From assembly GCA_013619105.1 (NCBI GenBank), contig JABXKU010000003.1, forward strand, positions 37,826-101,825: DNA of 64,000 bases, given 5' to 3'. Origin of the DNA: Desulfuromonadales bacterium (lineage in GTDB: Bacteria > Desulfobacterota > Desulfuromonadia > Desulfuromonadales > Syntrophotaleaceae). The notes beneath the pieces were generated by a model. It was not told the origin of the DNA, did not search any database, and was given only the letters and a program-made list of their open reading frames with translations. Made by a program: the position numbers and the translations under genes. Positions 1 through 64,000 of this stretch are shown here, piece by piece; positions within the stretch are counted from its first letter, which is position 1; the number at the start of each line of letters is the position of its first letter.

Positions 1-2
1 TT

Positions 3-977
3 TGTCAGCAACAGTGGGTTTCCGGTCATTCCGTGGCTCCGTCGCCTGCGCAAGTCGAAAAAGAATTGCCGCTGTTGTTACCTGAACTGGGCGATGGTGA
101 GGTGGCTTTTTATGGAGGCAGTTTCACCCTTTTGGAACCGGCCTTGCAGAGGGATTACCTGCAACGGGTGAAGCCCTTTATCGAGAGGGGGCAAGTTGCC
201 GGTATCCGCATTTCAACCCGACCGGACGCCCTTGACGAGGAGCAGCTCACCCTGCTGCAACAGGGGGGGGTAACTACAGTTGAATTAGGCTGCCAGTCCT
301 TTTCTGCTGAGGTGTTGGCGGCTGCTGGTCGAGGACATGGCCCCCTATCGGCGGGTTGCGCCGTTAAGCGGCTTCGCTCTCAGTCGCTTCAAGTTGGGCT
401 GCAGCTTATGCCCGGACTGCCGGGCGCAGCACCCGTGGAGGCCCTGCTGTCGTTGCGCCAAGCCCTGGATCTGGAGCCCGATTTTCTGCGTATCTATCCG
501 ACGGTGGTGCTACGGGGTACCGTACTGGAAGATGACTTCCAGCAGGGCTGTTATCGACCTCTAGCCCTCGATGACGCTGTAGAGCTTTGTGCTGAGATGC
601 TCTGGCATTGTCGGGAAGTTGGCGTGCCGGTTATCCGTCTTGGTTTGCAGGCAACGGCCGCGCTGGTGCCCGACCAGGCCTTGGTGGCCGGCCCTTATCA
701 TCCTGCTTTTGGTGCTCTGGTAAAATCTCACCTTTGGCGGAGGGCCTTAACTACGGTCCTTGCAGTGCAACCGGGGTGTGAGGTGAGGGTGCATCCTTCC
801 GATTTGAGCGATGTCCTAGGTCAGCGACGGGACAATTGGCGCTATTTTGAGGAACGGGGTTGTTGTTTGACCCTGCGCTGCGATAAAGGCATGGCTCGGG
901 ACCACTTTGAGATTGAAGGTAGGAACTATGCGTTGCAGGCCGCTGCGGCATTTCCGCCGATATCTACTCTTTTGTAA
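3..977 (+). CDS. Elp3-like radical SAM protein (COG1243 type), 5' end outside the window
   Basis: Frame is open upstream of the GTG at 33 to the window edge (..CQQQWVSGHSVAPSP), followed by YGGSFTLL and ELGCQSF motifs typical of the Elp3-like radical SAM family. Confidence 0.75.
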   Translation, partial: CQQQWVSGHSVAPSPAQVEKELPLLLPELGDGEVAFYGGSFTLLEPALQRDYLQRVKPFIERGQVAGIRISTRPDALDEEQLTLLQQGGVTTVELGCQSFSAEVLAAAGRGHGPLSAGCAVKRLRSQSLQVGLQLMPGLPGAAPVEALLSLRQALDLEPDFLRIYPTVVLRGTVLEDDFQQGCYRPLALDDAVELCAEMLWHCREVGVPVIRLGLQATAALVPDQALVAGPYHPAFGALVKSHLWRRALTTVLAVQPGCEVRVHPSDLSDVLGQRRDNWRYFEERGCCLTLRCDKGMARDHFEIEGRNYALQAAAAFPPISTLL

Positions 978-1026
978 ACCATTATTCCGTAGCGGCTTCG
1001 GCCGTTGATTACACAAAGAAAGCATA

Positions 1027-1935
1027 ATGCATATGACCACTGATACCAAAGGCTTCCGTTCAGGGTTTGTTTCGATTGTTGGCCGACCTAATGTTGGTAA
1101 ATCGACCCTACTTAATGCCCTGTTAGGGCAGAAAATCGCCATTGCATCGGACAAGCCACAGACCACTCGCAACCGTATCTTGGGTATTTATACTCGGCCC
1201 TCGACCCAGATTCTGTTTTTAGATACCCCTGGAATCCACCGTGCTAAGGGGCGCCTTAATAAATTTATGGTTGACCAGGCCTTGTCGACCTGTAAGGGGG
1301 TCGATGCGGTATTGTTTTTGGTCGAGGCTAACGACCGTCCCGGTGGGGGCGACGACTTCATTCTCGATTTGTTGTCTAAAGGTCAAGTACCGGTAATCCT
1401 TGGCATCAACAAAGCGGACCTGGTAGCTAAGACCGACTTGCTGCCCTTGATCGCTGCTTATTCCGAACGCTTAAATTTTGCCGCTATTCTACCTTTGTCC
1501 GGCTTGAAGGGTGAGGGGGTTGAAGAACTGGTTGAGGTCGTGAAGGGGTTATTGCCCGAGGGGCCCCATTATTATCCCGATGATATGATCACCGATCAGC
1601 CCGAGCGGTTTATTGTTGCAGAAATGATTCGCGAGCAGTTGCTCAAGCAAACCCATGACGAAGTGCCCTACGGGGTGGCGGTTGCGGTGGAGAGCTTTAC
1701 CGAAAAGCCGGATAAGGAACTGGTGGTTATCCAGGCAGTCATTCATGTCGAGCGAGAAGCCCACAAAAGCATCGTGATCGGCAAAAAAGGCGTCAAGTTG
1801 AAGACTATCGGTCAGGCGGCTCGTTATGATATTGAGCGAATGCTTGGAACTCGAGTATTCCTTGAGCTATTTGTTAGAGTTGAAAAAAATTGGACTCAGT
1901 CCAATCGGTTGTTAAAAGAATTCGGTTACGAATAA
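1027..1935 (+). CDS. era: GTPase Era
   Basis: [24 protein letters not shown]-terminal KH domain (VIGKKGVKLKTIG). Confidence 0.97.
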   Translation: MHMTTDTKGFRSGFVSIVGRPNVGKSTLLNALLGQKIAIASDKPQTTRNRILGIYTRPSTQILFLDTPGIHRAKGRLNKFMVDQALSTCKGVDAVLFLVEANDRPGGGDDFILDLLSKGQVPVILGINKADLVAKTDLLPLIAAYSERLNFAAILPLSGLKGEGVEELVEVVKGLLPEGPHYYPDDMITDQPERFIVAEMIREQLLKQTHDEVPYGVAVAVESFTEKPDKELVVIQAVIHVEREAHKSIVIGKKGVKLKTIGQAARYDIERMLGTRVFLELFVRVEKNWTQSNRLLKEFGYE

Positions 1936-1993
1936 AGGGCGGCCTTATGCGCTTACTGTTTGTTCTCATTACTGTTGAGGGGTTAATTTCGTT

Positions 1994-3304
1994 ATGTCCG
2001 TAGTTGCCATCGTTGGTCGTCCTAATGTGGGAAAATCGACACTTTTTAATCGTATTGTCGGCCAGCGCCGGGCCCTTGTTGAAAATGTGCCCGGAGTGAC
2101 GCGTGATCGAAATTATGCCGAGGTGACTCGCTATGATATCCCCTTTATCCTTATCGATACCGGTGGCTTTGAGCCGATCAGTGAAGATCGTCTGCTGGTA
2201 CAGATGCGAGAACAGTCGCAACTGGCCATAGAGGAGGCGGATGTCATTCTGATGGTGATGGACGGCCGAGAAGGTCTGACACCGTCCGATGTCGAAGTGG
2301 TCACGGGGCTGCGTCGCGCAGGTAAACCGGTTTTTTATGTAATCAATAAGGTTGATGGTCCCAAGCAGGATGATGACACTGCCGATTTTTATGCTCTGGG
2401 TGTTGAAGAAGTGTATGCCGTCTCAGCTGAGCACGGAAGAGGGGTCGGCGATCTGATTGATGAGGTTTTGGCCGTACTGCCTTATCAAGACCCCGTTGCC
2501 GAAGAGGATACTCAGGAAGTAAGACTGGCAGTGATCGGTCGGCCCAACGTTGGCAAGTCGTCATTGGTCAACCGTTTGCTCGGTTACGAGCGGGTAGTGG
2601 CCAATGCCACCGCCGGGACCACTCGGGATGCCATCGATACCGCCTTGGAATACAATGAGAAGCGTTACGTACTGATCGATACCGCCGGTATCCGGCGCAA
2701 GGGAAAAGTCAGTCAAAAGCTGGAAAAGTTCAGTGTAGTACAGGCTCTCAAAGGTATGGACCGGGCTCATGTGGTATTGGTGGTTATCGATGCCTCCGAA
2801 GGGGTTACCGAGCAGGATATGACCGTGGCTGGTTATGCCTACGAAAAGGGCCGCGCGGTAATTCTGGTGGTGAATAAATGGGACCTGGTGGTCAAGGATC
2901 ACAAGACCATGGGGCAATATACCGCTGATTTGCGCGACTCTTTCAAGTTTTTGCCTTTTGCTCCTGTGTTGTTTGTTTCAGCTTTGAGCGGTCAGCGCAC
3001 TAATCGAATCATGGACACCGTCGAGAAGGTGGCGGCGGAATTCAACCGAAAAGCTTCTACCCCGGAGTTGAACCGGGTATTAAAAGAGGCCACAATCAGT
3101 CATGCACCGCCTATGGCTCAGGGTAAACGGGTTAAGCTTTTTTATATAACTCAGACGGCGGTGCGGCCCCCGACCTTTGTTATTTTTGGTAACCGGACCC
3201 AGGGCATCCACTTTTCCTATCATCGCTATATGGTCAATCAGATTCGCGAGGCCTTTGGTTTTGAAGGCTGTCCCATTCGACTCTTTTTCAAGGATCGAGA
3301 ATAA
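1994..3304 (+). CDS. der: Ribosome biogenesis GTPase Der (EngA)
   Basis: Two tandem GRPNVGKS GTPase domains plus C-terminal KH-like domain. Confidence 0.97.
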
Positions 3305-4960
3305 ATGAGTCTGTCTGGTCACCTTGAAGATCTGCAGTTGCGAGATCTGCTGCAAATTCTCTATTTAGGCCGTAACGATGGTCTGTTGCAGCTGTGTGGC
3401 GACTGTGGTCAGGCTGAGTTGGTCTTTAAAGAAGGTTTGGTGGTTTCCGCTTGGAGGCAGGGGAAGGAACCAACGACTGGCCTGTCTGGCGCTTTCCCCT
3501 GGGTTGTCGATGAGGCCCTATTGGTCCGGGCCCGACGACTGCAAAAAGATACCGTACCTTTTCGCACCCTCGACCGTTGGCTCATCGAGGAATGTGGTTT
3601 GGTACAGGAGAGCCTCTATAGTGCCCTGCGTTCCGCTGTGGTCGCACTTGTTCAGGGTTTGCTCTCTTGGGATAAAGGAGATTTTTCCTTTCAGCCGGGT
3701 CCTTTAGCCGAAACCTTGCAACAGGCCGCCTGTGGCGAGCATATTTGCCTAGATATTGGGCTGAATGGTGCTGAATTGTCCTGTGAAGAACCGTTGGTTT
3801 TGCCTGTGTCCAGTGGTTTTCCGGTGGAGCCGCCTTTAAGTGACATGCAAGAAACAACGAACGAGTCGCAGGCTTTTCCTGGTCAGGATGAACAGGCAGC
3901 TGTTTTATTGGTGGACGATGATCCTCAGATAGCTATGCTGTTGGTCCAGGCCCTGGCTAAACAGGGTTTGGTTGCCCGTTCCTTTGGCTGCGGCGGCGAA
4001 TTGCTTAGTGCGGTGCGTTCTGCCTGGGGGGCGGGGCAGCATCCGTTGCTGATCATCGACCTAGTCATGCCCCGCCTGCATGGCGGAGGAATCCTTGGCG
4101 GCCTTGAATTGGTTGAGCAAATTCAGTCTTTGCGAGCCGAACAGGCGTGTCTGGTCTATAGCGATTATCCGTGTCCTGAGGTGGAGCAGCGCTTACGTCA
4201 GTTGGGGGTTAATGAACTGCTGAGTAAGCCAGCGCATCAAACTTCAATTGTTAATGAACGCTCTGCAGTAGAGATAGAATTTTGTAACACCTTGGCTTTA
4301 AGGGTTGCGGCTTTGTTGAATACGTCCGCGACAGCCAGCGCTGTCCCATCCGTTGCAGAGCCTTGCTCTGTTCCTTCTCCTGTAGAACCGATAATGGAGC
4401 AGGCCGTTGCGGTTCAAGGTGCCGGAATGGGGGTTCTCAAAGGCTTGCTACAAGAATTGCAGACCGTTGAAAGTGGCGCCCAGATTATGTTGCTGGTATT
4501 GCGTTTCGCTACTGAAATATTGAGCCGGGCGGTATTGTTTTCCGTCGATAATGATCGTATTGTCGGCCTCGGTCAGTACGGCCATGGGGATGCAGAGCTT
4601 TCCGCGAACGAAATGGTCCGGCGCATCATCGTTCCTTTGACAGAGCCTAGCACCTTCAAAGAAGTCCTCGATCAGGCTGCCGCTTACTGCGGTCCCTTGG
4701 GAGAAGGTCAATTGGATACCTATTTGCGTGAGGAATTAGGGCTTTGCAGTAGTGGCGAGGTATTTGTCGGTCCTTTGCTAAACGACGATAAGGTTGTCGC
4801 TTTACTCTGCGGTAATAATCAGGACAGCCTTTGTGGAATAGAGGATCAACTAGCCTTAGAGATATTTCTTCAGCAGGCCGGAGTCGCCCTGGAAAATTTG
4901 CATTTGGACGAGAAGTTACGCAATCTGTCTGCTCTGCTTGGGAAAACCTTTGACTGCTAA
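3305..4960 (+). CDS. DUF4388 (PATAN)-type protein with receiver-like and C-terminal GAF-like regions
   Basis: N-terminal SGHLEDLQLRDLLQILYLGRNDGLLQL (DUF4388-like); central AVLLVDDDPQIAMLL...LLIIDLVMP receiver motif. Confidence 0.65.
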   Translation: MSLSGHLEDLQLRDLLQILYLGRNDGLLQLCGDCGQAELVFKEGLVVSAWRQGKEPTTGLSGAFPWVVDEALLVRARRLQKDTVPFRTLDRWLIEECGLVQESLYSALRSAVVALVQGLLSWDKGDFSFQPGPLAETLQQAACGEHICLDIGLNGAELSCEEPLVLPVSSGFPVEPPLSDMQETTNESQAFPGQDEQAAVLLVDDDPQIAMLLVQALAKQGLVARSFGCGGELLSAVRSAWGAGQHPLLIIDLVMPRLHGGGILGGLELVEQIQSLRAEQACLVYSDYPCPEVEQRLRQLGVNELLSKPAHQTSIVNERSAVEIEFCNTLALRVAALLNTSATASAVPSVAEPCSVPSPVEPIMEQAVAVQGAGMGVLKGLLQELQTVESGAQIMLLVLRFATEILSRAVLFSVDNDRIVGLGQYGHGDAELSANEMVRRIIVPLTEPSTFKEVLDQAAAYCGPLGEGQLDTYLREELGLCSSGEVFVGPLLNDDKVVALLCGNNQDSLCGIEDQLALEIFLQQAGVALENLHLDEKLRNLSALLGKTFDC

Positions 4961-5222
4961 GGCCGCCTCTATCCGGTTTTTTACTTTGTAGGCTTGTCGG
5001 CTGGACAAATGCCCTAATCTTGCCATAATTAGGTCGTCGCAAATTGCGATTTCTATGTGAGCCATTCAAGCAGATTTACAGTCAGGCAAAATGTCAGCTT
5101 GTATTTTGTATGATCGTCGGGGTACTGTCAGGCAACATTTCGTTGCCCTGTCCATTGCTTTGATGATGGCGGCATGTGGCCTAGCGACCCTGTTGATCTG
5201 AGGCCCAAAAAGGAGCTTCTTT

Positions 5223-5591
5223 GTGGAAAAAAACAAGATTTTGATCGTCGAGGATGAAGAGAGTCTGCTCAGATTGGAAAGTATTCTGCTGACTTCCAAG
5301 GGGTATGATGTCATCGGCGCCAGCAATGGGCAGCAGGCCCTCGATGCGGTTTTAGCCCATCGCCCCGACCTGGTATTGTTGGACATCATGTTGCCGGAAA
5401 TTGACGGTTTCGAAGTCTGTAGCCGGATCAAGAGCAACCCCGAAACCGAACGGATTCCTGTCATCATGGTCACGGCTAAAAAAACCGGTGAGGACATGGC
5501 ACGTGGCGAGGCTGTAGGAGCAGACTGGTATATCACCAAACCTTTTAAGTCGGCCATGGTCATCGAAACGATTCAACGTTTTCTGCCTTGA
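5223..5591 (+). CDS. Single-domain response regulator (CheY-like)
   Basis: ILIVEDEESLLRLE, LVLLDIMLPEIDG, VTAKK, KPF motifs. Confidence 0.9.
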   Translation: MEKNKILIVEDEESLLRLESILLTSKGYDVIGASNGQQALDAVLAHRPDLVLLDIMLPEIDGFEVCSRIKSNPETERIPVIMVTAKKTGEDMARGEAVGADWYITKPFKSAMVIETIQRFLP

Positions 5592-5902
5592 TTAATTATT
5601 CTGGCACGATCGCGTTAATGCTGGCATAGCAACAAACTAACGATCTATTGTGTCACAGTTCCCGCCCTTAAGACCTTCCCCTTTACGTTCCCGGCGGACC
5701 AGTTCGTTTTCTACTTCGTTTCATGGCGATTTGCCTTCAATCGAGCGAGAGAAGATAATTAAGGCCTTTTGGGAAAAAGGCTTCTATGTTTTGTAGATCC
5801 AGGACTAACCCTTGACAATAGCCGGGTCTATTATGTTAAATATTGCAGGTTTGTACGCTCATTTTAGCGATTATTATATCGGACACTTTGAAGGAGGCTG
5901 CA

Positions 5903-6121
5903 TTGGCTAAAGAAGAAGCGATTGAAGTAGAAGGCTCGGTTGTTGAACCGCTGCCTAATGCCATGTTTAGAGTCAAACTCGATAACGGGCATGTTGTTCT
6001 GGCGCATATTTCCGGTAAGATGCGTAAATTTTATATTCGTATTCTGCCCGGTGATCGGGTGACCGTTGAATTGTCGCCCTACGATCTGACCCGTGGCCGG
6101 ATTACCTATCGCGAAAAATAA
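5903..6121 (+). CDS. infA: Translation initiation factor IF-1
   Basis: [72 protein letters not shown] start at 5903 preceded by AAGGAGG (ORF track start at 5843 is too far upstream). Confidence 0.93.
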
Positions 6122-6293
6122 TGGAGCTGATAATGGTCCTTTACTCTAGGCATATTGCTGCATAATAGTTCTTGTTTTGCTGCAGCATGTTTCTTGGAAG
6201 GCCAAAGCTCAAGAAATTCATTCTTTCATGTGACGCCGGCGCTGGCCGGCTTTACTGTTTATATTTGACGGCCCAATGGGTTGTGGAGGAACT

Positions 6294-8849
6294 ATGCAAG
6301 AGCGCTACGATGCGGCTGCCATTGAACAGAAATGGCAACAGCAATGGGATGAGCAGCATACTTTTGCGGTACGGGAAGATTCCGAAAAACAGAAGTACTA
6401 TCTGCTTGAGATGTTTCCCTATCCTTCGGGGCGTATTCACATGGGCCACGTACGCAATTATTCCATCGGCGACGTGGTAGCCCGATTCAAGCGTATGCAG
6501 GGCTTAAATGTACTTCATCCCATGGGTTGGGACGCCTTTGGAATGCCGGCGGAAAATGCGGCCATTCAGCATGGTACCCACCCAGCAAAGTGGACCTACG
6601 AAAATATCGCTCATATGCGTTCACAGCTTAAAAAGATGGGCTTTGCCTACGATTGGCAGCGGGAGTTTGCTACCTGTGATGTTGAATATTATCGTTGGGA
6701 ACAGTTGATCTTTTTGAAGATGTTCGAAAGGGGCCTGACCTATAAAAAGAGTTCCTTCGTCAATTGGTGTGAACCGTGTCAGACAGTACTGGCCAATGAA
6801 CAGGTAGAGGATGGTCGTTGTTGGCGCTGTGACTGCGAAGTTGAGCAGAAAGAACTCGAGCAATGGTTTTTTAAAATAACCGACTATGCCCAAGAACTGC
6901 TTGATGAAACCTATAACCTTAGTGGTTGGCCGGAGCCGGTACTGACCATGCAGCGCAATTGGATCGGTCGCAGCACCGGCTGTGAGATCGATTTTTCGGT
7001 GGCCAATTCCGAGGCGATCATCAAGGTCTTCACTACCCGTCAGGACACCCTTTACGGGGCGACCTTTATGAGCCTGGCGCCGGAACATCCCATGGCTTTG
7101 GAGCTGGCTTCAGCAGAACAGCGGTCGGCCGTGGAGGCCTTTATCTCCAAGGTACGCTCCCAGGATAAAACCAAACGGGTTAGTGGTGAATACGAAAAAG
7201 AAGGGATCTTTACCGGAGCCTACTGCATTAACCCGGTGACCTCGCAGCGGATCCCTGTGTATCTGGCTAACTTTGTGCTGATGGATTACGGCACAGGCGC
7301 GGTTATGGCTGTGCCCACCCACGATCAACGGGACTTTGAGTTTGCGGGCAAATACGACATTCCTTTGCAGGTGGTTATTCAACCTGAAGGGGAGCCCTTC
7401 GACACGGCAACCATGACCGAAGCCTGGACTGGGTCCGGACAGATGATTAACTCCGGGCCCTTTGACGGTCTCACCAACGAAGCCGCCAAGGAAAAGATTG
7501 CCGATTATCTTGAGGAGCAGAGTATCGGTCGTAAAACCGTCAATTTCCGCTTGCGCGACTGGGGGGTTTCCCGTCAGCGTTACTGGGGAACACCGATTCC
7601 GATTGTGTACTGCAAGCAGTGCGGTGCTGTACCGGTCCCGGAGGACCAGTTGCCGGTCGTGTTACCCCAAGATGTCTCGGTTTCCGGCGAAGGAGGCAGC
7701 CCACTAGCTCGCCACGAAGAATTTCTTTATACCGATTGTCCCCAGTGTGGTGGCAAGGCGCGGCGCGAAACCGATACTTTCGACACCTTTGTCGAAAGTT
7801 CCTGGTATTTCGCTCGTTACGCCTGTCCCCAATTTAGCGAAGGCCCCATTGATCCCTCGGCTGTGGATTACTGGCTGCCCATCGATCAATACATTGGCGG
7901 CATCGAACATGCGGTTATGCATCTGCTCTATGCTCGTTTTTTCACCAAGGTGCTGCGGGACCTGGGGTTGATGTCTGTCGACGAGCCCATTCGTAATCTT
8001 CTCACTCAGGGCATGGTCTGCATGGAGACTCGTTCTTGCCCTGAACACGGCTGGCTGTTCCCTGAAGAGGATATAGATGGCCGCTGCAGTAAGTGTGGCC
8101 AACCGGTGGTTCTCGGTCGTACAGAGAAGATGAGCAAGTCAAAGAAGAACGTGGTCGATCCCGACCTGCTTATCAGTCGTTATGGCGCGGATACCGCAAG
8201 GCTTTTCTCCCTGTTTGCCGCACCACCGGAGAAAGATTTGGAATGGAACGAACAGGGGGTCGAAGGTTGTTACCGTTTCCTGAACCGAGTCTGGCGTGCC
8301 GTCTATGATAGTTTCGACCTCGTGTCCGGAGCATCGTTGCAAGGCGATTCTAGCGATAAGGGAAAGGCTCTACGTCGGCAGACCCACCGTACCATCAAGA
8401 AGGTTACCGAAGATATCGATGGGAGTTTCCATTTCAATACTGCGATCTCTTCAGTGATGGAGTTGGTCAATGCCGTCTATGCTTTCGACACCAAGGAACA
8501 GTGCCCTGGCGTGGTTCGGGAAGCGCTGGAGTCAATAGTGTTGCTGCTGGCACCTTTTGTTCCTCATTTCAGCGAAGAACTCTGGCTGGTACTCGGTCAT
8601 GATGAGGGAGTTGAGCAGGCTGGCTGGCCTGATTTTGATCCGGCGGCCTTGGTGGAAGACGAGAAAACCATAGTCGTGCAGGTTAATGGAAAAGTGCGCG
8701 GCAAGGTGACCGTGCCTACCAATGCTGCTGAAGAGACGCTACGCACTGCTGCTCTGGCAGAAGATAACGTTGCTCGCTTTATTGAAGGCAAGACCGTACG
8801 CAAGGTGATAGTGGTTCCTGGCCGCTTGGTCAATGTGGTGGTGTCATGA
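6294..8849 (+). CDS. leuS: Leucyl-tRNA synthetase
   Basis: [16 protein letters not shown] (HIGH), KMSKSKKN (KMSKS); ATG at 6294 with GGAGG upstream. Confidence 0.97.
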
Positions 8850-9358
8850 CCCGGTCAGTTGTTTTGGTCACTTTGTTAGCCCTGTTGTTGTCTGCTTGCA
8901 GTTACCGGCTGCAGGGTCGTGACGATACCTTGCCGGGAGATGTGCGCAGCCTCTATGTAGAAATGTTTCGCAACGACAGCTATGAGCCGTACCTGGAAAA
9001 TACAATCACTAACGAGGTGGTGGGGCGCTTCGCTCGGCATGGCCGAGTAGAAATTGTTGAACAGCCCTTGAATGCTGAAGGTCTTCTCGGTGGTCGTATC
9101 GTTGATTATAGCAACAAGGCGTTGTCCTATGACCGCGATGATAATATTGCCGAATATCGCTCGCAAATGACGGTAGAGGCGGTATTGCGCCGGGTTGATA
9201 ATGGCGAAGTATTATGGAAAGGATCTGTGGTCTGGCAGGAAGACTATTCCGTCAGCAGCGATAAGGTGCTGCAAGACGACCGCGAACAGGCTGCTATACA
9301 AGAAATTAGTCAGCGCTTGGCCGATGAACTTTTCTCTCACATGATCGATAATTTCTGA
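8846..9358 (+). CDS. lptE: LPS-assembly lipoprotein LptE
   Basis: Lipoprotein signal [12 protein letters not shown], LptE-like fold motifs, position between leuS and holA. Confidence 0.85.
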
Positions 9359-9365
9359 GCATCCT

Positions 9366-10385
9366 ATGGCAAGCAAGCCAATGACTCCAGGCGATTTGAA
9401 AAAGGCCTTCAAGGCACGGCAGTTTCCGAGCTTGCTGTTGCTTTATGGCGAAGAGCGCTTCTTCTTAGAAGAAACCCTGGAAGAATTGTTGCAATTGACG
9501 GTTCCCAGGGAAAGTCGCGACTTCAATTACAATCTGTTCCATGGCAAATCGGCCCGTGGTGCCGAGATTTACGACGTTGCCCGAACCTTCCCTGTTTTCA
9601 GCCCCCTACGGTTGGTGGTCGTGCGCGACGCCCAGTTACTACCTGCCGCCGAACTCGAGCAGTTGTTGCCCTATTTGCAAGATCCGGTGACTGAAACGGT
9701 GCTGGTACTAACCGCAGACAAGGTCGATGGCCGGCGTAAATTTTACCAGCAGTTTAAAAAACGCGGCACCCTGGTTGAATTCAAGAAATATTATGAAAAT
9801 CAGATACCGGGCTTTATCCGAGATCGAGCCAGGTTGAGGGGGGTGGCCTTTGCTGAAGAGGCAATGGCGCTGTTTTGTCGAAGGGTTGGCAGTAATCTGC
9901 AGGAAATTGTCGGTGAACTTGAGAAGCTGGCTACCTACCTCGGTGAACGCACACTGGTCGATGTTGACGATGTTCGGGCGATCGTTTCTGACACGCACAT
10001 CGACAGTGTCTTTGAATTGACCGACTCTATAGGCCGGCAGAACTCATCGCGAGCTCTTTCGCTGCTTAACCGACTGCTGGCAGATGGGACGGCGCCTCTG
10101 GTAGTATTGGCAATGCTGGCCCGACATTTTCGGCAGATGTGGAAAGCTCGCTATCTGCTTGATCAGCGTGTCGGAAATAAGGAGGTCGCCCGGGGGGTTG
10201 GAATTAATCCCTACTTTCTCGATGGATTGCTGCAGCAGGTTCGGGTCTTTCCAGCATCGCACTATCAAGGGGTTTTTGAGCAGTTGCTTGAAGTCGACCT
10301 GGCTCTAAAGTCGGGCGGGGCCAATGCCGCGGCCCTTCTGCAGGGGTTGGTCCTGGGGATTTGTCAAACAGATCGTTCTAAATAA
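9366..10385 (+). CDS. holA: DNA polymerase III delta subunit
   Basis: LLYGEERFFLEETL, FPVFSPLRLVVVRDAQ, context after lptE. Confidence 0.9.
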   Translation: MASKPMTPGDLKKAFKARQFPSLLLLYGEERFFLEETLEELLQLTVPRESRDFNYNLFHGKSARGAEIYDVARTFPVFSPLRLVVVRDAQLLPAAELEQLLPYLQDPVTETVLVLTADKVDGRRKFYQQFKKRGTLVEFKKYYENQIPGFIRDRARLRGVAFAEEAMALFCRRVGSNLQEIVGELEKLATYLGERTLVDVDDVRAIVSDTHIDSVFELTDSIGRQNSSRALSLLNRLLADGTAPLVVLAMLARHFRQMWKARYLLDQRVGNKEVARGVGINPYFLDGLLQQVRVFPASHYQGVFEQLLEVDLALKSGGANAAALLQGLVLGICQTDRSK

Positions 10386-10416
10386 AAAAAGGGGCTGCAA
10401 TGCAGCCCCTTTTTGT
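10384..10416. terminator. Bidirectional intrinsic terminator between holA and rpsT
   Basis: AAAAAAAGGGGCTGCAATGCAGCCCCTTTTTG hairpin with A and T tracts on both flanks. Confidence 0.85.
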
Positions 10417-10440
10417 ATTTTTCACTAACCTTTAGTTCGA

Positions 10441-10704
10441 TCAGGCCAGAGTGTTGACCAATTTGTTCAGGCGGGAGATTTTGCGGCTGGCAGTGGATTG
10501 GTGGATAATCCCTTTGGTAGCCGCTTTGTCAATGTAGGGAACAGCCCGGGTCAGAGCGGTCTGGGCGGTCTCTTTTTCGCCGTTGGCAACGGCCGTACGA
10601 ACCTGCTTAACGAAGGTGCGCATGGTGGTGCGAATATGGGTGTTACGGGCGGTGCGAACGACAGTTTGTTTGTTGCGTTTGATTGCAGATTTGTGATTAG
10701 CCAA
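10441..10704 (-). CDS. rpsT: 30S ribosomal protein S20
   Basis: [35 protein letters not shown]. Confidence 0.97.
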
Positions 10705-10919
10705 TGTGGTTATCCTCCGGTTTGATATAAATATGGTTCGCCAGCTGTGCTGGTATGTTGAATTGGGCTATTTATAGCATTTGCCGAAGCCCCAGTCAAG
10801 ATAAGAAAACAGCAATAATGTATTGAAAAAGGCTTTAGTTTCAGTTGGTTAAGAGAAGTTTGCGTTGAATTATAATAATTTCATCACTTTGTCGATTGAA
10901 AGCGCGGGGGATTCAGTAT

Positions 10920-12500
10920 ATGTCCGAAAAGAGGCAGATATCGGCAGCGACTGCCGTCATGGGTGCAGCGACCGGCTTAAGTCGCATCGCCGGACTGGTG
11001 CGCGACATGGTGGTTGCCAGCCTGTTTGGCGCTGGTTTCGGAACCGATGCCTTTTTCATGGCCTTTACCATACCCAATCTGTTGCGGCGGTTTTTTGCCG
11101 AAGGCGCATTGACTGCTGCCTTTGTGCCGACATTTTCCACTGTCTACCATAAGCAGGGGGTGGACGAAGCACGCCGTGTAGCGAATATATGCTGGACCTT
11201 GTTGTTGTTAATTATGGCAGCCATAACGCTGTTGGGTATTTGGGCGTCACCAGTGATTGTTCGTGCAATCGGGGCCGGTTATGGAGATGTGGCTGGTAAG
11301 CTGGCACTTACAGACTTTCTGAATCGATTGATGTTTCCCTATATCTTTTTTGTTAGTCTTTTGGCCTTGATCACTGGCATTCTCAATGTTCTCGGACACT
11401 ATTTTTTACCCTCTTTTTCCACGGTACTATTAAATATCAGCATGATCGTTTGCGCCGTGTTACTGGCACCGCTTTTTCCTCTGCAACCTATTGTCGCACT
11501 GGCTATCGGGGTTTTGGTCGGTGGTTTGCTGCAGTTGGTCATTCAGTTTCCGGTGCTGCGCCTCAAGGGGATTCGCCTGCGCTTCGATTTTAACTTTAGG
11601 CACCCTTCGGTTATAAGGGTAGCTCGTTTGATGCTTCCCGGACTGGCCGGAGTGGCTATATATCAGATTAATGTGGTGGTTTCTCGTTTGCTCGCATCGT
11701 TTCTCCCGGAGGGAAGCGTGTCTTATCTCTATTACGGTCAGCGCCTGTTCGAATTACCTCAGGGAATATTTGTAGTCTCCTTGGCCCAGGCTGTCTTGCC
11801 GGCCATGAGTCGACAGGCGGCAGTCGGTGATAGTGCAGGGCTCAAAGAGTCGCTCCGTTTCTCCTTGGTGCTGATCAGTATCGTCACATTGCCCGCTGCG
11901 GCCGGTCTTATCGTCTGTGCGGTACCGGTATACAGCTTATTTTTTATGCGCGGTGCCTTTAGCTACCAGGATGTCTCGCAAACCGCCATGGCCCTGTGCG
12001 CTTATGCTCCCGGCTTGCTTTTCGTCGGTGTGAGCCGCATTCTGGTTCCGACCTTTTACGCTCTGCAGGATACCCGTACCCCGGTCTGGGTTTCCTTCTG
12101 GACCCTGGTTGTGAATGCCTTGCTCGGGCTATTGCTTATGGGGCCACTGCGCCATGTAGGCCTGGCTCTGGCCCTGAGCTTGTCCTCCGTGTGCAATTGT
12201 GTGCTGCTCGGTTGGTTGCTACGCCGTAAAATCGGCCCCTGGGGGTTTGGCGCTATGGCTAGTTCGCTGCTAAGGGCGTTGCCCGCCACCTTGCTCATGG
12301 CAGCTGGAGCTTGGCTGATACTGCGGTCTGTAGACTGGCAGGTAGGTGGATGGTCATTTGTTAAGCTAATGACGTTGGGAGGCGCTGTCAGTGTAGGAAT
12401 GGTCATTTATTGTGGCGTCTGTCTGTTGTGTGGGGTCACTGAAATTCGTGATGGGCTGCTACTGGTAGGGCGCAAACTCGGTTTTGCTCGAAAGGTCTAA
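10920..12500 (+). CDS. murJ: Lipid II flippase MurJ
   Basis: ATGLSRIAGLVRDMVVASLFGAGFGTDAFFMAFTIPNLLRRFFAEGALTAAFVP. Confidence 0.95.
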   Translation: MSEKRQISAATAVMGAATGLSRIAGLVRDMVVASLFGAGFGTDAFFMAFTIPNLLRRFFAEGALTAAFVPTFSTVYHKQGVDEARRVANICWTLLLLIMAAITLLGIWASPVIVRAIGAGYGDVAGKLALTDFLNRLMFPYIFFVSLLALITGILNVLGHYFLPSFSTVLLNISMIVCAVLLAPLFPLQPIVALAIGVLVGGLLQLVIQFPVLRLKGIRLRFDFNFRHPSVIRVARLMLPGLAGVAIYQINVVVSRLLASFLPEGSVSYLYYGQRLFELPQGIFVVSLAQAVLPAMSRQAAVGDSAGLKESLRFSLVLISIVTLPAAAGLIVCAVPVYSLFFMRGAFSYQDVSQTAMALCAYAPGLLFVGVSRILVPTFYALQDTRTPVWVSFWTLVVNALLGLLLMGPLRHVGLALALSLSSVCNCVLLGWLLRRKIGPWGFGAMASSLLRALPATLLMAAGAWLILRSVDWQVGGWSFVKLMTLGGAVSVGMVIYCGVCLLCGVTEIRDGLLLVGRKLGFARKV

Positions 12501-12730
12501 TAGACGCAGTTCTGTAGTCAGTGCGGTGGGTGACCCTTATGACTTTTTGCTCTTACTGAATCAGGGCAGGGCGGGCTGTAGTTCTTCCTCCCAACAATTT
12601 TTCTTTCCGTGTCTGCCGAGTTGGAACTCATCTTGTCGATTTTCGATGGCTATTTGAATAGGAACTTCTCTTGCTTCTGCGGCTGTCGCCGAGTGTTGAA
12701 AAAAAAACAACGCTATCTATCTTAAAGAGC

Positions 12731-12760
12731 TTGACATGACTGGGGTTACTTCGGTATAAA
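12731..12760 (+). promoter_or_regulatory. sigma70-type promoter for tRNA-Val
   Basis: TTGACA at 12731-12736, 18-nt spacer, TATAAA at 12755-12760, about 20 nt before the tRNA. Confidence 0.6.
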
Positions 12761-12780
12761 TTGCCTCGTTGTTGGGACAT

Positions 12781-12855
12781 AGGCGCGTAGCTCAGTGGGA
12801 GAGCACTACACTGACACTGTAGGGGTCGGCGGTTCAATCCCGCCCGCGCCTACCA
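12781..12855 (+). tRNA. tRNA-Val (GAC), CCA encoded
   Basis: AGGCGCG/CGCGCCT acceptor pairing, D arm GCTCAGTGGGAGAGC, anticodon loop CTGACAC, GGTTCAATCC T arm. Confidence 0.95.
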
Positions 12856-12931
12856 ACATCTACAAACGACGACTCGCACCGATCGAGGCATCTCCGGATG
12901 CCTCTTTTTATTCGTGGAGAAGACTATCGAT

Positions 12932-14842
12932 ATGCTGCGCGTAGAATTACCAGACGGCTCAGTTAAAGAGGTTCCCGCAGGGAGCACCGTAAAGGATGTT
13001 GCTGAAGGAATTGGAGCCGGGTTGGCAAGACAGGCCATCGCCGGAAAAATTAATGGTCAGTTAACCGATTTGACAGCAGTTGTCGAAGATGGATGTCGGT
13101 TGGAGATACTCACCCTTACGAGTCCTGAAGGGCTGAGGATATATCGCCATACCGCGGCTCATCTTATGGCTCATGCTGTCAAAGAGCTGTTTGGTAAGGA
13201 CGTTCAGGTAACCATCGGGCCTTCCATAGAAAACGGCTTTTACTACGACTTTTACACGGAGACCCATACTTTCTCGCCCGACGACTTCGAGCGCATCGAG
13301 CAAAAGATGCAGGAGTTGGTTAAGGCCAATCAACCGATTACTCGGCAGGAAGTCAGTCGCGACAGCGCTATTGAGTTATTTCGCAGCCTTGGCGAAGATT
13401 ACAAGGTGCGGCTTATTGAAGATCTGTCCGAACCGGTCGTCTCTCTTTACCGTCAGGGGGATTTTGTTGATCTCTGCCGCGGACCCCATCTGCCCAGCAC
13501 GGGCCGTATCAAAGCCTTTAAGCTAACTAGTGTGGCGGGTGCCTATTGGCGTGGCGATGAAAAAAACGCCATGTTGCAGCGTATCTATGCTACGGCATTT
13601 CCGGACAAGAAGCAGCTTAGATGTCATTTGGCCAAGCTGGAAGAAGCCCGCAAGCGTGATCATCGCCGGATCGGTAAGGAGTTAGATCTCTTTTCTTTTA
13701 GCGAAGAGGCTGGCGCAGGCTTGGTACTCTGGCACCCTAAAGGGGCGATGCTGCGGACCCTGCTTGAGGATTTTGAACGTAAACAGCATCTCAAAAGGGG
13801 TTACGACCTGGTTCTCGGTCCGCAGATTCTAAAGACCGAACTGTGGCAAACCTCTGGGCATTACGAAAACTACCGCGAGAATATGTATTTCACCGAGGTA
13901 GACGGCCAGGGATACGGTCTCAAGCCGATGAACTGTCTGGCCCATATGCTGATCTACAAGTCGCATATGCGCTCCTACCGCGATTTGCCCCTGCGTTATT
14001 TTGAGCTTGGCACCGTACATCGCCATGAAAAATCTGGTGTTTTGCACGGATTGCTACGGGTTCGGGGCTTTACTCAAGACGATGCCCATATACTCTGTAC
14101 CCCTGACCAGCTTGACGGTGAGATTAAGGGCGTGCTGCAATTTGTCCAGGACGTTATGGGTATTTTCGGCTTTGAGTATGAGGTGGAAATCTCTACCCGG
14201 CCTGAAAAATCCATCGGCAGCGATCAGGACTGGGAATTAGCCACTAACGCTCTGATGGGTGCTCTTAAAGATTCAGGCCTCGAGTTTGAAATTAATGCCG
14301 GCGATGGCGCGTTTTACGGCCCTAAGATCGACATCAAGCTCAAGGACGCTCTTGACAGGAAGTGGCAGTGTGCTACAATTCAATGCGATTTTACATTGCC
14401 CGAGAGGTTCGACCTGAGCTATATCGGAGCCGATGGAGAAAAGCACCGGCCAGTAATGTTGCATCGGGTTATTCTTGGTGCCATTGAACGCTTTGTCGGA
14501 GTGCTGATCGAGCATTACGCTGGGAACTTCCCTTTGTGGCTTTCCCCTGTTCAGGCAGTAATTGTCAATGTAACTGACAATCAGGCTGAATATGCAGAGC
14601 AGGTCTGGCGCGAGCTGCAAGATGCAGGTATTCGGGTCGAGAAGGACCTACGCAACGAAAAACTGGGTTTTAAGATTCGCGAAGCTCAGATGGCCAAAGT
14701 TCCTTATATGCTGGTAATCGGCGATAACGAGATGGAGAGCGGAACTGTTGCTCCCCGTTACCGCACGGGCAAGAGTCTTGATCCTATGTCGGTTGCGGAC
14801 TTTGTCCAGCATGTGCAGGACGAGTGTAGTCAATATCGTTAG
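12932..14842 (+). CDS. thrS: Threonyl-tRNA synthetase
   Basis: TGS domain, [15 protein letters not shown], class II motifs; ATG at 12932 with GGAGA upstream. Confidence 0.97.
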
Positions 14843-14853
14843 GAGGTGTCACC

Positions 14854-15366
14854 ATAGCTAAGCAAGAGACACGCATAAATCGTGATATCCGTGCCCGACA
14901 AGTTCGGGTTGTTGATGATGAGGGGGAATTGCTCGGAATTTTGACCGTTCCCGAAGCCCTTGCTGTTGCCGACGAACACGGTCTCGACCTCGTCGAGGTT
15001 TCGCCCAATGCTGATCCGCCGGTATGTCGTATCATGGACTACGGCAAGTACAAGTATCAGGCAAGCAAGCGGGCAGCTGAGGCCAAGAAGAAGTCGGCTA
15101 AGGTTGAGGTCAAAGAAGTCAAGATGCGACCTAAGACCGAGGAACATGACTTCCAAGTCAAGTTGCGTAATGCCCGTCGTTTTCTCGACGATGGCAACCG
15201 CGTCAAGGTGACGGTGATGTTTCGTGGCAGGGAGGTTACTCATCCCGAGTTTGGCCGTAGGTTGATGGAAAAACTTGCTACGCAGGTAGCTGACATCGCT
15301 GTGGTGGAAATGCACCCACGAATGGCTGGTCGTTTCATGACTATGGTGGTGGCACCTAAAAAATAA
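14854..15366 (+). CDS. infC: Translation initiation factor IF-3 with AUA start codon
   Basis: ATA at 14854 preceded by AGGAGGTG (14841-14848), in frame with (M)AKQETRINRDIRARQVRVVDDEGELLGILTVPEAL...; the ORF track start at 14929 truncates the conserved N terminus. Confidence 0.93.
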   Translation: MAKQETRINRDIRARQVRVVDDEGELLGILTVPEALAVADEHGLDLVEVSPNADPPVCRIMDYGKYKYQASKRAAEAKKKSAKVEVKEVKMRPKTEEHDFQVKLRNARRFLDDGNRVKVTVMFRGREVTHPEFGRRLMEKLATQVADIAVVEMHPRMAGRFMTMVVAPKK

Positions 15367-15387
15367 ACGATTAACGGTCTTTGTCGC

Positions 15388-15418
15388 AATTGTAAAGCGC
15401 GGAAGCGTTTACACAATT
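15388..15418 (+). promoter_or_regulatory. Stem-loop in the rpmI 5' leader
   Basis: AATTGTAAAGCGC-GGAA-GCGTTTACACAATT imperfect hairpin with a GNRA-type loop. Confidence 0.4.
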
Positions 15419-15459
15419 CAGTCCGTTGTCGATAGCAAACGTTCAAGGAGAGGTTTCTC

Positions 15460-15657
15460 ATGCCCAAAATAAAAACTAATCGCGGTGCTGCCAAGCGTTT
15501 TCGTAAAACGGGTACCGGAAAGATTCGTCGTAATAAGGCTTTTACCAGCCATATCCTGACCAAGAAATCTACTAAGAGAAAACGCGATCTGCGTAAGGCC
15601 ACTCTGGTGTCCAAGGCGGACGCCGGCAATATTGCCCGTCTTATCCCTTACAAGTAA
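15460..15657 (+). CDS. rpmI: 50S ribosomal protein L35
   Basis: [46 protein letters not shown]. Confidence 0.97.
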
Positions 15658-15767
15658 TCGAGGGCAAGCGGGCTTGGCTTAAGACCGAGAACTGAGGGGA
15701 CAGGTCTCCTCCTTCAGATCCGGCAGCGGTAATACCGCCATATCCAAGCACTACACAGGAGTAATAC

Positions 15768-16124
15768 ATGCCAAGAGTAAAAAGAGGTTTCAAAGCGAGA
15801 CGTAGAAGAAACAAAGTTCTCAAATTAGCCAAAGGTTATCGTGGCGCGCGCGGCAAACTATTTCGCAGCGCTACCGAGGCCGTCGATCGCGGATTGAAAT
15901 ATGCGTTTCGCGACCGCAAAGTCAAAAAACGGGACTTTCGGGCTCTGTGGATTTCGCGGATCAATGCGGCTTCCCGGGACAACGGCCTGTCTTACAGCCG
16001 TCTCGTATACGGGTTGAAGCAAGCCGAAATTGGAATCGACCGCAAGATTCTGGCTCAGCTTGCCGTTTGCGATCCAACTGGCTTTGCTGCTATCGTTGAT
16101 AAAGCTAAGGCCAAGATGCAGTAA
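15768..16124 (+). CDS. rplT: 50S ribosomal protein L20
   Basis: [33 protein letters not shown]. Confidence 0.97.
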
Positions 16125-16132
16125 GCTACCCA

Positions 16133-16171
16133 AAAAAAGAGATGAGGGCCTTCCTCATCTCTTTTTTTTTG
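16133..16171 (+). terminator. Intrinsic terminator after rplT
   Basis: AGAGATGAGGGCCTTCCTCATCTCTTTTTTTT. Confidence 0.85.
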
Positions 16172-16232
16172 GTTAAAAATGGAAGCCGTTGGGCTTCCTT
16201 TCCTTTTTTACGGACAAGGCAACGGGATTGCT

Positions 16233-17249
16233 ATGAAGGAACAACTCACAGAATTGTTGACGAAGGGACGGGCTGCACTGTTGGCCGCCGACTCTTTAGA
16301 GGGGCTGCAGGAGGCACGGGTCGGTTTACTCGGCAAAAAGGGCTCCATGACCGCTGTCATGAAGGGTATGGGGCGACTTTCTGCTGAGGAGCGGCCGATT
16401 ATCGGGTCACTGGCCAACACGGTCAAGGTCGAACTGGAAGACCTCTTTGAAGGGCGCTCCAAGGCTATTCGCGAACAGGAATTGCAGCAGCGACTGAGTA
16501 GTGAACGCATCGATGTAACCCTGCCTGGTCGCACTGCTGCTCGAGGTTCCAAGCATCCGATCACTCTGGTCACCGAAGAGATCACCGAAATCTTCTCCTC
16601 CCTCGGCTTCGGTGTCGAAGAAGGACCCGAGGTGGAACAGGATTTTTATAACTTTGAATCCCTGAATATGCCGAAGGATCATCCTGCCCGCGATATGCAG
16701 GATACCTTTTATGTCTCGGATGAGGTTGTTTTGCGTACTCATACCTCACCGGTTCAGATTCGCGCTATGCTTAAGCAGGCGCCTCCGGTGCGGGTCATTG
16801 CCCCGGGCACAGTCTATCGGCGAGATTCCGACCTTACCCATACCCCGATGTTTCATCAAATTGAGGGTTTTCTTGTGGATCGGGATATCACCTTTGGCGA
16901 CCTTAAGGGAATTCTGACCACATTTATTACGCAATTCTTTGGCAAGGGCATCGGTGTGCGTTTCCGGCCTTCTTTCTTCCCCTTTACGGAACCGAGCGCT
17001 GAAGTTGATATCCAGTGTGTGATTTGTGGTGGTAGTGGCTGCCGAGTCTGTAAAAAATCTGGTTGGCTGGAAATTCTCGGCAGCGGCATGATCGATCCGG
17101 AAGTCTTTAAGTCGGTCAATTACGATTACCAGAAATACAGTGGGTTTGCTTTTGGTATGGGGATTGAGCGTATTGCCATGCTTAAGTATGGCGTTAATGA
17201 TCTTCGGCTGTTTTTTGAAAACGATGTACGCTTTTTGCGACAGTTTTGA
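16233..17249 (+). CDS. pheS: Phenylalanyl-tRNA synthetase alpha subunit
   Basis: [43 protein letters not shown]. Confidence 0.96.
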
Positions 17250-17314
17250 ATCGTTGAATAATCGTTGTTAAAACAGTTTGTTGTCTGCTGTAATATGATA
17301 AAGGACTTGAAGAA

Positions 17315-19726
17315 ATGATCGTATCCTACAACTGGCTTAAGGAATTTGTCGATTTTGATCTCCCGCCGGAGGAATTGTCCCATCGTCTGACCATGGCTGG
17401 TTTGGAAGTCGATGCCATGGAATATCTCGGCGCTGGGTTGGACACGGTCATAGTTGCTCGGCTCGAATCGGTAGAGCGGCATCCTGATGCAGATCGCTTG
17501 ACCCTGTGTCAGGTCGCTACCGGCAGCGACACTTTGCTGGTGGTCTGTGGAGCCACCAACCACAAGGTTGGTGATCTGGTCGCTTTAGCACAGGTGGGCA
17601 GCTTGCTTCCCGGAGATTTCAAGATTAAGAAGGGTAAGATTCGTGGCCAGGTCTCCTTGGGTATGCTCTGCTCCGAAAAAGAACTCGGCTTAGCTGAGGA
17701 GGCAGACGGAATTATGATCCTGCCGCCCGGTCTACCGCTGGGACAGCCGGTCTTTGAGGCTCTCGGTCTTAAGGATGTACGCTTCGAGCTTGGCCTCACT
17801 CCCAATCGTCCCGATTGTTTGAGTATCGTCGGGGTGGCCCGGGAGGTTGCAGCCATTGTCGGGCGGCCCTTGCAAGTTGCTCATCAAGCGCCGATCGAAG
17901 ACGGAGCTCCTAGCAGTGAGAGCACCTCCGTTAGTCTCGAAGAAAGAGGGCTCTGTCCCCGTTATGCTGTTCGCCTAATTCGAGGGGTTATTATTGGCCC
18001 TTCGCCGGAGTGGCTAGTTCGTCGCTTGGAGGCTGTGGGCATGCGGTCTGTCAATAATGTGGTCGATGTCACCAACCTTATGTTGATGGAGCTTGGTCAT
18101 CCCTTGCATGCCTTTGATTTCAATCGGCTGCGCGATCAGCGTATTGTGGTTCGGCGGGCCAACGATGGGGCCAGTTTTACCACCCTTGACGGCCAGCAAC
18201 GCGTGCTTTGCGCCGATGATCTGGTTATATGTGATGGCCTCGGGCCGGTAGCTCTGGCTGGCATTATGGGCGGTGAAAATTCCGAAGTCGGTCCTGAAAC
18301 TACGGATATCTTACTGGAAAGCGCCTATTTTAACCCGGCTACTATCCGCCGTACCAGTAAGCGCCTCGGTATGCACACCGAGGCCTCTCATCGCTTTGAG
18401 CGCGGGGCTGATGTGGATATGGTGCCGATTGCCCTCGATAAGGCAGCGTCTCTCATTGTCGACGTGGCCGGGGGCACCCTCGCTCAGGGCATGATCGATT
18501 GTTATCCCGAGTCCTTGCCTGAGCGGCAGTTGACCCTCGATGTGGGTAGGGCTAATAAAGTTTTGGGCCTTAAGCTCGCCAGTGACGATATTCTTAGCTT
18601 GTTGCGTTCCATTGCTCTTGAGGCGCAACCGGCCGAGGATCGGAATGACGGAATTCTTTATGTTAAAATCCCTGCCTTTCGGCCAGACCTTGAGCGCGAG
18701 ATCGATCTGATTGAAGAGGTTGCCCGCCTTCATGGCTATGACCAGATACCCGTTACCATGCCGGTCAGTCGCATGATCTGTCACCGTCCGGCACCTCAGC
18801 AACGTCTGGTCCGACAGCTCCGGGATGCTATGGTGGCCGGGGGCTTTTCAGAAGTTATCAACTATTCCTTTATCGCTCCTCAATGGGATCGGCTCAATTT
18901 GGCACAGGACGATTGTCGGCGCCAGAATGTACGAATTCTCAACCCCCTTACCGAGGATCAATCGGTCATGCGCACTAGTCTGGTGCCGAGCATGCTTGAG
19001 AGCATCGCTCGTAACCGGGCCTATCGGTCTCTGGACCTGCGCCTGTTCGAATTGCGGCCCGTTTTCCAGCCCCAAGACGGTGAGGAACTGCCCCGGGAAA
19101 GTCTGCGACTTTGTGCGGCTATCTGTGGTCGCCGGGAGCCTCTCGGTTGGGCGCAAGGGGCAGAGGAAGTGGACTTTTTTGACCTAAAGGGTCAATTGGA
19201 GGGTTTGCTCAGTGGCTTCCTACTTGGAGCGGTCCACTGGGATAGTAGTCAAAGTGAAACATTCTATCATCCCGGAAAATCCTGTATACTGCGTCATTCA
19301 TCAGGGCTTTTGGGAAGCATAGGGGAAGTTCATCCGCAAGTTCTTGAACATTTCGAGATCGATCAGCCTGTTTATCTACTTGACCTCGACTTGAATGCCC
19401 TTTTTGGCGCCACGGTTACCGGTCGGAACTTTCAGGCGATTTCTCGTTTCCCAGACGTTTGCCGCGACAGCGCTCTTCTAGTTGATGATACGGTTAGTGC
19501 CGAGCAGGTGTTCGCCGTTATTGATCAGGTTCGAGGGCGTTTTGTTGAAGATTACACTCTGTTTGATGTGTACCGCGGATCGGGTATCGCCGATGGCAAA
19601 AAGAGTCTGGCCATCAGGGTGCGCTACCGCAGTTCTGATAAAACTCTTACTGAAGAAGAGATTACAATCGGTCATGAGCGCATCATTAAGGCACTCAAGA
19701 AACAGCTCGGAGCTGAAATTCGTTAA
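17315..19726 (+). CDS. pheT: Phenylalanyl-tRNA synthetase beta subunit
   Basis: SYNWLKEFVDF, tRNA-binding domain, B3/B4 and FDX-ACB domains, follows pheS. Confidence 0.97.
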   Translation: MIVSYNWLKEFVDFDLPPEELSHRLTMAGLEVDAMEYLGAGLDTVIVARLESVERHPDADRLTLCQVATGSDTLLVVCGATNHKVGDLVALAQVGSLLPGDFKIKKGKIRGQVSLGMLCSEKELGLAEEADGIMILPPGLPLGQPVFEALGLKDVRFELGLTPNRPDCLSIVGVAREVAAIVGRPLQVAHQAPIEDGAPSSESTSVSLEERGLCPRYAVRLIRGVIIGPSPEWLVRRLEAVGMRSVNNVVDVTNLMLMELGHPLHAFDFNRLRDQRIVVRRANDGASFTTLDGQQRVLCADDLVICDGLGPVALAGIMGGENSEVGPETTDILLESAYFNPATIRRTSKRLGMHTEASHRFERGADVDMVPIALDKAASLIVDVAGGTLAQGMIDCYPESLPERQLTLDVGRANKVLGLKLASDDILSLLRSIALEAQPAEDRNDGILYVKIPAFRPDLEREIDLIEEVARLHGYDQIPVTMPVSRMICHRPAPQQRLVRQLRDAMVAGGFSEVINYSFIAPQWDRLNLAQDDCRRQNVRILNPLTEDQSVMRTSLVPSMLESIARNRAYRSLDLRLFELRPVFQPQDGEELPRESLRLCAAICGRREPLGWAQGAEEVDFFDLKGQLEGLLSGFLLGAVHWDSSQSETFYHPGKSCILRHSSGLLGSIGEVHPQVLEHFEIDQPVYLLDLDLNALFGATVTGRNFQAISRFPDVCRDSALLVDDTVSAEQVFAVIDQVRGRFVEDYTLFDVYRGSGIADGKKSLAIRVRYRSSDKTLTEEEITIGHERIIKALKKQLGAEIR

Positions 19727-19811
19727 ATTAATCGGTTGATTGCATGGCACTCCTATGATATAAAGTGTTGGATGTTCGTGGACTTACGTTTATTGGAGGG
19801 GGGGCGAATCT

Positions 19812-20093
19812 ATGACCAAGGCGGACCTTGTAGAACGTGTTTATCTGAAGACTGGTTTCTCAAAAAAGGAGTCCGCACAGATTGTCGAGATGGTTTTCGA
19901 TCTGATGAAGTCGACCCTGGAAAAAGGCGAGAAGATAAAGCTGGCCGGTTTTGGCAACTTTGTTGTTAAGGACAAGGCGACGCGAAAGGGGCGGAATCCT
20001 CAAACCGGAGATGAAATCGAAATCTGTTCTCGTAAGATTTTGACTTTCAAGCCCAGCCAGGTGCTTAAATCAGTCATCAACGGCCAGGGTTGA
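19812..20093 (+). CDS. ihfA: Integration host factor alpha subunit
   Basis: TKADLVERVYLKTGFSKKESAQIVE...LAGFGNFVVKDKATRKGRNPQTGDEIEI. Confidence 0.93.
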   Translation: MTKADLVERVYLKTGFSKKESAQIVEMVFDLMKSTLEKGEKIKLAGFGNFVVKDKATRKGRNPQTGDEIEICSRKILTFKPSQVLKSVINGQG

Positions 20094-20119
20094 GGGGGTC
20101 TTAGTCGTTAAGGCTGATC

Positions 20120-20476
20120 ATGAATACTCTGATTCCCGATAAGCTGTATTTTAAAATCGGCGAAGTTGTCAGCATTACAGGCATCAAGGCCCATGTGCTG
20201 CGCTATTGGGAAGCGGAGTTCGGAGCAGGTTTTCGCCCTGTAAAGAGTCACGGGCGACAGCGACTCTATCGAAAGCAGGAGATAGAGCTCATTCTGCAAA
20301 TGAAGGATTTGCTCTATCGTCAGGGTTATACCATTGCTGGCGCAAAGAAAAAGCTGCGCAGCAAGACCTGTGACCAGGATCCGGCCAATAAAGCCTCGGA
20401 AGCTCAACTGTCTCTTCGTGTGCTGCAGGAATTGCGCAGTGATCTAATTCGGCTGCGCAAGTCCTTGGATTGCTAA
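20120..20476 (+). CDS. MerR family transcriptional regulator
   Basis: YFKIGEVVSITGIKAHVLRYWEAEF...RLYRKQEIELILQMKDLLYRQGYTIAGAKKKL. Confidence 0.9.
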   Translation: MNTLIPDKLYFKIGEVVSITGIKAHVLRYWEAEFGAGFRPVKSHGRQRLYRKQEIELILQMKDLLYRQGYTIAGAKKKLRSKTCDQDPANKASEAQLSLRVLQELRSDLIRLRKSLDC

Positions 20477-20526
20477 ATATCCTTTTGCTTAGTCCTGGCC
20501 TGAAAGAATTTCTTTAAGGCCATTAT

Positions 20527-21300
20527 TTGCTGATTCTTGTTACCAACGACGACGGTGTCCATTCACCCGGGCTTGCCTTGCTTGCTTCCTCTCTGTCGGG
20601 GCTCGGGCAGGTTGTCGTCGTTGCCCCCGACCGTGAACGTAGCGCTATCGGCCATGCTCTTACTCTCCATTCCCCTCTGCGCGCCGAACTCATCAAACCC
20701 GATACCTATGCTGTCGATGGCACACCTACGGACTGTGTCAACCTCGGTATTCATGGACTTTTCGAAGCCCGACCCGATTTGGTTGTTTCCGGGATAAACC
20801 GCGGGGCCAACATGGGGGAAGATGTCACCTACTCAGGGACCGTGTCGGCCGCTATGGAAGCGATGTTGATGGGGGTTCCTTCTTTCGCTATCTCCCTTGA
20901 TTTGCTCATCGGGGAACGCTCCGATTATGCCGCAGCTGGATGTGTTGCCAAAGATCTGGCTGCGACTATTCTTCGCAATGGCTTGCCCGACGATACCTTC
21001 CTCAACGTCAATGTTCCGGCTGGAACACCTAAAGGAATTAGAATGACCCGACAGGGGAAGCGTCGCTACGAGGAGATGATCGTGGAGAAGGTCGACCCGC
21101 GGGGAAAGAAATATTACTGGATTGGTGGTGGCCAATGCCATTTTGAACCCATTCCAGGTAGTGATTATCTGGCACTGTCGGACGGTTTTGTTTCAGTAAC
21201 CCCTCTGCACCTAGACTTGACCAACCACCACTCTTTCGACAGCCTCCGGCAATGGCGGACGACTTCGGATGCGGCCTTTTTTTATACCGAAAACAAGTAA
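20527..21300 (+). CDS. surE: 5'/3'-nucleotidase SurE
   Basis: [54 protein letters not shown]. Confidence 0.96.
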
Positions 21301-21313
21301 GGAACAGGGTAAC

Positions 21314-21970
21314 ATGGACTATGCAATAGCCCGCCGCCGGATGGTCGAGAAGCAAGTTTTGGCCCGGGGCATTCACGCCCCATTGGTAATCGAAGCCATG
21401 AAGCGTGTGCCCCGTCACCGCTTTGTCGAAGAAGCCCTATGGGCCCAGTCTTACGGAGATCATCCTCTGCCCATCGGTGAGAAGCAAACCATCTCTCAGC
21501 CCTATATGGTGGCCCTGATGACTCAGGCCCTGGAACTCAAAGGGGGGGAGAGGATTCTTGAAATTGGCACTGGCTCCGGGTATCAAACTGCTATCTTGGC
21601 TCAGATCGTTTCCCGCGTCTACAGTGTAGAGCGTATTCCAGCTTTGGCGAGGCGCGCCCGAAGGGTGCTTGATGATATTGGATGCCGAAACGTCAATATT
21701 AAGTTGAGTGACGGAACCATTGGTTGGGAAAATGAAGCGCCTTTCGACGGCATAGTGGTTACCGCCGGTTCCCCGCAGGTACCACCGCATTATCTTGAAC
21801 AGCTAACCATTGGTGGTCGCCTAATTATTCCCGTCGGTGGCCGTGGTAGTCAGGTTCTTAAGCGGGTTATTCGTCATGGGCGTGAAGATTTTAGAGAAGA
21901 AAATCTCCTTGATTGCCGATTTGTGCCGTTGATCGGGAAGGACGGTTGGTCCGAAGGAGAGGGTCGTTAA
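21314..21970 (+). CDS. pcm: Protein-L-isoaspartate O-methyltransferase
   Basis: [49 protein letters not shown]. Confidence 0.95.
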
Positions 21971-22563
21971 TGCTTTTATTGAGACGCCTTTACGACTGGG
22001 TTTTGCATTGGGCTCAAACCCCCTATGGGGTGCCGGTTCTGTTTTTATTAGCATTTGCCGAGTCATCTTTCTTCCCACTGCCGCCGGACATTCTGTTGCT
22101 GGCTCTGTGTTTGTCGCTGCCTGCTCGATCTTATCGTTTTGCCTTGTTGACCACCATAGGGTCGGTGGTCGGTGGCATGGTCGGCTATCTCATTGGTTTT
22201 ACTTTGTGGGGAGCGACATCTGAGTTTTTTTATCAGTATGTGCCGGGTTTTTCACCGAGTGGCTTTAATAGAATTCAACAGTTGTTTTCAACCTATGATT
22301 TTTGGGTGGTATTTACCGCTGGCTTTACTCCACTGCCTTATAAGATTTTTACCATTGGGGCGGGGGTTTTTGAGATAAACTTTCCGTTGTTTGTTTTGAC
22401 CTCTGCGATCAGTAGGGGTTTGCGGTTTTTCCTTATAGCCTGGCTTATTCATACCTTTGGTGACAAGGTAAAAGAAGGTATCGATCGATATTTCAATCTA
22501 TTGACCTTGGCCTTCATGGTCTTGCTTTTGGGAGGGTTTCTCCTTTTTACGGGATTGCGATGA
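21970..22563 (+). CDS. YqaA/DedA (SNARE-associated) family membrane protein
   Basis: Multiple TM segments, FFPLPPDILLLALCL; ATG overlaps the pcm stop (TAATG). Confidence 0.75.
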   Translation: MLLLRRLYDWVLHWAQTPYGVPVLFLLAFAESSFFPLPPDILLLALCLSLPARSYRFALLTTIGSVVGGMVGYLIGFTLWGATSEFFYQYVPGFSPSGFNRIQQLFSTYDFWVVFTAGFTPLPYKIFTIGAGVFEINFPLFVLTSAISRGLRFFLIAWLIHTFGDKVKEGIDRYFNLLTLAFMVLLLGGFLLFTGLR

Positions 22564-22638
22564 TTGCTGCCCTACAGTACGGTCGTATTTTAGTCGGGAT
22601 GGCATCAGAATCCTGCGGCCGGGAGAGGACGCTGAACG

Positions 22639-23421
22639 ATGATTAGATTGTTGCGCTGTGCTCTGTTGATAGCGATTTTGGGGCTATGGTTTACGCCTGG
22701 CTGTGCCGCACCCAAGGGAGTTTATCACACCGTTAAGCGAGGCCAAACTCTCTATCGTATCGGACAGGTTTACCGGGTAGATGTGAATCGGGTTGCCCGA
22801 ATTAATCGATTGACGGATCGTTCCCAACTAGAGGTTGGGCAGCGTCTTTTTATTCCTGGCGCCAGTTCCATTAAATTTGTTCCCGCCACAGTGGTTGCCA
22901 GAAGCAAAACATCGGTTAAACTACCTACCAGTAAACCAAAAAGAACTACCAATACCAGAACCGTCAGACCCCCTGTAACAGCTAGATCTCCTAAACCGAT
23001 GGCTGTTAATACCTCCCGTTCAGCTAGGCGGGGGGGAAACAAGGCGGCCAAAGGAACCTTTATCTGGCCCGTCAGAGGCTCTGTATTCAAAAAATTTGGG
23101 ACTAAAGGCAGCCATGCCAACAAAGGGATTGAAGTCGCCGCTCCTGTCGGCAGTGCTATTGTTGCCGCGGCCGCTGGAAAAGTAACCTATAGTGGTGATG
23201 GAATTACGGGGTTTGGTAATCTAATTATCTTAAAACATGACGATTCCTACTTTACGGTTTACGGGTTCAACCAGGCGAATCTTGTCAAATCCGGCAGTTT
23301 TGTAAGCCAGGGGCAGAAAATTGCTCTGGCTGGAAGTCCTCCTACCGGAGGTCAAGCTCGCTTGCACTTTGAGATACGGCGGGGCAAAGAAGCGGTCAAT
23401 CCCGTGCCATTTTTGCCCTAA
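22639..23421 (+). CDS. LysM + M23 peptidase lipoprotein (NlpD-like)
   Basis: LysM YHTVKRGQTLYRIGQVYRVDVNRVARINRL; M23 region FIWPVRGSVFKKFG...LHFEIRRGKEAVNPVPFL. Confidence 0.88.
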   Translation: MIRLLRCALLIAILGLWFTPGCAAPKGVYHTVKRGQTLYRIGQVYRVDVNRVARINRLTDRSQLEVGQRLFIPGASSIKFVPATVVARSKTSVKLPTSKPKRTTNTRTVRPPVTARSPKPMAVNTSRSARRGGNKAAKGTFIWPVRGSVFKKFGTKGSHANKGIEVAAPVGSAIVAAAAGKVTYSGDGITGFGNLIILKHDDSYFTVYGFNQANLVKSGSFVSQGQKIALAGSPPTGGQARLHFEIRRGKEAVNPVPFLP

Positions 23422-23467
23422 AAATCGATAACAATTATCCATTCAAGCGTTGGAGGTGTGTGCAGTT

Positions 23468-24472
23468 ATGGCGGATCATCAATCCAATTACAGTGAAGAT
23501 GAAGTAACCAGTGGCAGGAGTCCTGTGGCCGAAGAAGCAGGGGGGGGCCGTAGCGAAGAGTTAGAAAGTGCTGTGGTGTCCAAAAAGAAGAAAAGCAAGG
23601 TTGATAAAGAGGTTTCTTCTTCCGGCGACGATGCTATTAAGCTCTATCTTAAGGAGATCCAAAAGACCAAGCTGTTGACCGCTGAAGAAGAGCGATCTCT
23701 AGCTCGACGCATCGCTTCAGGGGATATGGGCGCACGCGATCATATGATCGAGTCGAACCTGCGTCTCGTCGTAAAAATAGCCAAGCGTTACATGAATCGA
23801 GGGTTGCCTTTTCTCGATTTGATCGAAGAAGGAAATATGGGCCTTATTAAAGCGGTCGAACGCTTTAAGCTGAGCAAGGAATGTCGTTTTTCCACCTATG
23901 CCACCTGGTGGATTCGGCAGTCCATCGAACGGGCACTGGTCAATCAGAGTCGCACGATTCGATTGCCGGTCCATGTTTCAGATGATATTAATAAATTTAT
24001 CAAAATCAGCCGGGAATTGGTCCATCGTTTCAATCGCGAACCGCAGGTCGATGAAATCGCGGAAGCTATGGGTGTTGAGCCGGCCTATATCCGGCGCCTC
24101 ATGGTCCTGGTAAAAAAGACCTATTCTATAGAACACCCCATGGGCGAGAATCGCGATTACAGCCTCATTGACACCATTGAAGACAGCAATGCAGACGATC
24201 CCTCGGTGTTTCTTGAAGATATTGATAAGTTTGCTCATATCCAGGAATGGCTGGGGGCTCTTGCTGAAAATGAGAGAGAGATTTTGATCCTTCGTTTTGG
24301 CCTGGAAGATCGGGAGCCACAGACCCTCGATACCATTGGCCAAAAATTCGGAGTTACTCGCGAGAGGATTCGCCAGATAGAGGCTAAAAGCCTTGACAAA
24401 CTGCGCAAGATCATGGAAGAAAAAGAAGCTCAAAGTCGGGCTTTCATGGAGCAGGATCTGGCGAACCGCTAG
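23468..24472 (+). CDS. rpoS: RpoS-like sigma-70 family factor
   Basis: [61 protein letters not shown], region 4 HTH; downstream of the nlpD-like gene. Confidence 0.85.
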
Positions 24473-24545
24473 CTGTGGAAAAACGTAAAATTATTTTATT
24501 TAATGTTAATAACTGATCAATGTATTGTTGAAGGGAAAGCTGATC

Positions 24546-25061
24546 GTGGATGATTTAAAAAAGGCTATTCGTGACATTCCTGATTTTCCAAAAAAAGGGA
24601 TTGTATTTAAGGATATAACCACCCTCTTGGCAGACGCCAAGAGCTTTCATCGCATGGTTGATCTGATTGCCCACCGCTACCTTGATAAAAAAATCGATCA
24701 GATTGTTGGGGTCGAAGCACGGGGCTTTATTCTGGGTGCCGCCTTGGCCTATAAGTTGGGTTGCGGCATCACGCTGGTTCGCAAACCAGGTAAATTACCT
24801 TATAAGACCGTTTCCAAAAGCTATGACCTCGAATACGGAACCGATACTCTTGAGATTCATGAAGACGCCTTTCAAAAAGGCGATCGGGTGGTAGTTGCCG
24901 ATGATTTGTTGGCCACCGGCGGTACGGTATCGACAGTGGTGTCATTGGTTGAACAAGTCGGTGCCGAGGTAGTGGAATGCGCCTTTTTAGCTGAATTGGA
25001 CTTTCTCAAAGGGCGGGAGCGTCTGCCTGAAGGTAAGGTTTATAGTCTGCTACGGTTCTAG
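24546..25061 (+). CDS. apt: Adenine phosphoribosyltransferase
   Basis: [42 protein letters not shown]. Confidence 0.95.
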
Positions 25062-25116
25062 CGCTGAAAGAAAGGTCTTGCCAACCCATTTGGCATACGT
25101 TATAAGTCTGCCTTTC

Positions 25117-25193
25117 GGCTCCGTAGCTCAGCTGGATAGAGCAACCGCCTCCTAAGCGGTAGGCCATGCGTTCGAATCGCATCGGGGCCACCA
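25117..25193 (+). tRNA. tRNA-Arg (CCT), CCA encoded
   Basis: GGCTCCG/CGGGGCC acceptor, anticodon loop CTCCTAA, GTTCGAATC T loop. Confidence 0.95.
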
Positions 25194-25198
25194 ATAAA

Positions 25199-25236
25199 AT
25201 CAACGCCGTAACTCTCTGTAGTTGCGGCGTTTTTGT
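25199..25236 (+). terminator. Intrinsic terminator after tRNA-Arg
   Basis: AACGCCGTAAC-TCTCTGTA-GTTGCGGCGTTTTT. Confidence 0.65.
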
Positions 25237-25592
25237 GTGTCTTGGAATGCATGGTTTGTCTCTGTTGCTGGCCGTGTTCGATGAGATGAGTCTGGCTGAT
25301 AAAAACCGGCCCTAACACGATGAGTCTATCGAACTTGACGGGCCATAACGAAAAATTGGCTGCTAGATCTTAGCTTTTTGCGAATTTAAGCGCGAATAGC
25401 AGGGCTACTTGGCGAATATTCTTCCCGGGGTGCCTATGAGCGCATGGTAGCTAGTCTCATGGACGTTTTTGGCCTCAAATGCAGAGCACAGTAGGCCTGA
25501 AGTAGAAGACAGAGGTTGATCGGTGGCACGCTTCGAATAAAAAACTCGGTCATGATAGTGCCGATAGGTTAGACATCATGCTTGATTTAACT

Positions 25593-25621
25593 GCAAGCTC
25601 CTGCCCCCAGCAGGAGCTTGC
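25593..25621. repeat. Perfect 12-bp inverted repeat (hairpin) in a gene-free stretch
   Basis: GCAAGCTCCTGC-CCCCA-GCAGGAGCTTGC. Confidence 0.7.
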
Positions 25622-25909
25622 TTTGCGTTTATGCGAAGTAATGGGCAGAAGGCAGAATTGAATGATCGCCCATGGCTTCTACAAGCATTATTTATCCAAA
25701 ACATATAAAGGCATTACGCTTTAGAATGGCAGAACATTTTTGGCATTGGAGTATGGGTAATGATTTAATTTTGGGTTGAGTTAATGCATTTTTCGTTGTA
25801 TTCTCCGCACCAGAATATTTTCATTGTGGGTTCATTTTACGTGTGTGGACTTCTCTTAATTTGATGACGTTATGCGTTGTCATACGCACCGATTTCAGGA
25901 AGGAGACAT

Positions 25910-26497
25910 ATGAAAGAGTTAGTCACGGGAAGAGGACTCGGTGTTTTTTTTCTTGTTTTAGTGGCAAGTCTATTCTGTCTATCGCCGGTATTCGCCGCCC
26001 AGACGGTCGTTTATACGAAGTATAATATTCACGTTCAGGATAAACTCAGCCGCTCCGGGAAACATGTTTATCACGCCAGTTATGCCGGCTATGTCAATCC
26101 TGGCGCCGGGCATTTGATCATTCCGGCAGGGTCTAAAGTCACTGTCTTGAAGAAAAACCGTAAGCTTTTTCGCTTCCGGGTTGAGAAGGATAGCAAGGTT
26201 GTCAACTTTCAATACCACCAGCCGCGAATGGGAATGAGCATAGGTGAGTATATAGAGAAAATCACTTCATCTAAACCCGTATCCTTGTCCCGGTTTTCCA
26301 GCAAAGATAAAAAGGGTATTGCCGCAGGTAAGGCTTATGTGGGCATGAGCAAAAAGGGAGTGATGGCGGCTCTGGGATATCCGCCAACCCATAGAACCCC
26401 CTCTTTGGATGCCTCGAGCTGGATCTATTGGGCCAACCGGTTTCGCACCATCGGCGTTGACTTTGATAATAATGGGCGAGTCAAGGCAATCAGATAA
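25910..26497 (+). CDS. Secreted protein with C-terminal SmpA/BamE-like domain
   Basis: Signal peptide; AGKAYVGMSKKGVMAALGYPPTHRTPSLDASSWIYWANRFRTIGVDFDNNGRVKAIR; SD AGGAAGGAG before ATG at 25910. Confidence 0.55.
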   Translation: MKELVTGRGLGVFFLVLVASLFCLSPVFAAQTVVYTKYNIHVQDKLSRSGKHVYHASYAGYVNPGAGHLIIPAGSKVTVLKKNRKLFRFRVEKDSKVVNFQYHQPRMGMSIGEYIEKITSSKPVSLSRFSSKDKKGIAAGKAYVGMSKKGVMAALGYPPTHRTPSLDASSWIYWANRFRTIGVDFDNNGRVKAIR

Positions 26498-26555
26498 GCA
26501 GCGAGTCATTATTCCAGTTCGGTGATGGTGGCCGTTCAAGAAAAGGATTCAGACA

Positions 26556-27290
26556 TTGAATAAAGATGTTCGGCAAATTGCCTTGGTGACAGGGGCCAGC
26601 AAAGGGATCGGTGCTGCGATAGCGGTGGATCTGGCGCGTAATGGTTTTGATATCTGGCTAAACTTCCGCAGCGATTTGACGGCGGCAAATAAGGTTGCGG
26701 CTGAAATAGAGGCCCTTGGTAGCAAGTGTACGCTGGTTCCTTTTGATGTCGCGGATGGCGCAGCGGTGAGGTCTGCCCTTGAACCATTGCTGGTAGACCA
26801 GGTTCCCCACGTTCTGGTTAATAATGCCGGATTCACTCGGGATACCTTGATGATCTGGATGAAGGAGAGCGAGTGGAAGGATGTGCTTTCAGTTCATCTG
26901 GACGGATTTTTCAATGTAACCAAGACAATTCTTACCGGCATGATAAAAAAACGCTGTGGCCGTATAGTCAATATCGTCTCTACTTCGGGGCAGAGTGGAG
27001 TTGCAGGTCAGCTTAATTACTCTTCAGCCAAGGCGGGACTGATCGGGGCGACCAAATCTCTAGCTGCCGAAGTGGCTAAGCGCAAAATATTGGTCAACGC
27101 CGTTTCGCCCGGTTTTATTGAAACAGAAATGATTCAGGATTTGCCCAAAGATCGAATTTTGCCCATGATCCCACTTGGTCGGATTGGTCAACCAGAGGAG
27201 GTTGCCGGATTGGTTAGTTTTCTTTGTTCGGAGAAGGCCTCTTACATAACCGGGCAGGTGTTTTCAGTTAATGGTGGAGCTTACATGTAA
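26556..27290 (+). CDS. 3-oxoacyl-ACP reductase (FabG/ApeQ-like ketoreductase)
   Basis: TGASKGIG, NNAG, Ser/Tyr/Lys active site (STSGQSGVAGQLNYSSAK). Confidence 0.9.
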   Translation: MNKDVRQIALVTGASKGIGAAIAVDLARNGFDIWLNFRSDLTAANKVAAEIEALGSKCTLVPFDVADGAAVRSALEPLLVDQVPHVLVNNAGFTRDTLMIWMKESEWKDVLSVHLDGFFNVTKTILTGMIKKRCGRIVNIVSTSGQSGVAGQLNYSSAKAGLIGATKSLAAEVAKRKILVNAVSPGFIETEMIQDLPKDRILPMIPLGRIGQPEEVAGLVSFLCSEKASYITGQVFSVNGGAYM

Positions 27291-27370
27291 ATTCCACGGG
27301 GTGGAAGGATCTAACAGTTCATTCGCTGGCAACGGTCATTGCCGGCTTTTATTTTGATTTGAAGGGGATT

Positions 27371-28591
27371 ATGTACCGGGTTGCCATCACTGGGGTTGGA
27401 ATTGTTTCCTGTCTCGGCAGTGACGTAGAGTCTGTCGCCGAAGCACTACGCTTGGGCCAGTCAGGGATTGTGCTTGACGAGAATCGTCGCAAGCTTGGAT
27501 TTCGCAGCTCTTTGACCGGGATGGTCAAGGGCTTTGATGCCGCCTCGGTATTGTCGCGGAAGCAGCGCAAAACCATGCCGGATTTCGCTATCCAGGCTTA
27601 TACGGCTGCAAAGGATGCTATCGGAATGGCCGGGTTGGCACCCGAGCAGGTTAAGAACGATGAGACCGGCTTGATTTTCGGCTGCGACTCTAGCTGTATT
27701 GCTGCGATCGAACAGGTCGACTTGCTGAGAGAAAGGGGCGAAACTAAGCTCATTGGCAGCGGATTGGTTTTTCGCTCAATGACCAGCAGTGTCACGATGA
27801 ATCTTAACACCCTATTGCAAACTCAGGGCGCCTGCTGGACACTAAGTTCGGCCTGCTCCAGCGGAGGGCATGCGGTCGGTCAATCGGCGGATCTGATTGC
27901 CATGGGCCGGCAGGAACGTGTCATTTGCGGTGGTGCCCAAGAGGTTAACTGGGAGTCAATGTGCAGTTTTGATGCCCTGGGTGCTTTTTCTGTTGGTATG
28001 GATTCTCCGGCCACCGCCAGTCGGCCCTTCGATGCCGGTCGTGACGGCCTGGTTCCCAGTGGTGGGGCAGCCGCCCTGGTGTTGGAGCGCTACGACCTGG
28101 CAGAGGCTCGGGGAGCAACGATCTTGGGAGAGGTGCTTTCCTATGCATTTTCTTCTGATGGACAGCATCTCTCCGTTCCTAGCCGCGGCGGCCTTCAGCG
28201 GGCGATGGGCAAAGCGATCGATGGTGCTGGCCTGAAACCGGCCGATATTAATTACGTGTGCGCCCATGCCACCTCTACTCCTGCTGGAGACGCTGCAGAA
28301 GCGGATAATATTGCCGCTGTTTTTGGTTCCAGTCATCCCTGGGTTTCATCTGTTAAGTCGATGACCGGGCACGAACTTTGGATGTCAGGGGCCTCCCAGG
28401 TTGTCTATACGACCCTTATGGCCCAAAAGGGGTTTATTGCTCCTAATATCAATTTTGAAACCCCGGATGAAAATAGTCGTGGTTTGCGGATCGCCACGGA
28501 AGCCATTCAGCTCACTCCCGAACACGTGCTGTGCAATTCGGCTGGTTTCGGTGGGACCAATTCATGCCTGGTTCTGAGGTACGACCGATGA
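27371..28591 (+). CDS. Beta-ketoacyl-ACP synthase (FabB/F-like), KS 1 of the cluster
   Basis: LSSACSSGGHA active-site Cys; His at VCAHATSTPAGD and KSMTGHELWMSGASQ. Confidence 0.9.
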   Translation: MYRVAITGVGIVSCLGSDVESVAEALRLGQSGIVLDENRRKLGFRSSLTGMVKGFDAASVLSRKQRKTMPDFAIQAYTAAKDAIGMAGLAPEQVKNDETGLIFGCDSSCIAAIEQVDLLRERGETKLIGSGLVFRSMTSSVTMNLNTLLQTQGACWTLSSACSSGGHAVGQSADLIAMGRQERVICGGAQEVNWESMCSFDALGAFSVGMDSPATASRPFDAGRDGLVPSGGAAALVLERYDLAEARGATILGEVLSYAFSSDGQHLSVPSRGGLQRAMGKAIDGAGLKPADINYVCAHATSTPAGDAAEADNIAAVFGSSHPWVSSVKSMTGHELWMSGASQVVYTTLMAQKGFIAPNINFETPDENSRGLRIATEAIQLTPEHVLCNSAGFGGTNSCLVLRYDR

Positions 28592-30078
28592 TCTATGATC
28601 AGGTCGTTATCGGGTCCGGTATTTCGGGCTTGGTTGCAGCAACTATTTTAGCTCAATATGGTCACCGCGTTGCGTTGGTTGAACAGGCACCGGTTCTGGC
28701 CCCCGTGCTGCGAGGCTTCTCCCGCCAGGGTATTTACTATGACACCGGATTCCACTATTCCGGTGGTTTGGGGGATGGGGAAGTCCTCGATGTACTGTTC
28801 CGTTATCTCGGGATTGCCGAAAAAATTGAAAAGTACTCCTTTGCCGCGGATCGCTTCGATACCTTCCGTGATGTGGAGACTCAGGAAGAGTTTCACTTTC
28901 CTATCGGTCGCGAAGCATTACGGGATAGACTCAGTACAGCCTTTCCGCAGGAGCGGGAAGGTATTGACAAGTATCTGGCGATGGTCCGTGAGGCTTGTCA
29001 GGCAATCCCTTATCTGAATCTTGATCTTGAATTCGGTCAAGTTAAGTCCCCTCTTGGAGTTCATGGTCCCTCTCTGGGAGAGGTTCTCGATCAACTCATT
29101 GGCAATACCGCCCTTAAGGGGCTGTTGTCCATGCATTCTTTGCTCTATGGTGTTCCTCCTGATCAAGTTCCCTTCTTTCTCCATGCCAGTGTTGCTGGGC
29201 TCTATTATGAGTCGGTGCATGGTTTAAAAGGGGGAGGGCTGAGTCTTGTCCAAGCCTTTGAACAACGACTGGACGAGTTAGGTGTGGATGTTTTTCTTGG
29301 GCAGGCGGCTCAGAAGTTTAGTTTCGCTGCTAATGGCACTCTTGCCGGCGTGACCATGGCCGATGGGGAGGTTGTTGCCTGTCGTAACTGTGTCGCCACT
29401 GTCCATCCGCAGGTGGTGCTCGATTTGGTGCCATCTGAACTGCTGAGACCGGTTTATCGCCGTCGACTCGAAAACTTAGAAGAGACCGTTTCTGCCATAA
29501 TGCTCTATGCTGCCTGCGAGACTCCGAGTCCCTTGTTGCAAGGAAGCAATCTGTTTCTTGGCCGCCTAGGGCGACCGTTGGAGGGTTTGGGCTGTGGAGC
29601 GCTGGAGGAACGACCAATCTATATGGCCGGGACTGCACCGGATGATAAGGGGCCTGGGGCAAGGGGCTTTGTTGCTATCTGCCCAGCTGAGCAGGACTGC
29701 ACTTCCCGTTGGAGCGGTTCCTCCTTGGGCAAGCGACCAGCAGAATACCTGCGGTTCAAAGAAGAGACTATGGAGCGCATGCAGTGCCACATCGAACGAA
29801 GCTGTCCTGAATTGCGAGGCACCTTTAAGGTGTCCGCCGGTGCCACGCCACTGACCATACGTGACTTTTCCGCCAATCCCGCGGGAGGGCTCTACGGAGT
29901 AAAGCATAGGGTGGGGCAGTATAATCCCATGGCAAGAACCCGGGTGCCCGGCCTGTTTCTCGCTGGTCAGGCAGTGGTGGCCCCCGGTGTGCTCGGAGGC
30001 GCGCTGTCCGGATTTTTGACCTGTGGTCAGATGCTGGGGCAGGATCAGTTACTTGAAAGGGTGAAGGCATGCAGTTGA
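28588..30078 (+). CDS. FAD-dependent oxidoreductase, phytoene desaturase (CrtI)-like
   Basis: YDQVVIGSGISGLVAATILAQYGHRVALVEQ; GLYGVKHRVGQYNPMARTRVPGLFLAGQAVVAPGVLGG; ATGA overlap with the upstream KS. Confidence 0.8.
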   Translation: MIYDQVVIGSGISGLVAATILAQYGHRVALVEQAPVLAPVLRGFSRQGIYYDTGFHYSGGLGDGEVLDVLFRYLGIAEKIEKYSFAADRFDTFRDVETQEEFHFPIGREALRDRLSTAFPQEREGIDKYLAMVREACQAIPYLNLDLEFGQVKSPLGVHGPSLGEVLDQLIGNTALKGLLSMHSLLYGVPPDQVPFFLHASVAGLYYESVHGLKGGGLSLVQAFEQRLDELGVDVFLGQAAQKFSFAANGTLAGVTMADGEVVACRNCVATVHPQVVLDLVPSELLRPVYRRRLENLEETVSAIMLYAACETPSPLLQGSNLFLGRLGRPLEGLGCGALEERPIYMAGTAPDDKGPGARGFVAICPAEQDCTSRWSGSSLGKRPAEYLRFKEETMERMQCHIERSCPELRGTFKVSAGATPLTIRDFSANPAGGLYGVKHRVGQYNPMARTRVPGLFLAGQAVVAPGVLGGALSGFLTCGQMLGQDQLLERVKACS

Positions 30079-31304
30079 AGAGGGTTGTTATCACAGGTTG
30101 TGGGAGCGTCTCGCCCTATGGAAGAGGTGTTGACACGCTGATGGAAGGGCTTTTAGCTGGTCGCAGCGCTGTGCAGAATTTCCCCGACCTGGCGGCTATC
30201 GGTGGCCTTCGAACCAGGGTGGCTGCCAAAGTATCCGGCATTAATCCTAAAGAGATCCCGCGTAAGGATCGTCGTTCCATGTCCGCCATGTCGATCTTTG
30301 CCACTATGGCCAGTCAGGATGCTTTGGCTCAATCTGGAGTGACCACTGAACAGCTGACTAGTGGCCGTCTGGGGATCTCCCTTGGTTCCACGGTCGGTAG
30401 TACCAAGACAACCGAAGAACTCTTCCGAGACTTTTTTACCGATTCTAGTCTGGAGCGGATGAAGTCGACCATTTTTTTCCAGATCATGAATCACAGTTGC
30501 GCTTCCAATGTGGCGCAAGCATTGGGTATCAGCGGCCGTCTTTTGGCCCCGTCCGCGGCCTGCTCTACAGGCTGCCAGGCTATCGGTTACGGTTATGAGC
30601 TCATTGCCATGGGCAAGCAGGACATGATGCTCTGCGGTGGCGCTGACGAATTTCATCCGCTGACGGCGGCGACCTTCGATAATATCAATGCCGCGTCAGT
30701 CGGCTTTAATGACTCTCCTAGCTGTACGCCTAGGCCCTTCGATCGGGCCAGGGACGGTGTGGTCTGTGCCGAAGGGGCGGGGGTCGTATTGATCGAATCC
30801 CTCGATTCCGCCATTGAACGTGGCGTGCCTATCCTTGCTGAGATTGGCGGCTTCGCCACGCTTTCGGATCCGAGAAGTATTGCCAATCCCAATGTTGAGG
30901 CTATGGAGCGCTGCATGCGCCTGGCCCTGGAGGACGCCGACCTTGGTGCGGACGAAATTGATTACATCAATGCCCACGCCACGGCTACCGAGCAGGGGGA
31001 TATTGCCGAAAGCGAGGCCATCTCTCGAATTTTTGGGGAGCTGGTGCCTGTCAGCAGCTTAAAAGGTCATATGGGACACACTATGGCGGCCAGTGGTTCC
31101 CTCGAGCTGATCGCTTCTTTGGAAATGATGAGCCGGGGCAGGCTGGTGCCGACCCTCAATCTTGAGGAGGTGGATCCGGCTTGCAGCACCCTTAACTATT
31201 TGCGCTTGGTTCAAGCAACCGAGATCGACACTTTTGTCAAAAACAGTTTCGCCTTTGGGGGCGTTAATTCATCGATTGTGGTAAGGAGATTCACGCATGA
31301 CTGA
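30069..31304 (+). CDS. Beta-ketoacyl-ACP synthase, KS 2
   Basis: SAACSTGCQAIGYG; NAHATATEQGD; SSLKGHMGHTMAASG. Confidence 0.9.
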   Translation: MQLKRVVITGCGSVSPYGRGVDTLMEGLLAGRSAVQNFPDLAAIGGLRTRVAAKVSGINPKEIPRKDRRSMSAMSIFATMASQDALAQSGVTTEQLTSGRLGISLGSTVGSTKTTEELFRDFFTDSSLERMKSTIFFQIMNHSCASNVAQALGISGRLLAPSAACSTGCQAIGYGYELIAMGKQDMMLCGGADEFHPLTAATFDNINAASVGFNDSPSCTPRPFDRARDGVVCAEGAGVVLIESLDSAIERGVPILAEIGGFATLSDPRSIANPNVEAMERCMRLALEDADLGADEIDYINAHATATEQGDIAESEAISRIFGELVPVSSLKGHMGHTMAASGSLELIASLEMMSRGRLVPTLNLEEVDPACSTLNYLRLVQATEIDTFVKNSFAFGGVNSSIVVRRFTHD

Positions 31305-31557
31305 ACAGCAGATAATTGATTTGATTAATTCCTCGCTGGTAGAGGAGTTTGAACTCGATCCAGCGTCGATGAGTCCCGATGCTAATATCTATGAGGATTT
31401 GGGGCTCGACAGTCTTGATACGGTGGACATGGTGATCGTTCTGGAAGGGGCGTTCAAGTTCAAAATTCGCGAAGAGGAGGAGATCCGAGAGATCCGCACC
31501 CTCGGTGATATCTACCGCTTTGTAAATGGTAAAAGCCATCAGATTAAAAGGAAATGA
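31297..31557 (+). CDS. Acyl carrier protein, ACP 1
   Basis: DLGLDSLDTVDMVIVLE phosphopantetheine site; overlaps KS 2. Confidence 0.9.
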   Translation: MTEQQIIDLINSSLVEEFELDPASMSPDANIYEDLGLDSLDTVDMVIVLEGAFKFKIREEEEIREIRTLGDIYRFVNGKSHQIKRK

Positions 31558-31651
31558 CTAAGCAAAAAGTTTGACCTATAACTCTGTAGGACAGATTTTT
31601 TTGTAATGTCTCTCTGGACTTTTGCGACCGATTTTTAAGTAGGAATGGCCA

Positions 31652-32473
31652 ATGGCGGCAGTATCTGATGTTGTACAAGAAAAGTCTGGCGATAAGGTGA
31701 CCCGCTTTTTCGGGCCGTCTGTGGTGGTGATGAACCTTGTGGTTTATCCGCTACTGGCTCTCTGCACTGTGCTTGGAGTACTTCTTTTCCCCTTGGGCTT
31801 TGTGCTTTGGAAATTGGTCACCAATTGGGACAGTGGACGTATCATGCGCCACTTTATCTGGATATATGGGCAGGGATGCCTCTTTGTTATGAAGCCTTTT
31901 GTCAGGTTTCGTCGGGAGGGATTCCAGCATTTGACGTCCGGTGAACCCTGCCTGCTAGTGGTCAACCACCTCTCCTTTTTCGATACTTATTGTATGGCGT
32001 TGCTCCCAACCTACGATGTCACCTTTGCGGTGCGGGCCTGGCCTTTTCGCATGCCCTGGTACGGCTGGTTTATGCGGTTGGCCGGATACCAGGACGTTGA
32101 GAGTTTGGACTGGGAAGAAATCCTCAGCTCTGCCGCTGCCACCTTTAGTAAGGGTGGGCACCTCCTGTTTTTTCCTGAAGGACACCGTAGTCGCACTGGC
32201 GGTTTACAGCGTTTTTATAATGGGGCCTTTCGCTTGGCTGCAGAGTTAGATGTGCGTTTGGTTCCCTTGTGCCTCGATGGGACCAATAAGCTACTGCCCC
32301 CCAAGCGTCTTTGGTTTAGCCCTGCTGAAATTGTCATTAGGGCGTTGCCTCCGGTGGAAGGTACGCAATTTACCGGTATTGAGGGACCTCGCCAACTGCG
32401 TAAGCTGGTTAAGGGACAGATGACAGAGGCTCTGGCTCAGATGCGGGGGGAAGACCCTGAAGGACTTAAATAA
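31652..32473 (+). CDS. 1-acyl-glycerol-3-phosphate acyltransferase-like (PlsC family)
   Basis: NHLSFFDTYCMALL (NHX4D-like), FFPEGHRSRTGGLQRFYNGAFRLA. Confidence 0.85.
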   Translation: MAAVSDVVQEKSGDKVTRFFGPSVVVMNLVVYPLLALCTVLGVLLFPLGFVLWKLVTNWDSGRIMRHFIWIYGQGCLFVMKPFVRFRREGFQHLTSGEPCLLVVNHLSFFDTYCMALLPTYDVTFAVRAWPFRMPWYGWFMRLAGYQDVESLDWEEILSSAAATFSKGGHLLFFPEGHRSRTGGLQRFYNGAFRLAAELDVRLVPLCLDGTNKLLPPKRLWFSPAEIVIRALPPVEGTQFTGIEGPRQLRKLVKGQMTEALAQMRGEDPEGLK

Positions 32474-32588
32474 GTTTGGTGGTTTTGCAAAAAACAGATG
32501 AATGCATTTTTATTGTTATGGACTGTTTGTTGAGGGGATAGTTGGTCAAGCCTTTCAATGATGGGTTAAGAACTGATTAAGTATTTAT

Positions 32589-32618
32589 TCCCCGACTGAC
32601 CGTGCCGGGGAGTTTTTA
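32589..32618 (+). terminator. Candidate intrinsic terminator between the PlsC-like and ammonia-lyase genes
   Basis: TCCCCG-ACTGACCGTGC-CGGGGA-GTTTTTA. Confidence 0.6.
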
Positions 32619-32706
32619 TAATCGGGTTTCAATGCTAAAACCCCTTTGTTGCCAGTCAGTTTTTCGGAATGGAAACTAAATTAACGGAAATGAGAGTCAT
32701 AGCCTA

Positions 32707-34293
32707 ATGTCCCAACGCCCTACCGTAATATTGAATGGCAGTGAATTAACCATTGAGGATATCGTTGCTCTTGGAATTGGTACTCATCGGGTGGCCCTTG
32801 ACCCGGTCGCTTTAGAGCGTTGCCTCGCTAGTCGTCGTTTTCTGGAAGAAGAAGTCGCCGCCCACCGAATTATCTATGGAGTCAACACCTCTTTTGGCCC
32901 GATGTGTAACAAGATCATTGAGGACGCCGAAATCGAAGCGTTGCAAGTCAACTTGATTCGCAGCCATGCTGCTGGACTCGGCGATCCTTTAAAGCCCACA
33001 GTCGCTATTGCTGTGCTGGTGGTGCGGCTTAATTCCCTGGTCAAGGGATTTAGCGGGGTGCGCATCGAGCTTCTCGAATTCCTCCGTGACATGATCAATT
33101 TAGGTGTCGCCCCATTCATCCCTGAGTGTGGTAGCGTCGGCGCCTCGGGGGACCTGATCCATCTAGCCCATTTGGGCCTTGCGGTAATAGGCGAGGGAAA
33201 GGTCTATTATCGCGATGAGCTACGCCCGACCGAGGAGGTTTTTGCCGAACTCGGAATGGTGCCGAGGCGACTCAGTTTTAAGGAGGGCCTCGCCTTGATG
33301 AACGGTACCAGCGCTATGACTGCGCTGGCTGCCTTTGCACTGTACGGTGCCAAGCAGCTACTACGGCTTTCCTGTGTGACGGGGGCCTTTGCTCAGGAGA
33401 TCTTCGGCGGAATCGATGATTCCTTGGATGATGACCTGCATCAATTAAAGCCCCATCCCGGTCAGTTGCATATTGCCGACACTATCCGCCACCTTTATCA
33501 GGGCTCAACCAACATTGCCCTGCGTGAGAACACGCACGAGCTGATCCGAGGTCAACAGCAGGGTGGGCCAGTATTCGAAACCGACATCAAGGTACAGGAT
33601 TCATATTCTATACGTTGTATTCCGCAAGTCCTGGCGCCGGTTGCCGAAGCGGTTGAAATGGCGGTGCGAACCGTTGAAATCGAGGCTAATTCCTCCAACG
33701 ATAATCCTCTTATTATTCCGGATAAGAAGAAGATCATTCATGGCGGCAACTTTCATGGCCAGAGTATCGGTTTTGTTATGGATGCCCTGTGTATTGCTAT
33801 GTCCACCCTGTCGAATCTTTCCGAGCGGCGTCTTAATAAGTACCTGGATAAACACCAGAATGAAGGGTTGCCGGAACATTTGATCCCCGGTACGGCAGGT
33901 TTGACCATGGGATTTATGGGGGCTCAGTACCTCGCGACCTCCACCACTGCAGAGAATCGGCAGCTGGCGGGTCCGGTTAGCACCAATTCGATTTCTTGTA
34001 ACGCCTCCAATCAGGATGTGGTTAGCATGGGCACGGTTGCGGCACGCAAGGCCTGCAAGTCAGTGAGTAATGCCAAACATATTCTCACGCTGGAGGTTCT
34101 TGCCGACCTGCAGGCCCTATCGTTCCGCAATGCCGAGGGCCTCGGTCGCGGTACGGGAAAGATCCACAGGGAGCTCAATCAGCATTTTGAAATTTATGAT
34201 AACAGTCGCGTTTTTCATGATGATTTGGTGAAATTTCGCAAAATCCTTTTTTCCAGCCCGCTTCTCGACGACCTGTCAGTCTTCTGGCAGTAA
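32707..34293 (+). CDS. Aromatic amino acid ammonia-lyase (HAL/TAL/PAL family, MIO)
   Basis: GSVGASGDLIHLAHLGL (MIO ASG triad), GVNTSFGP, QVNLIRSHAAGLGDPL, SSNDNPLI. Confidence 0.93.
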   Translation: MSQRPTVILNGSELTIEDIVALGIGTHRVALDPVALERCLASRRFLEEEVAAHRIIYGVNTSFGPMCNKIIEDAEIEALQVNLIRSHAAGLGDPLKPTVAIAVLVVRLNSLVKGFSGVRIELLEFLRDMINLGVAPFIPECGSVGASGDLIHLAHLGLAVIGEGKVYYRDELRPTEEVFAELGMVPRRLSFKEGLALMNGTSAMTALAAFALYGAKQLLRLSCVTGAFAQEIFGGIDDSLDDDLHQLKPHPGQLHIADTIRHLYQGSTNIALRENTHELIRGQQQGGPVFETDIKVQDSYSIRCIPQVLAPVAEAVEMAVRTVEIEANSSNDNPLIIPDKKKIIHGGNFHGQSIGFVMDALCIAMSTLSNLSERRLNKYLDKHQNEGLPEHLIPGTAGLTMGFMGAQYLATSTTAENRQLAGPVSTNSISCNASNQDVVSMGTVAARKACKSVSNAKHILTLEVLADLQALSFRNAEGLGRGTGKIHRELNQHFEIYDNSRVFHDDLVKFRKILFSSPLLDDLSVFWQ

Positions 34294-34317
34294 ACAGTAG
34301 CGAACCAGGGGAGCCCG

Positions 34318-34776
34318 ATGTCGAACGAATTCAAACTGCCAATGGCGGCCGAGGGCCTGATCCCACATCGCCTTCCCATGCGCCAGATTGATCGTCTTGT
34401 CGAATATCACGAGGGTGAAGAGGCTACGGTCGAAGCTGTAATCGATGCGGCAAATCCCCTGCTGGATGGGGATGGACAACTGGCCGAGGTCGCCTTGGTG
34501 GAAATGTTGGCCCAGGCTTTTGCTGCTGTTCAGGGTTATGCGGACCGCATGGCCGGAAAGCCCGTAGGGCAGGGTTTTTTGGTTGGCATAAGTAAAGTGG
34601 AAATTGAAGGGACTGCCCGTGTGGGGGATTGCTTGTCTATCCGTATTCGCCCCATCGCAACCGTGGATAGGTTTGTGGTGGTTGAAGGTGAGGTCTTGCT
34701 GGGGCAACAAGTATTGGCCGCCGGCAAGCTCAAACTCTGGATCCCGCAGGTTGAAGTAACACCGGAGCAGGCATGA
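34318..34776 (+). CDS. 3-hydroxyacyl-ACP dehydratase-like hot-dog protein (ApeP-like)
   Basis: LIPHRLPMRQIDRLVEYHEGEEATVEAVIDAANPLLDGDGQLAEVALVEMLAQAFAA. Confidence 0.75.
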   Translation: MSNEFKLPMAAEGLIPHRLPMRQIDRLVEYHEGEEATVEAVIDAANPLLDGDGQLAEVALVEMLAQAFAAVQGYADRMAGKPVGQGFLVGISKVEIEGTARVGDCLSIRIRPIATVDRFVVVEGEVLLGQQVLAAGKLKLWIPQVEVTPEQA

Positions 34777-35405
34777 AAGGGCTTTTGAAAACTCTAGGCA
34801 TCTTTGTTTTCTTTGCTCAGCTGTGGTTGCCTGTGGGGGCGTGGGCTGGGGTTTCAGGGCAGGATGCTAAGGTTCTGGAGCGGCTCGAAGAGCTTTCAGC
34901 CGGAATCGAAACCATCGCTAGTGATTTTACTCAAGAAAAATACTTGGCTGTGTTTCAGGAGGCCATGCTTTCTTCCGGACGTTTCTATTTTAAATCCCCT
35001 GGCTCATTGCGTTGGGAATTGACCCAGCCCGTTGTTACCGGGTTCGTATTAAAAGGCAACGAAGGACACCGTTGGCATCAGCGCACCGGTCGAAGTGAAA
35101 GCTTTGATATCGATCGTGAGCCGGTGATGAAGATCGTTGCCGAACAATTACTCGCCTGTGCCGGTGCCGATTTTGATTGGTTGCGCCAGAAGTATAAGAT
35201 TGTCGTAGAGGCGCAAGCTCCGGTGCGTCTTAGGCTCGATCCTCTTTTCGAAACTGCTGGGTTTCTCAATTATCTAAATATTCAATTTTCTTCCGGTGGT
35301 CGTTATGTGCAGATGGTGGAAGTACATGAGGCCGACGGCGACTATACCCGGCTCCGGTTTGAGAATGTGGTTATCAACCAGCCCTTGGCAGAGGAACTTT
35401 TTTAG
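34773..35405 (+). CDS. LolA-like outer membrane lipoprotein carrier
   Basis: Signal peptide; SAGIETIASDFTQEKYLAVFQEAMLSSGRFYFKSPGSLRWELTQPV. Confidence 0.88.
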   Translation: MKGLLKTLGIFVFFAQLWLPVGAWAGVSGQDAKVLERLEELSAGIETIASDFTQEKYLAVFQEAMLSSGRFYFKSPGSLRWELTQPVVTGFVLKGNEGHRWHQRTGRSESFDIDREPVMKIVAEQLLACAGADFDWLRQKYKIVVEAQAPVRLRLDPLFETAGFLNYLNIQFSSGGRYVQMVEVHEADGDYTRLRFENVVINQPLAEELF

Positions 35406-35411
35406 CTGCCT

Positions 35412-37784
35412 ATGAGCCTTTCAGAGTACACCGCAACGGCATACCGGTATTTTTCCAGCCGCCGACGGCTATTATATTGGGTGACCTCGGTTCTGATTTT
35501 ACTCAGTGTAATCGCCTTTACTGGGATCCGTCTCGAGGAAAACATCGAGGCGATGCTACCCGACCGTGGTAGCCGGGTGGCCGGCGACTTCGCTCTTCTG
35601 CAGCGTGCACCCTTTGCCCGCAAGTTGGTGATCAGCCTAGAGACCGATGGGGAAGGGGGCAACGCTGTGCTTGTGGCGGCTGTCGACAGACTGGCTGCGG
35701 CTCTTGACCCTGCACTCTTTGCGAATGTGGTGACGGGTCCCGAGAGCCAAATGCAGGGGCGCTTGTTCAACTGGCTCCAAGATGCGTTGCCGAGCATTCT
35801 CGATGCCACAGACTTAGAAGCTATCGCTGTTGGTCTTGACGAAGAAGGGGTTCGGCAACGACTGCAGGAAAATTATGAACAACTACTGGCTCCAGAAGGC
35901 ATGGCCCTTAAGGGACTGATTCGCCGCGATCCTTTATCGATTTATCTGCAGGGGCTGAAAAAGTTAAGTCATATCAACATGATTCCGCAAATGCGGTTAG
36001 TCGATAATCACTTTGTCAGCGCGGAGGGAAAAAGTGCTCTGCTACTAGCCGAGACTCCCATTGCCATGACCGATTCGGCGGGCGCTGAAACCCTGTTGGC
36101 GAGTTTCGCAGAAGCGGTAGATAAAGCCATACCCGGCAACATCAGCGCCACCCTGGTCGCCGGGCATCGATATACCCTTGCTAACGCCCAAGCGATTCAA
36201 AATGACCTATGGCGCATTCTGACTGGGTCGATGTTAGCTCTGCTGGTGCTGTTTTTTTGCTTTCTGCGCAGTCCCCGTGCGGGTTTTGTTTTTTTGTTAC
36301 CCATGGCGGTCGTTTGCATTAGTGCTGTTGCTGTGTCCTGGTTTTTTTCACCGGTCTCCGCCGTTACCTTAGGTTTTGGAGCGGTGCTGCTGGGGATTAC
36401 CGTAGATTTCGGATTGCACGTATACTTTGCCTTGCGCCGTGGCGGAGCAGCGCCTGAGGCTATCGTTGGTGAGTTGGCTCGTCCCTTGTTGTTTGGCGGT
36501 CTAACCACGATGGCTGGCTTTGCAGTCCTGCTTTTCTCCGATTTGCCGGGACAGCGGCAGTTGGCGGTTTTTTCCATTGCTGGTATCGGCACTGCCTTGC
36601 TTTTGTCGATGTTGGTTCTGCCCCACCTTATACCCGCTGTTGGGCCAGAGCAGGCTGCATCGTCTAGGCGTTGGTTGTTAAGAATTCGGAGGCAGCGGCG
36701 TCTGGTGCTTGGCATCTGGCTGTTGTTGCTGGCCGCTTGTGGTTGGCAGTCTATGGGGTTGGAGTTTAACGGGGATCTTAGGCGCATGAGCTTGACGCCG
36801 CCCGAGTTGGTCGCTGCGGAGCAGAACTTGCGCCAGAACTGGGGAGATTTTCGTAGTCAGGCGATGATTTGGGCCAAGGGTGACGATCTCGAAGAGGCGC
36901 TAGTGGCCAATGAACAACTCTTTGCCCTGCTTCAAAAGGAGCAGCCTGACCAACCGATCATCAGTATCGCTTCTTTGCTGCCCTCTGCAAAGGTACAACA
37001 GGCCAATCGCTTACGTTGGCTGAATTTTTGGCAGGGAGCCCAGGGGCAGCGCATACTTGCTGATCTGCGCCGTGAATCTGCCGCCTTCGGTTTTAGCGAG
37101 GTGGCCTTTTCGCCCTTTTTCAAGACCTTGAACGTTCCTTCGCAGCCGGTGACTCTGCAGGGGCTACGGCAGGCAGGACTAGGCAACCTGGTGGATTCAC
37201 TGGTTCTTGCGGAGGGGACTGCAGCCGAGGTGTTGACTCTGGTGCCCGATCAACCCGAGTTGGCGAATCTGGTCGAAGGTCAGTTGCAAGGGGCGGTTCA
37301 GTTGGTTTCTCAGGGCCGCTTCCGACGTGAGATAAGTGCTGCTATCAGTCATGACTTCTTCCGCTTTATCCTTTGGGCTTCGATAGTTGTGGTCCTGCTT
37401 CTGTTGTTGCTTTTTCGACGGGTGGGCAAAGTTTTGGCGGCGTTGGTACCGGTCGGCACTGGACTGATCGTGATGTTTGGTTGCATGGGCACCCTCGGCT
37501 TAGAATTTAATCTGTTCAATATTATCGCCTGTATCCTGGTAATCGGATTGGGGGTTGATTATGGGATTTTCATGGTTTGCAAGTCGACCGAGGGGTACAG
37601 TGGTGCCACCGATAAGGCTGTGTTGGTTTCTGGTCTGACTACCCTGGCTGGATTCGGTGCTTTGGTGCTGGCTCGACATCCCGCTTTGCATTCTATCGGA
37701 GTCACTGTGTTGCTGGGGATAGGAGCCGCCATTCCGGCTGCACTGCTGGTCGTCCCAGTTCTTTACCGCGGCGAGGATATATGA
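35412..37784 (+). CDS. MMPL/RND family exporter
   Basis: About 790 aa; two blocks of TM helices with GITVDFGLHVYFALRRG and GLGVDYGIFMVCK motifs. Confidence 0.88.
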   Translation: MSLSEYTATAYRYFSSRRRLLYWVTSVLILLSVIAFTGIRLEENIEAMLPDRGSRVAGDFALLQRAPFARKLVISLETDGEGGNAVLVAAVDRLAAALDPALFANVVTGPESQMQGRLFNWLQDALPSILDATDLEAIAVGLDEEGVRQRLQENYEQLLAPEGMALKGLIRRDPLSIYLQGLKKLSHINMIPQMRLVDNHFVSAEGKSALLLAETPIAMTDSAGAETLLASFAEAVDKAIPGNISATLVAGHRYTLANAQAIQNDLWRILTGSMLALLVLFFCFLRSPRAGFVFLLPMAVVCISAVAVSWFFSPVSAVTLGFGAVLLGITVDFGLHVYFALRRGGAAPEAIVGELARPLLFGGLTTMAGFAVLLFSDLPGQRQLAVFSIAGIGTALLLSMLVLPHLIPAVGPEQAASSRRWLLRIRRQRRLVLGIWLLLLAACGWQSMGLEFNGDLRRMSLTPPELVAAEQNLRQNWGDFRSQAMIWAKGDDLEEALVANEQLFALLQKEQPDQPIISIASLLPSAKVQQANRLRWLNFWQGAQGQRILADLRRESAAFGFSEVAFSPFFKTLNVPSQPVTLQGLRQAGLGNLVDSLVLAEGTAAEVLTLVPDQPELANLVEGQLQGAVQLVSQGRFRREISAAISHDFFRFILWASIVVVLLLLLLFRRVGKVLAALVPVGTGLIVMFGCMGTLGLEFNLFNIIACILVIGLGVDYGIFMVCKSTEGYSGATDKAVLVSGLTTLAGFGALVLARHPALHSIGVTVLLGIGAAIPAALLVVPVLYRGEDI

Positions 37785-38455
37785 AGAAATGGTATGTCAT
37801 CCTTAGCCTGCTACTAACCCTGGCGGGTTGCAGCGGAGTGCCTTTTGTAAAGCCGGAGACGGTGTCTGTGCGCTCAGATGTGACAGCAACCCAGTTGGCA
37901 GCTGAGGTCTGGACAGCTCAGCCGGGGGTATTTCAGTTGCGGCAGACGGTGCTGTTCGAGTTCCGCGGCACCCGCGTGCCCATGGCAGGTCTGATGCGGC
38001 TTGATTTGACCCACGGCCATCTCAGGTTGGTGGCTTTGAACGATCTGGGGGTCAAACTATTTGATCTTGAGGTTACTCAGACCGGGGAGCAACAACACTA
38101 CCTGCTACCCGATATCGCTAAAATTCCACACTTTACAGAGGCGGTCGCGGCCTCGGTGCGCAGAGTGTTTCTGACCCCTCGCCCTGATGGCAGCGAAACT
38201 CTACGTTTAACGGCCAATCGATACCAACTTACGCGCCCCAACCCTTCCGGGGAGACCCGGTTCATCTTTGGCGGCAGGGGTTCCCAGTTGTTAGCTACCG
38301 AGGTTGGTGGAGCTCAGGAAGACTGGAAGGCCAGGTACTTTGAGTATCAAACAGCAGGGACCATACTTTATCCGCGGGGGATTGTACTCGATGATCGGAT
38401 TGCCGGCTATCGTTTGACCCTGTGGCAGGAAGAGGTGAAGAGAATCGATGAATGA
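37781..38455 (+). CDS. DUF3261-like lipoprotein
   Basis: Lipobox LTLAGCSG; ATGA overlap with MMPL gene; position as in aryl polyene clusters. Confidence 0.7.
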   Translation: MKKWYVILSLLLTLAGCSGVPFVKPETVSVRSDVTATQLAAEVWTAQPGVFQLRQTVLFEFRGTRVPMAGLMRLDLTHGHLRLVALNDLGVKLFDLEVTQTGEQQHYLLPDIAKIPHFTEAVAASVRRVFLTPRPDGSETLRLTANRYQLTRPNPSGETRFIFGGRGSQLLATEVGGAQEDWKARYFEYQTAGTILYPRGIVLDDRIAGYRLTLWQEEVKRIDE

Positions 38456-38834
38456 TCTGATGAAATCCATTGAGAGTTCCGCCCTGACGCCGCTTGTTGT
38501 CAGTGAGGACCACTCTGCACAGCGAAAATTCAGCTTCGGTAAGGAATTTATCGGTTTTTCTGGGCACTTTCCGGGATTTCCCATTGTTCCGGCAATTGTG
38601 CAGATCCTTATTGCTCAGTCGTTAATAGAGGGTTGCGTTGGAGCTCCTTTGAAGCTCAAGGTTGTCGAAAGGGCCAAGTTTCTTCTGCCGCTGGAACCGG
38701 ATCAGGATATTGACGTTAACATCTGTCCTTGTTCCAGCAGTGATGGGCCTTCTTACCGGGTAAAGTTAATGGTCCAAGAGCAGGTAGCGGCCTCCTTTAT
38801 ACTACGGTTGCAGCGCCAGGAGGCTGCCAAATGA
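38448..38834 (+). CDS. ApeI/FabZ-like hot-dog dehydratase
   Basis: FGKEFIGFSGHFPGFPIVPAIVQILIAQSLI (HFPGxPxxP motif). Confidence 0.82.
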   Translation: MNDLMKSIESSALTPLVVSEDHSAQRKFSFGKEFIGFSGHFPGFPIVPAIVQILIAQSLIEGCVGAPLKLKVVERAKFLLPLEPDQDIDVNICPCSSSDGPSYRVKLMVQEQVAASFILRLQRQEAAK

Positions 38835-39292
38835 AAAGGCCTTATTTTCCCAGTCAACCCGGCCAACCTGAGCCCCTTCGAATCTCTGTATCTCGAGTGG
38901 TTCGGTTTGAAGAAGTCGATCCCCTCGGTATAGTCTGGCACGGCCGTTATCCAAGCTATTTTGAGGATGCCAGGGTGGCCCTTGGCAATCGTTTTGGCAT
39001 CGGCTATATGGATTTATATCGTGCGGAGGTTATTACACCGATTAAAAAGATGCATATCGATTATCATCGGCCCCTTTGCTTCGAAGACCCGTTCACTATC
39101 GAGGGCATACTGCACTGGAGTGAAGCGGCACGTATCAATATCGAGTTCATCCTGCGCAATGAGGCCGGAGAAGTAACCACGACTGGATATACGGTGCAGA
39201 TGATGATGGATAAGAAGAATGATTTTCTTTTGGTAGCACCGCCATTTTATCGGGAATTCTGCGAGCTCTGGAAGACGGGACAATTAGTTTAG
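38831..39292 (+). CDS. 4HBT-family acyl-CoA/ACP thioesterase
   Basis: VRFEEVDPLGIVWHGRYPSYFEDARVALGNRFG. Confidence 0.88.
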   Translation: MKRPYFPSQPGQPEPLRISVSRVVRFEEVDPLGIVWHGRYPSYFEDARVALGNRFGIGYMDLYRAEVITPIKKMHIDYHRPLCFEDPFTIEGILHWSEAARINIEFILRNEAGEVTTTGYTVQMMMDKKNDFLLVAPPFYREFCELWKTGQLV

Positions 39293-39301
39293 TTTTCATC
39301 C

Positions 39302-39420
39302 GGAAACGGCACTTTTCCCCAATCCCGGCGTCAATCCGCACGCTTGCTTGTACGGCGTAAACAGCTACGCCTCCGCGCAAGCGCTTGGTTTCCTTGGCCT
39401 TGGGAAAAATTACTCGTTTC
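39302..39420. repeat. Fold-back (REP/MITE-like) intergenic element
   Basis: Outer arms GGAAACGGCACTTTTCCCCAA / TTGGGAAAAATTACTCGTTTCC; inner nested arms CGCTTGC/GCAAGCG and GGCGTA/TACGCC. Confidence 0.65.
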
Positions 39421-39615
39421 CCATATGAAAACTGCTTAGTGCCTATCTGAAGTTTCGGGTGGGACACTAAGTGTAGCTCATTTCAGTTGACGCAATTTAG
39501 TGTTGCCTCCGATCTTGGCAGCGATAGTCGAATATTTTGAATAGGCATAGGCCTTTTGACGGTTGTGAGGATTAATGCTCCCCCCGTGATGGCCTGTACA
39601 TGTGGAGAAATTGCA

Positions 39616-40881
39616 ATGAAAATGAAACTTGTTTATCCTCGCTGGCCCAAGCTTGATCGTCAGACGGAGTTCCATCTTCCCCCGCACGGGCCAGCTGTCT
39701 TTGCCGCTACGGTTCCGGCCGAAGTTGATTTGGTATTTACTGACGAAAACCTGGAGGCTATCGATTTCGACGATTCGGCGGATCTGGTGGGTATTTCTAC
39801 CATGCTTAGCTGCCAGTTACCTCGGGCCTTTGAAGTCGCCAAAGCATTTCGCCAACGGGGCATACCGGTCATTTTTGGCGGTATCGCCACCATGCTTCAT
39901 GCCGAAGAGGTCTCCGAGCACGCCGATTCGATATTTCTTGGTGAAGCCGAGGGGCGTTTTGGCGCAGTGATCGATGATTTTCAAAAAGGTCAGCTGAAAA
40001 AAGTTTATGACTACATGGATAACCCGCCATCTCTCGACTTGGTGGGAACGGCCCGCAGGGAGATTCTTAACCGCGATATCTACAATTATCGCGGAGTCCA
40101 GATGCTCGATCTGGTGCATGCCTCGCGGGGCTGCAAATTCGACTGTTTTCCTTGCTGTACCGGGTTCCTCGGCGGCAAAAAATTCCGACCCCGTCCCATC
40201 GATAAGGTCATTGAAGAGATGGAGGCGATTCAGAACAACCGCCTGTTCATTGTCGACAACTCTCTGGCTCAGGACCGGGAATGGCTGATCGATCTCTTTA
40301 CGGCTATGGCGCCTTTGAAAAAAAAGTGGGTCTCTCACCCCATCCTTGATGATGACAAAGTACTCAAGCTGGCTGCCGATGCCGGTGCCTGGTACGTCTA
40401 CCAGGCCGTCTTCGATACCTCCGACGTGATTCGCGACCGCATCCGCCGATTCAAGGATCATGGTATCGGCATCGAAGGGACCATTATCCTCGGCACCGAT
40501 GATCAAACCGAGGACGACATCAAACGGTTGGTTGACTTTCTGATGGAGGTGGAGCTGGACATCGCCGAATTCACCATCCTGACGCCCTTTCCCCACTCTC
40601 CAATACGGAAACAGTTGGAATCTGAAGGCAGAATCCTGAGCAACAATTGGCTGGATTATAGTGCCGACAAGGTCGTCTATCAGCCTCGTCATATGACCCC
40701 GGAAAAACTTCAGGAACTTTACTACTACGCCTGGGATACCTTTTACGCTGACGGGGGGCATCAACTGAAGATGGGTGAGCTGTTTAAACAGGTCATCCGT
40801 CGGGAAATGGAAGACGGCACCTACCGTCGCTATAATCCGAAAAAAAGCCGGACCTTTCCTCAAAAGAAAACTGAACAATGA
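39616..40881 (+). CDS. B12-binding domain radical SAM protein 1
   Basis: ASRGCKFDCFPCCTGFLGGKKFRPRP (CX3CX2C); N-terminal cobalamin-binding-like DLVGISTMLSCQLPRAFEVAKAFRQRGIPVIFGG...IFLGEAEG. Confidence 0.88.
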   Translation: MKMKLVYPRWPKLDRQTEFHLPPHGPAVFAATVPAEVDLVFTDENLEAIDFDDSADLVGISTMLSCQLPRAFEVAKAFRQRGIPVIFGGIATMLHAEEVSEHADSIFLGEAEGRFGAVIDDFQKGQLKKVYDYMDNPPSLDLVGTARREILNRDIYNYRGVQMLDLVHASRGCKFDCFPCCTGFLGGKKFRPRPIDKVIEEMEAIQNNRLFIVDNSLAQDREWLIDLFTAMAPLKKKWVSHPILDDDKVLKLAADAGAWYVYQAVFDTSDVIRDRIRRFKDHGIGIEGTIILGTDDQTEDDIKRLVDFLMEVELDIAEFTILTPFPHSPIRKQLESEGRILSNNWLDYSADKVVYQPRHMTPEKLQELYYYAWDTFYADGGHQLKMGELFKQVIRREMEDGTYRRYNPKKSRTFPQKKTEQ

Positions 40882-42239
40882 GCCGGGTCTTTATCCTCTC
40901 AGCCAATACCACCTTAGAGCCGTATCCGGTCTATCCGCTAGGGATGGCGGTCATCGCTTCGGCTTTAGTCCAGGAAGGGCACGAGGTTCGCCAGTTTGAT
41001 TTTCTGGCTTCTGGCTGCTCCGAAGAGCGGTTGCGAACTGAGCTTGAGAATTTTACGCCAGATTATGTCTGTTTTTCCTTGCGAAATATCGACAATGTCG
41101 ATTCCTTTAGTTCGGAAAAGGCTTGGTATTTGGCTAAGGCCAGGGAACAGATTGGGCTGATTCGGAAAGCTACCCAGGCTCCAATTATTCTAGGCGGGCC
41201 TGGGTTTTCAATCATGCCGGAGGAGATTCTAGCCTATTTCGATGCCGATTACGGAGTGATTGGTGAAGGGGAGTCTGTTCTCTGTCAACTGTTGACGACG
41301 TTGAATTCCGACCTGCCTTCGCCGCGTATTCTCTCAGGGCACACCGAGCGTCTCTGCGGAGCCGAAATGGCGGCGCCACTTTTCGAGCAGGATCTGGTTG
41401 AATTTTACCTGGCTCAAAGTGGCATGCTCAACCTTCAGACCAAGCGTGGTTGCCCTTTTCGCTGTACCTACTGTACTTACCCAACATTAGAGGGTAACCG
41501 GTTTCGTCCCCGTCCGCCTAAAGCTGTTGTGGACGATCTCGAACGGGCTATTCGAGATTTTGGTGTGGAGAAGGTGTTCTTCACTGATTCGGTCTTCAAT
41601 GACCCGGCAGGTCTTTATCTGGAACTGGTCGAAGAACTCCTCCGTCGGGATTTATCCATCCAATGGAGCGCCTTTTTCAGGCCTCAGGGTCTTGGTAAGC
41701 AAGAACTGTCTCTGCTTAAACGTTCGGGGCTCTACGCCATGGAACTGGGAACCGACGCGGCGTGCGATACGACCCTGCAGGGTATTAAGAAGGGGTTCTC
41801 CTTTGCCGAGGTAATTAAGGTCAATCAAGCCTGCCTTGACGCGGAGATTCCTTGTGCCCATTTTTGCATGTTTGGAGGTCCCGGAGAAACATTGGCCACG
41901 GTGGAAGAGGGCCTGGAAAACATCGAGAAACTAGGGGCGGCTGTGGTCTTTGCTTTTTCTGGAATCCGGATACTGGCTGGCACGGAACTCCATTCCCAAG
42001 CGATAAAAGATGGGGTGATTGCTGCTGAAGCATCCCTGCTTAAGCCGGCCTATTATTTCTCGCCTCAGGTCGATCCCGAGGCGATGAACGCCATGATTCT
42101 CAAAGGCTTTCGGGGCCAAAGAAATCGAATCTTTCCTCCTTCGGCGGGACAGGAAAAGCTGGCCATCATGCAGCGTTTTGGTTTCCGCGGGCTACTTTGG
42201 GATAAATTGGTACCCTTTCCACAAAAGGTGAAGGTGTGA
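40878..42239 (+). CDS. B12-binding domain radical SAM protein 2
   Basis: TKRGCPFRCTYCTYPTLEGNRFRPRPP; N-terminal PLGMAVIASALVQEGHEV...IILGGPGFS...GVIGEGE; ATGA overlap with previous gene. Confidence 0.9.
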   Translation: MSRVFILSANTTLEPYPVYPLGMAVIASALVQEGHEVRQFDFLASGCSEERLRTELENFTPDYVCFSLRNIDNVDSFSSEKAWYLAKAREQIGLIRKATQAPIILGGPGFSIMPEEILAYFDADYGVIGEGESVLCQLLTTLNSDLPSPRILSGHTERLCGAEMAAPLFEQDLVEFYLAQSGMLNLQTKRGCPFRCTYCTYPTLEGNRFRPRPPKAVVDDLERAIRDFGVEKVFFTDSVFNDPAGLYLELVEELLRRDLSIQWSAFFRPQGLGKQELSLLKRSGLYAMELGTDAACDTTLQGIKKGFSFAEVIKVNQACLDAEIPCAHFCMFGGPGETLATVEEGLENIEKLGAAVVFAFSGIRILAGTELHSQAIKDGVIAAEASLLKPAYYFSPQVDPEAMNAMILKGFRGQRNRIFPPSAGQEKLAIMQRFGFRGLLWDKLVPFPQKVKV

Positions 42240-42249
42240 AGAGGATTCA

Positions 42250-43734
42250 ATGGCGGTGTTGAATGCAAAGACAGTACTGCTGGTTCACCCCCTTGGCTAC
42301 CAGGCCGATGCGGCTGGGCGAGATATTTCACGTCTGGCTAATATTATGCCGCCGCTGGGGTTGGCCAGTATCGCTGCCTATTTGGAGAGACTTGGGGTCG
42401 AGGTCCATATCGTCGACTGTTACGCCCATCCTCAAAGTGATCGGGTAATCCTAGATCTGCTGCGGTCTGAACGACCGGCCATGATCGGCTTCAGTTGTAC
42501 CACCTCCAGTTTTCTCGATGGAGTTCGTCTGGCGACCATGGCTCGGCAAGAGTTTCCTAGTATCCGCACCGTTTTTGGCGGCCCCCACGTCTCTGCTCTC
42601 AAGGAAACAATCCTACGTGATTTTCCCGTAGTCGATTACATTGTGGCCGGGGAAGGGGAGGAGACGTTTCATGAGCTGGTAATGGCTGAAGGGGAGGGAT
42701 GCGGTTCTATTCCGGGGCTGGTTTATCATGAGCCTGATGGTGAGATTGTTTTTTCCGGCTATCGGGAAACTGGGATTGTACTCGACTCCCTGCCTTTTCC
42801 GGCTTATGAGAAGTTGGCAGGGTATCCCGATGCCTATCGGTTGCCGATTTTTAACTATCCGAGGGTGCCGAATAGCAGCTGTATTTCTAGCCGAGGCTGC
42901 CCTTACAGCTGCAGCTATTGCGATCGGTCGGTGTTCCGAAGCAGCTTTCGCTATAACTCAGCCGAATATCTCTACGCCCATCTGCGTTATCTGAAAGAGC
43001 GTTTTGGTATCCGCCATGTCAATTTTTACGACGACCAGTTCACTTTTAACCGTGACCGGGTGGAGTCCTTTTGCCGTTTGATGTCAGATAAGCCCCTCGG
43101 GATGACCTTTAACTGCGCAGTGAGGGCCGAGCATATCGACCCAGACCTTTTGCAGCAAATGAAGGGGGCAGGGTGTTGGATGGCGAGCTTGGGAATAGAG
43201 ACCGGAGACCCGGAATTGCTGGCTCAGCATCGTCAGAACGCCGATCTTGAAATGCTTTCAGCAAAGCTGCGCATGATCAAGGGAGCCGGTATTCGAACCA
43301 AGGGCCTGCTGATGATGGGACTGCCCGGTGAAAGCGAAGCGAGCATTAGGCGCAGCATGGAATACGTCTTTTCTCTGCCCATAGACGATTTTAACTTGGC
43401 CAAGTTCACTCCCTTTCCCGGGGCACCTTTGTACGAAACGATCCGTGACAAGGGGGTGTTTGAAGAGGATTGGGCCAAGATGGACTGCATGCACTTTCAG
43501 TTTATTCCCAAGGGGATGAACCGCGAGCAGTTGGAAAAGCTCTTCACCGAGTTTTACAAGAAACACTTTATGCGGCCCCAAGTTCTGCTGGGTTATCTGG
43601 CCATGTTATGGCGTTCCCCTGATAGTTGGCGGCGCTTCGTTCTTAATCTCGGAGACTTTCTCCGTTTTGCCCGGGGCAGCCGGCGCATTGCCGACCCTGA
43701 GGGTCAAGACGAGGCTCGGTCTGATTGCCGTTAA
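42250..43734 (+). CDS. B12-binding domain radical SAM protein 3
   Basis: SSRGCPYSCSYCDRSVF; N-terminal MPPLGLASIAAYLERLGVEVHIVDCYAH...TVFGGPHVSAL...IVAGEGEET. Confidence 0.92.
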   Translation: MAVLNAKTVLLVHPLGYQADAAGRDISRLANIMPPLGLASIAAYLERLGVEVHIVDCYAHPQSDRVILDLLRSERPAMIGFSCTTSSFLDGVRLATMARQEFPSIRTVFGGPHVSALKETILRDFPVVDYIVAGEGEETFHELVMAEGEGCGSIPGLVYHEPDGEIVFSGYRETGIVLDSLPFPAYEKLAGYPDAYRLPIFNYPRVPNSSCISSRGCPYSCSYCDRSVFRSSFRYNSAEYLYAHLRYLKERFGIRHVNFYDDQFTFNRDRVESFCRLMSDKPLGMTFNCAVRAEHIDPDLLQQMKGAGCWMASLGIETGDPELLAQHRQNADLEMLSAKLRMIKGAGIRTKGLLMMGLPGESEASIRRSMEYVFSLPIDDFNLAKFTPFPGAPLYETIRDKGVFEEDWAKMDCMHFQFIPKGMNREQLEKLFTEFYKKHFMRPQVLLGYLAMLWRSPDSWRRFVLNLGDFLRFARGSRRIADPEGQDEARSDCR

Positions 43735-43780
43735 TAAAACGGCTGGTCTCCACTTTTTAAATGTTAATTTGGTTTTCTAG

Positions 43781-44950
43781 ATGACTTTTGATATTGATAA
43801 AACTCTCATTGTGATCCCTCTCTACAACCATGCGGCGACGGTGCGGGAGGTTGCCCAACGTGCCTTAGCGATACACGACAGGGTGCTGGTGGTGGATGAC
43901 GGCAGCAGCGATGGCGGGGCAGAGACCCTGCAGGGGCTCGGGGTGCAGGTGCTGCGCGAAGAAACCAATAAGGGCAAAGGATCAGCGATCATGATTGCCG
44001 CCCGGGAGGCGGCTCGGATGGGGATGACCCACTTGGTCACTATCGATGCCGATGGTCAACATGATCCTGCCGATATGCAGCAGATTTTTAAGATACTTAA
44101 GGAAGAGCCCTGCTCCATCGTGGTAGGGAAAAGGGATTTCGATACTTCTAATGTTCCTGGGTCGAGTCGCTTCGGGCGCAAGTTTTCAAACTTTTGGTTA
44201 AGACTACAGACCGGACGCAGTCTGCAAGACACGCAGAGCGGATTCAGGGCCTACCCGGTGGCGGTCCTAGAGGGGCTGAAGCTGAAGGAAACTCGCTATT
44301 CTTTCGAGATAGAGGTTCTGGTCAAGGCGGCCTGGGCCGGGGTTTCGCTGCGGGATGCTGATATATCCGTCTATTATCCCCCAGCGGAAAAGCGGGTGTC
44401 CCACTTTGACAAAGTCAAAGACAACCTGCGGCTTACTTTACTCAACACTCATTTGACTTTGAGATCAGTTCTGCCCTGGCCTCACCGTAAAATTGTACCT
44501 AAACAAAAGGGCCCTAAGGTTAGTTTGTTCCGCCCAATGGAATCGATCCGCTGCCTGCTTACGGAAAACACTTCTCCGGGCCAGTTGGCAGCGGCAGGAG
44601 CGTTAGGGGTACTCCTCGGAGCAGCACCATTAATCGCCTGCCATACCATCGTGGTCCTTTTCGCTGCTGGTTTTTTCAGACTTAACAAGGTGGTGGCAAT
44701 TAGCACAAGTCAGCTTTGTATGCCGCCGTTTGTGCCTGCACTCTGTATCGAGGCCGGTTACTATATGCGTCATGGCGAGTTTTTGACTGAGGTGTCCTGG
44801 CAAACCATTGGCCACCAGGGGTTCGAGAGGCTCTACGAGTGGTTTATAGGCTCTTTGGTGGTCGGTCCTCTTCTGGGTGCGGCGGTAGGTGGAGGTATTT
44901 ACGCGACAGCCATGCTTGTGAAGAGAGAAAAGGTTGTTGCCGATGGATAG
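43781..44950 (+). CDS. Family 2 glycosyltransferase with C-terminal DUF2062
   Basis: IVIPLYNHAATVREV, VVDDGSSDG, TIDADGQHDPADM; C-terminal GALGVLLGAAPLIACHTIVVLFAAGFFRLNKVVAIS... Confidence 0.87.
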   Translation: MTFDIDKTLIVIPLYNHAATVREVAQRALAIHDRVLVVDDGSSDGGAETLQGLGVQVLREETNKGKGSAIMIAAREAARMGMTHLVTIDADGQHDPADMQQIFKILKEEPCSIVVGKRDFDTSNVPGSSRFGRKFSNFWLRLQTGRSLQDTQSGFRAYPVAVLEGLKLKETRYSFEIEVLVKAAWAGVSLRDADISVYYPPAEKRVSHFDKVKDNLRLTLLNTHLTLRSVLPWPHRKIVPKQKGPKVSLFRPMESIRCLLTENTSPGQLAAAGALGVLLGAAPLIACHTIVVLFAAGFFRLNKVVAISTSQLCMPPFVPALCIEAGYYMRHGEFLTEVSWQTIGHQGFERLYEWFIGSLVVGPLLGAAVGGGIYATAMLVKREKVVADG

Positions 44951-45866
44951 CGAAAAGAAGGGGAGGCAATGGAGCAGCAAGAGCGTCGGTACGGCCTGGC
45001 AGCACCGGTTTTTTTATCTTCTTATTCGTTTAGGAGGGCGGTGGGCTGCCTATCTGGTGCTCTATTTCATCATCTTTTACTACATGTTGCTGCGTCCGGA
45101 TCAAAGGAAAAAATCTGAATATTATCTCCGTCGTCGTTTTCCCGACAGCGGGCCTGTAAGACGCTGGTGGCAGAGTTACCGGATGAGCTTGGAGCTTGGT
45201 AAGGTGCTGATTGACCGAGCGGCGGTGGGGATTTTAGGGCCGGAGGTCCTGAGCGTAACCTTGCAGGGGCGGGAGGAGTTGCTCGAATTGGTCGGGGAAG
45301 GTCGTGGACTGATTCTTATGATGTCTCACGTCGGCTGTTGGCAGGTGGCGATGGCCGCCTTACGCTGCCTAGAAACGCCGGTGAATCTGCTGATTCAGCA
45401 AGAAGAGGGGGATGTCGACCGACACTTCTTTGAGCACTCAGGTACTGGTTCACCCTTTCATATTATCGATCCCCGCGGGTATCTCGGCGGAACCCTTGAG
45501 ATGATGGGAGCGCTGAAAAAGGGTGAAGTTCTATCGGTCATGGGGGATCGTATGCTAGGGAGTGACCGGAGTTCGGTTCCCGTCCGGTTTCTTGGCGATG
45601 AGATGCAGGTTAACTTCAGCTCCTACAAAATAGCGTCGGCCACCGGTGCGCCGATTGCAGTGCTTTTTAGCCGGAAGACCGGTCCGTCGAGTTACGAGCT
45701 ACAGGTTTCCGGGGTGATCAGGGTTCCTGCTGATCTAGGTCGGTCAAAAGAGGCCTATCTGCCCTATGCTCAATTATTCGCTCGATTGCTAGAAGAATAT
45801 ACGGTAAAAAACCCATTTCAGTTTTTCAACTTCTACGATATGTGGAATAACGATGGTGAAGGGTGA
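44943..45866 (+). CDS. LpxL/HtrB-like lysophospholipid acyltransferase
   Basis: FYLLIRLGGRWAAYLVLYFIIFYYMLLRPDQRKKSEYYLRRRFPD; MMSHVGCWQVA; VMGDRMLGSDRSSVPVRFLG. Confidence 0.85.
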   Translation: MDSEKKGRQWSSKSVGTAWQHRFFYLLIRLGGRWAAYLVLYFIIFYYMLLRPDQRKKSEYYLRRRFPDSGPVRRWWQSYRMSLELGKVLIDRAAVGILGPEVLSVTLQGREELLELVGEGRGLILMMSHVGCWQVAMAALRCLETPVNLLIQQEEGDVDRHFFEHSGTGSPFHIIDPRGYLGGTLEMMGALKKGEVLSVMGDRMLGSDRSSVPVRFLGDEMQVNFSSYKIASATGAPIAVLFSRKTGPSSYELQVSGVIRVPADLGRSKEAYLPYAQLFARLLEEYTVKNPFQFFNFYDMWNNDGEG

Positions 45867-45910
45867 GGTCGGTTTTAAGGCCCCCTATTTTAGTGAAGGA
45901 GTTACGAGAG

Positions 45911-46165
45911 ATGGCGATCAAAGAAAAACTCAAGAAGATACTGGTGGAAGAACTGAACCTGGAAGATATGACAGCGGAGGAAATCGAGGACAGCACCCCT
46001 TTGTTCGGTGAAGGGCTGGGGCTCGATTCACTCGATGCGGTTGAGCTTGTCGTCTTAATCCAGAAGCATTTCGGTATTGAAATACAGGACATGGAAGAGG
46101 GTCGAGAGGCTTTCGAGTCGGTCGAAACCCTAGCTGGGTTCATCGACGAGCGATTGAAGGGATGA
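45911..46165 (+). CDS. Acyl carrier protein, ACP 2
   Basis: LGLDSLDAVELVVLIQKHFGIEIQDMEEGREAFESVETLAGFI. Confidence 0.92.
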   Translation: MAIKEKLKKILVEELNLEDMTAEEIEDSTPLFGEGLGLDSLDAVELVVLIQKHFGIEIQDMEEGREAFESVETLAGFIDERLKG

Positions 46166-47364
46166 GCGGGCCGTCTCCTGTAGCCGTTACCGGAGTCGGT
46201 TGCCTATGCGCTGCCGGTGCTAACCTGGCGGCTTGTATGGAGAGTTTGTTTAAAGAAAGGCGGCATCCTGCACCTCCGTCTCGCTTTGAAACGGAACACG
46301 CCATTAGGTATCCGGTCTTTGAAGTTTCCGAGGGGTTTTTCCCACCGGAGCTTCCTGAAGACGGCCAATTGCTGAGGACTTCCCGTCTGGCACTGGCTGC
46401 TACCCTAGAAGCCCTCCATGATGCCGATTGGAACCCTGAGGATCTTAAGGGGCTGCGGGTCGGGGTCTGTATTGGAACCACGGTCGGCAGCGCGATGAAC
46501 AGTGAGGAATTCTACCGTGATTATCGCAGTGGGAAGCGACCGGAGATGACCCCGATAGAGCGCTTTTTGCGTAGTAACCCTGCCGCCTCGGTAGCCCGTT
46601 ATTTTGGACTTTCTGGACCGGTGCAGACGGTGGTCAATGCCTGTTCATCCGGGACCGATGCTCTGGGGCTTGCCGCTTCGTGGGTTCGTAACGGTCTGTG
46701 CGATGTGGCTCTGGCCGGTGGCGCCGACGAGCTTACCCGGGTTACCTACAATGGGTTCGCCTCTTTGATGATAGCCGACGCTGAGCCAGTCAGGCCCTTT
46801 GATTTGAGTCGGCGCGGTCTCAACCTCGGGGAAGGGGCTGGAATGTTGGTTCTCGAATCGGAAAAAATTCAGCAGGTGCGAAAAGCGAAAATACGCTCCC
46901 ATCTTTTGGGGTATGGCTCGGCTTGCGATGCGTATCACTTGACCGCTCCAAGCCCCGATGGTTCAGGGTTGATACGGGCCTTGGATGAGGCCATGCAATC
47001 TTCAGGTTGCCGATCGGAGGATATCGCCTTTGTTAACGCCCACGGTACAGGAACCCCTGACAACGACCGGGTGGAGAGCACGGTGCTCGGCAAGGTGCTT
47101 CCTCGCACGCCTTTTTTGTCGACTAAGGGTTTTACGGGCCACACCCTGGGAGCCGCAGGGGCGCTTGAGGCAGCCTTCACCATCGCTTGTCTGGAGGCAG
47201 GGCGTATTCCCGCCAGTGCCGGTTTCAGCAAACCGGATCCTGTATTTCCCATCCATCCTGTTACCCGAGAGGTGGCCATTGAAGGGCGAGCGGCTCTTTC
47301 CCAGTCTCTAGCGTTTGGTGGGAACAATGCTGTCGTGATTTTTGGAAAGGAAGGTCCGCAATGA
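46162..47364 (+). CDS. Beta-ketoacyl-ACP synthase, KS 3 (ApeO-like)
   Basis: VNACSSGTDALGLAASW; NAHGTGTPDNDRVE; STKGFTGHTLGAAG. Confidence 0.9.
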   Translation: MSGPSPVAVTGVGCLCAAGANLAACMESLFKERRHPAPPSRFETEHAIRYPVFEVSEGFFPPELPEDGQLLRTSRLALAATLEALHDADWNPEDLKGLRVGVCIGTTVGSAMNSEEFYRDYRSGKRPEMTPIERFLRSNPAASVARYFGLSGPVQTVVNACSSGTDALGLAASWVRNGLCDVALAGGADELTRVTYNGFASLMIADAEPVRPFDLSRRGLNLGEGAGMLVLESEKIQQVRKAKIRSHLLGYGSACDAYHLTAPSPDGSGLIRALDEAMQSSGCRSEDIAFVNAHGTGTPDNDRVESTVLGKVLPRTPFLSTKGFTGHTLGAAGALEAAFTIACLEAGRIPASAGFSKPDPVFPIHPVTREVAIEGRAALSQSLAFGGNNAVVIFGKEGPQ

Positions 47365-48458
47365 CCAGGCTTTCAATTCGAGGGGTTGGGGTCGTGGGCG
47401 GTTTTGGCTGTGGTTTAGAGGCCTTTGACAGAGCCCTGGTTTCCGGGGTCGCCTCGACCATGCAAGTGACGCCTGTTCCTGGTAACGAAAGCGTGTTGCG
47501 GTCAGCGTTTCTTGCCGATACTGCCCCTCTAGAAGAGTTCCTAAACAAACGAGCTTTGCGACGTATCGATCACTTCTCCCGGTTAGCTCTGCTTGGTAGT
47601 CATCTGGCTTTGCAAGATGCGGGAATGCTCGGAGCCATTCCAGAGCGGGTGGGCCTTGTGATTGCTAGTGGTTATGGAGCACTGCGTACCACTTTTTCCT
47701 TTCTTGATTCGATCATAGAGGATGGAGACTCTTGCGCTTCTCCCACTCATTTCTCCAATTCAGTACACAATGCCGCTGCTGCTCATGTGGCCATTAAATT
47801 GAATATTGGTGGTCCTAACCTCACAGTTAGCCAGTTTGAGATGTCGGTCTCTTCGGCACTATTAACCGCCCAGCTTTGGCTTGAGGAAGGGCGCGTCGAT
47901 CATGTCGTTTTTGGTGGGGTGGATGAGTACAGCGCCGTTCTTGGCTACTGCTGGGAGCGGTTTCTGGGAAGTGAGTCAACTGAGGAAATGGCGCCTTTTG
48001 ACCTCGCTCGGCAGACGGCGCTGGTTGGGGAGGGATCGGCCTTTTTCGTGTTGTCCCGAGAGGAGACCGCATCCCCGTACGGAGCCATTGATAGGGTGAG
48101 CCTTGGCCATCTCTCTGGAGGCCTTCCCATTCTGCCGAAGGACCCAGTTTATATTCTGGGAGCGGACGGCCATCGCCAGTGCAGCGCCAAATATCCAGAA
48201 TTAGTGCCCCAAGGGGCTTCGGTTGCGAGCTATGCTCCCCTGTACGGTAGCTTGCCTGTCGGGCAGGCCTTTGACTTGGCTGCCGCCGCTCTGGCGATGC
48301 GCGATGGGCGCCTTTGTGCCACGCCGGGTCACGTTGCCGAGGAGACCGACTGGCAAATTGTTGGTACCGAGGAGCTAGGCCAGCGAGATATTTGTTGTCT
48401 CAAAATGGATGACAATGGCGGTTATGGTTTTCTGACGGTAACCAAGGGGCGGGGATGA
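47361..48458 (+). CDS. KS-like protein lacking catalytic residues (chain-length-factor/ApeC-like)
   Basis: Region aligned to NACSSGTDAL reads QFEMSVSSALL (Cys to Glu); the NAHGTGT and GHTLGAAG His motifs are absent; still KS-like GGVDEYSAVL; ATGA-coupled to KS 3. Confidence 0.8.
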   Translation: MTRLSIRGVGVVGGFGCGLEAFDRALVSGVASTMQVTPVPGNESVLRSAFLADTAPLEEFLNKRALRRIDHFSRLALLGSHLALQDAGMLGAIPERVGLVIASGYGALRTTFSFLDSIIEDGDSCASPTHFSNSVHNAAAAHVAIKLNIGGPNLTVSQFEMSVSSALLTAQLWLEEGRVDHVVFGGVDEYSAVLGYCWERFLGSESTEEMAPFDLARQTALVGEGSAFFVLSREETASPYGAIDRVSLGHLSGGLPILPKDPVYILGADGHRQCSAKYPELVPQGASVASYAPLYGSLPVGQAFDLAAAALAMRDGRLCATPGHVAEETDWQIVGTEELGQRDICCLKMDDNGGYGFLTVTKGRG

Positions 48459-49024
48459 TGAACCAAGTTGGGAGGACAATTCTTCTCTGCTTGATTCTGA
48501 TGTCTGTAGGTCCCTGTTTGGCTATGGCGGATGACGGGAATGTCGCCACCCGCTACTCCCTTGGCAGCAGCTTTGGCATAACGTACGATCCAGGCGCAGA
48601 TGTCGATTTCATGCTTTTATCTGCTGCTGCACTGTATGACTACGAGGCTATCTGGCACCATCGGGCGCCCGATCCGCTACGCTTCAAAGTGGAAGGGCAT
48701 GTCGGTTCCACCACCGGAACGCACATGCGTACCGTGGCATCGGCTAATATTCTGGCCCTATATTTTTTAGACCATTTTACTTCTGCTCACCTGCGCCCCT
48801 ATGTGGAAGCAGGGATCGGTATCATCTACACCGACTTTAAGGTAGAAGGGCAAGGATTGCGGGTTAACTTTAACCCTCAGGCCGGGGTCGGGATGGAGAT
48901 TGATTTGGGCGATGGCGCCCCGTGGTTTTCTGCCTTGAGGTTGCATCATGTGTCCAATGGTGGTCTTCACCATGATAACCGGGGCATTAATTCTGTGGTT
49001 TTGCAGGTCGGACGATTATTTTAG
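48455..49024 (+). CDS. PagL-like outer-membrane lipid A 3-O-deacylase homologue
   Basis: Signal peptide, small beta-barrel pattern, RLHHVSNGGLHHDNRGINS (HxSN motif), C-terminal aromatic (LQVGRLF). Confidence 0.75.
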   Translation: MMNQVGRTILLCLILMSVGPCLAMADDGNVATRYSLGSSFGITYDPGADVDFMLLSAAALYDYEAIWHHRAPDPLRFKVEGHVGSTTGTHMRTVASANILALYFLDHFTSAHLRPYVEAGIGIIYTDFKVEGQGLRVNFNPQAGVGMEIDLGDGAPWFSALRLHHVSNGGLHHDNRGINSVVLQVGRLF

Positions 49025-49145
49025 ATCGGCCCATTTATTGTAAAACCTTTTACTTTTAAGCTGAGTGTAAGAACGTTATCGTTTTGGTTGGCAGCAGGGT
49101 CTGTCCTGCAGCGATAATTTTTAGGAAGGTCGTTAAGGCAAGGCA

Positions 49146-50321
49146 ATGAATCACGTATCTTTATCTGTTATTGATTTTCAAGAAATGCTGTCCAGCCTAC
49201 TACTGGGGGCAATGTCTTATCCGCAGCGTTTACGCTTAGCGGCTGGTGGTTCTCTGCCGGCCTCGATAAAGATCGATGCAAAAATATTCCCAGATTTAAC
49301 AAACATAGTTCAGCGAGCCTGTCGCATGTTTGGCGTGGAAGAGGATACGGTTTCCGTTGTGGGAAAAACATTGGAGGAATGGGCTGAGGAAATACATCGG
49401 TTGTGGAGCAAGCCCCCCTTGGCTTTAACTTTTTTCACATCGGGTAGTACTGGTGAACCGGTTCCTGCAACCCAGGAATTCTCTTTTCATGTTCAAGAGA
49501 TTCTTGCATTGGCTGAGATTTTCAAGGGTCGTAACAGGATCGTAAGCTTTGTTCCACGCCATCACATCTATGGATTCCTTTTTTCTGTTCTCTTGCCTAA
49601 AGCACTTGGTTGCCCCGTATTGTGGATGCCCATTATGCCGATGCGCAGTTTAATTGCCGGCCTACAAGGCGGCGATCTTGTCATCGCATTTCCTCTTTTA
49701 TGGGGCAAACTAGCCGAGTTAAATGCTGAATTCCCAGCCGATGTATGGGGGGCTACCTCCACGGGACCTTGCCGGCCAGAAATAATCACCGCGCTCAAGA
49801 AAGCTGGACTCTCTGGCATGACAGAGGTCTATGGATCTTCGGAAACTGGTGGTGTGGGTTATCGTAATGCTACCGAAGCCCCCTATGAGCTTCTGCCCTA
49901 CTGGGAAAGAGTCGCCAACGAGTCACGGTTGTTGCGCCAACATCCCGTTGATGGTTCTCGTGCAGACTATGCATTGCAAGATGATTTGTCCTGGAAAGGA
50001 AACACACAATTTCTACCAAAGGGAAGAATTGACAAAGCGGTGCAGGTCGCAGGAGTAAATGTCTATCCAACTAAGGTAAGAAAAATCATGCTGTCACATC
50101 CATGCGTTGCTGATTGTGTTGTTCGATTGATGCGCCCAGAAGAAGGTTCCAGGCTCAAAGCTTTGGTGGTGTTAAAGACGGTGGGGGCAGACGTAAAGGC
50201 CTCAGAGAAAGATCTTAACTCGTTTCTTGACCAGAAACTCAATCACTACGAAAGACCGGCCAAACTGTCTTTATGCGATCAAATCCCAACGAATCATTTA
50301 GGCAAAGCTCAGGATTGGTAA
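49146..50321 (+). CDS. AMP-dependent acyl/aryl ligase (ANL superfamily, short form)
   Basis: TFFTSGSTGEPVPATQ, STGPCRPE, EVYGSSETGGVGYRN, C-terminal KGRIDKAVQVAGVNVYPTKVRKI. Confidence 0.85.
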   Translation: MNHVSLSVIDFQEMLSSLLLGAMSYPQRLRLAAGGSLPASIKIDAKIFPDLTNIVQRACRMFGVEEDTVSVVGKTLEEWAEEIHRLWSKPPLALTFFTSGSTGEPVPATQEFSFHVQEILALAEIFKGRNRIVSFVPRHHIYGFLFSVLLPKALGCPVLWMPIMPMRSLIAGLQGGDLVIAFPLLWGKLAELNAEFPADVWGATSTGPCRPEIITALKKAGLSGMTEVYGSSETGGVGYRNATEAPYELLPYWERVANESRLLRQHPVDGSRADYALQDDLSWKGNTQFLPKGRIDKAVQVAGVNVYPTKVRKIMLSHPCVADCVVRLMRPEEGSRLKALVVLKTVGADVKASEKDLNSFLDQKLNHYERPAKLSLCDQIPTNHLGKAQDW

Positions 50322-50603
50322 ATTTTGTGATGCATTATTCACCAAGAGTTTCCCCAGGAAGATGTTTTTTGACGGGAACGAAGATTAACTTCAAATACAA
50401 TAGAATTCATTTGCCAGGTTCTGACCTCCCCAATAGCTAGGTATCTTTCGAGCTTACCATGAGGCGACCCCCCCCCAATCGCCTAATCGGCCCAGATTCT
50501 TAATTTTTTCCGTCAAATAGCCCTGTTATTGGCTCTTAAACTCTTGAAAAGCTGGTCACTAACAGCCCATTTTTCGCTTCTGCCCGTCAAGTCCGACAGA
50601 CTC

Positions 50604-51518
50604 CTAGTAAGACTCTATCCTACCTTTGGAGTGCCTTTGTTTTCGGTTCTTTGTCAGCTTACCTATGCAATTATATTTGCTGTATTTTCCAATAAACGAA
50701 ATCCAGAGTTTTTTATATTCCTCTCCACCTGTGAGATAGCAATTACTGTGTCCTGCCTGATTTACCAAATGGAGAGCTTTAGGTTCTTTTGCCAGTGAAT
50801 AAAGCTTCAAAGACATCCAGAAAGGAACGATCCGGTCTTTTTTCCCATGGAAAATGAGTATGGGAACCGAAATGGAGGAGATTTTATTTTTGTTATCAAA
50901 GCGATCTTTTATAAACCATCTTCCAACTAAACCATAGCTTACGGGGTTCATTTTCATGGCGATGTCGTGAAGTGAGGTGAACGGGCATTCCAGAATGATA
51001 CCAGCCGGTGGTTGCTCAAGGGCCATCTGCAATGCCACAGTCGCTCCCATTGATCGTCCGTAATATATCAGCCCCTTTGATGACCCCCATTCGCTTTCCT
51101 GCAGCCATTTTAAAGCCCCTCTGGCGTCTTGATAAAGATCCTTTTCTCGCAGAGATACCCCGTTGCTTTTTCCAAATCCTCGGTAATCAAATATAAAGAC
51201 GCTCAGGCCTAACTGGTGGAGATACTCTATGTTTGGGAGGCGGTGGGTTATGTTCGCGGCATTCCCATGAAAAAATAGCACCATAGGTGCGGCTGGGTCG
51301 CCGGGGATAAGCCAGCCGTGTAATTTTGTTCCATCGGGTGCCTCAAACCAGACAACTTTGTATTGAAGCCCAATGGTCCCTGGAAGCGGGGCCAAAGCTT
51401 GGCCTGGTTTGAAAATAAAACGGGTTGCGTTATTGCATCCCGAAAGGAGAAAAAACAGTAACACGCTAAAGAAAAGCACTTTTGGTGTCAGGCGTTTAAT
51501 CATTTGATTTGTCCACAA
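50604..51518 (-). CDS. Alpha/beta hydrolase lipoprotein
   Basis: Lipobox LLSGCNN; FFHGNAANITHRL, YYGRSMGATVALQMA (GxSxG), late His GHSNC. Confidence 0.85.
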   Translation of the reverse strand: MWTNQMIKRLTPKVLFFSVLLFFLLSGCNNATRFIFKPGQALAPLPGTIGLQYKVVWFEAPDGTKLHGWLIPGDPAAPMVLFFHGNAANITHRLPNIEYLHQLGLSVFIFDYRGFGKSNGVSLREKDLYQDARGALKWLQESEWGSSKGLIYYGRSMGATVALQMALEQPPAGIILECPFTSLHDIAMKMNPVSYGLVGRWFIKDRFDNKNKISSISVPILIFHGKKDRIVPFWMSLKLYSLAKEPKALHLVNQAGHSNCYLTGGEEYKKLWISFIGKYSKYNCIGKLTKNRKQRHSKGRIESY

Positions 51519-51774
51519 AAAAGTCAGATGCTCATATTAATTCAGTGGGAAATCTTTGTGGGTCCTGTGGCAAGAGGTTTATGGTTTTTAAAGTTGCCGC
51601 GTCAAGACTGTTTTAAGTATATCATTTAAAGGTCTCTTTCCTTGGCGGACTAAATCGATGAAATTTCTTGAATTTGCTTAAAAAAACCCTATGATAAAAA
51701 GGCTTGCTTAGTTGCCCCGGCAGAGAAACTTTTGCTAGCGGGGAGCAGCATGTTTGAATCTGCCGAATTGAAGT

Positions 51775-51848
51775 GGTCTACTAAACTCGGACACCAATAA
51801 AGGTGATATATTCATTCGCCTCAAAGGAGTGTCCATGACTATGGGAAG
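51775..51848 (+). mobile_element. Candidate solo left end/leader remnant of an IS3-family element
   Basis: TTGAAGTGGTCTACTAAACTCGGACACC terminal-IR-like sequence, then AAAGGAGTGTCCATGACT leader; no transposase ORF follows. Confidence 0.4.
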
Positions 51849-51923
51849 ATGAACAGGAAAAAGCATAAGGCCAAAAAGGAAAAATTCCAAAAAAAGAAGG
51901 ACAAGAAGAAAAACAAAAAATAG
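51849..51923 (+). other. 24-aa Lys-rich micro-ORF (MNRKKHKAKKEKFQKKKDKKKNKK), coding status unknown
   Basis: ATG to TAG reading frame overlapping an upstream 5-codon ORF (MTMGR) at ATGA; below the ORF track cutoff. Confidence 0.25.
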
Positions 51924-52029
51924 CAGTTTGTTCAAATTTACAATTAGTTTTTGAGCCCGGTTTGGCGGTGACTAAAGCCGTTCACCGGATATACCAAAAC
52001 TTGCAGCCTGTATATCGAAAGGAGACAAC

Positions 52030-52587
52030 ATGAACAAGGAAGATTTTATCCTTTTCAGTGGCGGGGCCAAGGGAGCTGAGGCAGAATTTGGTGCAAACGC
52101 CGAGCGTCTTGGTATCGAGGAAGTCAACTTTACCTTCGACGGGCATACGATCATTCGGCAAAGGGGAGTTCGCGTTCTGCATCATGAGGAACTAAAAAAT
52201 GGCGATGTCAGCCTGGAATATGTGTCCCGGTTGCTCAACCGTCGCTATACGGCAAGCCCAACGATTCGCAAGATACTGCAGACGATCTGGTATCAAATAA
52301 ATCATGCTCAGCAGATTTTTGTTGTGGGCGAAATTCTTGCCGATAAGACGGTCAAGGGAGGTACCGGATGGGGCGCTGAATTTACCAAGCTCTGCAATAA
52401 GCCGTTGTATGTATTCGATCAAAAGCAGGATGGATGGTATCATTGGGCAGACTTTGAATGGGTTGCTCTGAGTGGTGACCACGAGCCGGTCGTCAGCGAA
52501 GTTCATTTCGCCGGTACCGGCACCCGTTATTTGGAAGAAAACGGTCGTAAGGCCATTGTCGGTCTGTTTGAGCGCTCTTTTAAGTAG
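52030..52587 (+). CDS. Standalone SLOG/Rossmann-like protein
   Basis: FILFSGGAKGAEAEFGANAERLG, QQIFVVGEI, GGTGWGAEFTKLCNKPLYVFDQ; SD GAAAGGAG before ATG. Confidence 0.6.
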   Translation: MNKEDFILFSGGAKGAEAEFGANAERLGIEEVNFTFDGHTIIRQRGVRVLHHEELKNGDVSLEYVSRLLNRRYTASPTIRKILQTIWYQINHAQQIFVVGEILADKTVKGGTGWGAEFTKLCNKPLYVFDQKQDGWYHWADFEWVALSGDHEPVVSEVHFAGTGTRYLEENGRKAIVGLFERSFK

Positions 52588-52616
52588 GGGGTTAGCTCGA
52601 CTTCCCACGTGTTTAC

Positions 52617-52655
52617 GACAAAAGCCGCCTCGATGATATCGAGGCGGCTTTTGTC
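52617..52655. terminator. Intrinsic terminator
   Basis: AAAAGCCGCCTCGATGATATCGAGGCGGCTTTT. Confidence 0.85.
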
Positions 52656-52696
52656 GTTTTAATCTTTCAGTTTTGAAATTGAAACGATGGAGACGA

Positions 52697-53134
52697 TTAT
52701 TTAGTACAGTCACCGATACGCTTGCCGGTCAGGGTGTAGGTCATGGTCATGTTACTCGGTTCCATGGTGGCCATCATGCTGCCCTGCATCTGGTCCTTGC
52801 TGTAGGTGATGGAGCTGTGGGCCTTCATGGTGTTGCCCTGGGCGGCACAGACCATGTCATAGGTTATCGTGTTGCCGGTGATGGTCATATCGGCAATCTT
52901 GCATTGTTGGTCTGGCTGGTCGGGTTGTTGGGTCTGGGGGATCAAATCTTCCTGGCTGATGCACTGAGTGGCCTTGGTCGGCGGTATCTGCATAGGCATA
53001 CCAGGCATTTTCATCACCGTAGTGATCTCCCACAGACCTTCTTGCATATCGATTTTCGGTTTCTCAGCCTGGCAGGCAGCAGAGCTTAGGCACAATAAAA
53101 AAAGCAAGCTTAAGCTAAGGCAGTTACGGATCAT
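52697..53134 (-). CDS. DUF3617-like lipoprotein
   Basis: Lipobox SAACQ; MQEGLWEITTVMKMPGMPMQIPPTKATQCIS... Confidence 0.75.
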   Translation of the reverse strand: MIRNCLSLSLLFLLCLSSAACQAEKPKIDMQEGLWEITTVMKMPGMPMQIPPTKATQCISQEDLIPQTQQPDQPDQQCKIADMTITGNTITYDMVCAAQGNTMKAHSSITYSKDQMQGSMMATMEPSNMTMTYTLTGKRIGDCTK

Positions 53135-53213
53135 GGCAGGCTCCTGTCGGATGAAAGGTTGATAAACAATGGAGTAAATTTAATTGAAACAGGATGTTAA
53201 GGCAAGATAAACA

Positions 53214-53369
53214 TTGATGGCGTCGCAAAAAGTCCGCCCTACGGCGTTACGGCGTTTTTTCAGGACCTAGTCATGCGAGATGTCTGCCTGGAACCTCTGA
53301 AAAAAGACCGAGCCTTGTAGGATGAAGTCTTTGCTTTGCTATCCTATAAGTTTTTGCGAATGCATCAAG
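53214..53369. repeat. Intergenic element bounded by imperfect inverted repeats
   Basis: TTGATGGCGTCGCAAAAAGT (53214-53233) versus AGTTTTTGCGAATGCATCAAG (53349-53369); inner CGGCGTTACGGCG. Confidence 0.55.
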
Positions 53370-53406
53370 CATGGAAGAGCAGAAGGCTTTTAGCAAGGGG
53401 CAATAA

Positions 53407-53442
53407 AAAAACCGACTACAGAAAACTGTAGTCGGTTTTATA
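53407..53442 (-). terminator. Intrinsic terminator downstream of tRNA-Leu
   Basis: AAAACCGACTACAG-AAAA-CTGTAGTCGGTTTT. Confidence 0.8.
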
Positions 53443-53448
53443 AGTTTC

Positions 53449-53535
53449 TGGTGCCGAAGGCGAGACTCGAACTCGCACGACCGTTAAGCCACCGCCCCCT
53501 CAAGACGGCGTGTCTACCAGTTCCACCACTTCGGC
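53449..53535 (-). tRNA. tRNA-Leu (GAG), CCA encoded
   Basis: Reverse complement GCCGAAGTGGTGGAACTGGTAGACACGCCGTCTTGAGGGGGCGG...GCGAGTTCGAGTCTCGCCTTCGGCACCA with long variable arm. Confidence 0.95.
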
Positions 53536-53611
53536 ATCGAACGGTTTGTTTTATACTTTGTTGAGCGCGGCCTGTCAATATTAAATTGGCGACCGGTTGA
53601 AATTATTTGAC

Positions 53612-53956
53612 TTACTCGGTGGTGACAGGCTTATCCGCTGCCGGTAAAGACGCTTGATCGGCGGCCGGCACCTCAGTTTGTTGCACGGTTTGACCCATTG
53701 TTTCGGGCATGATGCTGTCAGCACCGGGCTTGGCGTAATAATAGGCGAGGAATAGGCTGGTCAACATAAATATGACAGCAGCTCCGGTTGTCAGTTTGCC
53801 CATGAAGCTCTGTCCGCCCGTTGCACCAAAGACGGTCTGGCTGGATCCGGCGCCAAAGGTGGCCCCGATATCGGCTCCTTTGCCGCCCTGCAGCAGAACG
53901 ATGAGAATCAGAGCAAAACAAACGACAATGTGGATAATAAGCAGCGGGGTGGTCAT
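53612..53956 (-). CDS. secG: Preprotein translocase subunit SecG
   Basis: VLLQGGKGADIGATFGAGSSQTVFGATGGQSFMGKLT. Confidence 0.95.
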   Translation of the reverse strand: MTTPLLIIHIVVCFALILIVLLQGGKGADIGATFGAGSSQTVFGATGGQSFMGKLTTGAAVIFMLTSLFLAYYYAKPGADSIMPETMGQTVQQTEVPAADQASLPAADKPVTTE

Positions 53957-54035
53957 TGACGGAAACTCTCCTTGGGTACAGTTATATTGAGACCCGTATA
54001 ATTAACATAGATGGGCAGGGCTGAAAAGGGAAAAG

Positions 54036-54791
54036 TCAACTGCGCTTAAAGCGGGCAATGCGGATAAAGTCGCCGACCTTAAGGCTGGCGCCACCGACCA
54101 GGGCGCCATCGATGTCGGCTTGATGCATGAGCCCATCGATGTTATCCGGCTTGACGCTGCCTCCATAAAGAATTCGGGTGGCTTTGGCTGTCGACAGATC
54201 GAACAGCTGGCTGAGCAGACCGCGAATGAAGTGATGGGCCTCCTGGGCCTGTTCGTTGCTGGCGGTTTGGCCGGTACCGATGGCCCAGACCGGCTCGTAG
54301 GCAACGGTCAGGCGAGTCATGGCGGCGCTGTCGAGGCCTGATAGGCCCAGGCGGGTCTGTTTCTCAAGGACCTCAAAGGTTTGGTTCTCATTGCGTTCGG
54401 TCAGTGTCTCGCCGATGCAGAAGATAACCTTTAGTCCTGCAGCCAGGGCCGCTTTAACCTTTCGGTTGATGAAGTCATCCTGCTCGGCGAAGAGCTGGCG
54501 ACGCTCTGAATGACCGATGATGACTGCCCGACAGCCGACATCGCGCAGCAGAGCCGGCGAGATCTCGCCGGTATACGCGCCCTCAGCTGGATAGCAATTT
54601 TGCCCGGCAAGGACAATAGGGCTGTCCGTAAGTGTTGCCACCAGCGGCGCCAGGGCAGTGAAGGGTGGGGCGATAATGATTTCAACATCGTTCAGGTCGC
54701 TTAGTTGCCCTTTGAGATCTTTAGCGAGAGCCAGGGCTTCGTCAACGGTTTTGTTGAGTTTCCAGTTGCCGGCGATGATCGGTGTACGCAT
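54036..54791 (-). CDS. tpiA: Triosephosphate isomerase
   Basis: MRTPIIAGNWKLNKT, GHSERR, YEPVWAIGTG, LYGGSVKPDN. Confidence 0.97.
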   Translation of the reverse strand: MRTPIIAGNWKLNKTVDEALALAKDLKGQLSDLNDVEIIIAPPFTALAPLVATLTDSPIVLAGQNCYPAEGAYTGEISPALLRDVGCRAVIIGHSERRQLFAEQDDFINRKVKAALAAGLKVIFCIGETLTERNENQTFEVLEKQTRLGLSGLDSAAMTRLTVAYEPVWAIGTGQTASNEQAQEAHHFIRGLLSQLFDLSTAKATRILYGGSVKPDNIDGLMHQADIDGALVGGASLKVGDFIRIARFKRS

Positions 54792-54864
54792 AACGTCTCC
54801 TTCAATATTTCTTTGCGGCCGCACCGAGTAATCCGGTGTCCCGATTGTTGAGGGCTTACAAGGG

Positions 54865-56058
54865 TTAGGCCTTGTCGTTCAGGGCGGCTATGCCTGGCAG
54901 TTCCTTGCCTTCGAGAAATTCGAGGGAGGCTCCGCCGCCGGTGGAGATGTGGGTCATGTGCTGGGCGAGTCCCGACTTGTTGGCCGCTGCTACCGAATCG
55001 CCGCCGCCGATAATCGATACAGCAGTAGAATCGGCAAGAGCTCGAGCGATAGCGAAGGTTCCTTTGGCAAAGGCGTCGAATTCAAAGACCCCCATCGGAC
55101 CGTTCCATAGCACGGTCCCGGCCTGAGAAACAATCTGGCAATATTCCTCGATTGTTTTGGGGCCGATATCGAGCCCCATGTGGTTGGCGGGAAAATTATC
55201 GTTACCGCATATCTGATAAGGGGACTCGGCGGTGAATTCGGCTGCTGCTACATGGTCGCTGGGAAGCACTAGGCTTACCCCTCTGTCTGCTGCGTGTTGC
55301 AAGAGGGTGCCGGCCAATTCTACGCGGTTTTCTTCCAAAAGCGAAGTGCCTAGGCTGAAGCCTTGGGCGCGCAGGAAGGTATAAGCCATGCCGCCGCCGA
55401 TGAGCAGAGTGTCAACTTTGTCGAGGAGGTTTTCGATCGCCGGCAATTTATCGCTGACCTTGGCTCCGCCGATAATGGCCACTAATGGACGGATCGGTTC
55501 GGTCACCGCCTGGCCAAGATAGCGAATTTCCTTCTCGATCAAAAAGCCAGCTACCGCAGGGGTCAGAAGCTGAGCGACACCAGCTGTGGAGGCATGGGCC
55601 CGATGGGCGGTGCCAAAAGCATCATTAACGTAGATTTCAGCCAGGTTCGCCAGTTGGCGGGCGAATTGCGAATCATTGCTGGTTTCACCGGCGTGAAAGC
55701 GGACGTTTTCCAGCAGCATGACCTGGCCATCCTCGAGGGCTTGGGAAAGCTTCTCCGCTTCGGAACCGATGCAATCTGGGGCCATGATCACCGGTTGATT
55801 GAGTAGCTGCGCTAAATGGTTGGCGACGGGACTCAGGCTGAATTCGGCCTTGGGCTCTCCTTTGGGGCGACCCAGATGGGAGGCTAGGATCAAGCGCCCG
55901 CCTTGGCCAAGGATGTGACGGATAGTCGGTAGTGCTGCGACGATTCGGTTGTCATCGCTGATACGGCCCTCGCTGTCGAGGGGGACGTTAAAGTCGACGC
56001 GACAGAAAACTCGTTTGCCCCGGCAGTCGACATCCTTAACCGTCATCTTGTTCAGCAT
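54865..56058 (-). CDS. pgk: Phosphoglycerate kinase
   Basis: KRVFCRVDFNVPLD, LASHLGRPKGEP, GPMGVFEFDAFAKGT, GGGDSVAA. Confidence 0.97.
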   Translation of the reverse strand: MLNKMTVKDVDCRGKRVFCRVDFNVPLDSEGRISDDNRIVAALPTIRHILGQGGRLILASHLGRPKGEPKAEFSLSPVANHLAQLLNQPVIMAPDCIGSEAEKLSQALEDGQVMLLENVRFHAGETSNDSQFARQLANLAEIYVNDAFGTAHRAHASTAGVAQLLTPAVAGFLIEKEIRYLGQAVTEPIRPLVAIIGGAKVSDKLPAIENLLDKVDTLLIGGGMAYTFLRAQGFSLGTSLLEENRVELAGTLLQHAADRGVSLVLPSDHVAAAEFTAESPYQICGNDNFPANHMGLDIGPKTIEEYCQIVSQAGTVLWNGPMGVFEFDAFAKGTFAIARALADSTAVSIIGGGDSVAAANKSGLAQHMTHISTGGGASLEFLEGKELPGIAALNDKA

Positions 56059-56164
56059 GAACAGATCCTCCCTAATAATATGAAACTGTAACGATTTGAT
56101 ATTCTTCTCTATTGAGGTCCAAGTCATTACGGAACCGGTCTAGTTCATAGAGTGTTGCGGTCGG

Positions 56165-57166
56165 TCAGGGGCTACAGATATGCTGTAGCAGTTCTACTAC
56201 CCGGTTGGAATATCCCCATTCATTATCGTACCAAGATAAAACTTTGACCATGTTGCCGCCAATAACGTTGGTCGATAAAGCATCCACAATGGATGATGCC
56301 GGATTGCCGTTAAAATCTATAGAAACAAGTGGTTGGTCGCAATATTCTAGAATGTTTCTGAAGTTTGATGAAGCCGCTTGACGCAGGCTGTCATTGACTT
56401 CTGTGATGGAGGTGTCGCGCTCGGTTTCGACCACAAGAGATATCAGGGACACATTGGGGGTTGGCACTCGTACCGAAATCCCGTCGAGCCGACCTTCCAG
56501 TTCGGGAAGAACGCGGGCAACTCCGCGAGCGGCACCGGTGGTGGTGGGAATAATTGAAAGCGCCGCAGCGCGGGCCCGTCGTGGGTCTGCATCGAGGTGG
56601 TCAAGGATTTGTTGGCCGTTGGTATAGGCATGAACGGTAGTCATCATCCCTTTGACGACTCCAAAGTTATCCATCAGTACCTTGGCCACCGGGGCCAAAC
56701 AATTGGTCGTGCAGGAGGCATTGGAAACGATGAAATGTCGCTGTGGGTCAAAGGTCTCTTGGTTAACCCCCATGCAAATGGTCACATCGGGATCGGTGCC
56801 TGGCGCGGTGATAATAACCCGCGATGCTCCTGCCTGCAGATGCTGTTCCGCTTGGTGGCGGGCGGTAAATCGACCTGTGGCTTCGATGGCAACCTCGACT
56901 TCGAGCTTTCGCCAGGGCAGGAGAGTCGGGTCCGGCTGGGTCAATACTTCAATCCTTTGACCGTTGATCAGCAGAGCGCCGTCTACAGTACCAACCTCGG
57001 CATCGAAAATACCGTGCACCGAATCGTATTTTAGTAGGTGAGCCAGGGCTGTCGCATCGCCAGTGTCATTAATGGCGACGATATTCAGGTCGTCGGCCAG
57101 CCAGGCCGCGCGAAAGATACTTCGGCCGATGCGGCCAAAACCGTTGATTGCCGCTTTTATCGCCAT
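56165..57166 (-). CDS. gap: Glyceraldehyde-3-phosphate dehydrogenase
   Basis: AINGFGRIGRSIFRAA, SNASCTTNCLAPVAKV, SWYDNEWGYSNRV. Confidence 0.97.
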   Translation of the reverse strand: MAIKAAINGFGRIGRSIFRAAWLADDLNIVAINDTGDATALAHLLKYDSVHGIFDAEVGTVDGALLINGQRIEVLTQPDPTLLPWRKLEVEVAIEATGRFTARHQAEQHLQAGASRVIITAPGTDPDVTICMGVNQETFDPQRHFIVSNASCTTNCLAPVAKVLMDNFGVVKGMMTTVHAYTNGQQILDHLDADPRRARAAALSIIPTTTGAARGVARVLPELEGRLDGISVRVPTPNVSLISLVVETERDTSITEVNDSLRQAASSNFRNILEYCDQPLVSIDFNGNPASSIVDALSTNVIGGNMVKVLSWYDNEWGYSNRVVELLQHICSP

Positions 57167-57531
57167 ATGTGGGTCACTCCGCACCTTTTTTTGCTTGGGT
57201 TTTGAATGTTGTTTGTGATTAAAAACATATATTAAATCAATTGTTTAGCTGATGGTTTGGATGCTTTCACCAAAAAGTAATGATAGCGAATAGAGTTTAA
57301 CCCGTCAACCGCTTTTGCCCAGTGACTTTTACTTAAATAGGGATTTGTTCAGTTGTACTTTGAGGTCCGGTATGGTATGAAAAGACCGCTTCTGACGGAT
57401 CGTTGGCCCTGCTTTGCCGACTTGGTTGGCAGTTTATGGGTGTTGTTCTTCTATACGCTGGATGGATAAAATTCAGGTATAGTTGAACATTAGGTTTTTG
57501 TTGCGTCCTTGGTCGGGTGTGGAGATAGCGT

Positions 57532-58305
57532 TTGCGGGTCTGTTTATTAGCCAGCGGCAGTAAAGGAAACGCCGTCTTGATTGAATCCGGGGACAGTCGG
57601 GTGCTGATCGACGCCGGTCTTTCTGCTCGCGAGCTTAATCGCCGTTTGGGGATGATTCAAACCGATGGCGACGGACTCAACGCGGTTTTGGTCACCCACG
57701 AACATAGCGACCACTGCTCTGGCTTGGGGCCGATCGCAAGACGGCACCAATTGCCGGTTTTCGTCCATCATCAAACCCGCGCGGCATTACGCAAACCCGG
57801 ACGTCTTGACGATTGCCGGGAGTTTGACGATGGTTGTACCTTGGTTTTTCAGGACCTGCAGATCGAAACGGTCCCTCTAGCCCACGACGCGGCTGCGCCG
57901 GTTGGCTATATTATCGATAGCTCCGCGGGTAAAATTGGTGTGCTGACCGATCTAGGGCTTGCTACACGATTAGTCGTTGAGCGTTATCGGCACTGCAGGG
58001 TGTTGGTTTTGGAATTCAACCATGACCCACGGATGCTACGGGACGGGCCTTATCCCTGGCATCTTAAACAGCGGATTAGCAGTAATCATGGTCATCTTTC
58101 CAATGAGGCGGCTGCCCAGTTACTATCTGATCTGGCCTGGGACGGTCTTGAAGGGGTCTTCTTGGCCCATCTTAGTGAAACCAATAATTGTCCGCAATTA
58201 GCTGAACAGAGTGCCCGCCAGGTTCTGGCGGCACAGAACTGTTGCAACCCTCAAATACTTATCGGGACTCAAGCCCAGCCCACTGACTGTTTTGTCGGCA
58301 CCTAA
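57532..58305 (+). CDS. MBL-fold metallohydrolase (YycJ/WalJ-like)
   Basis: LASGSKGNAVLIES, LIDAGLSAREL, VTHEHSDHCSGL, LEFNHDPRML; TTG start. Confidence 0.88.
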   Translation: MRVCLLASGSKGNAVLIESGDSRVLIDAGLSARELNRRLGMIQTDGDGLNAVLVTHEHSDHCSGLGPIARRHQLPVFVHHQTRAALRKPGRLDDCREFDDGCTLVFQDLQIETVPLAHDAAAPVGYIIDSSAGKIGVLTDLGLATRLVVERYRHCRVLVLEFNHDPRMLRDGPYPWHLKQRISSNHGHLSNEAAAQLLSDLAWDGLEGVFLAHLSETNNCPQLAEQSARQVLAAQNCCNPQILIGTQAQPTDCFVGT

Positions 58306-58368
58306 CCGATGATCAAGTTACGGCTGTTTGCTTGTATAATATAAATAAGATTTGTCAAGGAGTAGAAT

Positions 58369-61350
58369 ATGGCTTGGAGAATTGAAGTCGGGTTAAAAAA
58401 AGGCGTACGTGACGCCCGTGGTGAGCGGGTGCGCCGCGAGATCGCAGAGCATCTCGGTATACATCTAAAAGAAGTTCGGACCATCGATGTCTATACCGTT
58501 GATGCCAATCTTACGGCAGAACAAATTGAAGCGGCGGCCAACGGTCCCTTCTCTGATCCAGTAATTCAAGAGGTCGCTATAAATAAACCCTTGGCTGTTG
58601 ATTTTGACATGCTTGTCGAGGTTGGGTACCGTCCAGGGGTTACCGATAACGTTGGCCGCACTGCTGGTGAGGCATTACAATACCTCACCGGGAGACATCT
58701 TGTTGCGGATGAAGGGGTTTATACCTCTGTCCAATATTTGCTTAAGGGCCAACTTGACAGAGATGTCACCGAACGTATTGCTTCCGGTTTTCTTGGCAAT
58801 GGTCTGATTCAGCGCTGGGATATCATCTCTGCAGGTGAGTTCGATAACAGCAAAGGTGTGCCTGTTTCTGTGCCTAAGGTTGTCAGCACGGCCGAACCTA
58901 AGGTGCAACAGATAGACCTTGCTGTGGCCGACGATGAGTTGCTCCGTATTAGTCGGGATGGTGTCCTGGCTCTTAATCTTGAAGAAATGCAGGAACTCCA
59001 GCGGTTTGCTGCTAACCCCGCGACCGCAGCAGAGCGTGCTAAGGTCGGCCTAGGGGCATCGCTGACCGATGTAGAGTTAGAAGCCTTGGCTCAGACTTGG
59101 AGCGAACACTGTAAACATAAAATTTTTGCCGCCAAAATCGACTATGACGATGGCCAGGGTAATAGCGAAACCATCGACTCCCTGTTTAAGACCTATATCG
59201 TTGGTGCTACCCGTACCATCCGGAAGGCCATGGGTGACAAAGATATTTGTTTGTCAGTCTTTAAAGACAATGCCGGGGTCATTCGTTTCAATAACGAATG
59301 GAGTCTGGTTTTTAAAGTCGAAACTCACAATTCACCCAGCGCTCTCGATCCTTACGGCGGCGCTTTGACCGGCATCGTCGGCTGTAACCGAGATCCTTTC
59401 GGTACCGGCATGGGCGCTCGGTTGATGTTCAATACGGATGTTTTCTGCTTCGCTTCGCCGTTTTATGCCCACCCACTGCCACCGCGACTGCTTCATCCCC
59501 GTCGTATTTTTGAAGGTGTGGTTGAGGGCGTTGAGCACGGCGGAAACAAGAGCGGCATTCCAACCGTTAACGGTTCTATCGTTTTTGATGATCGCTTTGC
59601 CGGCAAGCCGCTGGTCTATTGTGGCACCGCGGCTTTGATGCCTGCTACGCTGCATGGTCAGCCCGGACATGTCAAAAAGGCTCTGCCAGGTGACCGTATT
59701 GTCATGACCGGCGGGCGCATAGGTAAAGACGGTATACACGGCGCCACCTTTTCATCCGAAGAGCTGCACGAAGGATCACCGGCGACTGCGGTACAGATCG
59801 GCGATCCTATCACCCAGCGGCGGATGTTCGATTTTCTGCTGATCGCTCGCGATCTGGGCCTCTACCGCTCCATTACCGACAACGGTGCTGGCGGTTTGTC
59901 AAGTTCGGTGGGGGAAATGGCCGAGGATACCGGTGGCTTTGAAATGCACCTGGATCGGGCGCCCCTTAAGTACGCAGGTCTGCAGCCCTGGGAGATTCTC
60001 ATTTCAGAGGCTCAGGAGCGCATGACTTTGGCGGTGCAGCCAGAAAAGATAGCTGAATTTCTCGACCTGGCCAGGCAGATGGATGTGGACGCTACTGATC
60101 TCGGCGAGTTTACCGATTCGGGGTACTACCACTGTTTGTATGCTGGGAAGACCGTCTGTTATCTGCCCATGGACTTCATCCATGAAGGTGTGCCCCAGCT
60201 CAAGTTGAAGGCCCGCTGGGAAGATCGCGGTCACCAGGAGCCGGAAATTGCTCAGCCCCTTGATATGAGCGCTACTTTGCATAATCTGCTGGCACGGCTC
60301 AACATCTGTTCCAAGGAGAGCGTGGTGCGGCGCTACGACCACGAGGTCCAGGGTGCTACGGTCCTTAAACCGCTGGTCGGGGTAGAGAACGACGGCCCCG
60401 CAGATGCGCCCATGATTCGGCCTCTGCCTGATTCCTTTGAAGGCGTCGTGGTGGCCCACGGTATCTGCCCCCGTTACAGCGATATCGATACCTATCACAT
60501 GATGGCCTGTGCCATCGACGAAGGGCTGCGAAACTATGTGTCGGTTGGCGGAAATATCGACCACGTAGCCGGCCTCGACAACTTCTGCTGGTGTGATCCG
60601 GTTCAGAGCGATCGTACTCCAGATGGAGAATTCAAGGCAGCTCAGCTGGTAAGAGCCAACAAGGCCTTATACGAATATTGCGTTGCTTTTGGTGTGCCGC
60701 TGGTTTCAGGCAAGGATTCGATGAAGAACGACTACCAAATCGGCGACACTAAGATCTCCATTCCGCCGACGGTGCTCTTTTCGGTTATAGGTAAGACCGA
60801 GGATATACGCAAAGGGGTGACCATGGACATCAAGCGTTCTGGCGATCTGGTCTACCTGCTCGGCATGACTTTTGACGAACTGGGTGCTTCTGAGTATTAC
60901 GACATGTTGGGTCACCTCGGTGCCAATGTGCCTAAAGTTGATGCTGTCACTGCCTTACAGCGTTACCGTACCCTTAACCGTGCTCAGGAACAGGGTCTGA
61001 TCGCTTCCTGTCACGATCTGTCCGATGGTGGCTTGGCTGTTGCGTTAGCTGAAAAAGCCTTTGCCGGTGGGTTTGGTGTTCATGCCGACCTGCGTAAGGT
61101 TAAGCGAGAAGAGGGGATGCGGGAAGATGCTCTGCTCTTTTCCGAATCACAGAGCCGTCTTCTGGTGACCGTTAGACCTGCTATGCAAGAGGCATTCGAA
61201 TCCCTGTTTGAAAGCCAAGATATTTCCTTGCTTGGCGAGGTGACTGAGGATCGGGAGGTGCGGATTATTGGCCTGCAGGGTGAGGTGTTGGTTCGCTCCA
61301 CTATCGATGATCTCAAAGAAGCGTGGCAATCGCCGTTAAGGGAGATGTAA
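58369..61350 (+). CDS. purL: Phosphoribosylformylglycinamidine synthase, PurS-PurL fusion
   Basis: N-terminal PurS-like MAWRIEVGLKKGVRDARGERVRREIAEHLGI followed by PurL domains (TWSEHCKHK, FKVETHNSPSALDPYGGA). Confidence 0.92.
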   Translation: MAWRIEVGLKKGVRDARGERVRREIAEHLGIHLKEVRTIDVYTVDANLTAEQIEAAANGPFSDPVIQEVAINKPLAVDFDMLVEVGYRPGVTDNVGRTAGEALQYLTGRHLVADEGVYTSVQYLLKGQLDRDVTERIASGFLGNGLIQRWDIISAGEFDNSKGVPVSVPKVVSTAEPKVQQIDLAVADDELLRISRDGVLALNLEEMQELQRFAANPATAAERAKVGLGASLTDVELEALAQTWSEHCKHKIFAAKIDYDDGQGNSETIDSLFKTYIVGATRTIRKAMGDKDICLSVFKDNAGVIRFNNEWSLVFKVETHNSPSALDPYGGALTGIVGCNRDPFGTGMGARLMFNTDVFCFASPFYAHPLPPRLLHPRRIFEGVVEGVEHGGNKSGIPTVNGSIVFDDRFAGKPLVYCGTAALMPATLHGQPGHVKKALPGDRIVMTGGRIGKDGIHGATFSSEELHEGSPATAVQIGDPITQRRMFDFLLIARDLGLYRSITDNGAGGLSSSVGEMAEDTGGFEMHLDRAPLKYAGLQPWEILISEAQERMTLAVQPEKIAEFLDLARQMDVDATDLGEFTDSGYYHCLYAGKTVCYLPMDFIHEGVPQLKLKARWEDRGHQEPEIAQPLDMSATLHNLLARLNICSKESVVRRYDHEVQGATVLKPLVGVENDGPADAPMIRPLPDSFEGVVVAHGICPRYSDIDTYHMMACAIDEGLRNYVSVGGNIDHVAGLDNFCWCDPVQSDRTPDGEFKAAQLVRANKALYEYCVAFGVPLVSGKDSMKNDYQIGDTKISIPPTVLFSVIGKTEDIRKGVTMDIKRSGDLVYLLGMTFDELGASEYYDMLGHLGANVPKVDAVTALQRYRTLNRAQEQGLIASCHDLSDGGLAVALAEKAFAGGFGVHADLRKVKREEGMREDALLFSESQSRLLVTVRPAMQEAFESLFESQDISLLGEVTEDREVRIIGLQGEVLVRSTIDDLKEAWQSPLREM

Positions 61351-61353
61351 GGG

Positions 61354-62178
61354 ATGTCTAAACAAGTAAAAGCCATTGTTATTGCTGGCAACGGTACCAA
61401 CTGTGAGCGGGAAACGGCTCACGCCATTCGCTTGGCTGGCGCCGAAGTGGTCGATATCGTCCATATCTCCGAGCTCCTAGCCGGTCGGGTGTGCCTGTCG
61501 GACTACCACTTTCTTAATCTAGCCGGTGGGTTTCTCGACGGCGACGATCTCGGCTCGGCCAAGGCCGGCGCCAATCGTCTGTTGCATGCTCCTGTTGCTG
61601 GTAGTGGCGAGCACCTTAGTGATCACTTACGTCAATTCATTGCTGACGGTAAGTTAATTATGGGGGTTTGCAACGGCTTTCAGCTCATGGTCAAGATGGG
61701 TTTATTGCCCGATCTTGACGGTGAGTTGCGCCAGTCTGCTACCTTGACCTTTAACGACAATGGTCGTTTTGAAGACCGCTGGGTTTATCTCAAGGCCGAC
61801 GCGGAGTCGCCCTGTATCTTTACCCGGGGTTTGGATGGTGTTTACCTTCCCGTTCGTCATGGCGAAGGGAAACTGGTCGCCGAATCGGAACAGGTCCTGG
61901 CCGATCTCGAATCGCGACATCTCTCGGTTCTCAAGTACAGCACTAAGGACTTCTCTCCGACTATGGAGTATCCGGCCAACCCTAACGGTTCTCTGGCCGC
62001 TATTGCGGGACTATGTGACGAAACCGGACGCCTTTTCGGTCTGATGCCCCACCCCGAGGCCTATGTGCATCGTACTCAGCATCCGCGCTGGACGCGAGAA
62101 GACGACCTGCCGGAAGATGGTATGGGCCTATGGCTCTATCAGAACGCCGTCAAGTTCATTCGTGAGGAGTTGCTGTAG
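61354..62178 (+). CDS. purQ: Phosphoribosylformylglycinamidine synthase glutaminase subunit
   Basis: VIAGNGTNCERETAHAIRLAGAEV, LIMGVCNGFQLMVKMGLLP, GLMPHPEA. Confidence 0.93.
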   Translation: MSKQVKAIVIAGNGTNCERETAHAIRLAGAEVVDIVHISELLAGRVCLSDYHFLNLAGGFLDGDDLGSAKAGANRLLHAPVAGSGEHLSDHLRQFIADGKLIMGVCNGFQLMVKMGLLPDLDGELRQSATLTFNDNGRFEDRWVYLKADAESPCIFTRGLDGVYLPVRHGEGKLVAESEQVLADLESRHLSVLKYSTKDFSPTMEYPANPNGSLAAIAGLCDETGRLFGLMPHPEAYVHRTQHPRWTREDDLPEDGMGLWLYQNAVKFIREELL

Positions 62179-62286
62179 CGGTGTGACCGCTGGAGTCTTG
62201 TTTAAATAGGCGCTGCCGGGTGGTAACCATTCGTGCCAAAGCGTCGTCAGGTTCAGCAGGCATTTTGCATGCCGGGAAGTGGTTAT

Positions 62287-63693
62287 ATGTTCGATAAATT
62301 CAAAGATGAATGTGGTGTCTTCGGTATCTTCGGTCATCCGGAGGCCGCCAATTTGAGTTACCTGGGGCTCTATGCCCTGCAGCATCGCGGTCAGGAAGGT
62401 TGTGGTATCTCCGCCGCTGACGGTTCTAATATCCGCACCCATGTTGGCGGAGGACTGGTTGCTGATGTGTTCAAAGACAATAAGATCTTCAATCGCCTTC
62501 CTGGCCAGGCGGCTATTGGCCATGTTCGCTATTCGACGGCGGGGGGGGACAGCCTAAAAAACTGCCAACCCATCACGGTTAACTATTCCCGCGGTAGCAT
62601 TGCCGTAGCTCATAATGGCAACTTGGTTAATGCGCAGGAGGTGCGTTGTGAGCTGGAGAAGAGTGGATCAATTTTTTCCACCACAGCCGATACGGAGGTC
62701 ATAGTTCATCTGTTGGCTCGCTCTCAGGCCGATGCCTTGGCTGACCGTATGGCTGAAGCTTTGCGGGCCGTACGAGGCGCTTACAGCCTGGTTTTTTTAA
62801 CTGAAACGCGGATGGTTGCGGTGCGTGACCCGAGCGGCTTTCGGCCACTGGTTCTTGGTAAGGTTGACGGCGCCTATGTGGTGGCATCCGAGACCTGCGC
62901 TCTTGATTTGATCGATGCCGAGTATATTCGTGAAATCGAACCGGGGGAGATGATTGTTTTCGACAAAGATGGCATGACCTCCATGCATCCCTTTGAAGCA
63001 CAAAAGATATCTCAGTGTGTCTTTGAGCTGATCTACTTTGCCCGCCCCGACAGCACCGTTTTCAGCCAGCAGGTCTATGAAAAGCGCAAGGATTTTGGCA
63101 GGAGATTGGCCCGCGAACACGCTGTCGAGGCCGACATTGTGATTCCAGTACCCGACTCCGGCGTGCCGGCGGCTATAGGTTATGCCGAAGAGTCGGGAAT
63201 ACCGTTCCAGATGGGCCTGATCCGAAACCACTATATCGGGCGTACCTTTATTGAGCCGCAGCAATCGATTCGTCACTTTGGCGTCAAGATCAAACTCAAT
63301 GCTATCCGCGATGTTTTTGAAGGTAAGCGGGTGGTGGTGGTCGATGATTCGATAGTGAGGGGAACAACTTCGCGGAAGATTATCAAGATGATCCGCAATG
63401 CTGGTGCCAAGGAAGTCCATATGAGGGTTTCAGCACCGCCGACGAGGTACCCCTGTTATTACGGCATTGATACCCCAACACGCAAAGAGCTGATTGCCTC
63501 TTCTCACTCCATGGATGAGATTTGTAAATATATTACGGCCGACACTCTCGGCTATCTGTCTATCGACGGCATGCGACGAGTAGTCGGGGTCGAAGATGGC
63601 ACCTGCGGTAATTTCTGTGATGCTTGTTTCAATGGGGATTACCCGGTTAAGTTTCCGCGACTGACTGATGACGATCAGTTGGGACTTTTTTAG
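62287..63693 (+). CDS. purF: Amidophosphoribosyltransferase
   Basis: [46 protein letters not shown]. Confidence 0.96.
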
Positions 63694-63795
63694 CAAATAC
63701 TGCCGGGCCGGTGACGGCCTAATGACTTAGCGGTGATGGTCTGCCGGAACAACGGAGGGCATGACCGGGTACCTTTTAGCCAGTGGAGGAAGAGT

Positions 63796-64000
63796 TTGAC
63801 AAACGACCGTGATGAACTCAAACAAATCGTGCGTCAGGTGTCTTATGAGGAGCGGGAAGTCACCCTGGCTTCTGGGCGCAAAAGCACCTTTTATTTTGAC
63901 GGGAAACAGACCACTTTGCACCCTCGGGGTGCGGTTCTTGTGGGCAAGGCCTTTTTCGACGAACTGAAGCATTTCCCCGGTCCCATTCATGGGGTGGGTG
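63796..64000 (+). CDS. pyrE: Orotate phosphoribosyltransferase, 3' end outside the window
   Basis: TTG start after GGAGGA; TNDRDELKQIVRQVSYEEREVTLASGRKSTFYFDGKQTTLHPRGAVLVGKAFFDEL; open to the window end, so absent from the ORF track. Confidence 0.85.
   Translation, partial: MTNDRDELKQIVRQVSYEEREVTLASGRKSTFYFDGKQTTLHPRGAVLVGKAFFDELKHFPGPIHGVG

Follow-up and report, generated by a model that had tools for sequence, protein, structure and literature searches.

In an anaerobic Desulfuromonadales bacterium (Syntrophotaleaceae; GCA_013619105.1, contig JABXKU010000003.1), a block of 24 genes probably forms a type II PKS/FAS-like cluster. Its product would be an aryl-polyene lipid of the flexirubin/APE kind, destined for export to the outer membrane. 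The window, that is, the whole stretch of 64,000 nucleotides that we analyzed, corresponds to positions 37,826-101,825 of the contig. All cluster genes run in the same direction on the + strand, between 26556 and 50321, plus one upstream gene at 25877-26497, which codes for a protein with a signal peptide. This conserved first gene had been missed in the preliminary description, made from the sequence alone, and its product had no match in Pfam or NCBIfam. The genes which that description did list were all present, and nearly all its assignments are backed by Pfam/NCBIfam profiles. Nine gene junctions are indeed 4-base overlaps (ATGA or GTGA), four further junctions overlap by 8-17 bases, and the start of the FAD gene was corrected to the ATG at 28588, which lies inside an overlap. 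The arrangement is not due to chance, as the synteny is kept in many genomes; the layout recurs in ten genomes from seven families of the order. By comparison with other loci, two slots of the window are empty. The features are as follows:

25877..26497, +, secreted protein, conserved first gene (46-57% identical homologue just 5′ of KR in the relatives G025, G032, and G047)
26556..27290, +, 3-ketoacyl-ACP reductase (KR), ApeQ/FlxB-like (FlxB NF053542; 46% to ApeQ and to FabG)
27359..28591, +, ketosynthase KS1, FabB-like, triad intact (profile and sequence comparison, residue check)
28588..30078, +, FAD enzyme, carotenoid desaturase (CrtI/CrtD) fold (PF01593; CrtD/CrtI models 79/55 bits)
30069..31304, +, ketosynthase KS2, ApeR-like, triad intact (43.5% to ApeR vs 35% to FabB)
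31297..31557, +, acyl carrier protein 1, ApeF-like (43% to ApeF)
31652..32473, +, acyltransferase, ApeD-like (PF01553; ApeD E=6e-11)
32474..32706, no strand, empty slot; most relatives have a FlxY-like (PaaK-family) ligase
32707..34293, +, aromatic amino-acid ammonia-lyase with FlxA-like signature, predicted tyrosine/phenylalanine lyase (PF00221)
34318..34776, +, FabZ-like dehydratase, ApeP-like (NCBIfam FabZ-like, 38 bits)
34773..35405, +, LolA-like periplasmic carrier, flexirubin LolA2-like (PF03548; NF053544)
35412..37784, +, MMPL/RND exporter, ApeM-like (PF03176; ApeM E=1.5e-9)
37781..38455, +, DUF3261 LolB-like lipoprotein, ApeN family (PF11659 25.6 bits, cut-off 22.3)
38448..38834, +, second hot-dog dehydratase, ApeI-like (ApeI E=4e-6)
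38831..39292, +, thioesterase, ApeK-like (4HBT_2; 34% to ApeK)
39293..39555, no strand, empty slot; nearly all relatives have a second KS-CLF pair
39556..40881, +, radical-SAM protein rS1, without curated family (56-97% identical across phyla)
40878..42239, +, B12-binding radical-SAM protein rS2, TIGR04072 rSAM_ladder_B12 (NCBIfam 692 bits, cut-off 360)
42250..43734, +, B12-binding radical-SAM protein rS3, HpnJ/BchE-like (176/173 bits, under cut-offs)
43781..44950, +, GT2-DUF2062 glycosyltransferase, N-terminal half of ApeJ (profile and sequence match to ApeJ)
44934..45866, +, LpxL-type acyltransferase, C-terminal half of ApeJ (PF03279; ApeJ E=4e-16)
45863..46165, +, acyl carrier protein 2, ApeE-like (45% to ApeE)
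46162..47364, +, ketosynthase KS3, ApeO-like, triad intact (family profile prefers ApeO over FabF by a small margin, 274 vs 266 bits)
47361..48458, +, chain-length factor (CLF; inactive KS), ApeC role (Cys/His/His absent; family profile detects ApeC, E=2e-7)
48455..49024, +, PagL-like outer-membrane deacylase (PF09411 72.9 bits; HxSN present)
49146..50321, +, AMP ligase, 4-coumarate-CoA-ligase-like (TIGR02372 259 bits, cut-off 335; 26% to ApeH)

Gene content compared with APE and flexirubin clusters

The aryl-polyene reading, already put forward in the preliminary description, is well supported by a near-complete one-to-one match to the APE cluster of E. coli CFT073 (apeA-R, NC_004431; PMC8253772), together with the FlxA-like signature of the lyase. 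Counterparts were found for 15 of the 18 ape genes, namely ApeC, D, E, F, H, I, J (split in two), K, L, M, N, O, P, Q, and R, and only ApeA, ApeB (a SAM methyltransferase), and ApeG lack one. The window thus holds a KS-CLF pair related to ApeO-ApeC and a KS related to ApeR, along with two ACPs, a KR, two dehydratases, a thioesterase, an LPLAT, a GT/acyltransferase, an AMP ligase, and the LolA/MMPL/DUF3261 export set. Residue alignment confirmed that KS1, KS2, and KS3 retain Cys-His-Lys-His, while the fourth KS, described as dead, has lost all catalytic residues, with Glu at the Cys position, Val at the His position, and its C-terminal part missing. Both ACPs carry GLDSL. The two hot-dog proteins had no Pfam match, and both match E. 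coli proteins, ApeP and ApeI. LolA, MMPL, and DUF3261 all score above Pfam cut-offs; for LolA and DUF3261 the likeness to the APE proteins is at family level only, and direct BLAST of window proteins to ApeL and ApeN gave no significant match. The window differs from the E. coli cluster in its predicted starter, as it encodes an ammonia-lyase whereas E. coli CFT073 uses 4-hydroxybenzoate, in the division of ApeJ into two separate genes, and in four extra redox/radical enzymes.

With the flexirubin cluster of Chitinophaga pinensis (flxA-flxY, PMC3992019) the window shares the aromatic lyase motif pattern, a coumarate-type ligase, a FlxB-like KR, several KSs, two dehydratases, LolA, LPLAT, GT, and an exporter; the radical-SAM and PagL genes set it apart. 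Dialkylresorcinol genes (darA/darB) were not recognized among the cluster genes of the window, and the curated flexirubin models all remained under their cut-offs (lyase 458 bits of 700, KR 307.5 of 340, LolA 92 of 125), so this is not a strict flexirubin cluster.

Radical-SAM enzymes and the 'ladderane' label

The three radical-SAM proteins, previously taken to be consecutive B12-binding enzymes, do stand in a row and all carry CX3CX2C, but the B12-domain match of rS1 falls under the Pfam cut-off (28.2 vs 32.1 bits). The predicted fold of rS1 is nevertheless of the AprD4/TsrM type: a Foldseek search with its AF2 model returned this general fold, which indicates no specific reaction. The PagL homolog and the CrtI-like FAD enzyme were both identified correctly; the AF2 model of the latter has the carotenoid-desaturase fold, with 4rep and 4dgk as best PDB matches. 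It does not hold, on the other hand, that the radical-SAM/CrtI set is unusual: rS2 belongs to the curated family TIGR04072, and clusters of this type have been in the literature since 2009 (PMC2649909) and are widespread. The locus thus belongs to a known family whose product is uncharacterized, and a search for TIGR04072 by name found nothing in the papers covered.

Rattray et al. (2009; PMC2649909) described clusters of this type from Desulfotalea, Geobacter, and Kuenenia and put them forward as candidates for ladderane synthesis, with Kuenenia-syntenic clusters in Desulfotalea psychrophila, Geobacter, and Pelobacter, and clusters of the rSAM_ladder_B12 family carry the label 'ladderane' in genome mining (e.g., PMC9902471). 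The window likewise has a TIGR04072 protein above cut-off adjoining KS/ACP genes, shares rSAM_ladder_B12, a divergent or inactive KS, a CrtI-like enzyme, a GT, and a membrane exporter with the 2009 clusters, and shows order-level synteny with Geobacter and Geothermobacter loci. Those clusters contain a SPASM enzyme, whereas the window has the tyrosine-lyase and rS3 instead; the ligase is different, and the window has one KS-CLF pair vs two. Judging from the comparison of loci, the second pair has been lost in the window's genus. That this pair is the true ApeO-ApeC was ruled out, as its CLF4 misses ApeC and its KS4 prefers FabF.

The tyrosine-lyase and the SPASM radical-SAM gene share one slot beside the FlxY-like ligase: the lyase occurs at 18 loci and the SPASM gene at 17, with no locus carrying both. 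The window cluster has no SPASM gene of the kind present in anammox and Desulfobulbaceae loci, and the lyase fills the slot. At six loci (five distinct genomes) the slot holds no lyase and no FlxY-like ligase while the other cluster genes are retained, so the family does not depend on an aryl starter. From this distribution we infer roles for the tailoring enzymes. As rS3 tracks the tyrosine-lyase (16 of 18 lyase loci, 0 of 17 SPASM loci), it probably acts on the aryl part of the product; the chain or lipid is the probable target of rS1 and rS2, which lyase-free clusters have as well. Putative O2-independent tailoring by these proteins and the CrtI-like enzyme is plausible, though O2-independence of the cluster is not diagnostic, because APE chains need no O2 anyway. 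An unlikely variant is that rS1 and rS2 cyclize the tyrosine-primed polyene into an aryl-capped alicyclic (possibly cyclobutane-containing) membrane lipid, with a sister compound in the anammox relatives whose starter would come from the lyase-replacing SPASM enzyme.

The anammox locus in question matches kuste3335-3352 and was found in G150, G230, and G320. It has ten gene types in common with the family (KS, CLF, FlxY-like ligase, rS2, KR, ACP, MMPL, FAD enzyme, GT2, and LPLAT), a SPASM enzyme where the window has the lyase, and no detected rS1, rS3, LolA, DUF3261, or thioesterase. This sharing, the proposal of that locus for ladderanes (PMC2649909), and the score of rS2 would suit a ladderane-type cluster, in which rS2 and the CrtI-like enzyme fuse the polyene into cyclobutane rings to give a ladderane or ladderane-like lipid. 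We regard this as quite improbable: no ladderanes were found in D. psychrophila, which has a syntenic cluster (PMC2649909), there is no SPASM enzyme in the window, and identity between the window's rS2 and the anammox copies is only 33-36%. Moreover, in the single-contig genomes G184, G279, and G310 we found no rS2 of the locus type, FlxY-like ligase, SPASM protein, or CLF, but only an rS2 paralog (~325 bits) in another gene context. Ladderanes are present in anammox bacteria in general. The occurrence of the locus in only three of ten hydrazine-synthase-positive genomes therefore argues against ladderane synthesis by it, and the comparison as a whole suggests that the 'ladderane' database label is misleading for this family.

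Just as improbable is an anaerobic PUFA or polyunsaturated-hydrocarbon pathway (Rattray et al.), in which the cluster would desaturate ordinary fatty acids. D. psychrophila, which carries a similar cluster, contains polyunsaturated hydrocarbons (PMC2649909), and the fold of the FAD enzyme is that of a desaturase; however, a FlxA-signature aromatic lyase and an aryl-acid-type ligase would be pointless for a fatty-acid starter, and KS-CLF, two ACPs, and two dehydratases with Lol-type export are the APE set.

The lyase, its ligase, and the starter unit

The lyase carries the MIO motif ASG and the residue pattern of FlxA, not that of histidine lyases. Motif 1 reads SH in 17 of the 17 cluster members in which it is readable, and motif 2 has Gln (NQDVVSMG) in all 18, where non-cluster paralogs have Glu. 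SH and the motif 2 Gln have been reported for FlxA, the assayed flexirubin tyrosine ammonia-lyase (PMC3992019). The enzyme is the only one of its kind in the genome, where no hut-type lyase was found; motif 2 and the absence of a hut-type copy rule out a histidine ammonia-lyase. The nearest solved structures are tyrosine aminomutase (319 bits) and AdmH (315 bits), which would suit an aminomutase delivering a β-aryl-β-amino acid starter for an amide- or amine-headed polyene. This is very improbable, since the motif pattern is shared with FlxA, which is a true lyase (PMC3992019), and relatives pair the lyase gene with a FlxY-like coumarate-type ligase.

FlxY was shown to be a 4-coumarate-CoA ligase (PMC3992019), and at seven loci of relatives the lyase lies directly 3′ of its homolog. 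A FlxY-type ligase is absent genome-wide from the window's genome, where the best match reaches 225 bits vs 422-463 in relatives, whose versions also stay under the curated FlxY cut-off of 520 bits. The window's genus has lost this ligase, and the 4-coumarate-ligase-like gene at 49146..50321 apparently took its place.

Proposed pathway and implications

Given the APE counterparts and the sole, FlxA-pattern lyase, a coumarate/cinnamate-primed aryl-polyene lipid is the best reading, and the most likely product of the 24-gene block is a tyrosine-derived pigment lipid of the outer membrane. From gene content, residues, synteny, and the slot swap, all observed directly, we infer the chemical steps. 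The lyase would deaminate tyrosine (or phenylalanine) to coumarate/cinnamate, which the 4-coumarate-ligase-like enzyme would activate for loading on an ACP. KS3 and the chain-length factor, assisted by KS2 and KS1, would extend it with malonyl units, and the KR and the two hot-dog dehydratases would introduce conjugated double bonds. The CrtI-like enzyme and the three radical-SAM proteins may modify the ring or chain without O2. Release of the chain and its attachment to a lipid head would fall to the thioesterase, the two acyltransferases, and the GT2 enzyme. Transport to the outer membrane would rest with MMPL, LolA, and DUF3261, and a possible last step there is the trimming of an acyl ester by the PagL-like enzyme.

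The cluster type and the rS2 family were known already. What is new is that these clusters, the matching anammox locus included, have flexirubin/APE-type gene content, and that tyrosine-lyase and SPASM gene are exchanged in one slot beside the FlxY-like ligase; in the literature examined that uses both 'ladderane' and 'flexirubin', the terms are co-listed and the gene clusters are not linked. Also new are the patchy occurrence of the anammox version among hydrazine-synthase-positive genomes and, in the window's genus, the loss of the FlxY-like ligase and of one KS-CLF pair. Ladderane biosynthesis is an open question, and it is because of the rSAM_ladder_B12 gene family that 'ladderane' clusters have been reported for many non-anammox bacteria. 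Our data suggest that these clusters, the matching anammox locus among them, belong to the flexirubin/APE kind of polyene-lipid cluster, in which starter modules can be exchanged. If true, the search for ladderane genes would be redirected and a common annotation corrected, and culturable anaerobes, for example, Geothermobacter hydrogeniphilus and Desulforhopalus vacuolatus, would serve as hosts for studying two highly conserved radical-SAM enzymes.

Extent and integrity of the cluster

The preliminary description had listed the genes of an aryl polyene (APE)-like cluster, many of them joined by ATGA overlaps. We recovered every gene of that list on a single strand, found a 4-base overlap at nine junctions, and obtained support from profile searches for nearly all the identities; of the two hot-dog dehydratases (DH1 and DH2), the first was recognized by NCBIfam, the other means being similarity to ApeP and ApeI. 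The Cys-His-His triad is preserved in three ketosynthases (KS1-KS3), and the fourth enzyme is inactive, as had been proposed. One further gene upstream should be counted in the cluster, since it directly precedes the ketoreductase (KR) in three relatives.

Features of the locus (window positions)
25877-26497: upstream gene added to the cluster
26556-50321: cluster as first delimited, single strand
39293-39555: 263-base gap
50604-51518 (-): alpha/beta hydrolase gene adjoining the cluster; loci L034, L090, and L123 have comparable hydrolases close to the cluster end

The source genome comprises 3.32 Mb in 205 contigs, and the GC content of the cluster (52.5%) does not differ from that of its flanks (51.1% and 51.7%). 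The cluster is real, intact, and conserved.

Conserved layout and distribution

The second of three consecutive radical-SAM proteins, rS2, belongs to TIGR04072 (692 bits, cut-off 360). Of 58 related genomes, 22 have a member of this family over its cut-off; within the window's genus rS2 is patchy (3/5 genomes). A single scan over 84,980 genomes recovered 578 relatives, close or distant, with identities of 41-92% for the 80 best; the groups represented are Desulfuromonadales, Desulfobacteria, Nitrospirota, Omnitrophota, Lentisphaerae, Hydrogenedentes, Planctomycetota, and others. Ten genomes, drawn from seven families of the order, have a common gene order apart from a few local losses: (first gene)-KR-KS1-FAD-KS2-ACP1-LPLAT-FlxY-lyase-DH1-LolA-MMPL-DUF3261-DH2-TE-KS4-CLF4-rS1-rS2-rS3-GT2-LpxL-ACP2-KS3-CLF-PagL; a BtrH-like protein and an ABC pair often come next. 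At the slot matching 39293-39555, nearly all relatives carry an extra intact ketosynthase (KS4, catalytic residues intact in 49/49) and a half-length chain-length factor (CLF4), a pair absent from the window and its congener (L053/L033). Also missing from both is the FlxY-like ligase, which in relatives lies immediately 5′ of the lyase (NCBIfam FlxY 448-463 bits, under the cut-off of 520); its slot in the window is a 233-base gap. Ligase and pair have been lost in the window's genus.

The fetched 20 kb of G017 and G026 (L035, L048) holds only the second cluster half, from rS1 onwards; the first must be elsewhere or missing. Nitrospirota/Omnitrophota clusters (L104-L122) have an extra FAD oxidoreductase (f3FAD), a condensation-like acyltransferase (f4Cond), and a further AMP ligase (f10AMP); in several of them ACP2 and KS3 are separated by a polysaccharide deacetylase-like gene.

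rS1 fits no curated family but is 56-97% identical across phyla; among 395 genomes sampled from the phylum, about 53 contain a match above 500 bits. Its predicted fold (model pLDDT 87.6) resembles AprD4, a dehydratase, and TsrM, a methylase, and thus names no single reaction. The FAD protein has a predicted carotenoid desaturase fold matching 4rep and 4dgk (model pLDDT 79.9, thin alignment).

Aryl polyene and flexirubin counterparts

We compared the cluster gene by gene with the APE cluster of E. coli CFT073, whose gene roles are given by PMC8253772 and PMC8358021. KS2 is the counterpart of ApeR (43.5% identity, versus 35% to FabB), ACP1 and ACP2 of ApeF and ApeE, the thioesterase (TE) of ApeK, and DH1 and DH2 of ApeP and ApeI, whereas the fused ApeJ corresponds to two window genes, GT2-DUF2062 and the LpxL-type acyltransferase. 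Family profiles liken KS3 to ApeO, by a small margin over FabF, and the chain-length factor (CLF) to ApeC. Only ApeA, ApeB, and ApeG lack a window counterpart in this comparison.

In the lyase the MIO motif is intact; the closest solved relatives of the enzyme are tyrosine aminomutase and AdmH, and the window genome has no second lyase of this family. Flexirubin FlxA is a tyrosine ammonia-lyase despite a histidine-lyase-like motif 1, betrayed by Gln for Glu in motif 2, and it is partnered by FlxY, a 4-coumarate-CoA ligase (PMC3992019). With that Glu/Gln position equated with NQD/QED by our own alignment, the FlxA combination of motifs occurs in all cluster lyases wherever these are readable, and four non-cluster paralogues from relatives have Glu in motif 2. 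A 4-coumarate-ligase-like gene (TIGR02372, 259 bits) at the opposite end of the window cluster is read as a non-orthologous replacement of the FlxY-like ligase, a reading that on its own argues for an aryl-acid substrate. Because FlxY is absent and scores fall under cut-offs, this is not a strict flexirubin cluster. The product is best explained as an aryl-polyene lipid of the flexirubin/APE type, which we consider probable.

The ladderane label and the anammox locus

Clusters with the genes that had seemed unusual were already described in Kuenenia, Desulfotalea, Geobacter, and Pelobacter (Rattray et al., PMC2649909), and later surveys named them "ladderane" in many phyla, stating their function as unknown (PMC9902471). 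For the window cluster ladderane is a candidate label only. Among hydrazine-synthase-positive genomes, we examined TIGR04072 loci in three, which agree in order and content with the description of kuste3335-3352: KS, CLF, KS, FlxY-like ligase (422-452 bits), SPASM radical-SAM protein, rS2, KR, ACP, MMPL, CrtI-like, and GT2. The anammox locus is thus itself flexirubin/APE-like in gene content, which we found reported in no paper.

Two observations temper the ladderane label. The first concerns the gene right after the FlxY-like ligase, which is the lyase in seven loci and the SPASM protein in nine. In the full set of loci, 18 have the lyase without the SPASM protein, 17 the SPASM protein without the lyase, and none both; these counts are not independent, as the loci share ancestry. 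The rS2 tree shows at least three changes between the two. Since they exchange in the same slot and never occur together, the most economical reading is that each provides the starter acid. rS3, closest to HpnJ and BchE but below the cut-offs of both, accompanies the lyase in 16/18 loci and the SPASM protein in 0/17, so we guess that the aryl part of the product is its target. Five loci (L058, L070, L074, L077, L078) have rS3 yet no lyase, FlxY-like ligase, or SPASM protein in the slot.

The second observation is one of distribution: of 10 hydrazine-synthase-positive genomes, only 3 have an rS2 over cut-off and the FlxY-like ligase, SPASM protein, and CLF of the anammox locus, and three single-contig genomes lack them all. 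Because anammox bacteria are generally held to contain ladderanes, the locus makes a poor candidate for the ladderane core. Cluster-less anammox genomes carry a lone TIGR04072-like protein (~325 bits, under cut-off), whose neighbor resembles a type III PKS/KAS III on visual inspection. This pair (L166 7661-10204, L168 7693-10425, L167 7931-10482) may offer a separate lead on anammox lipids.
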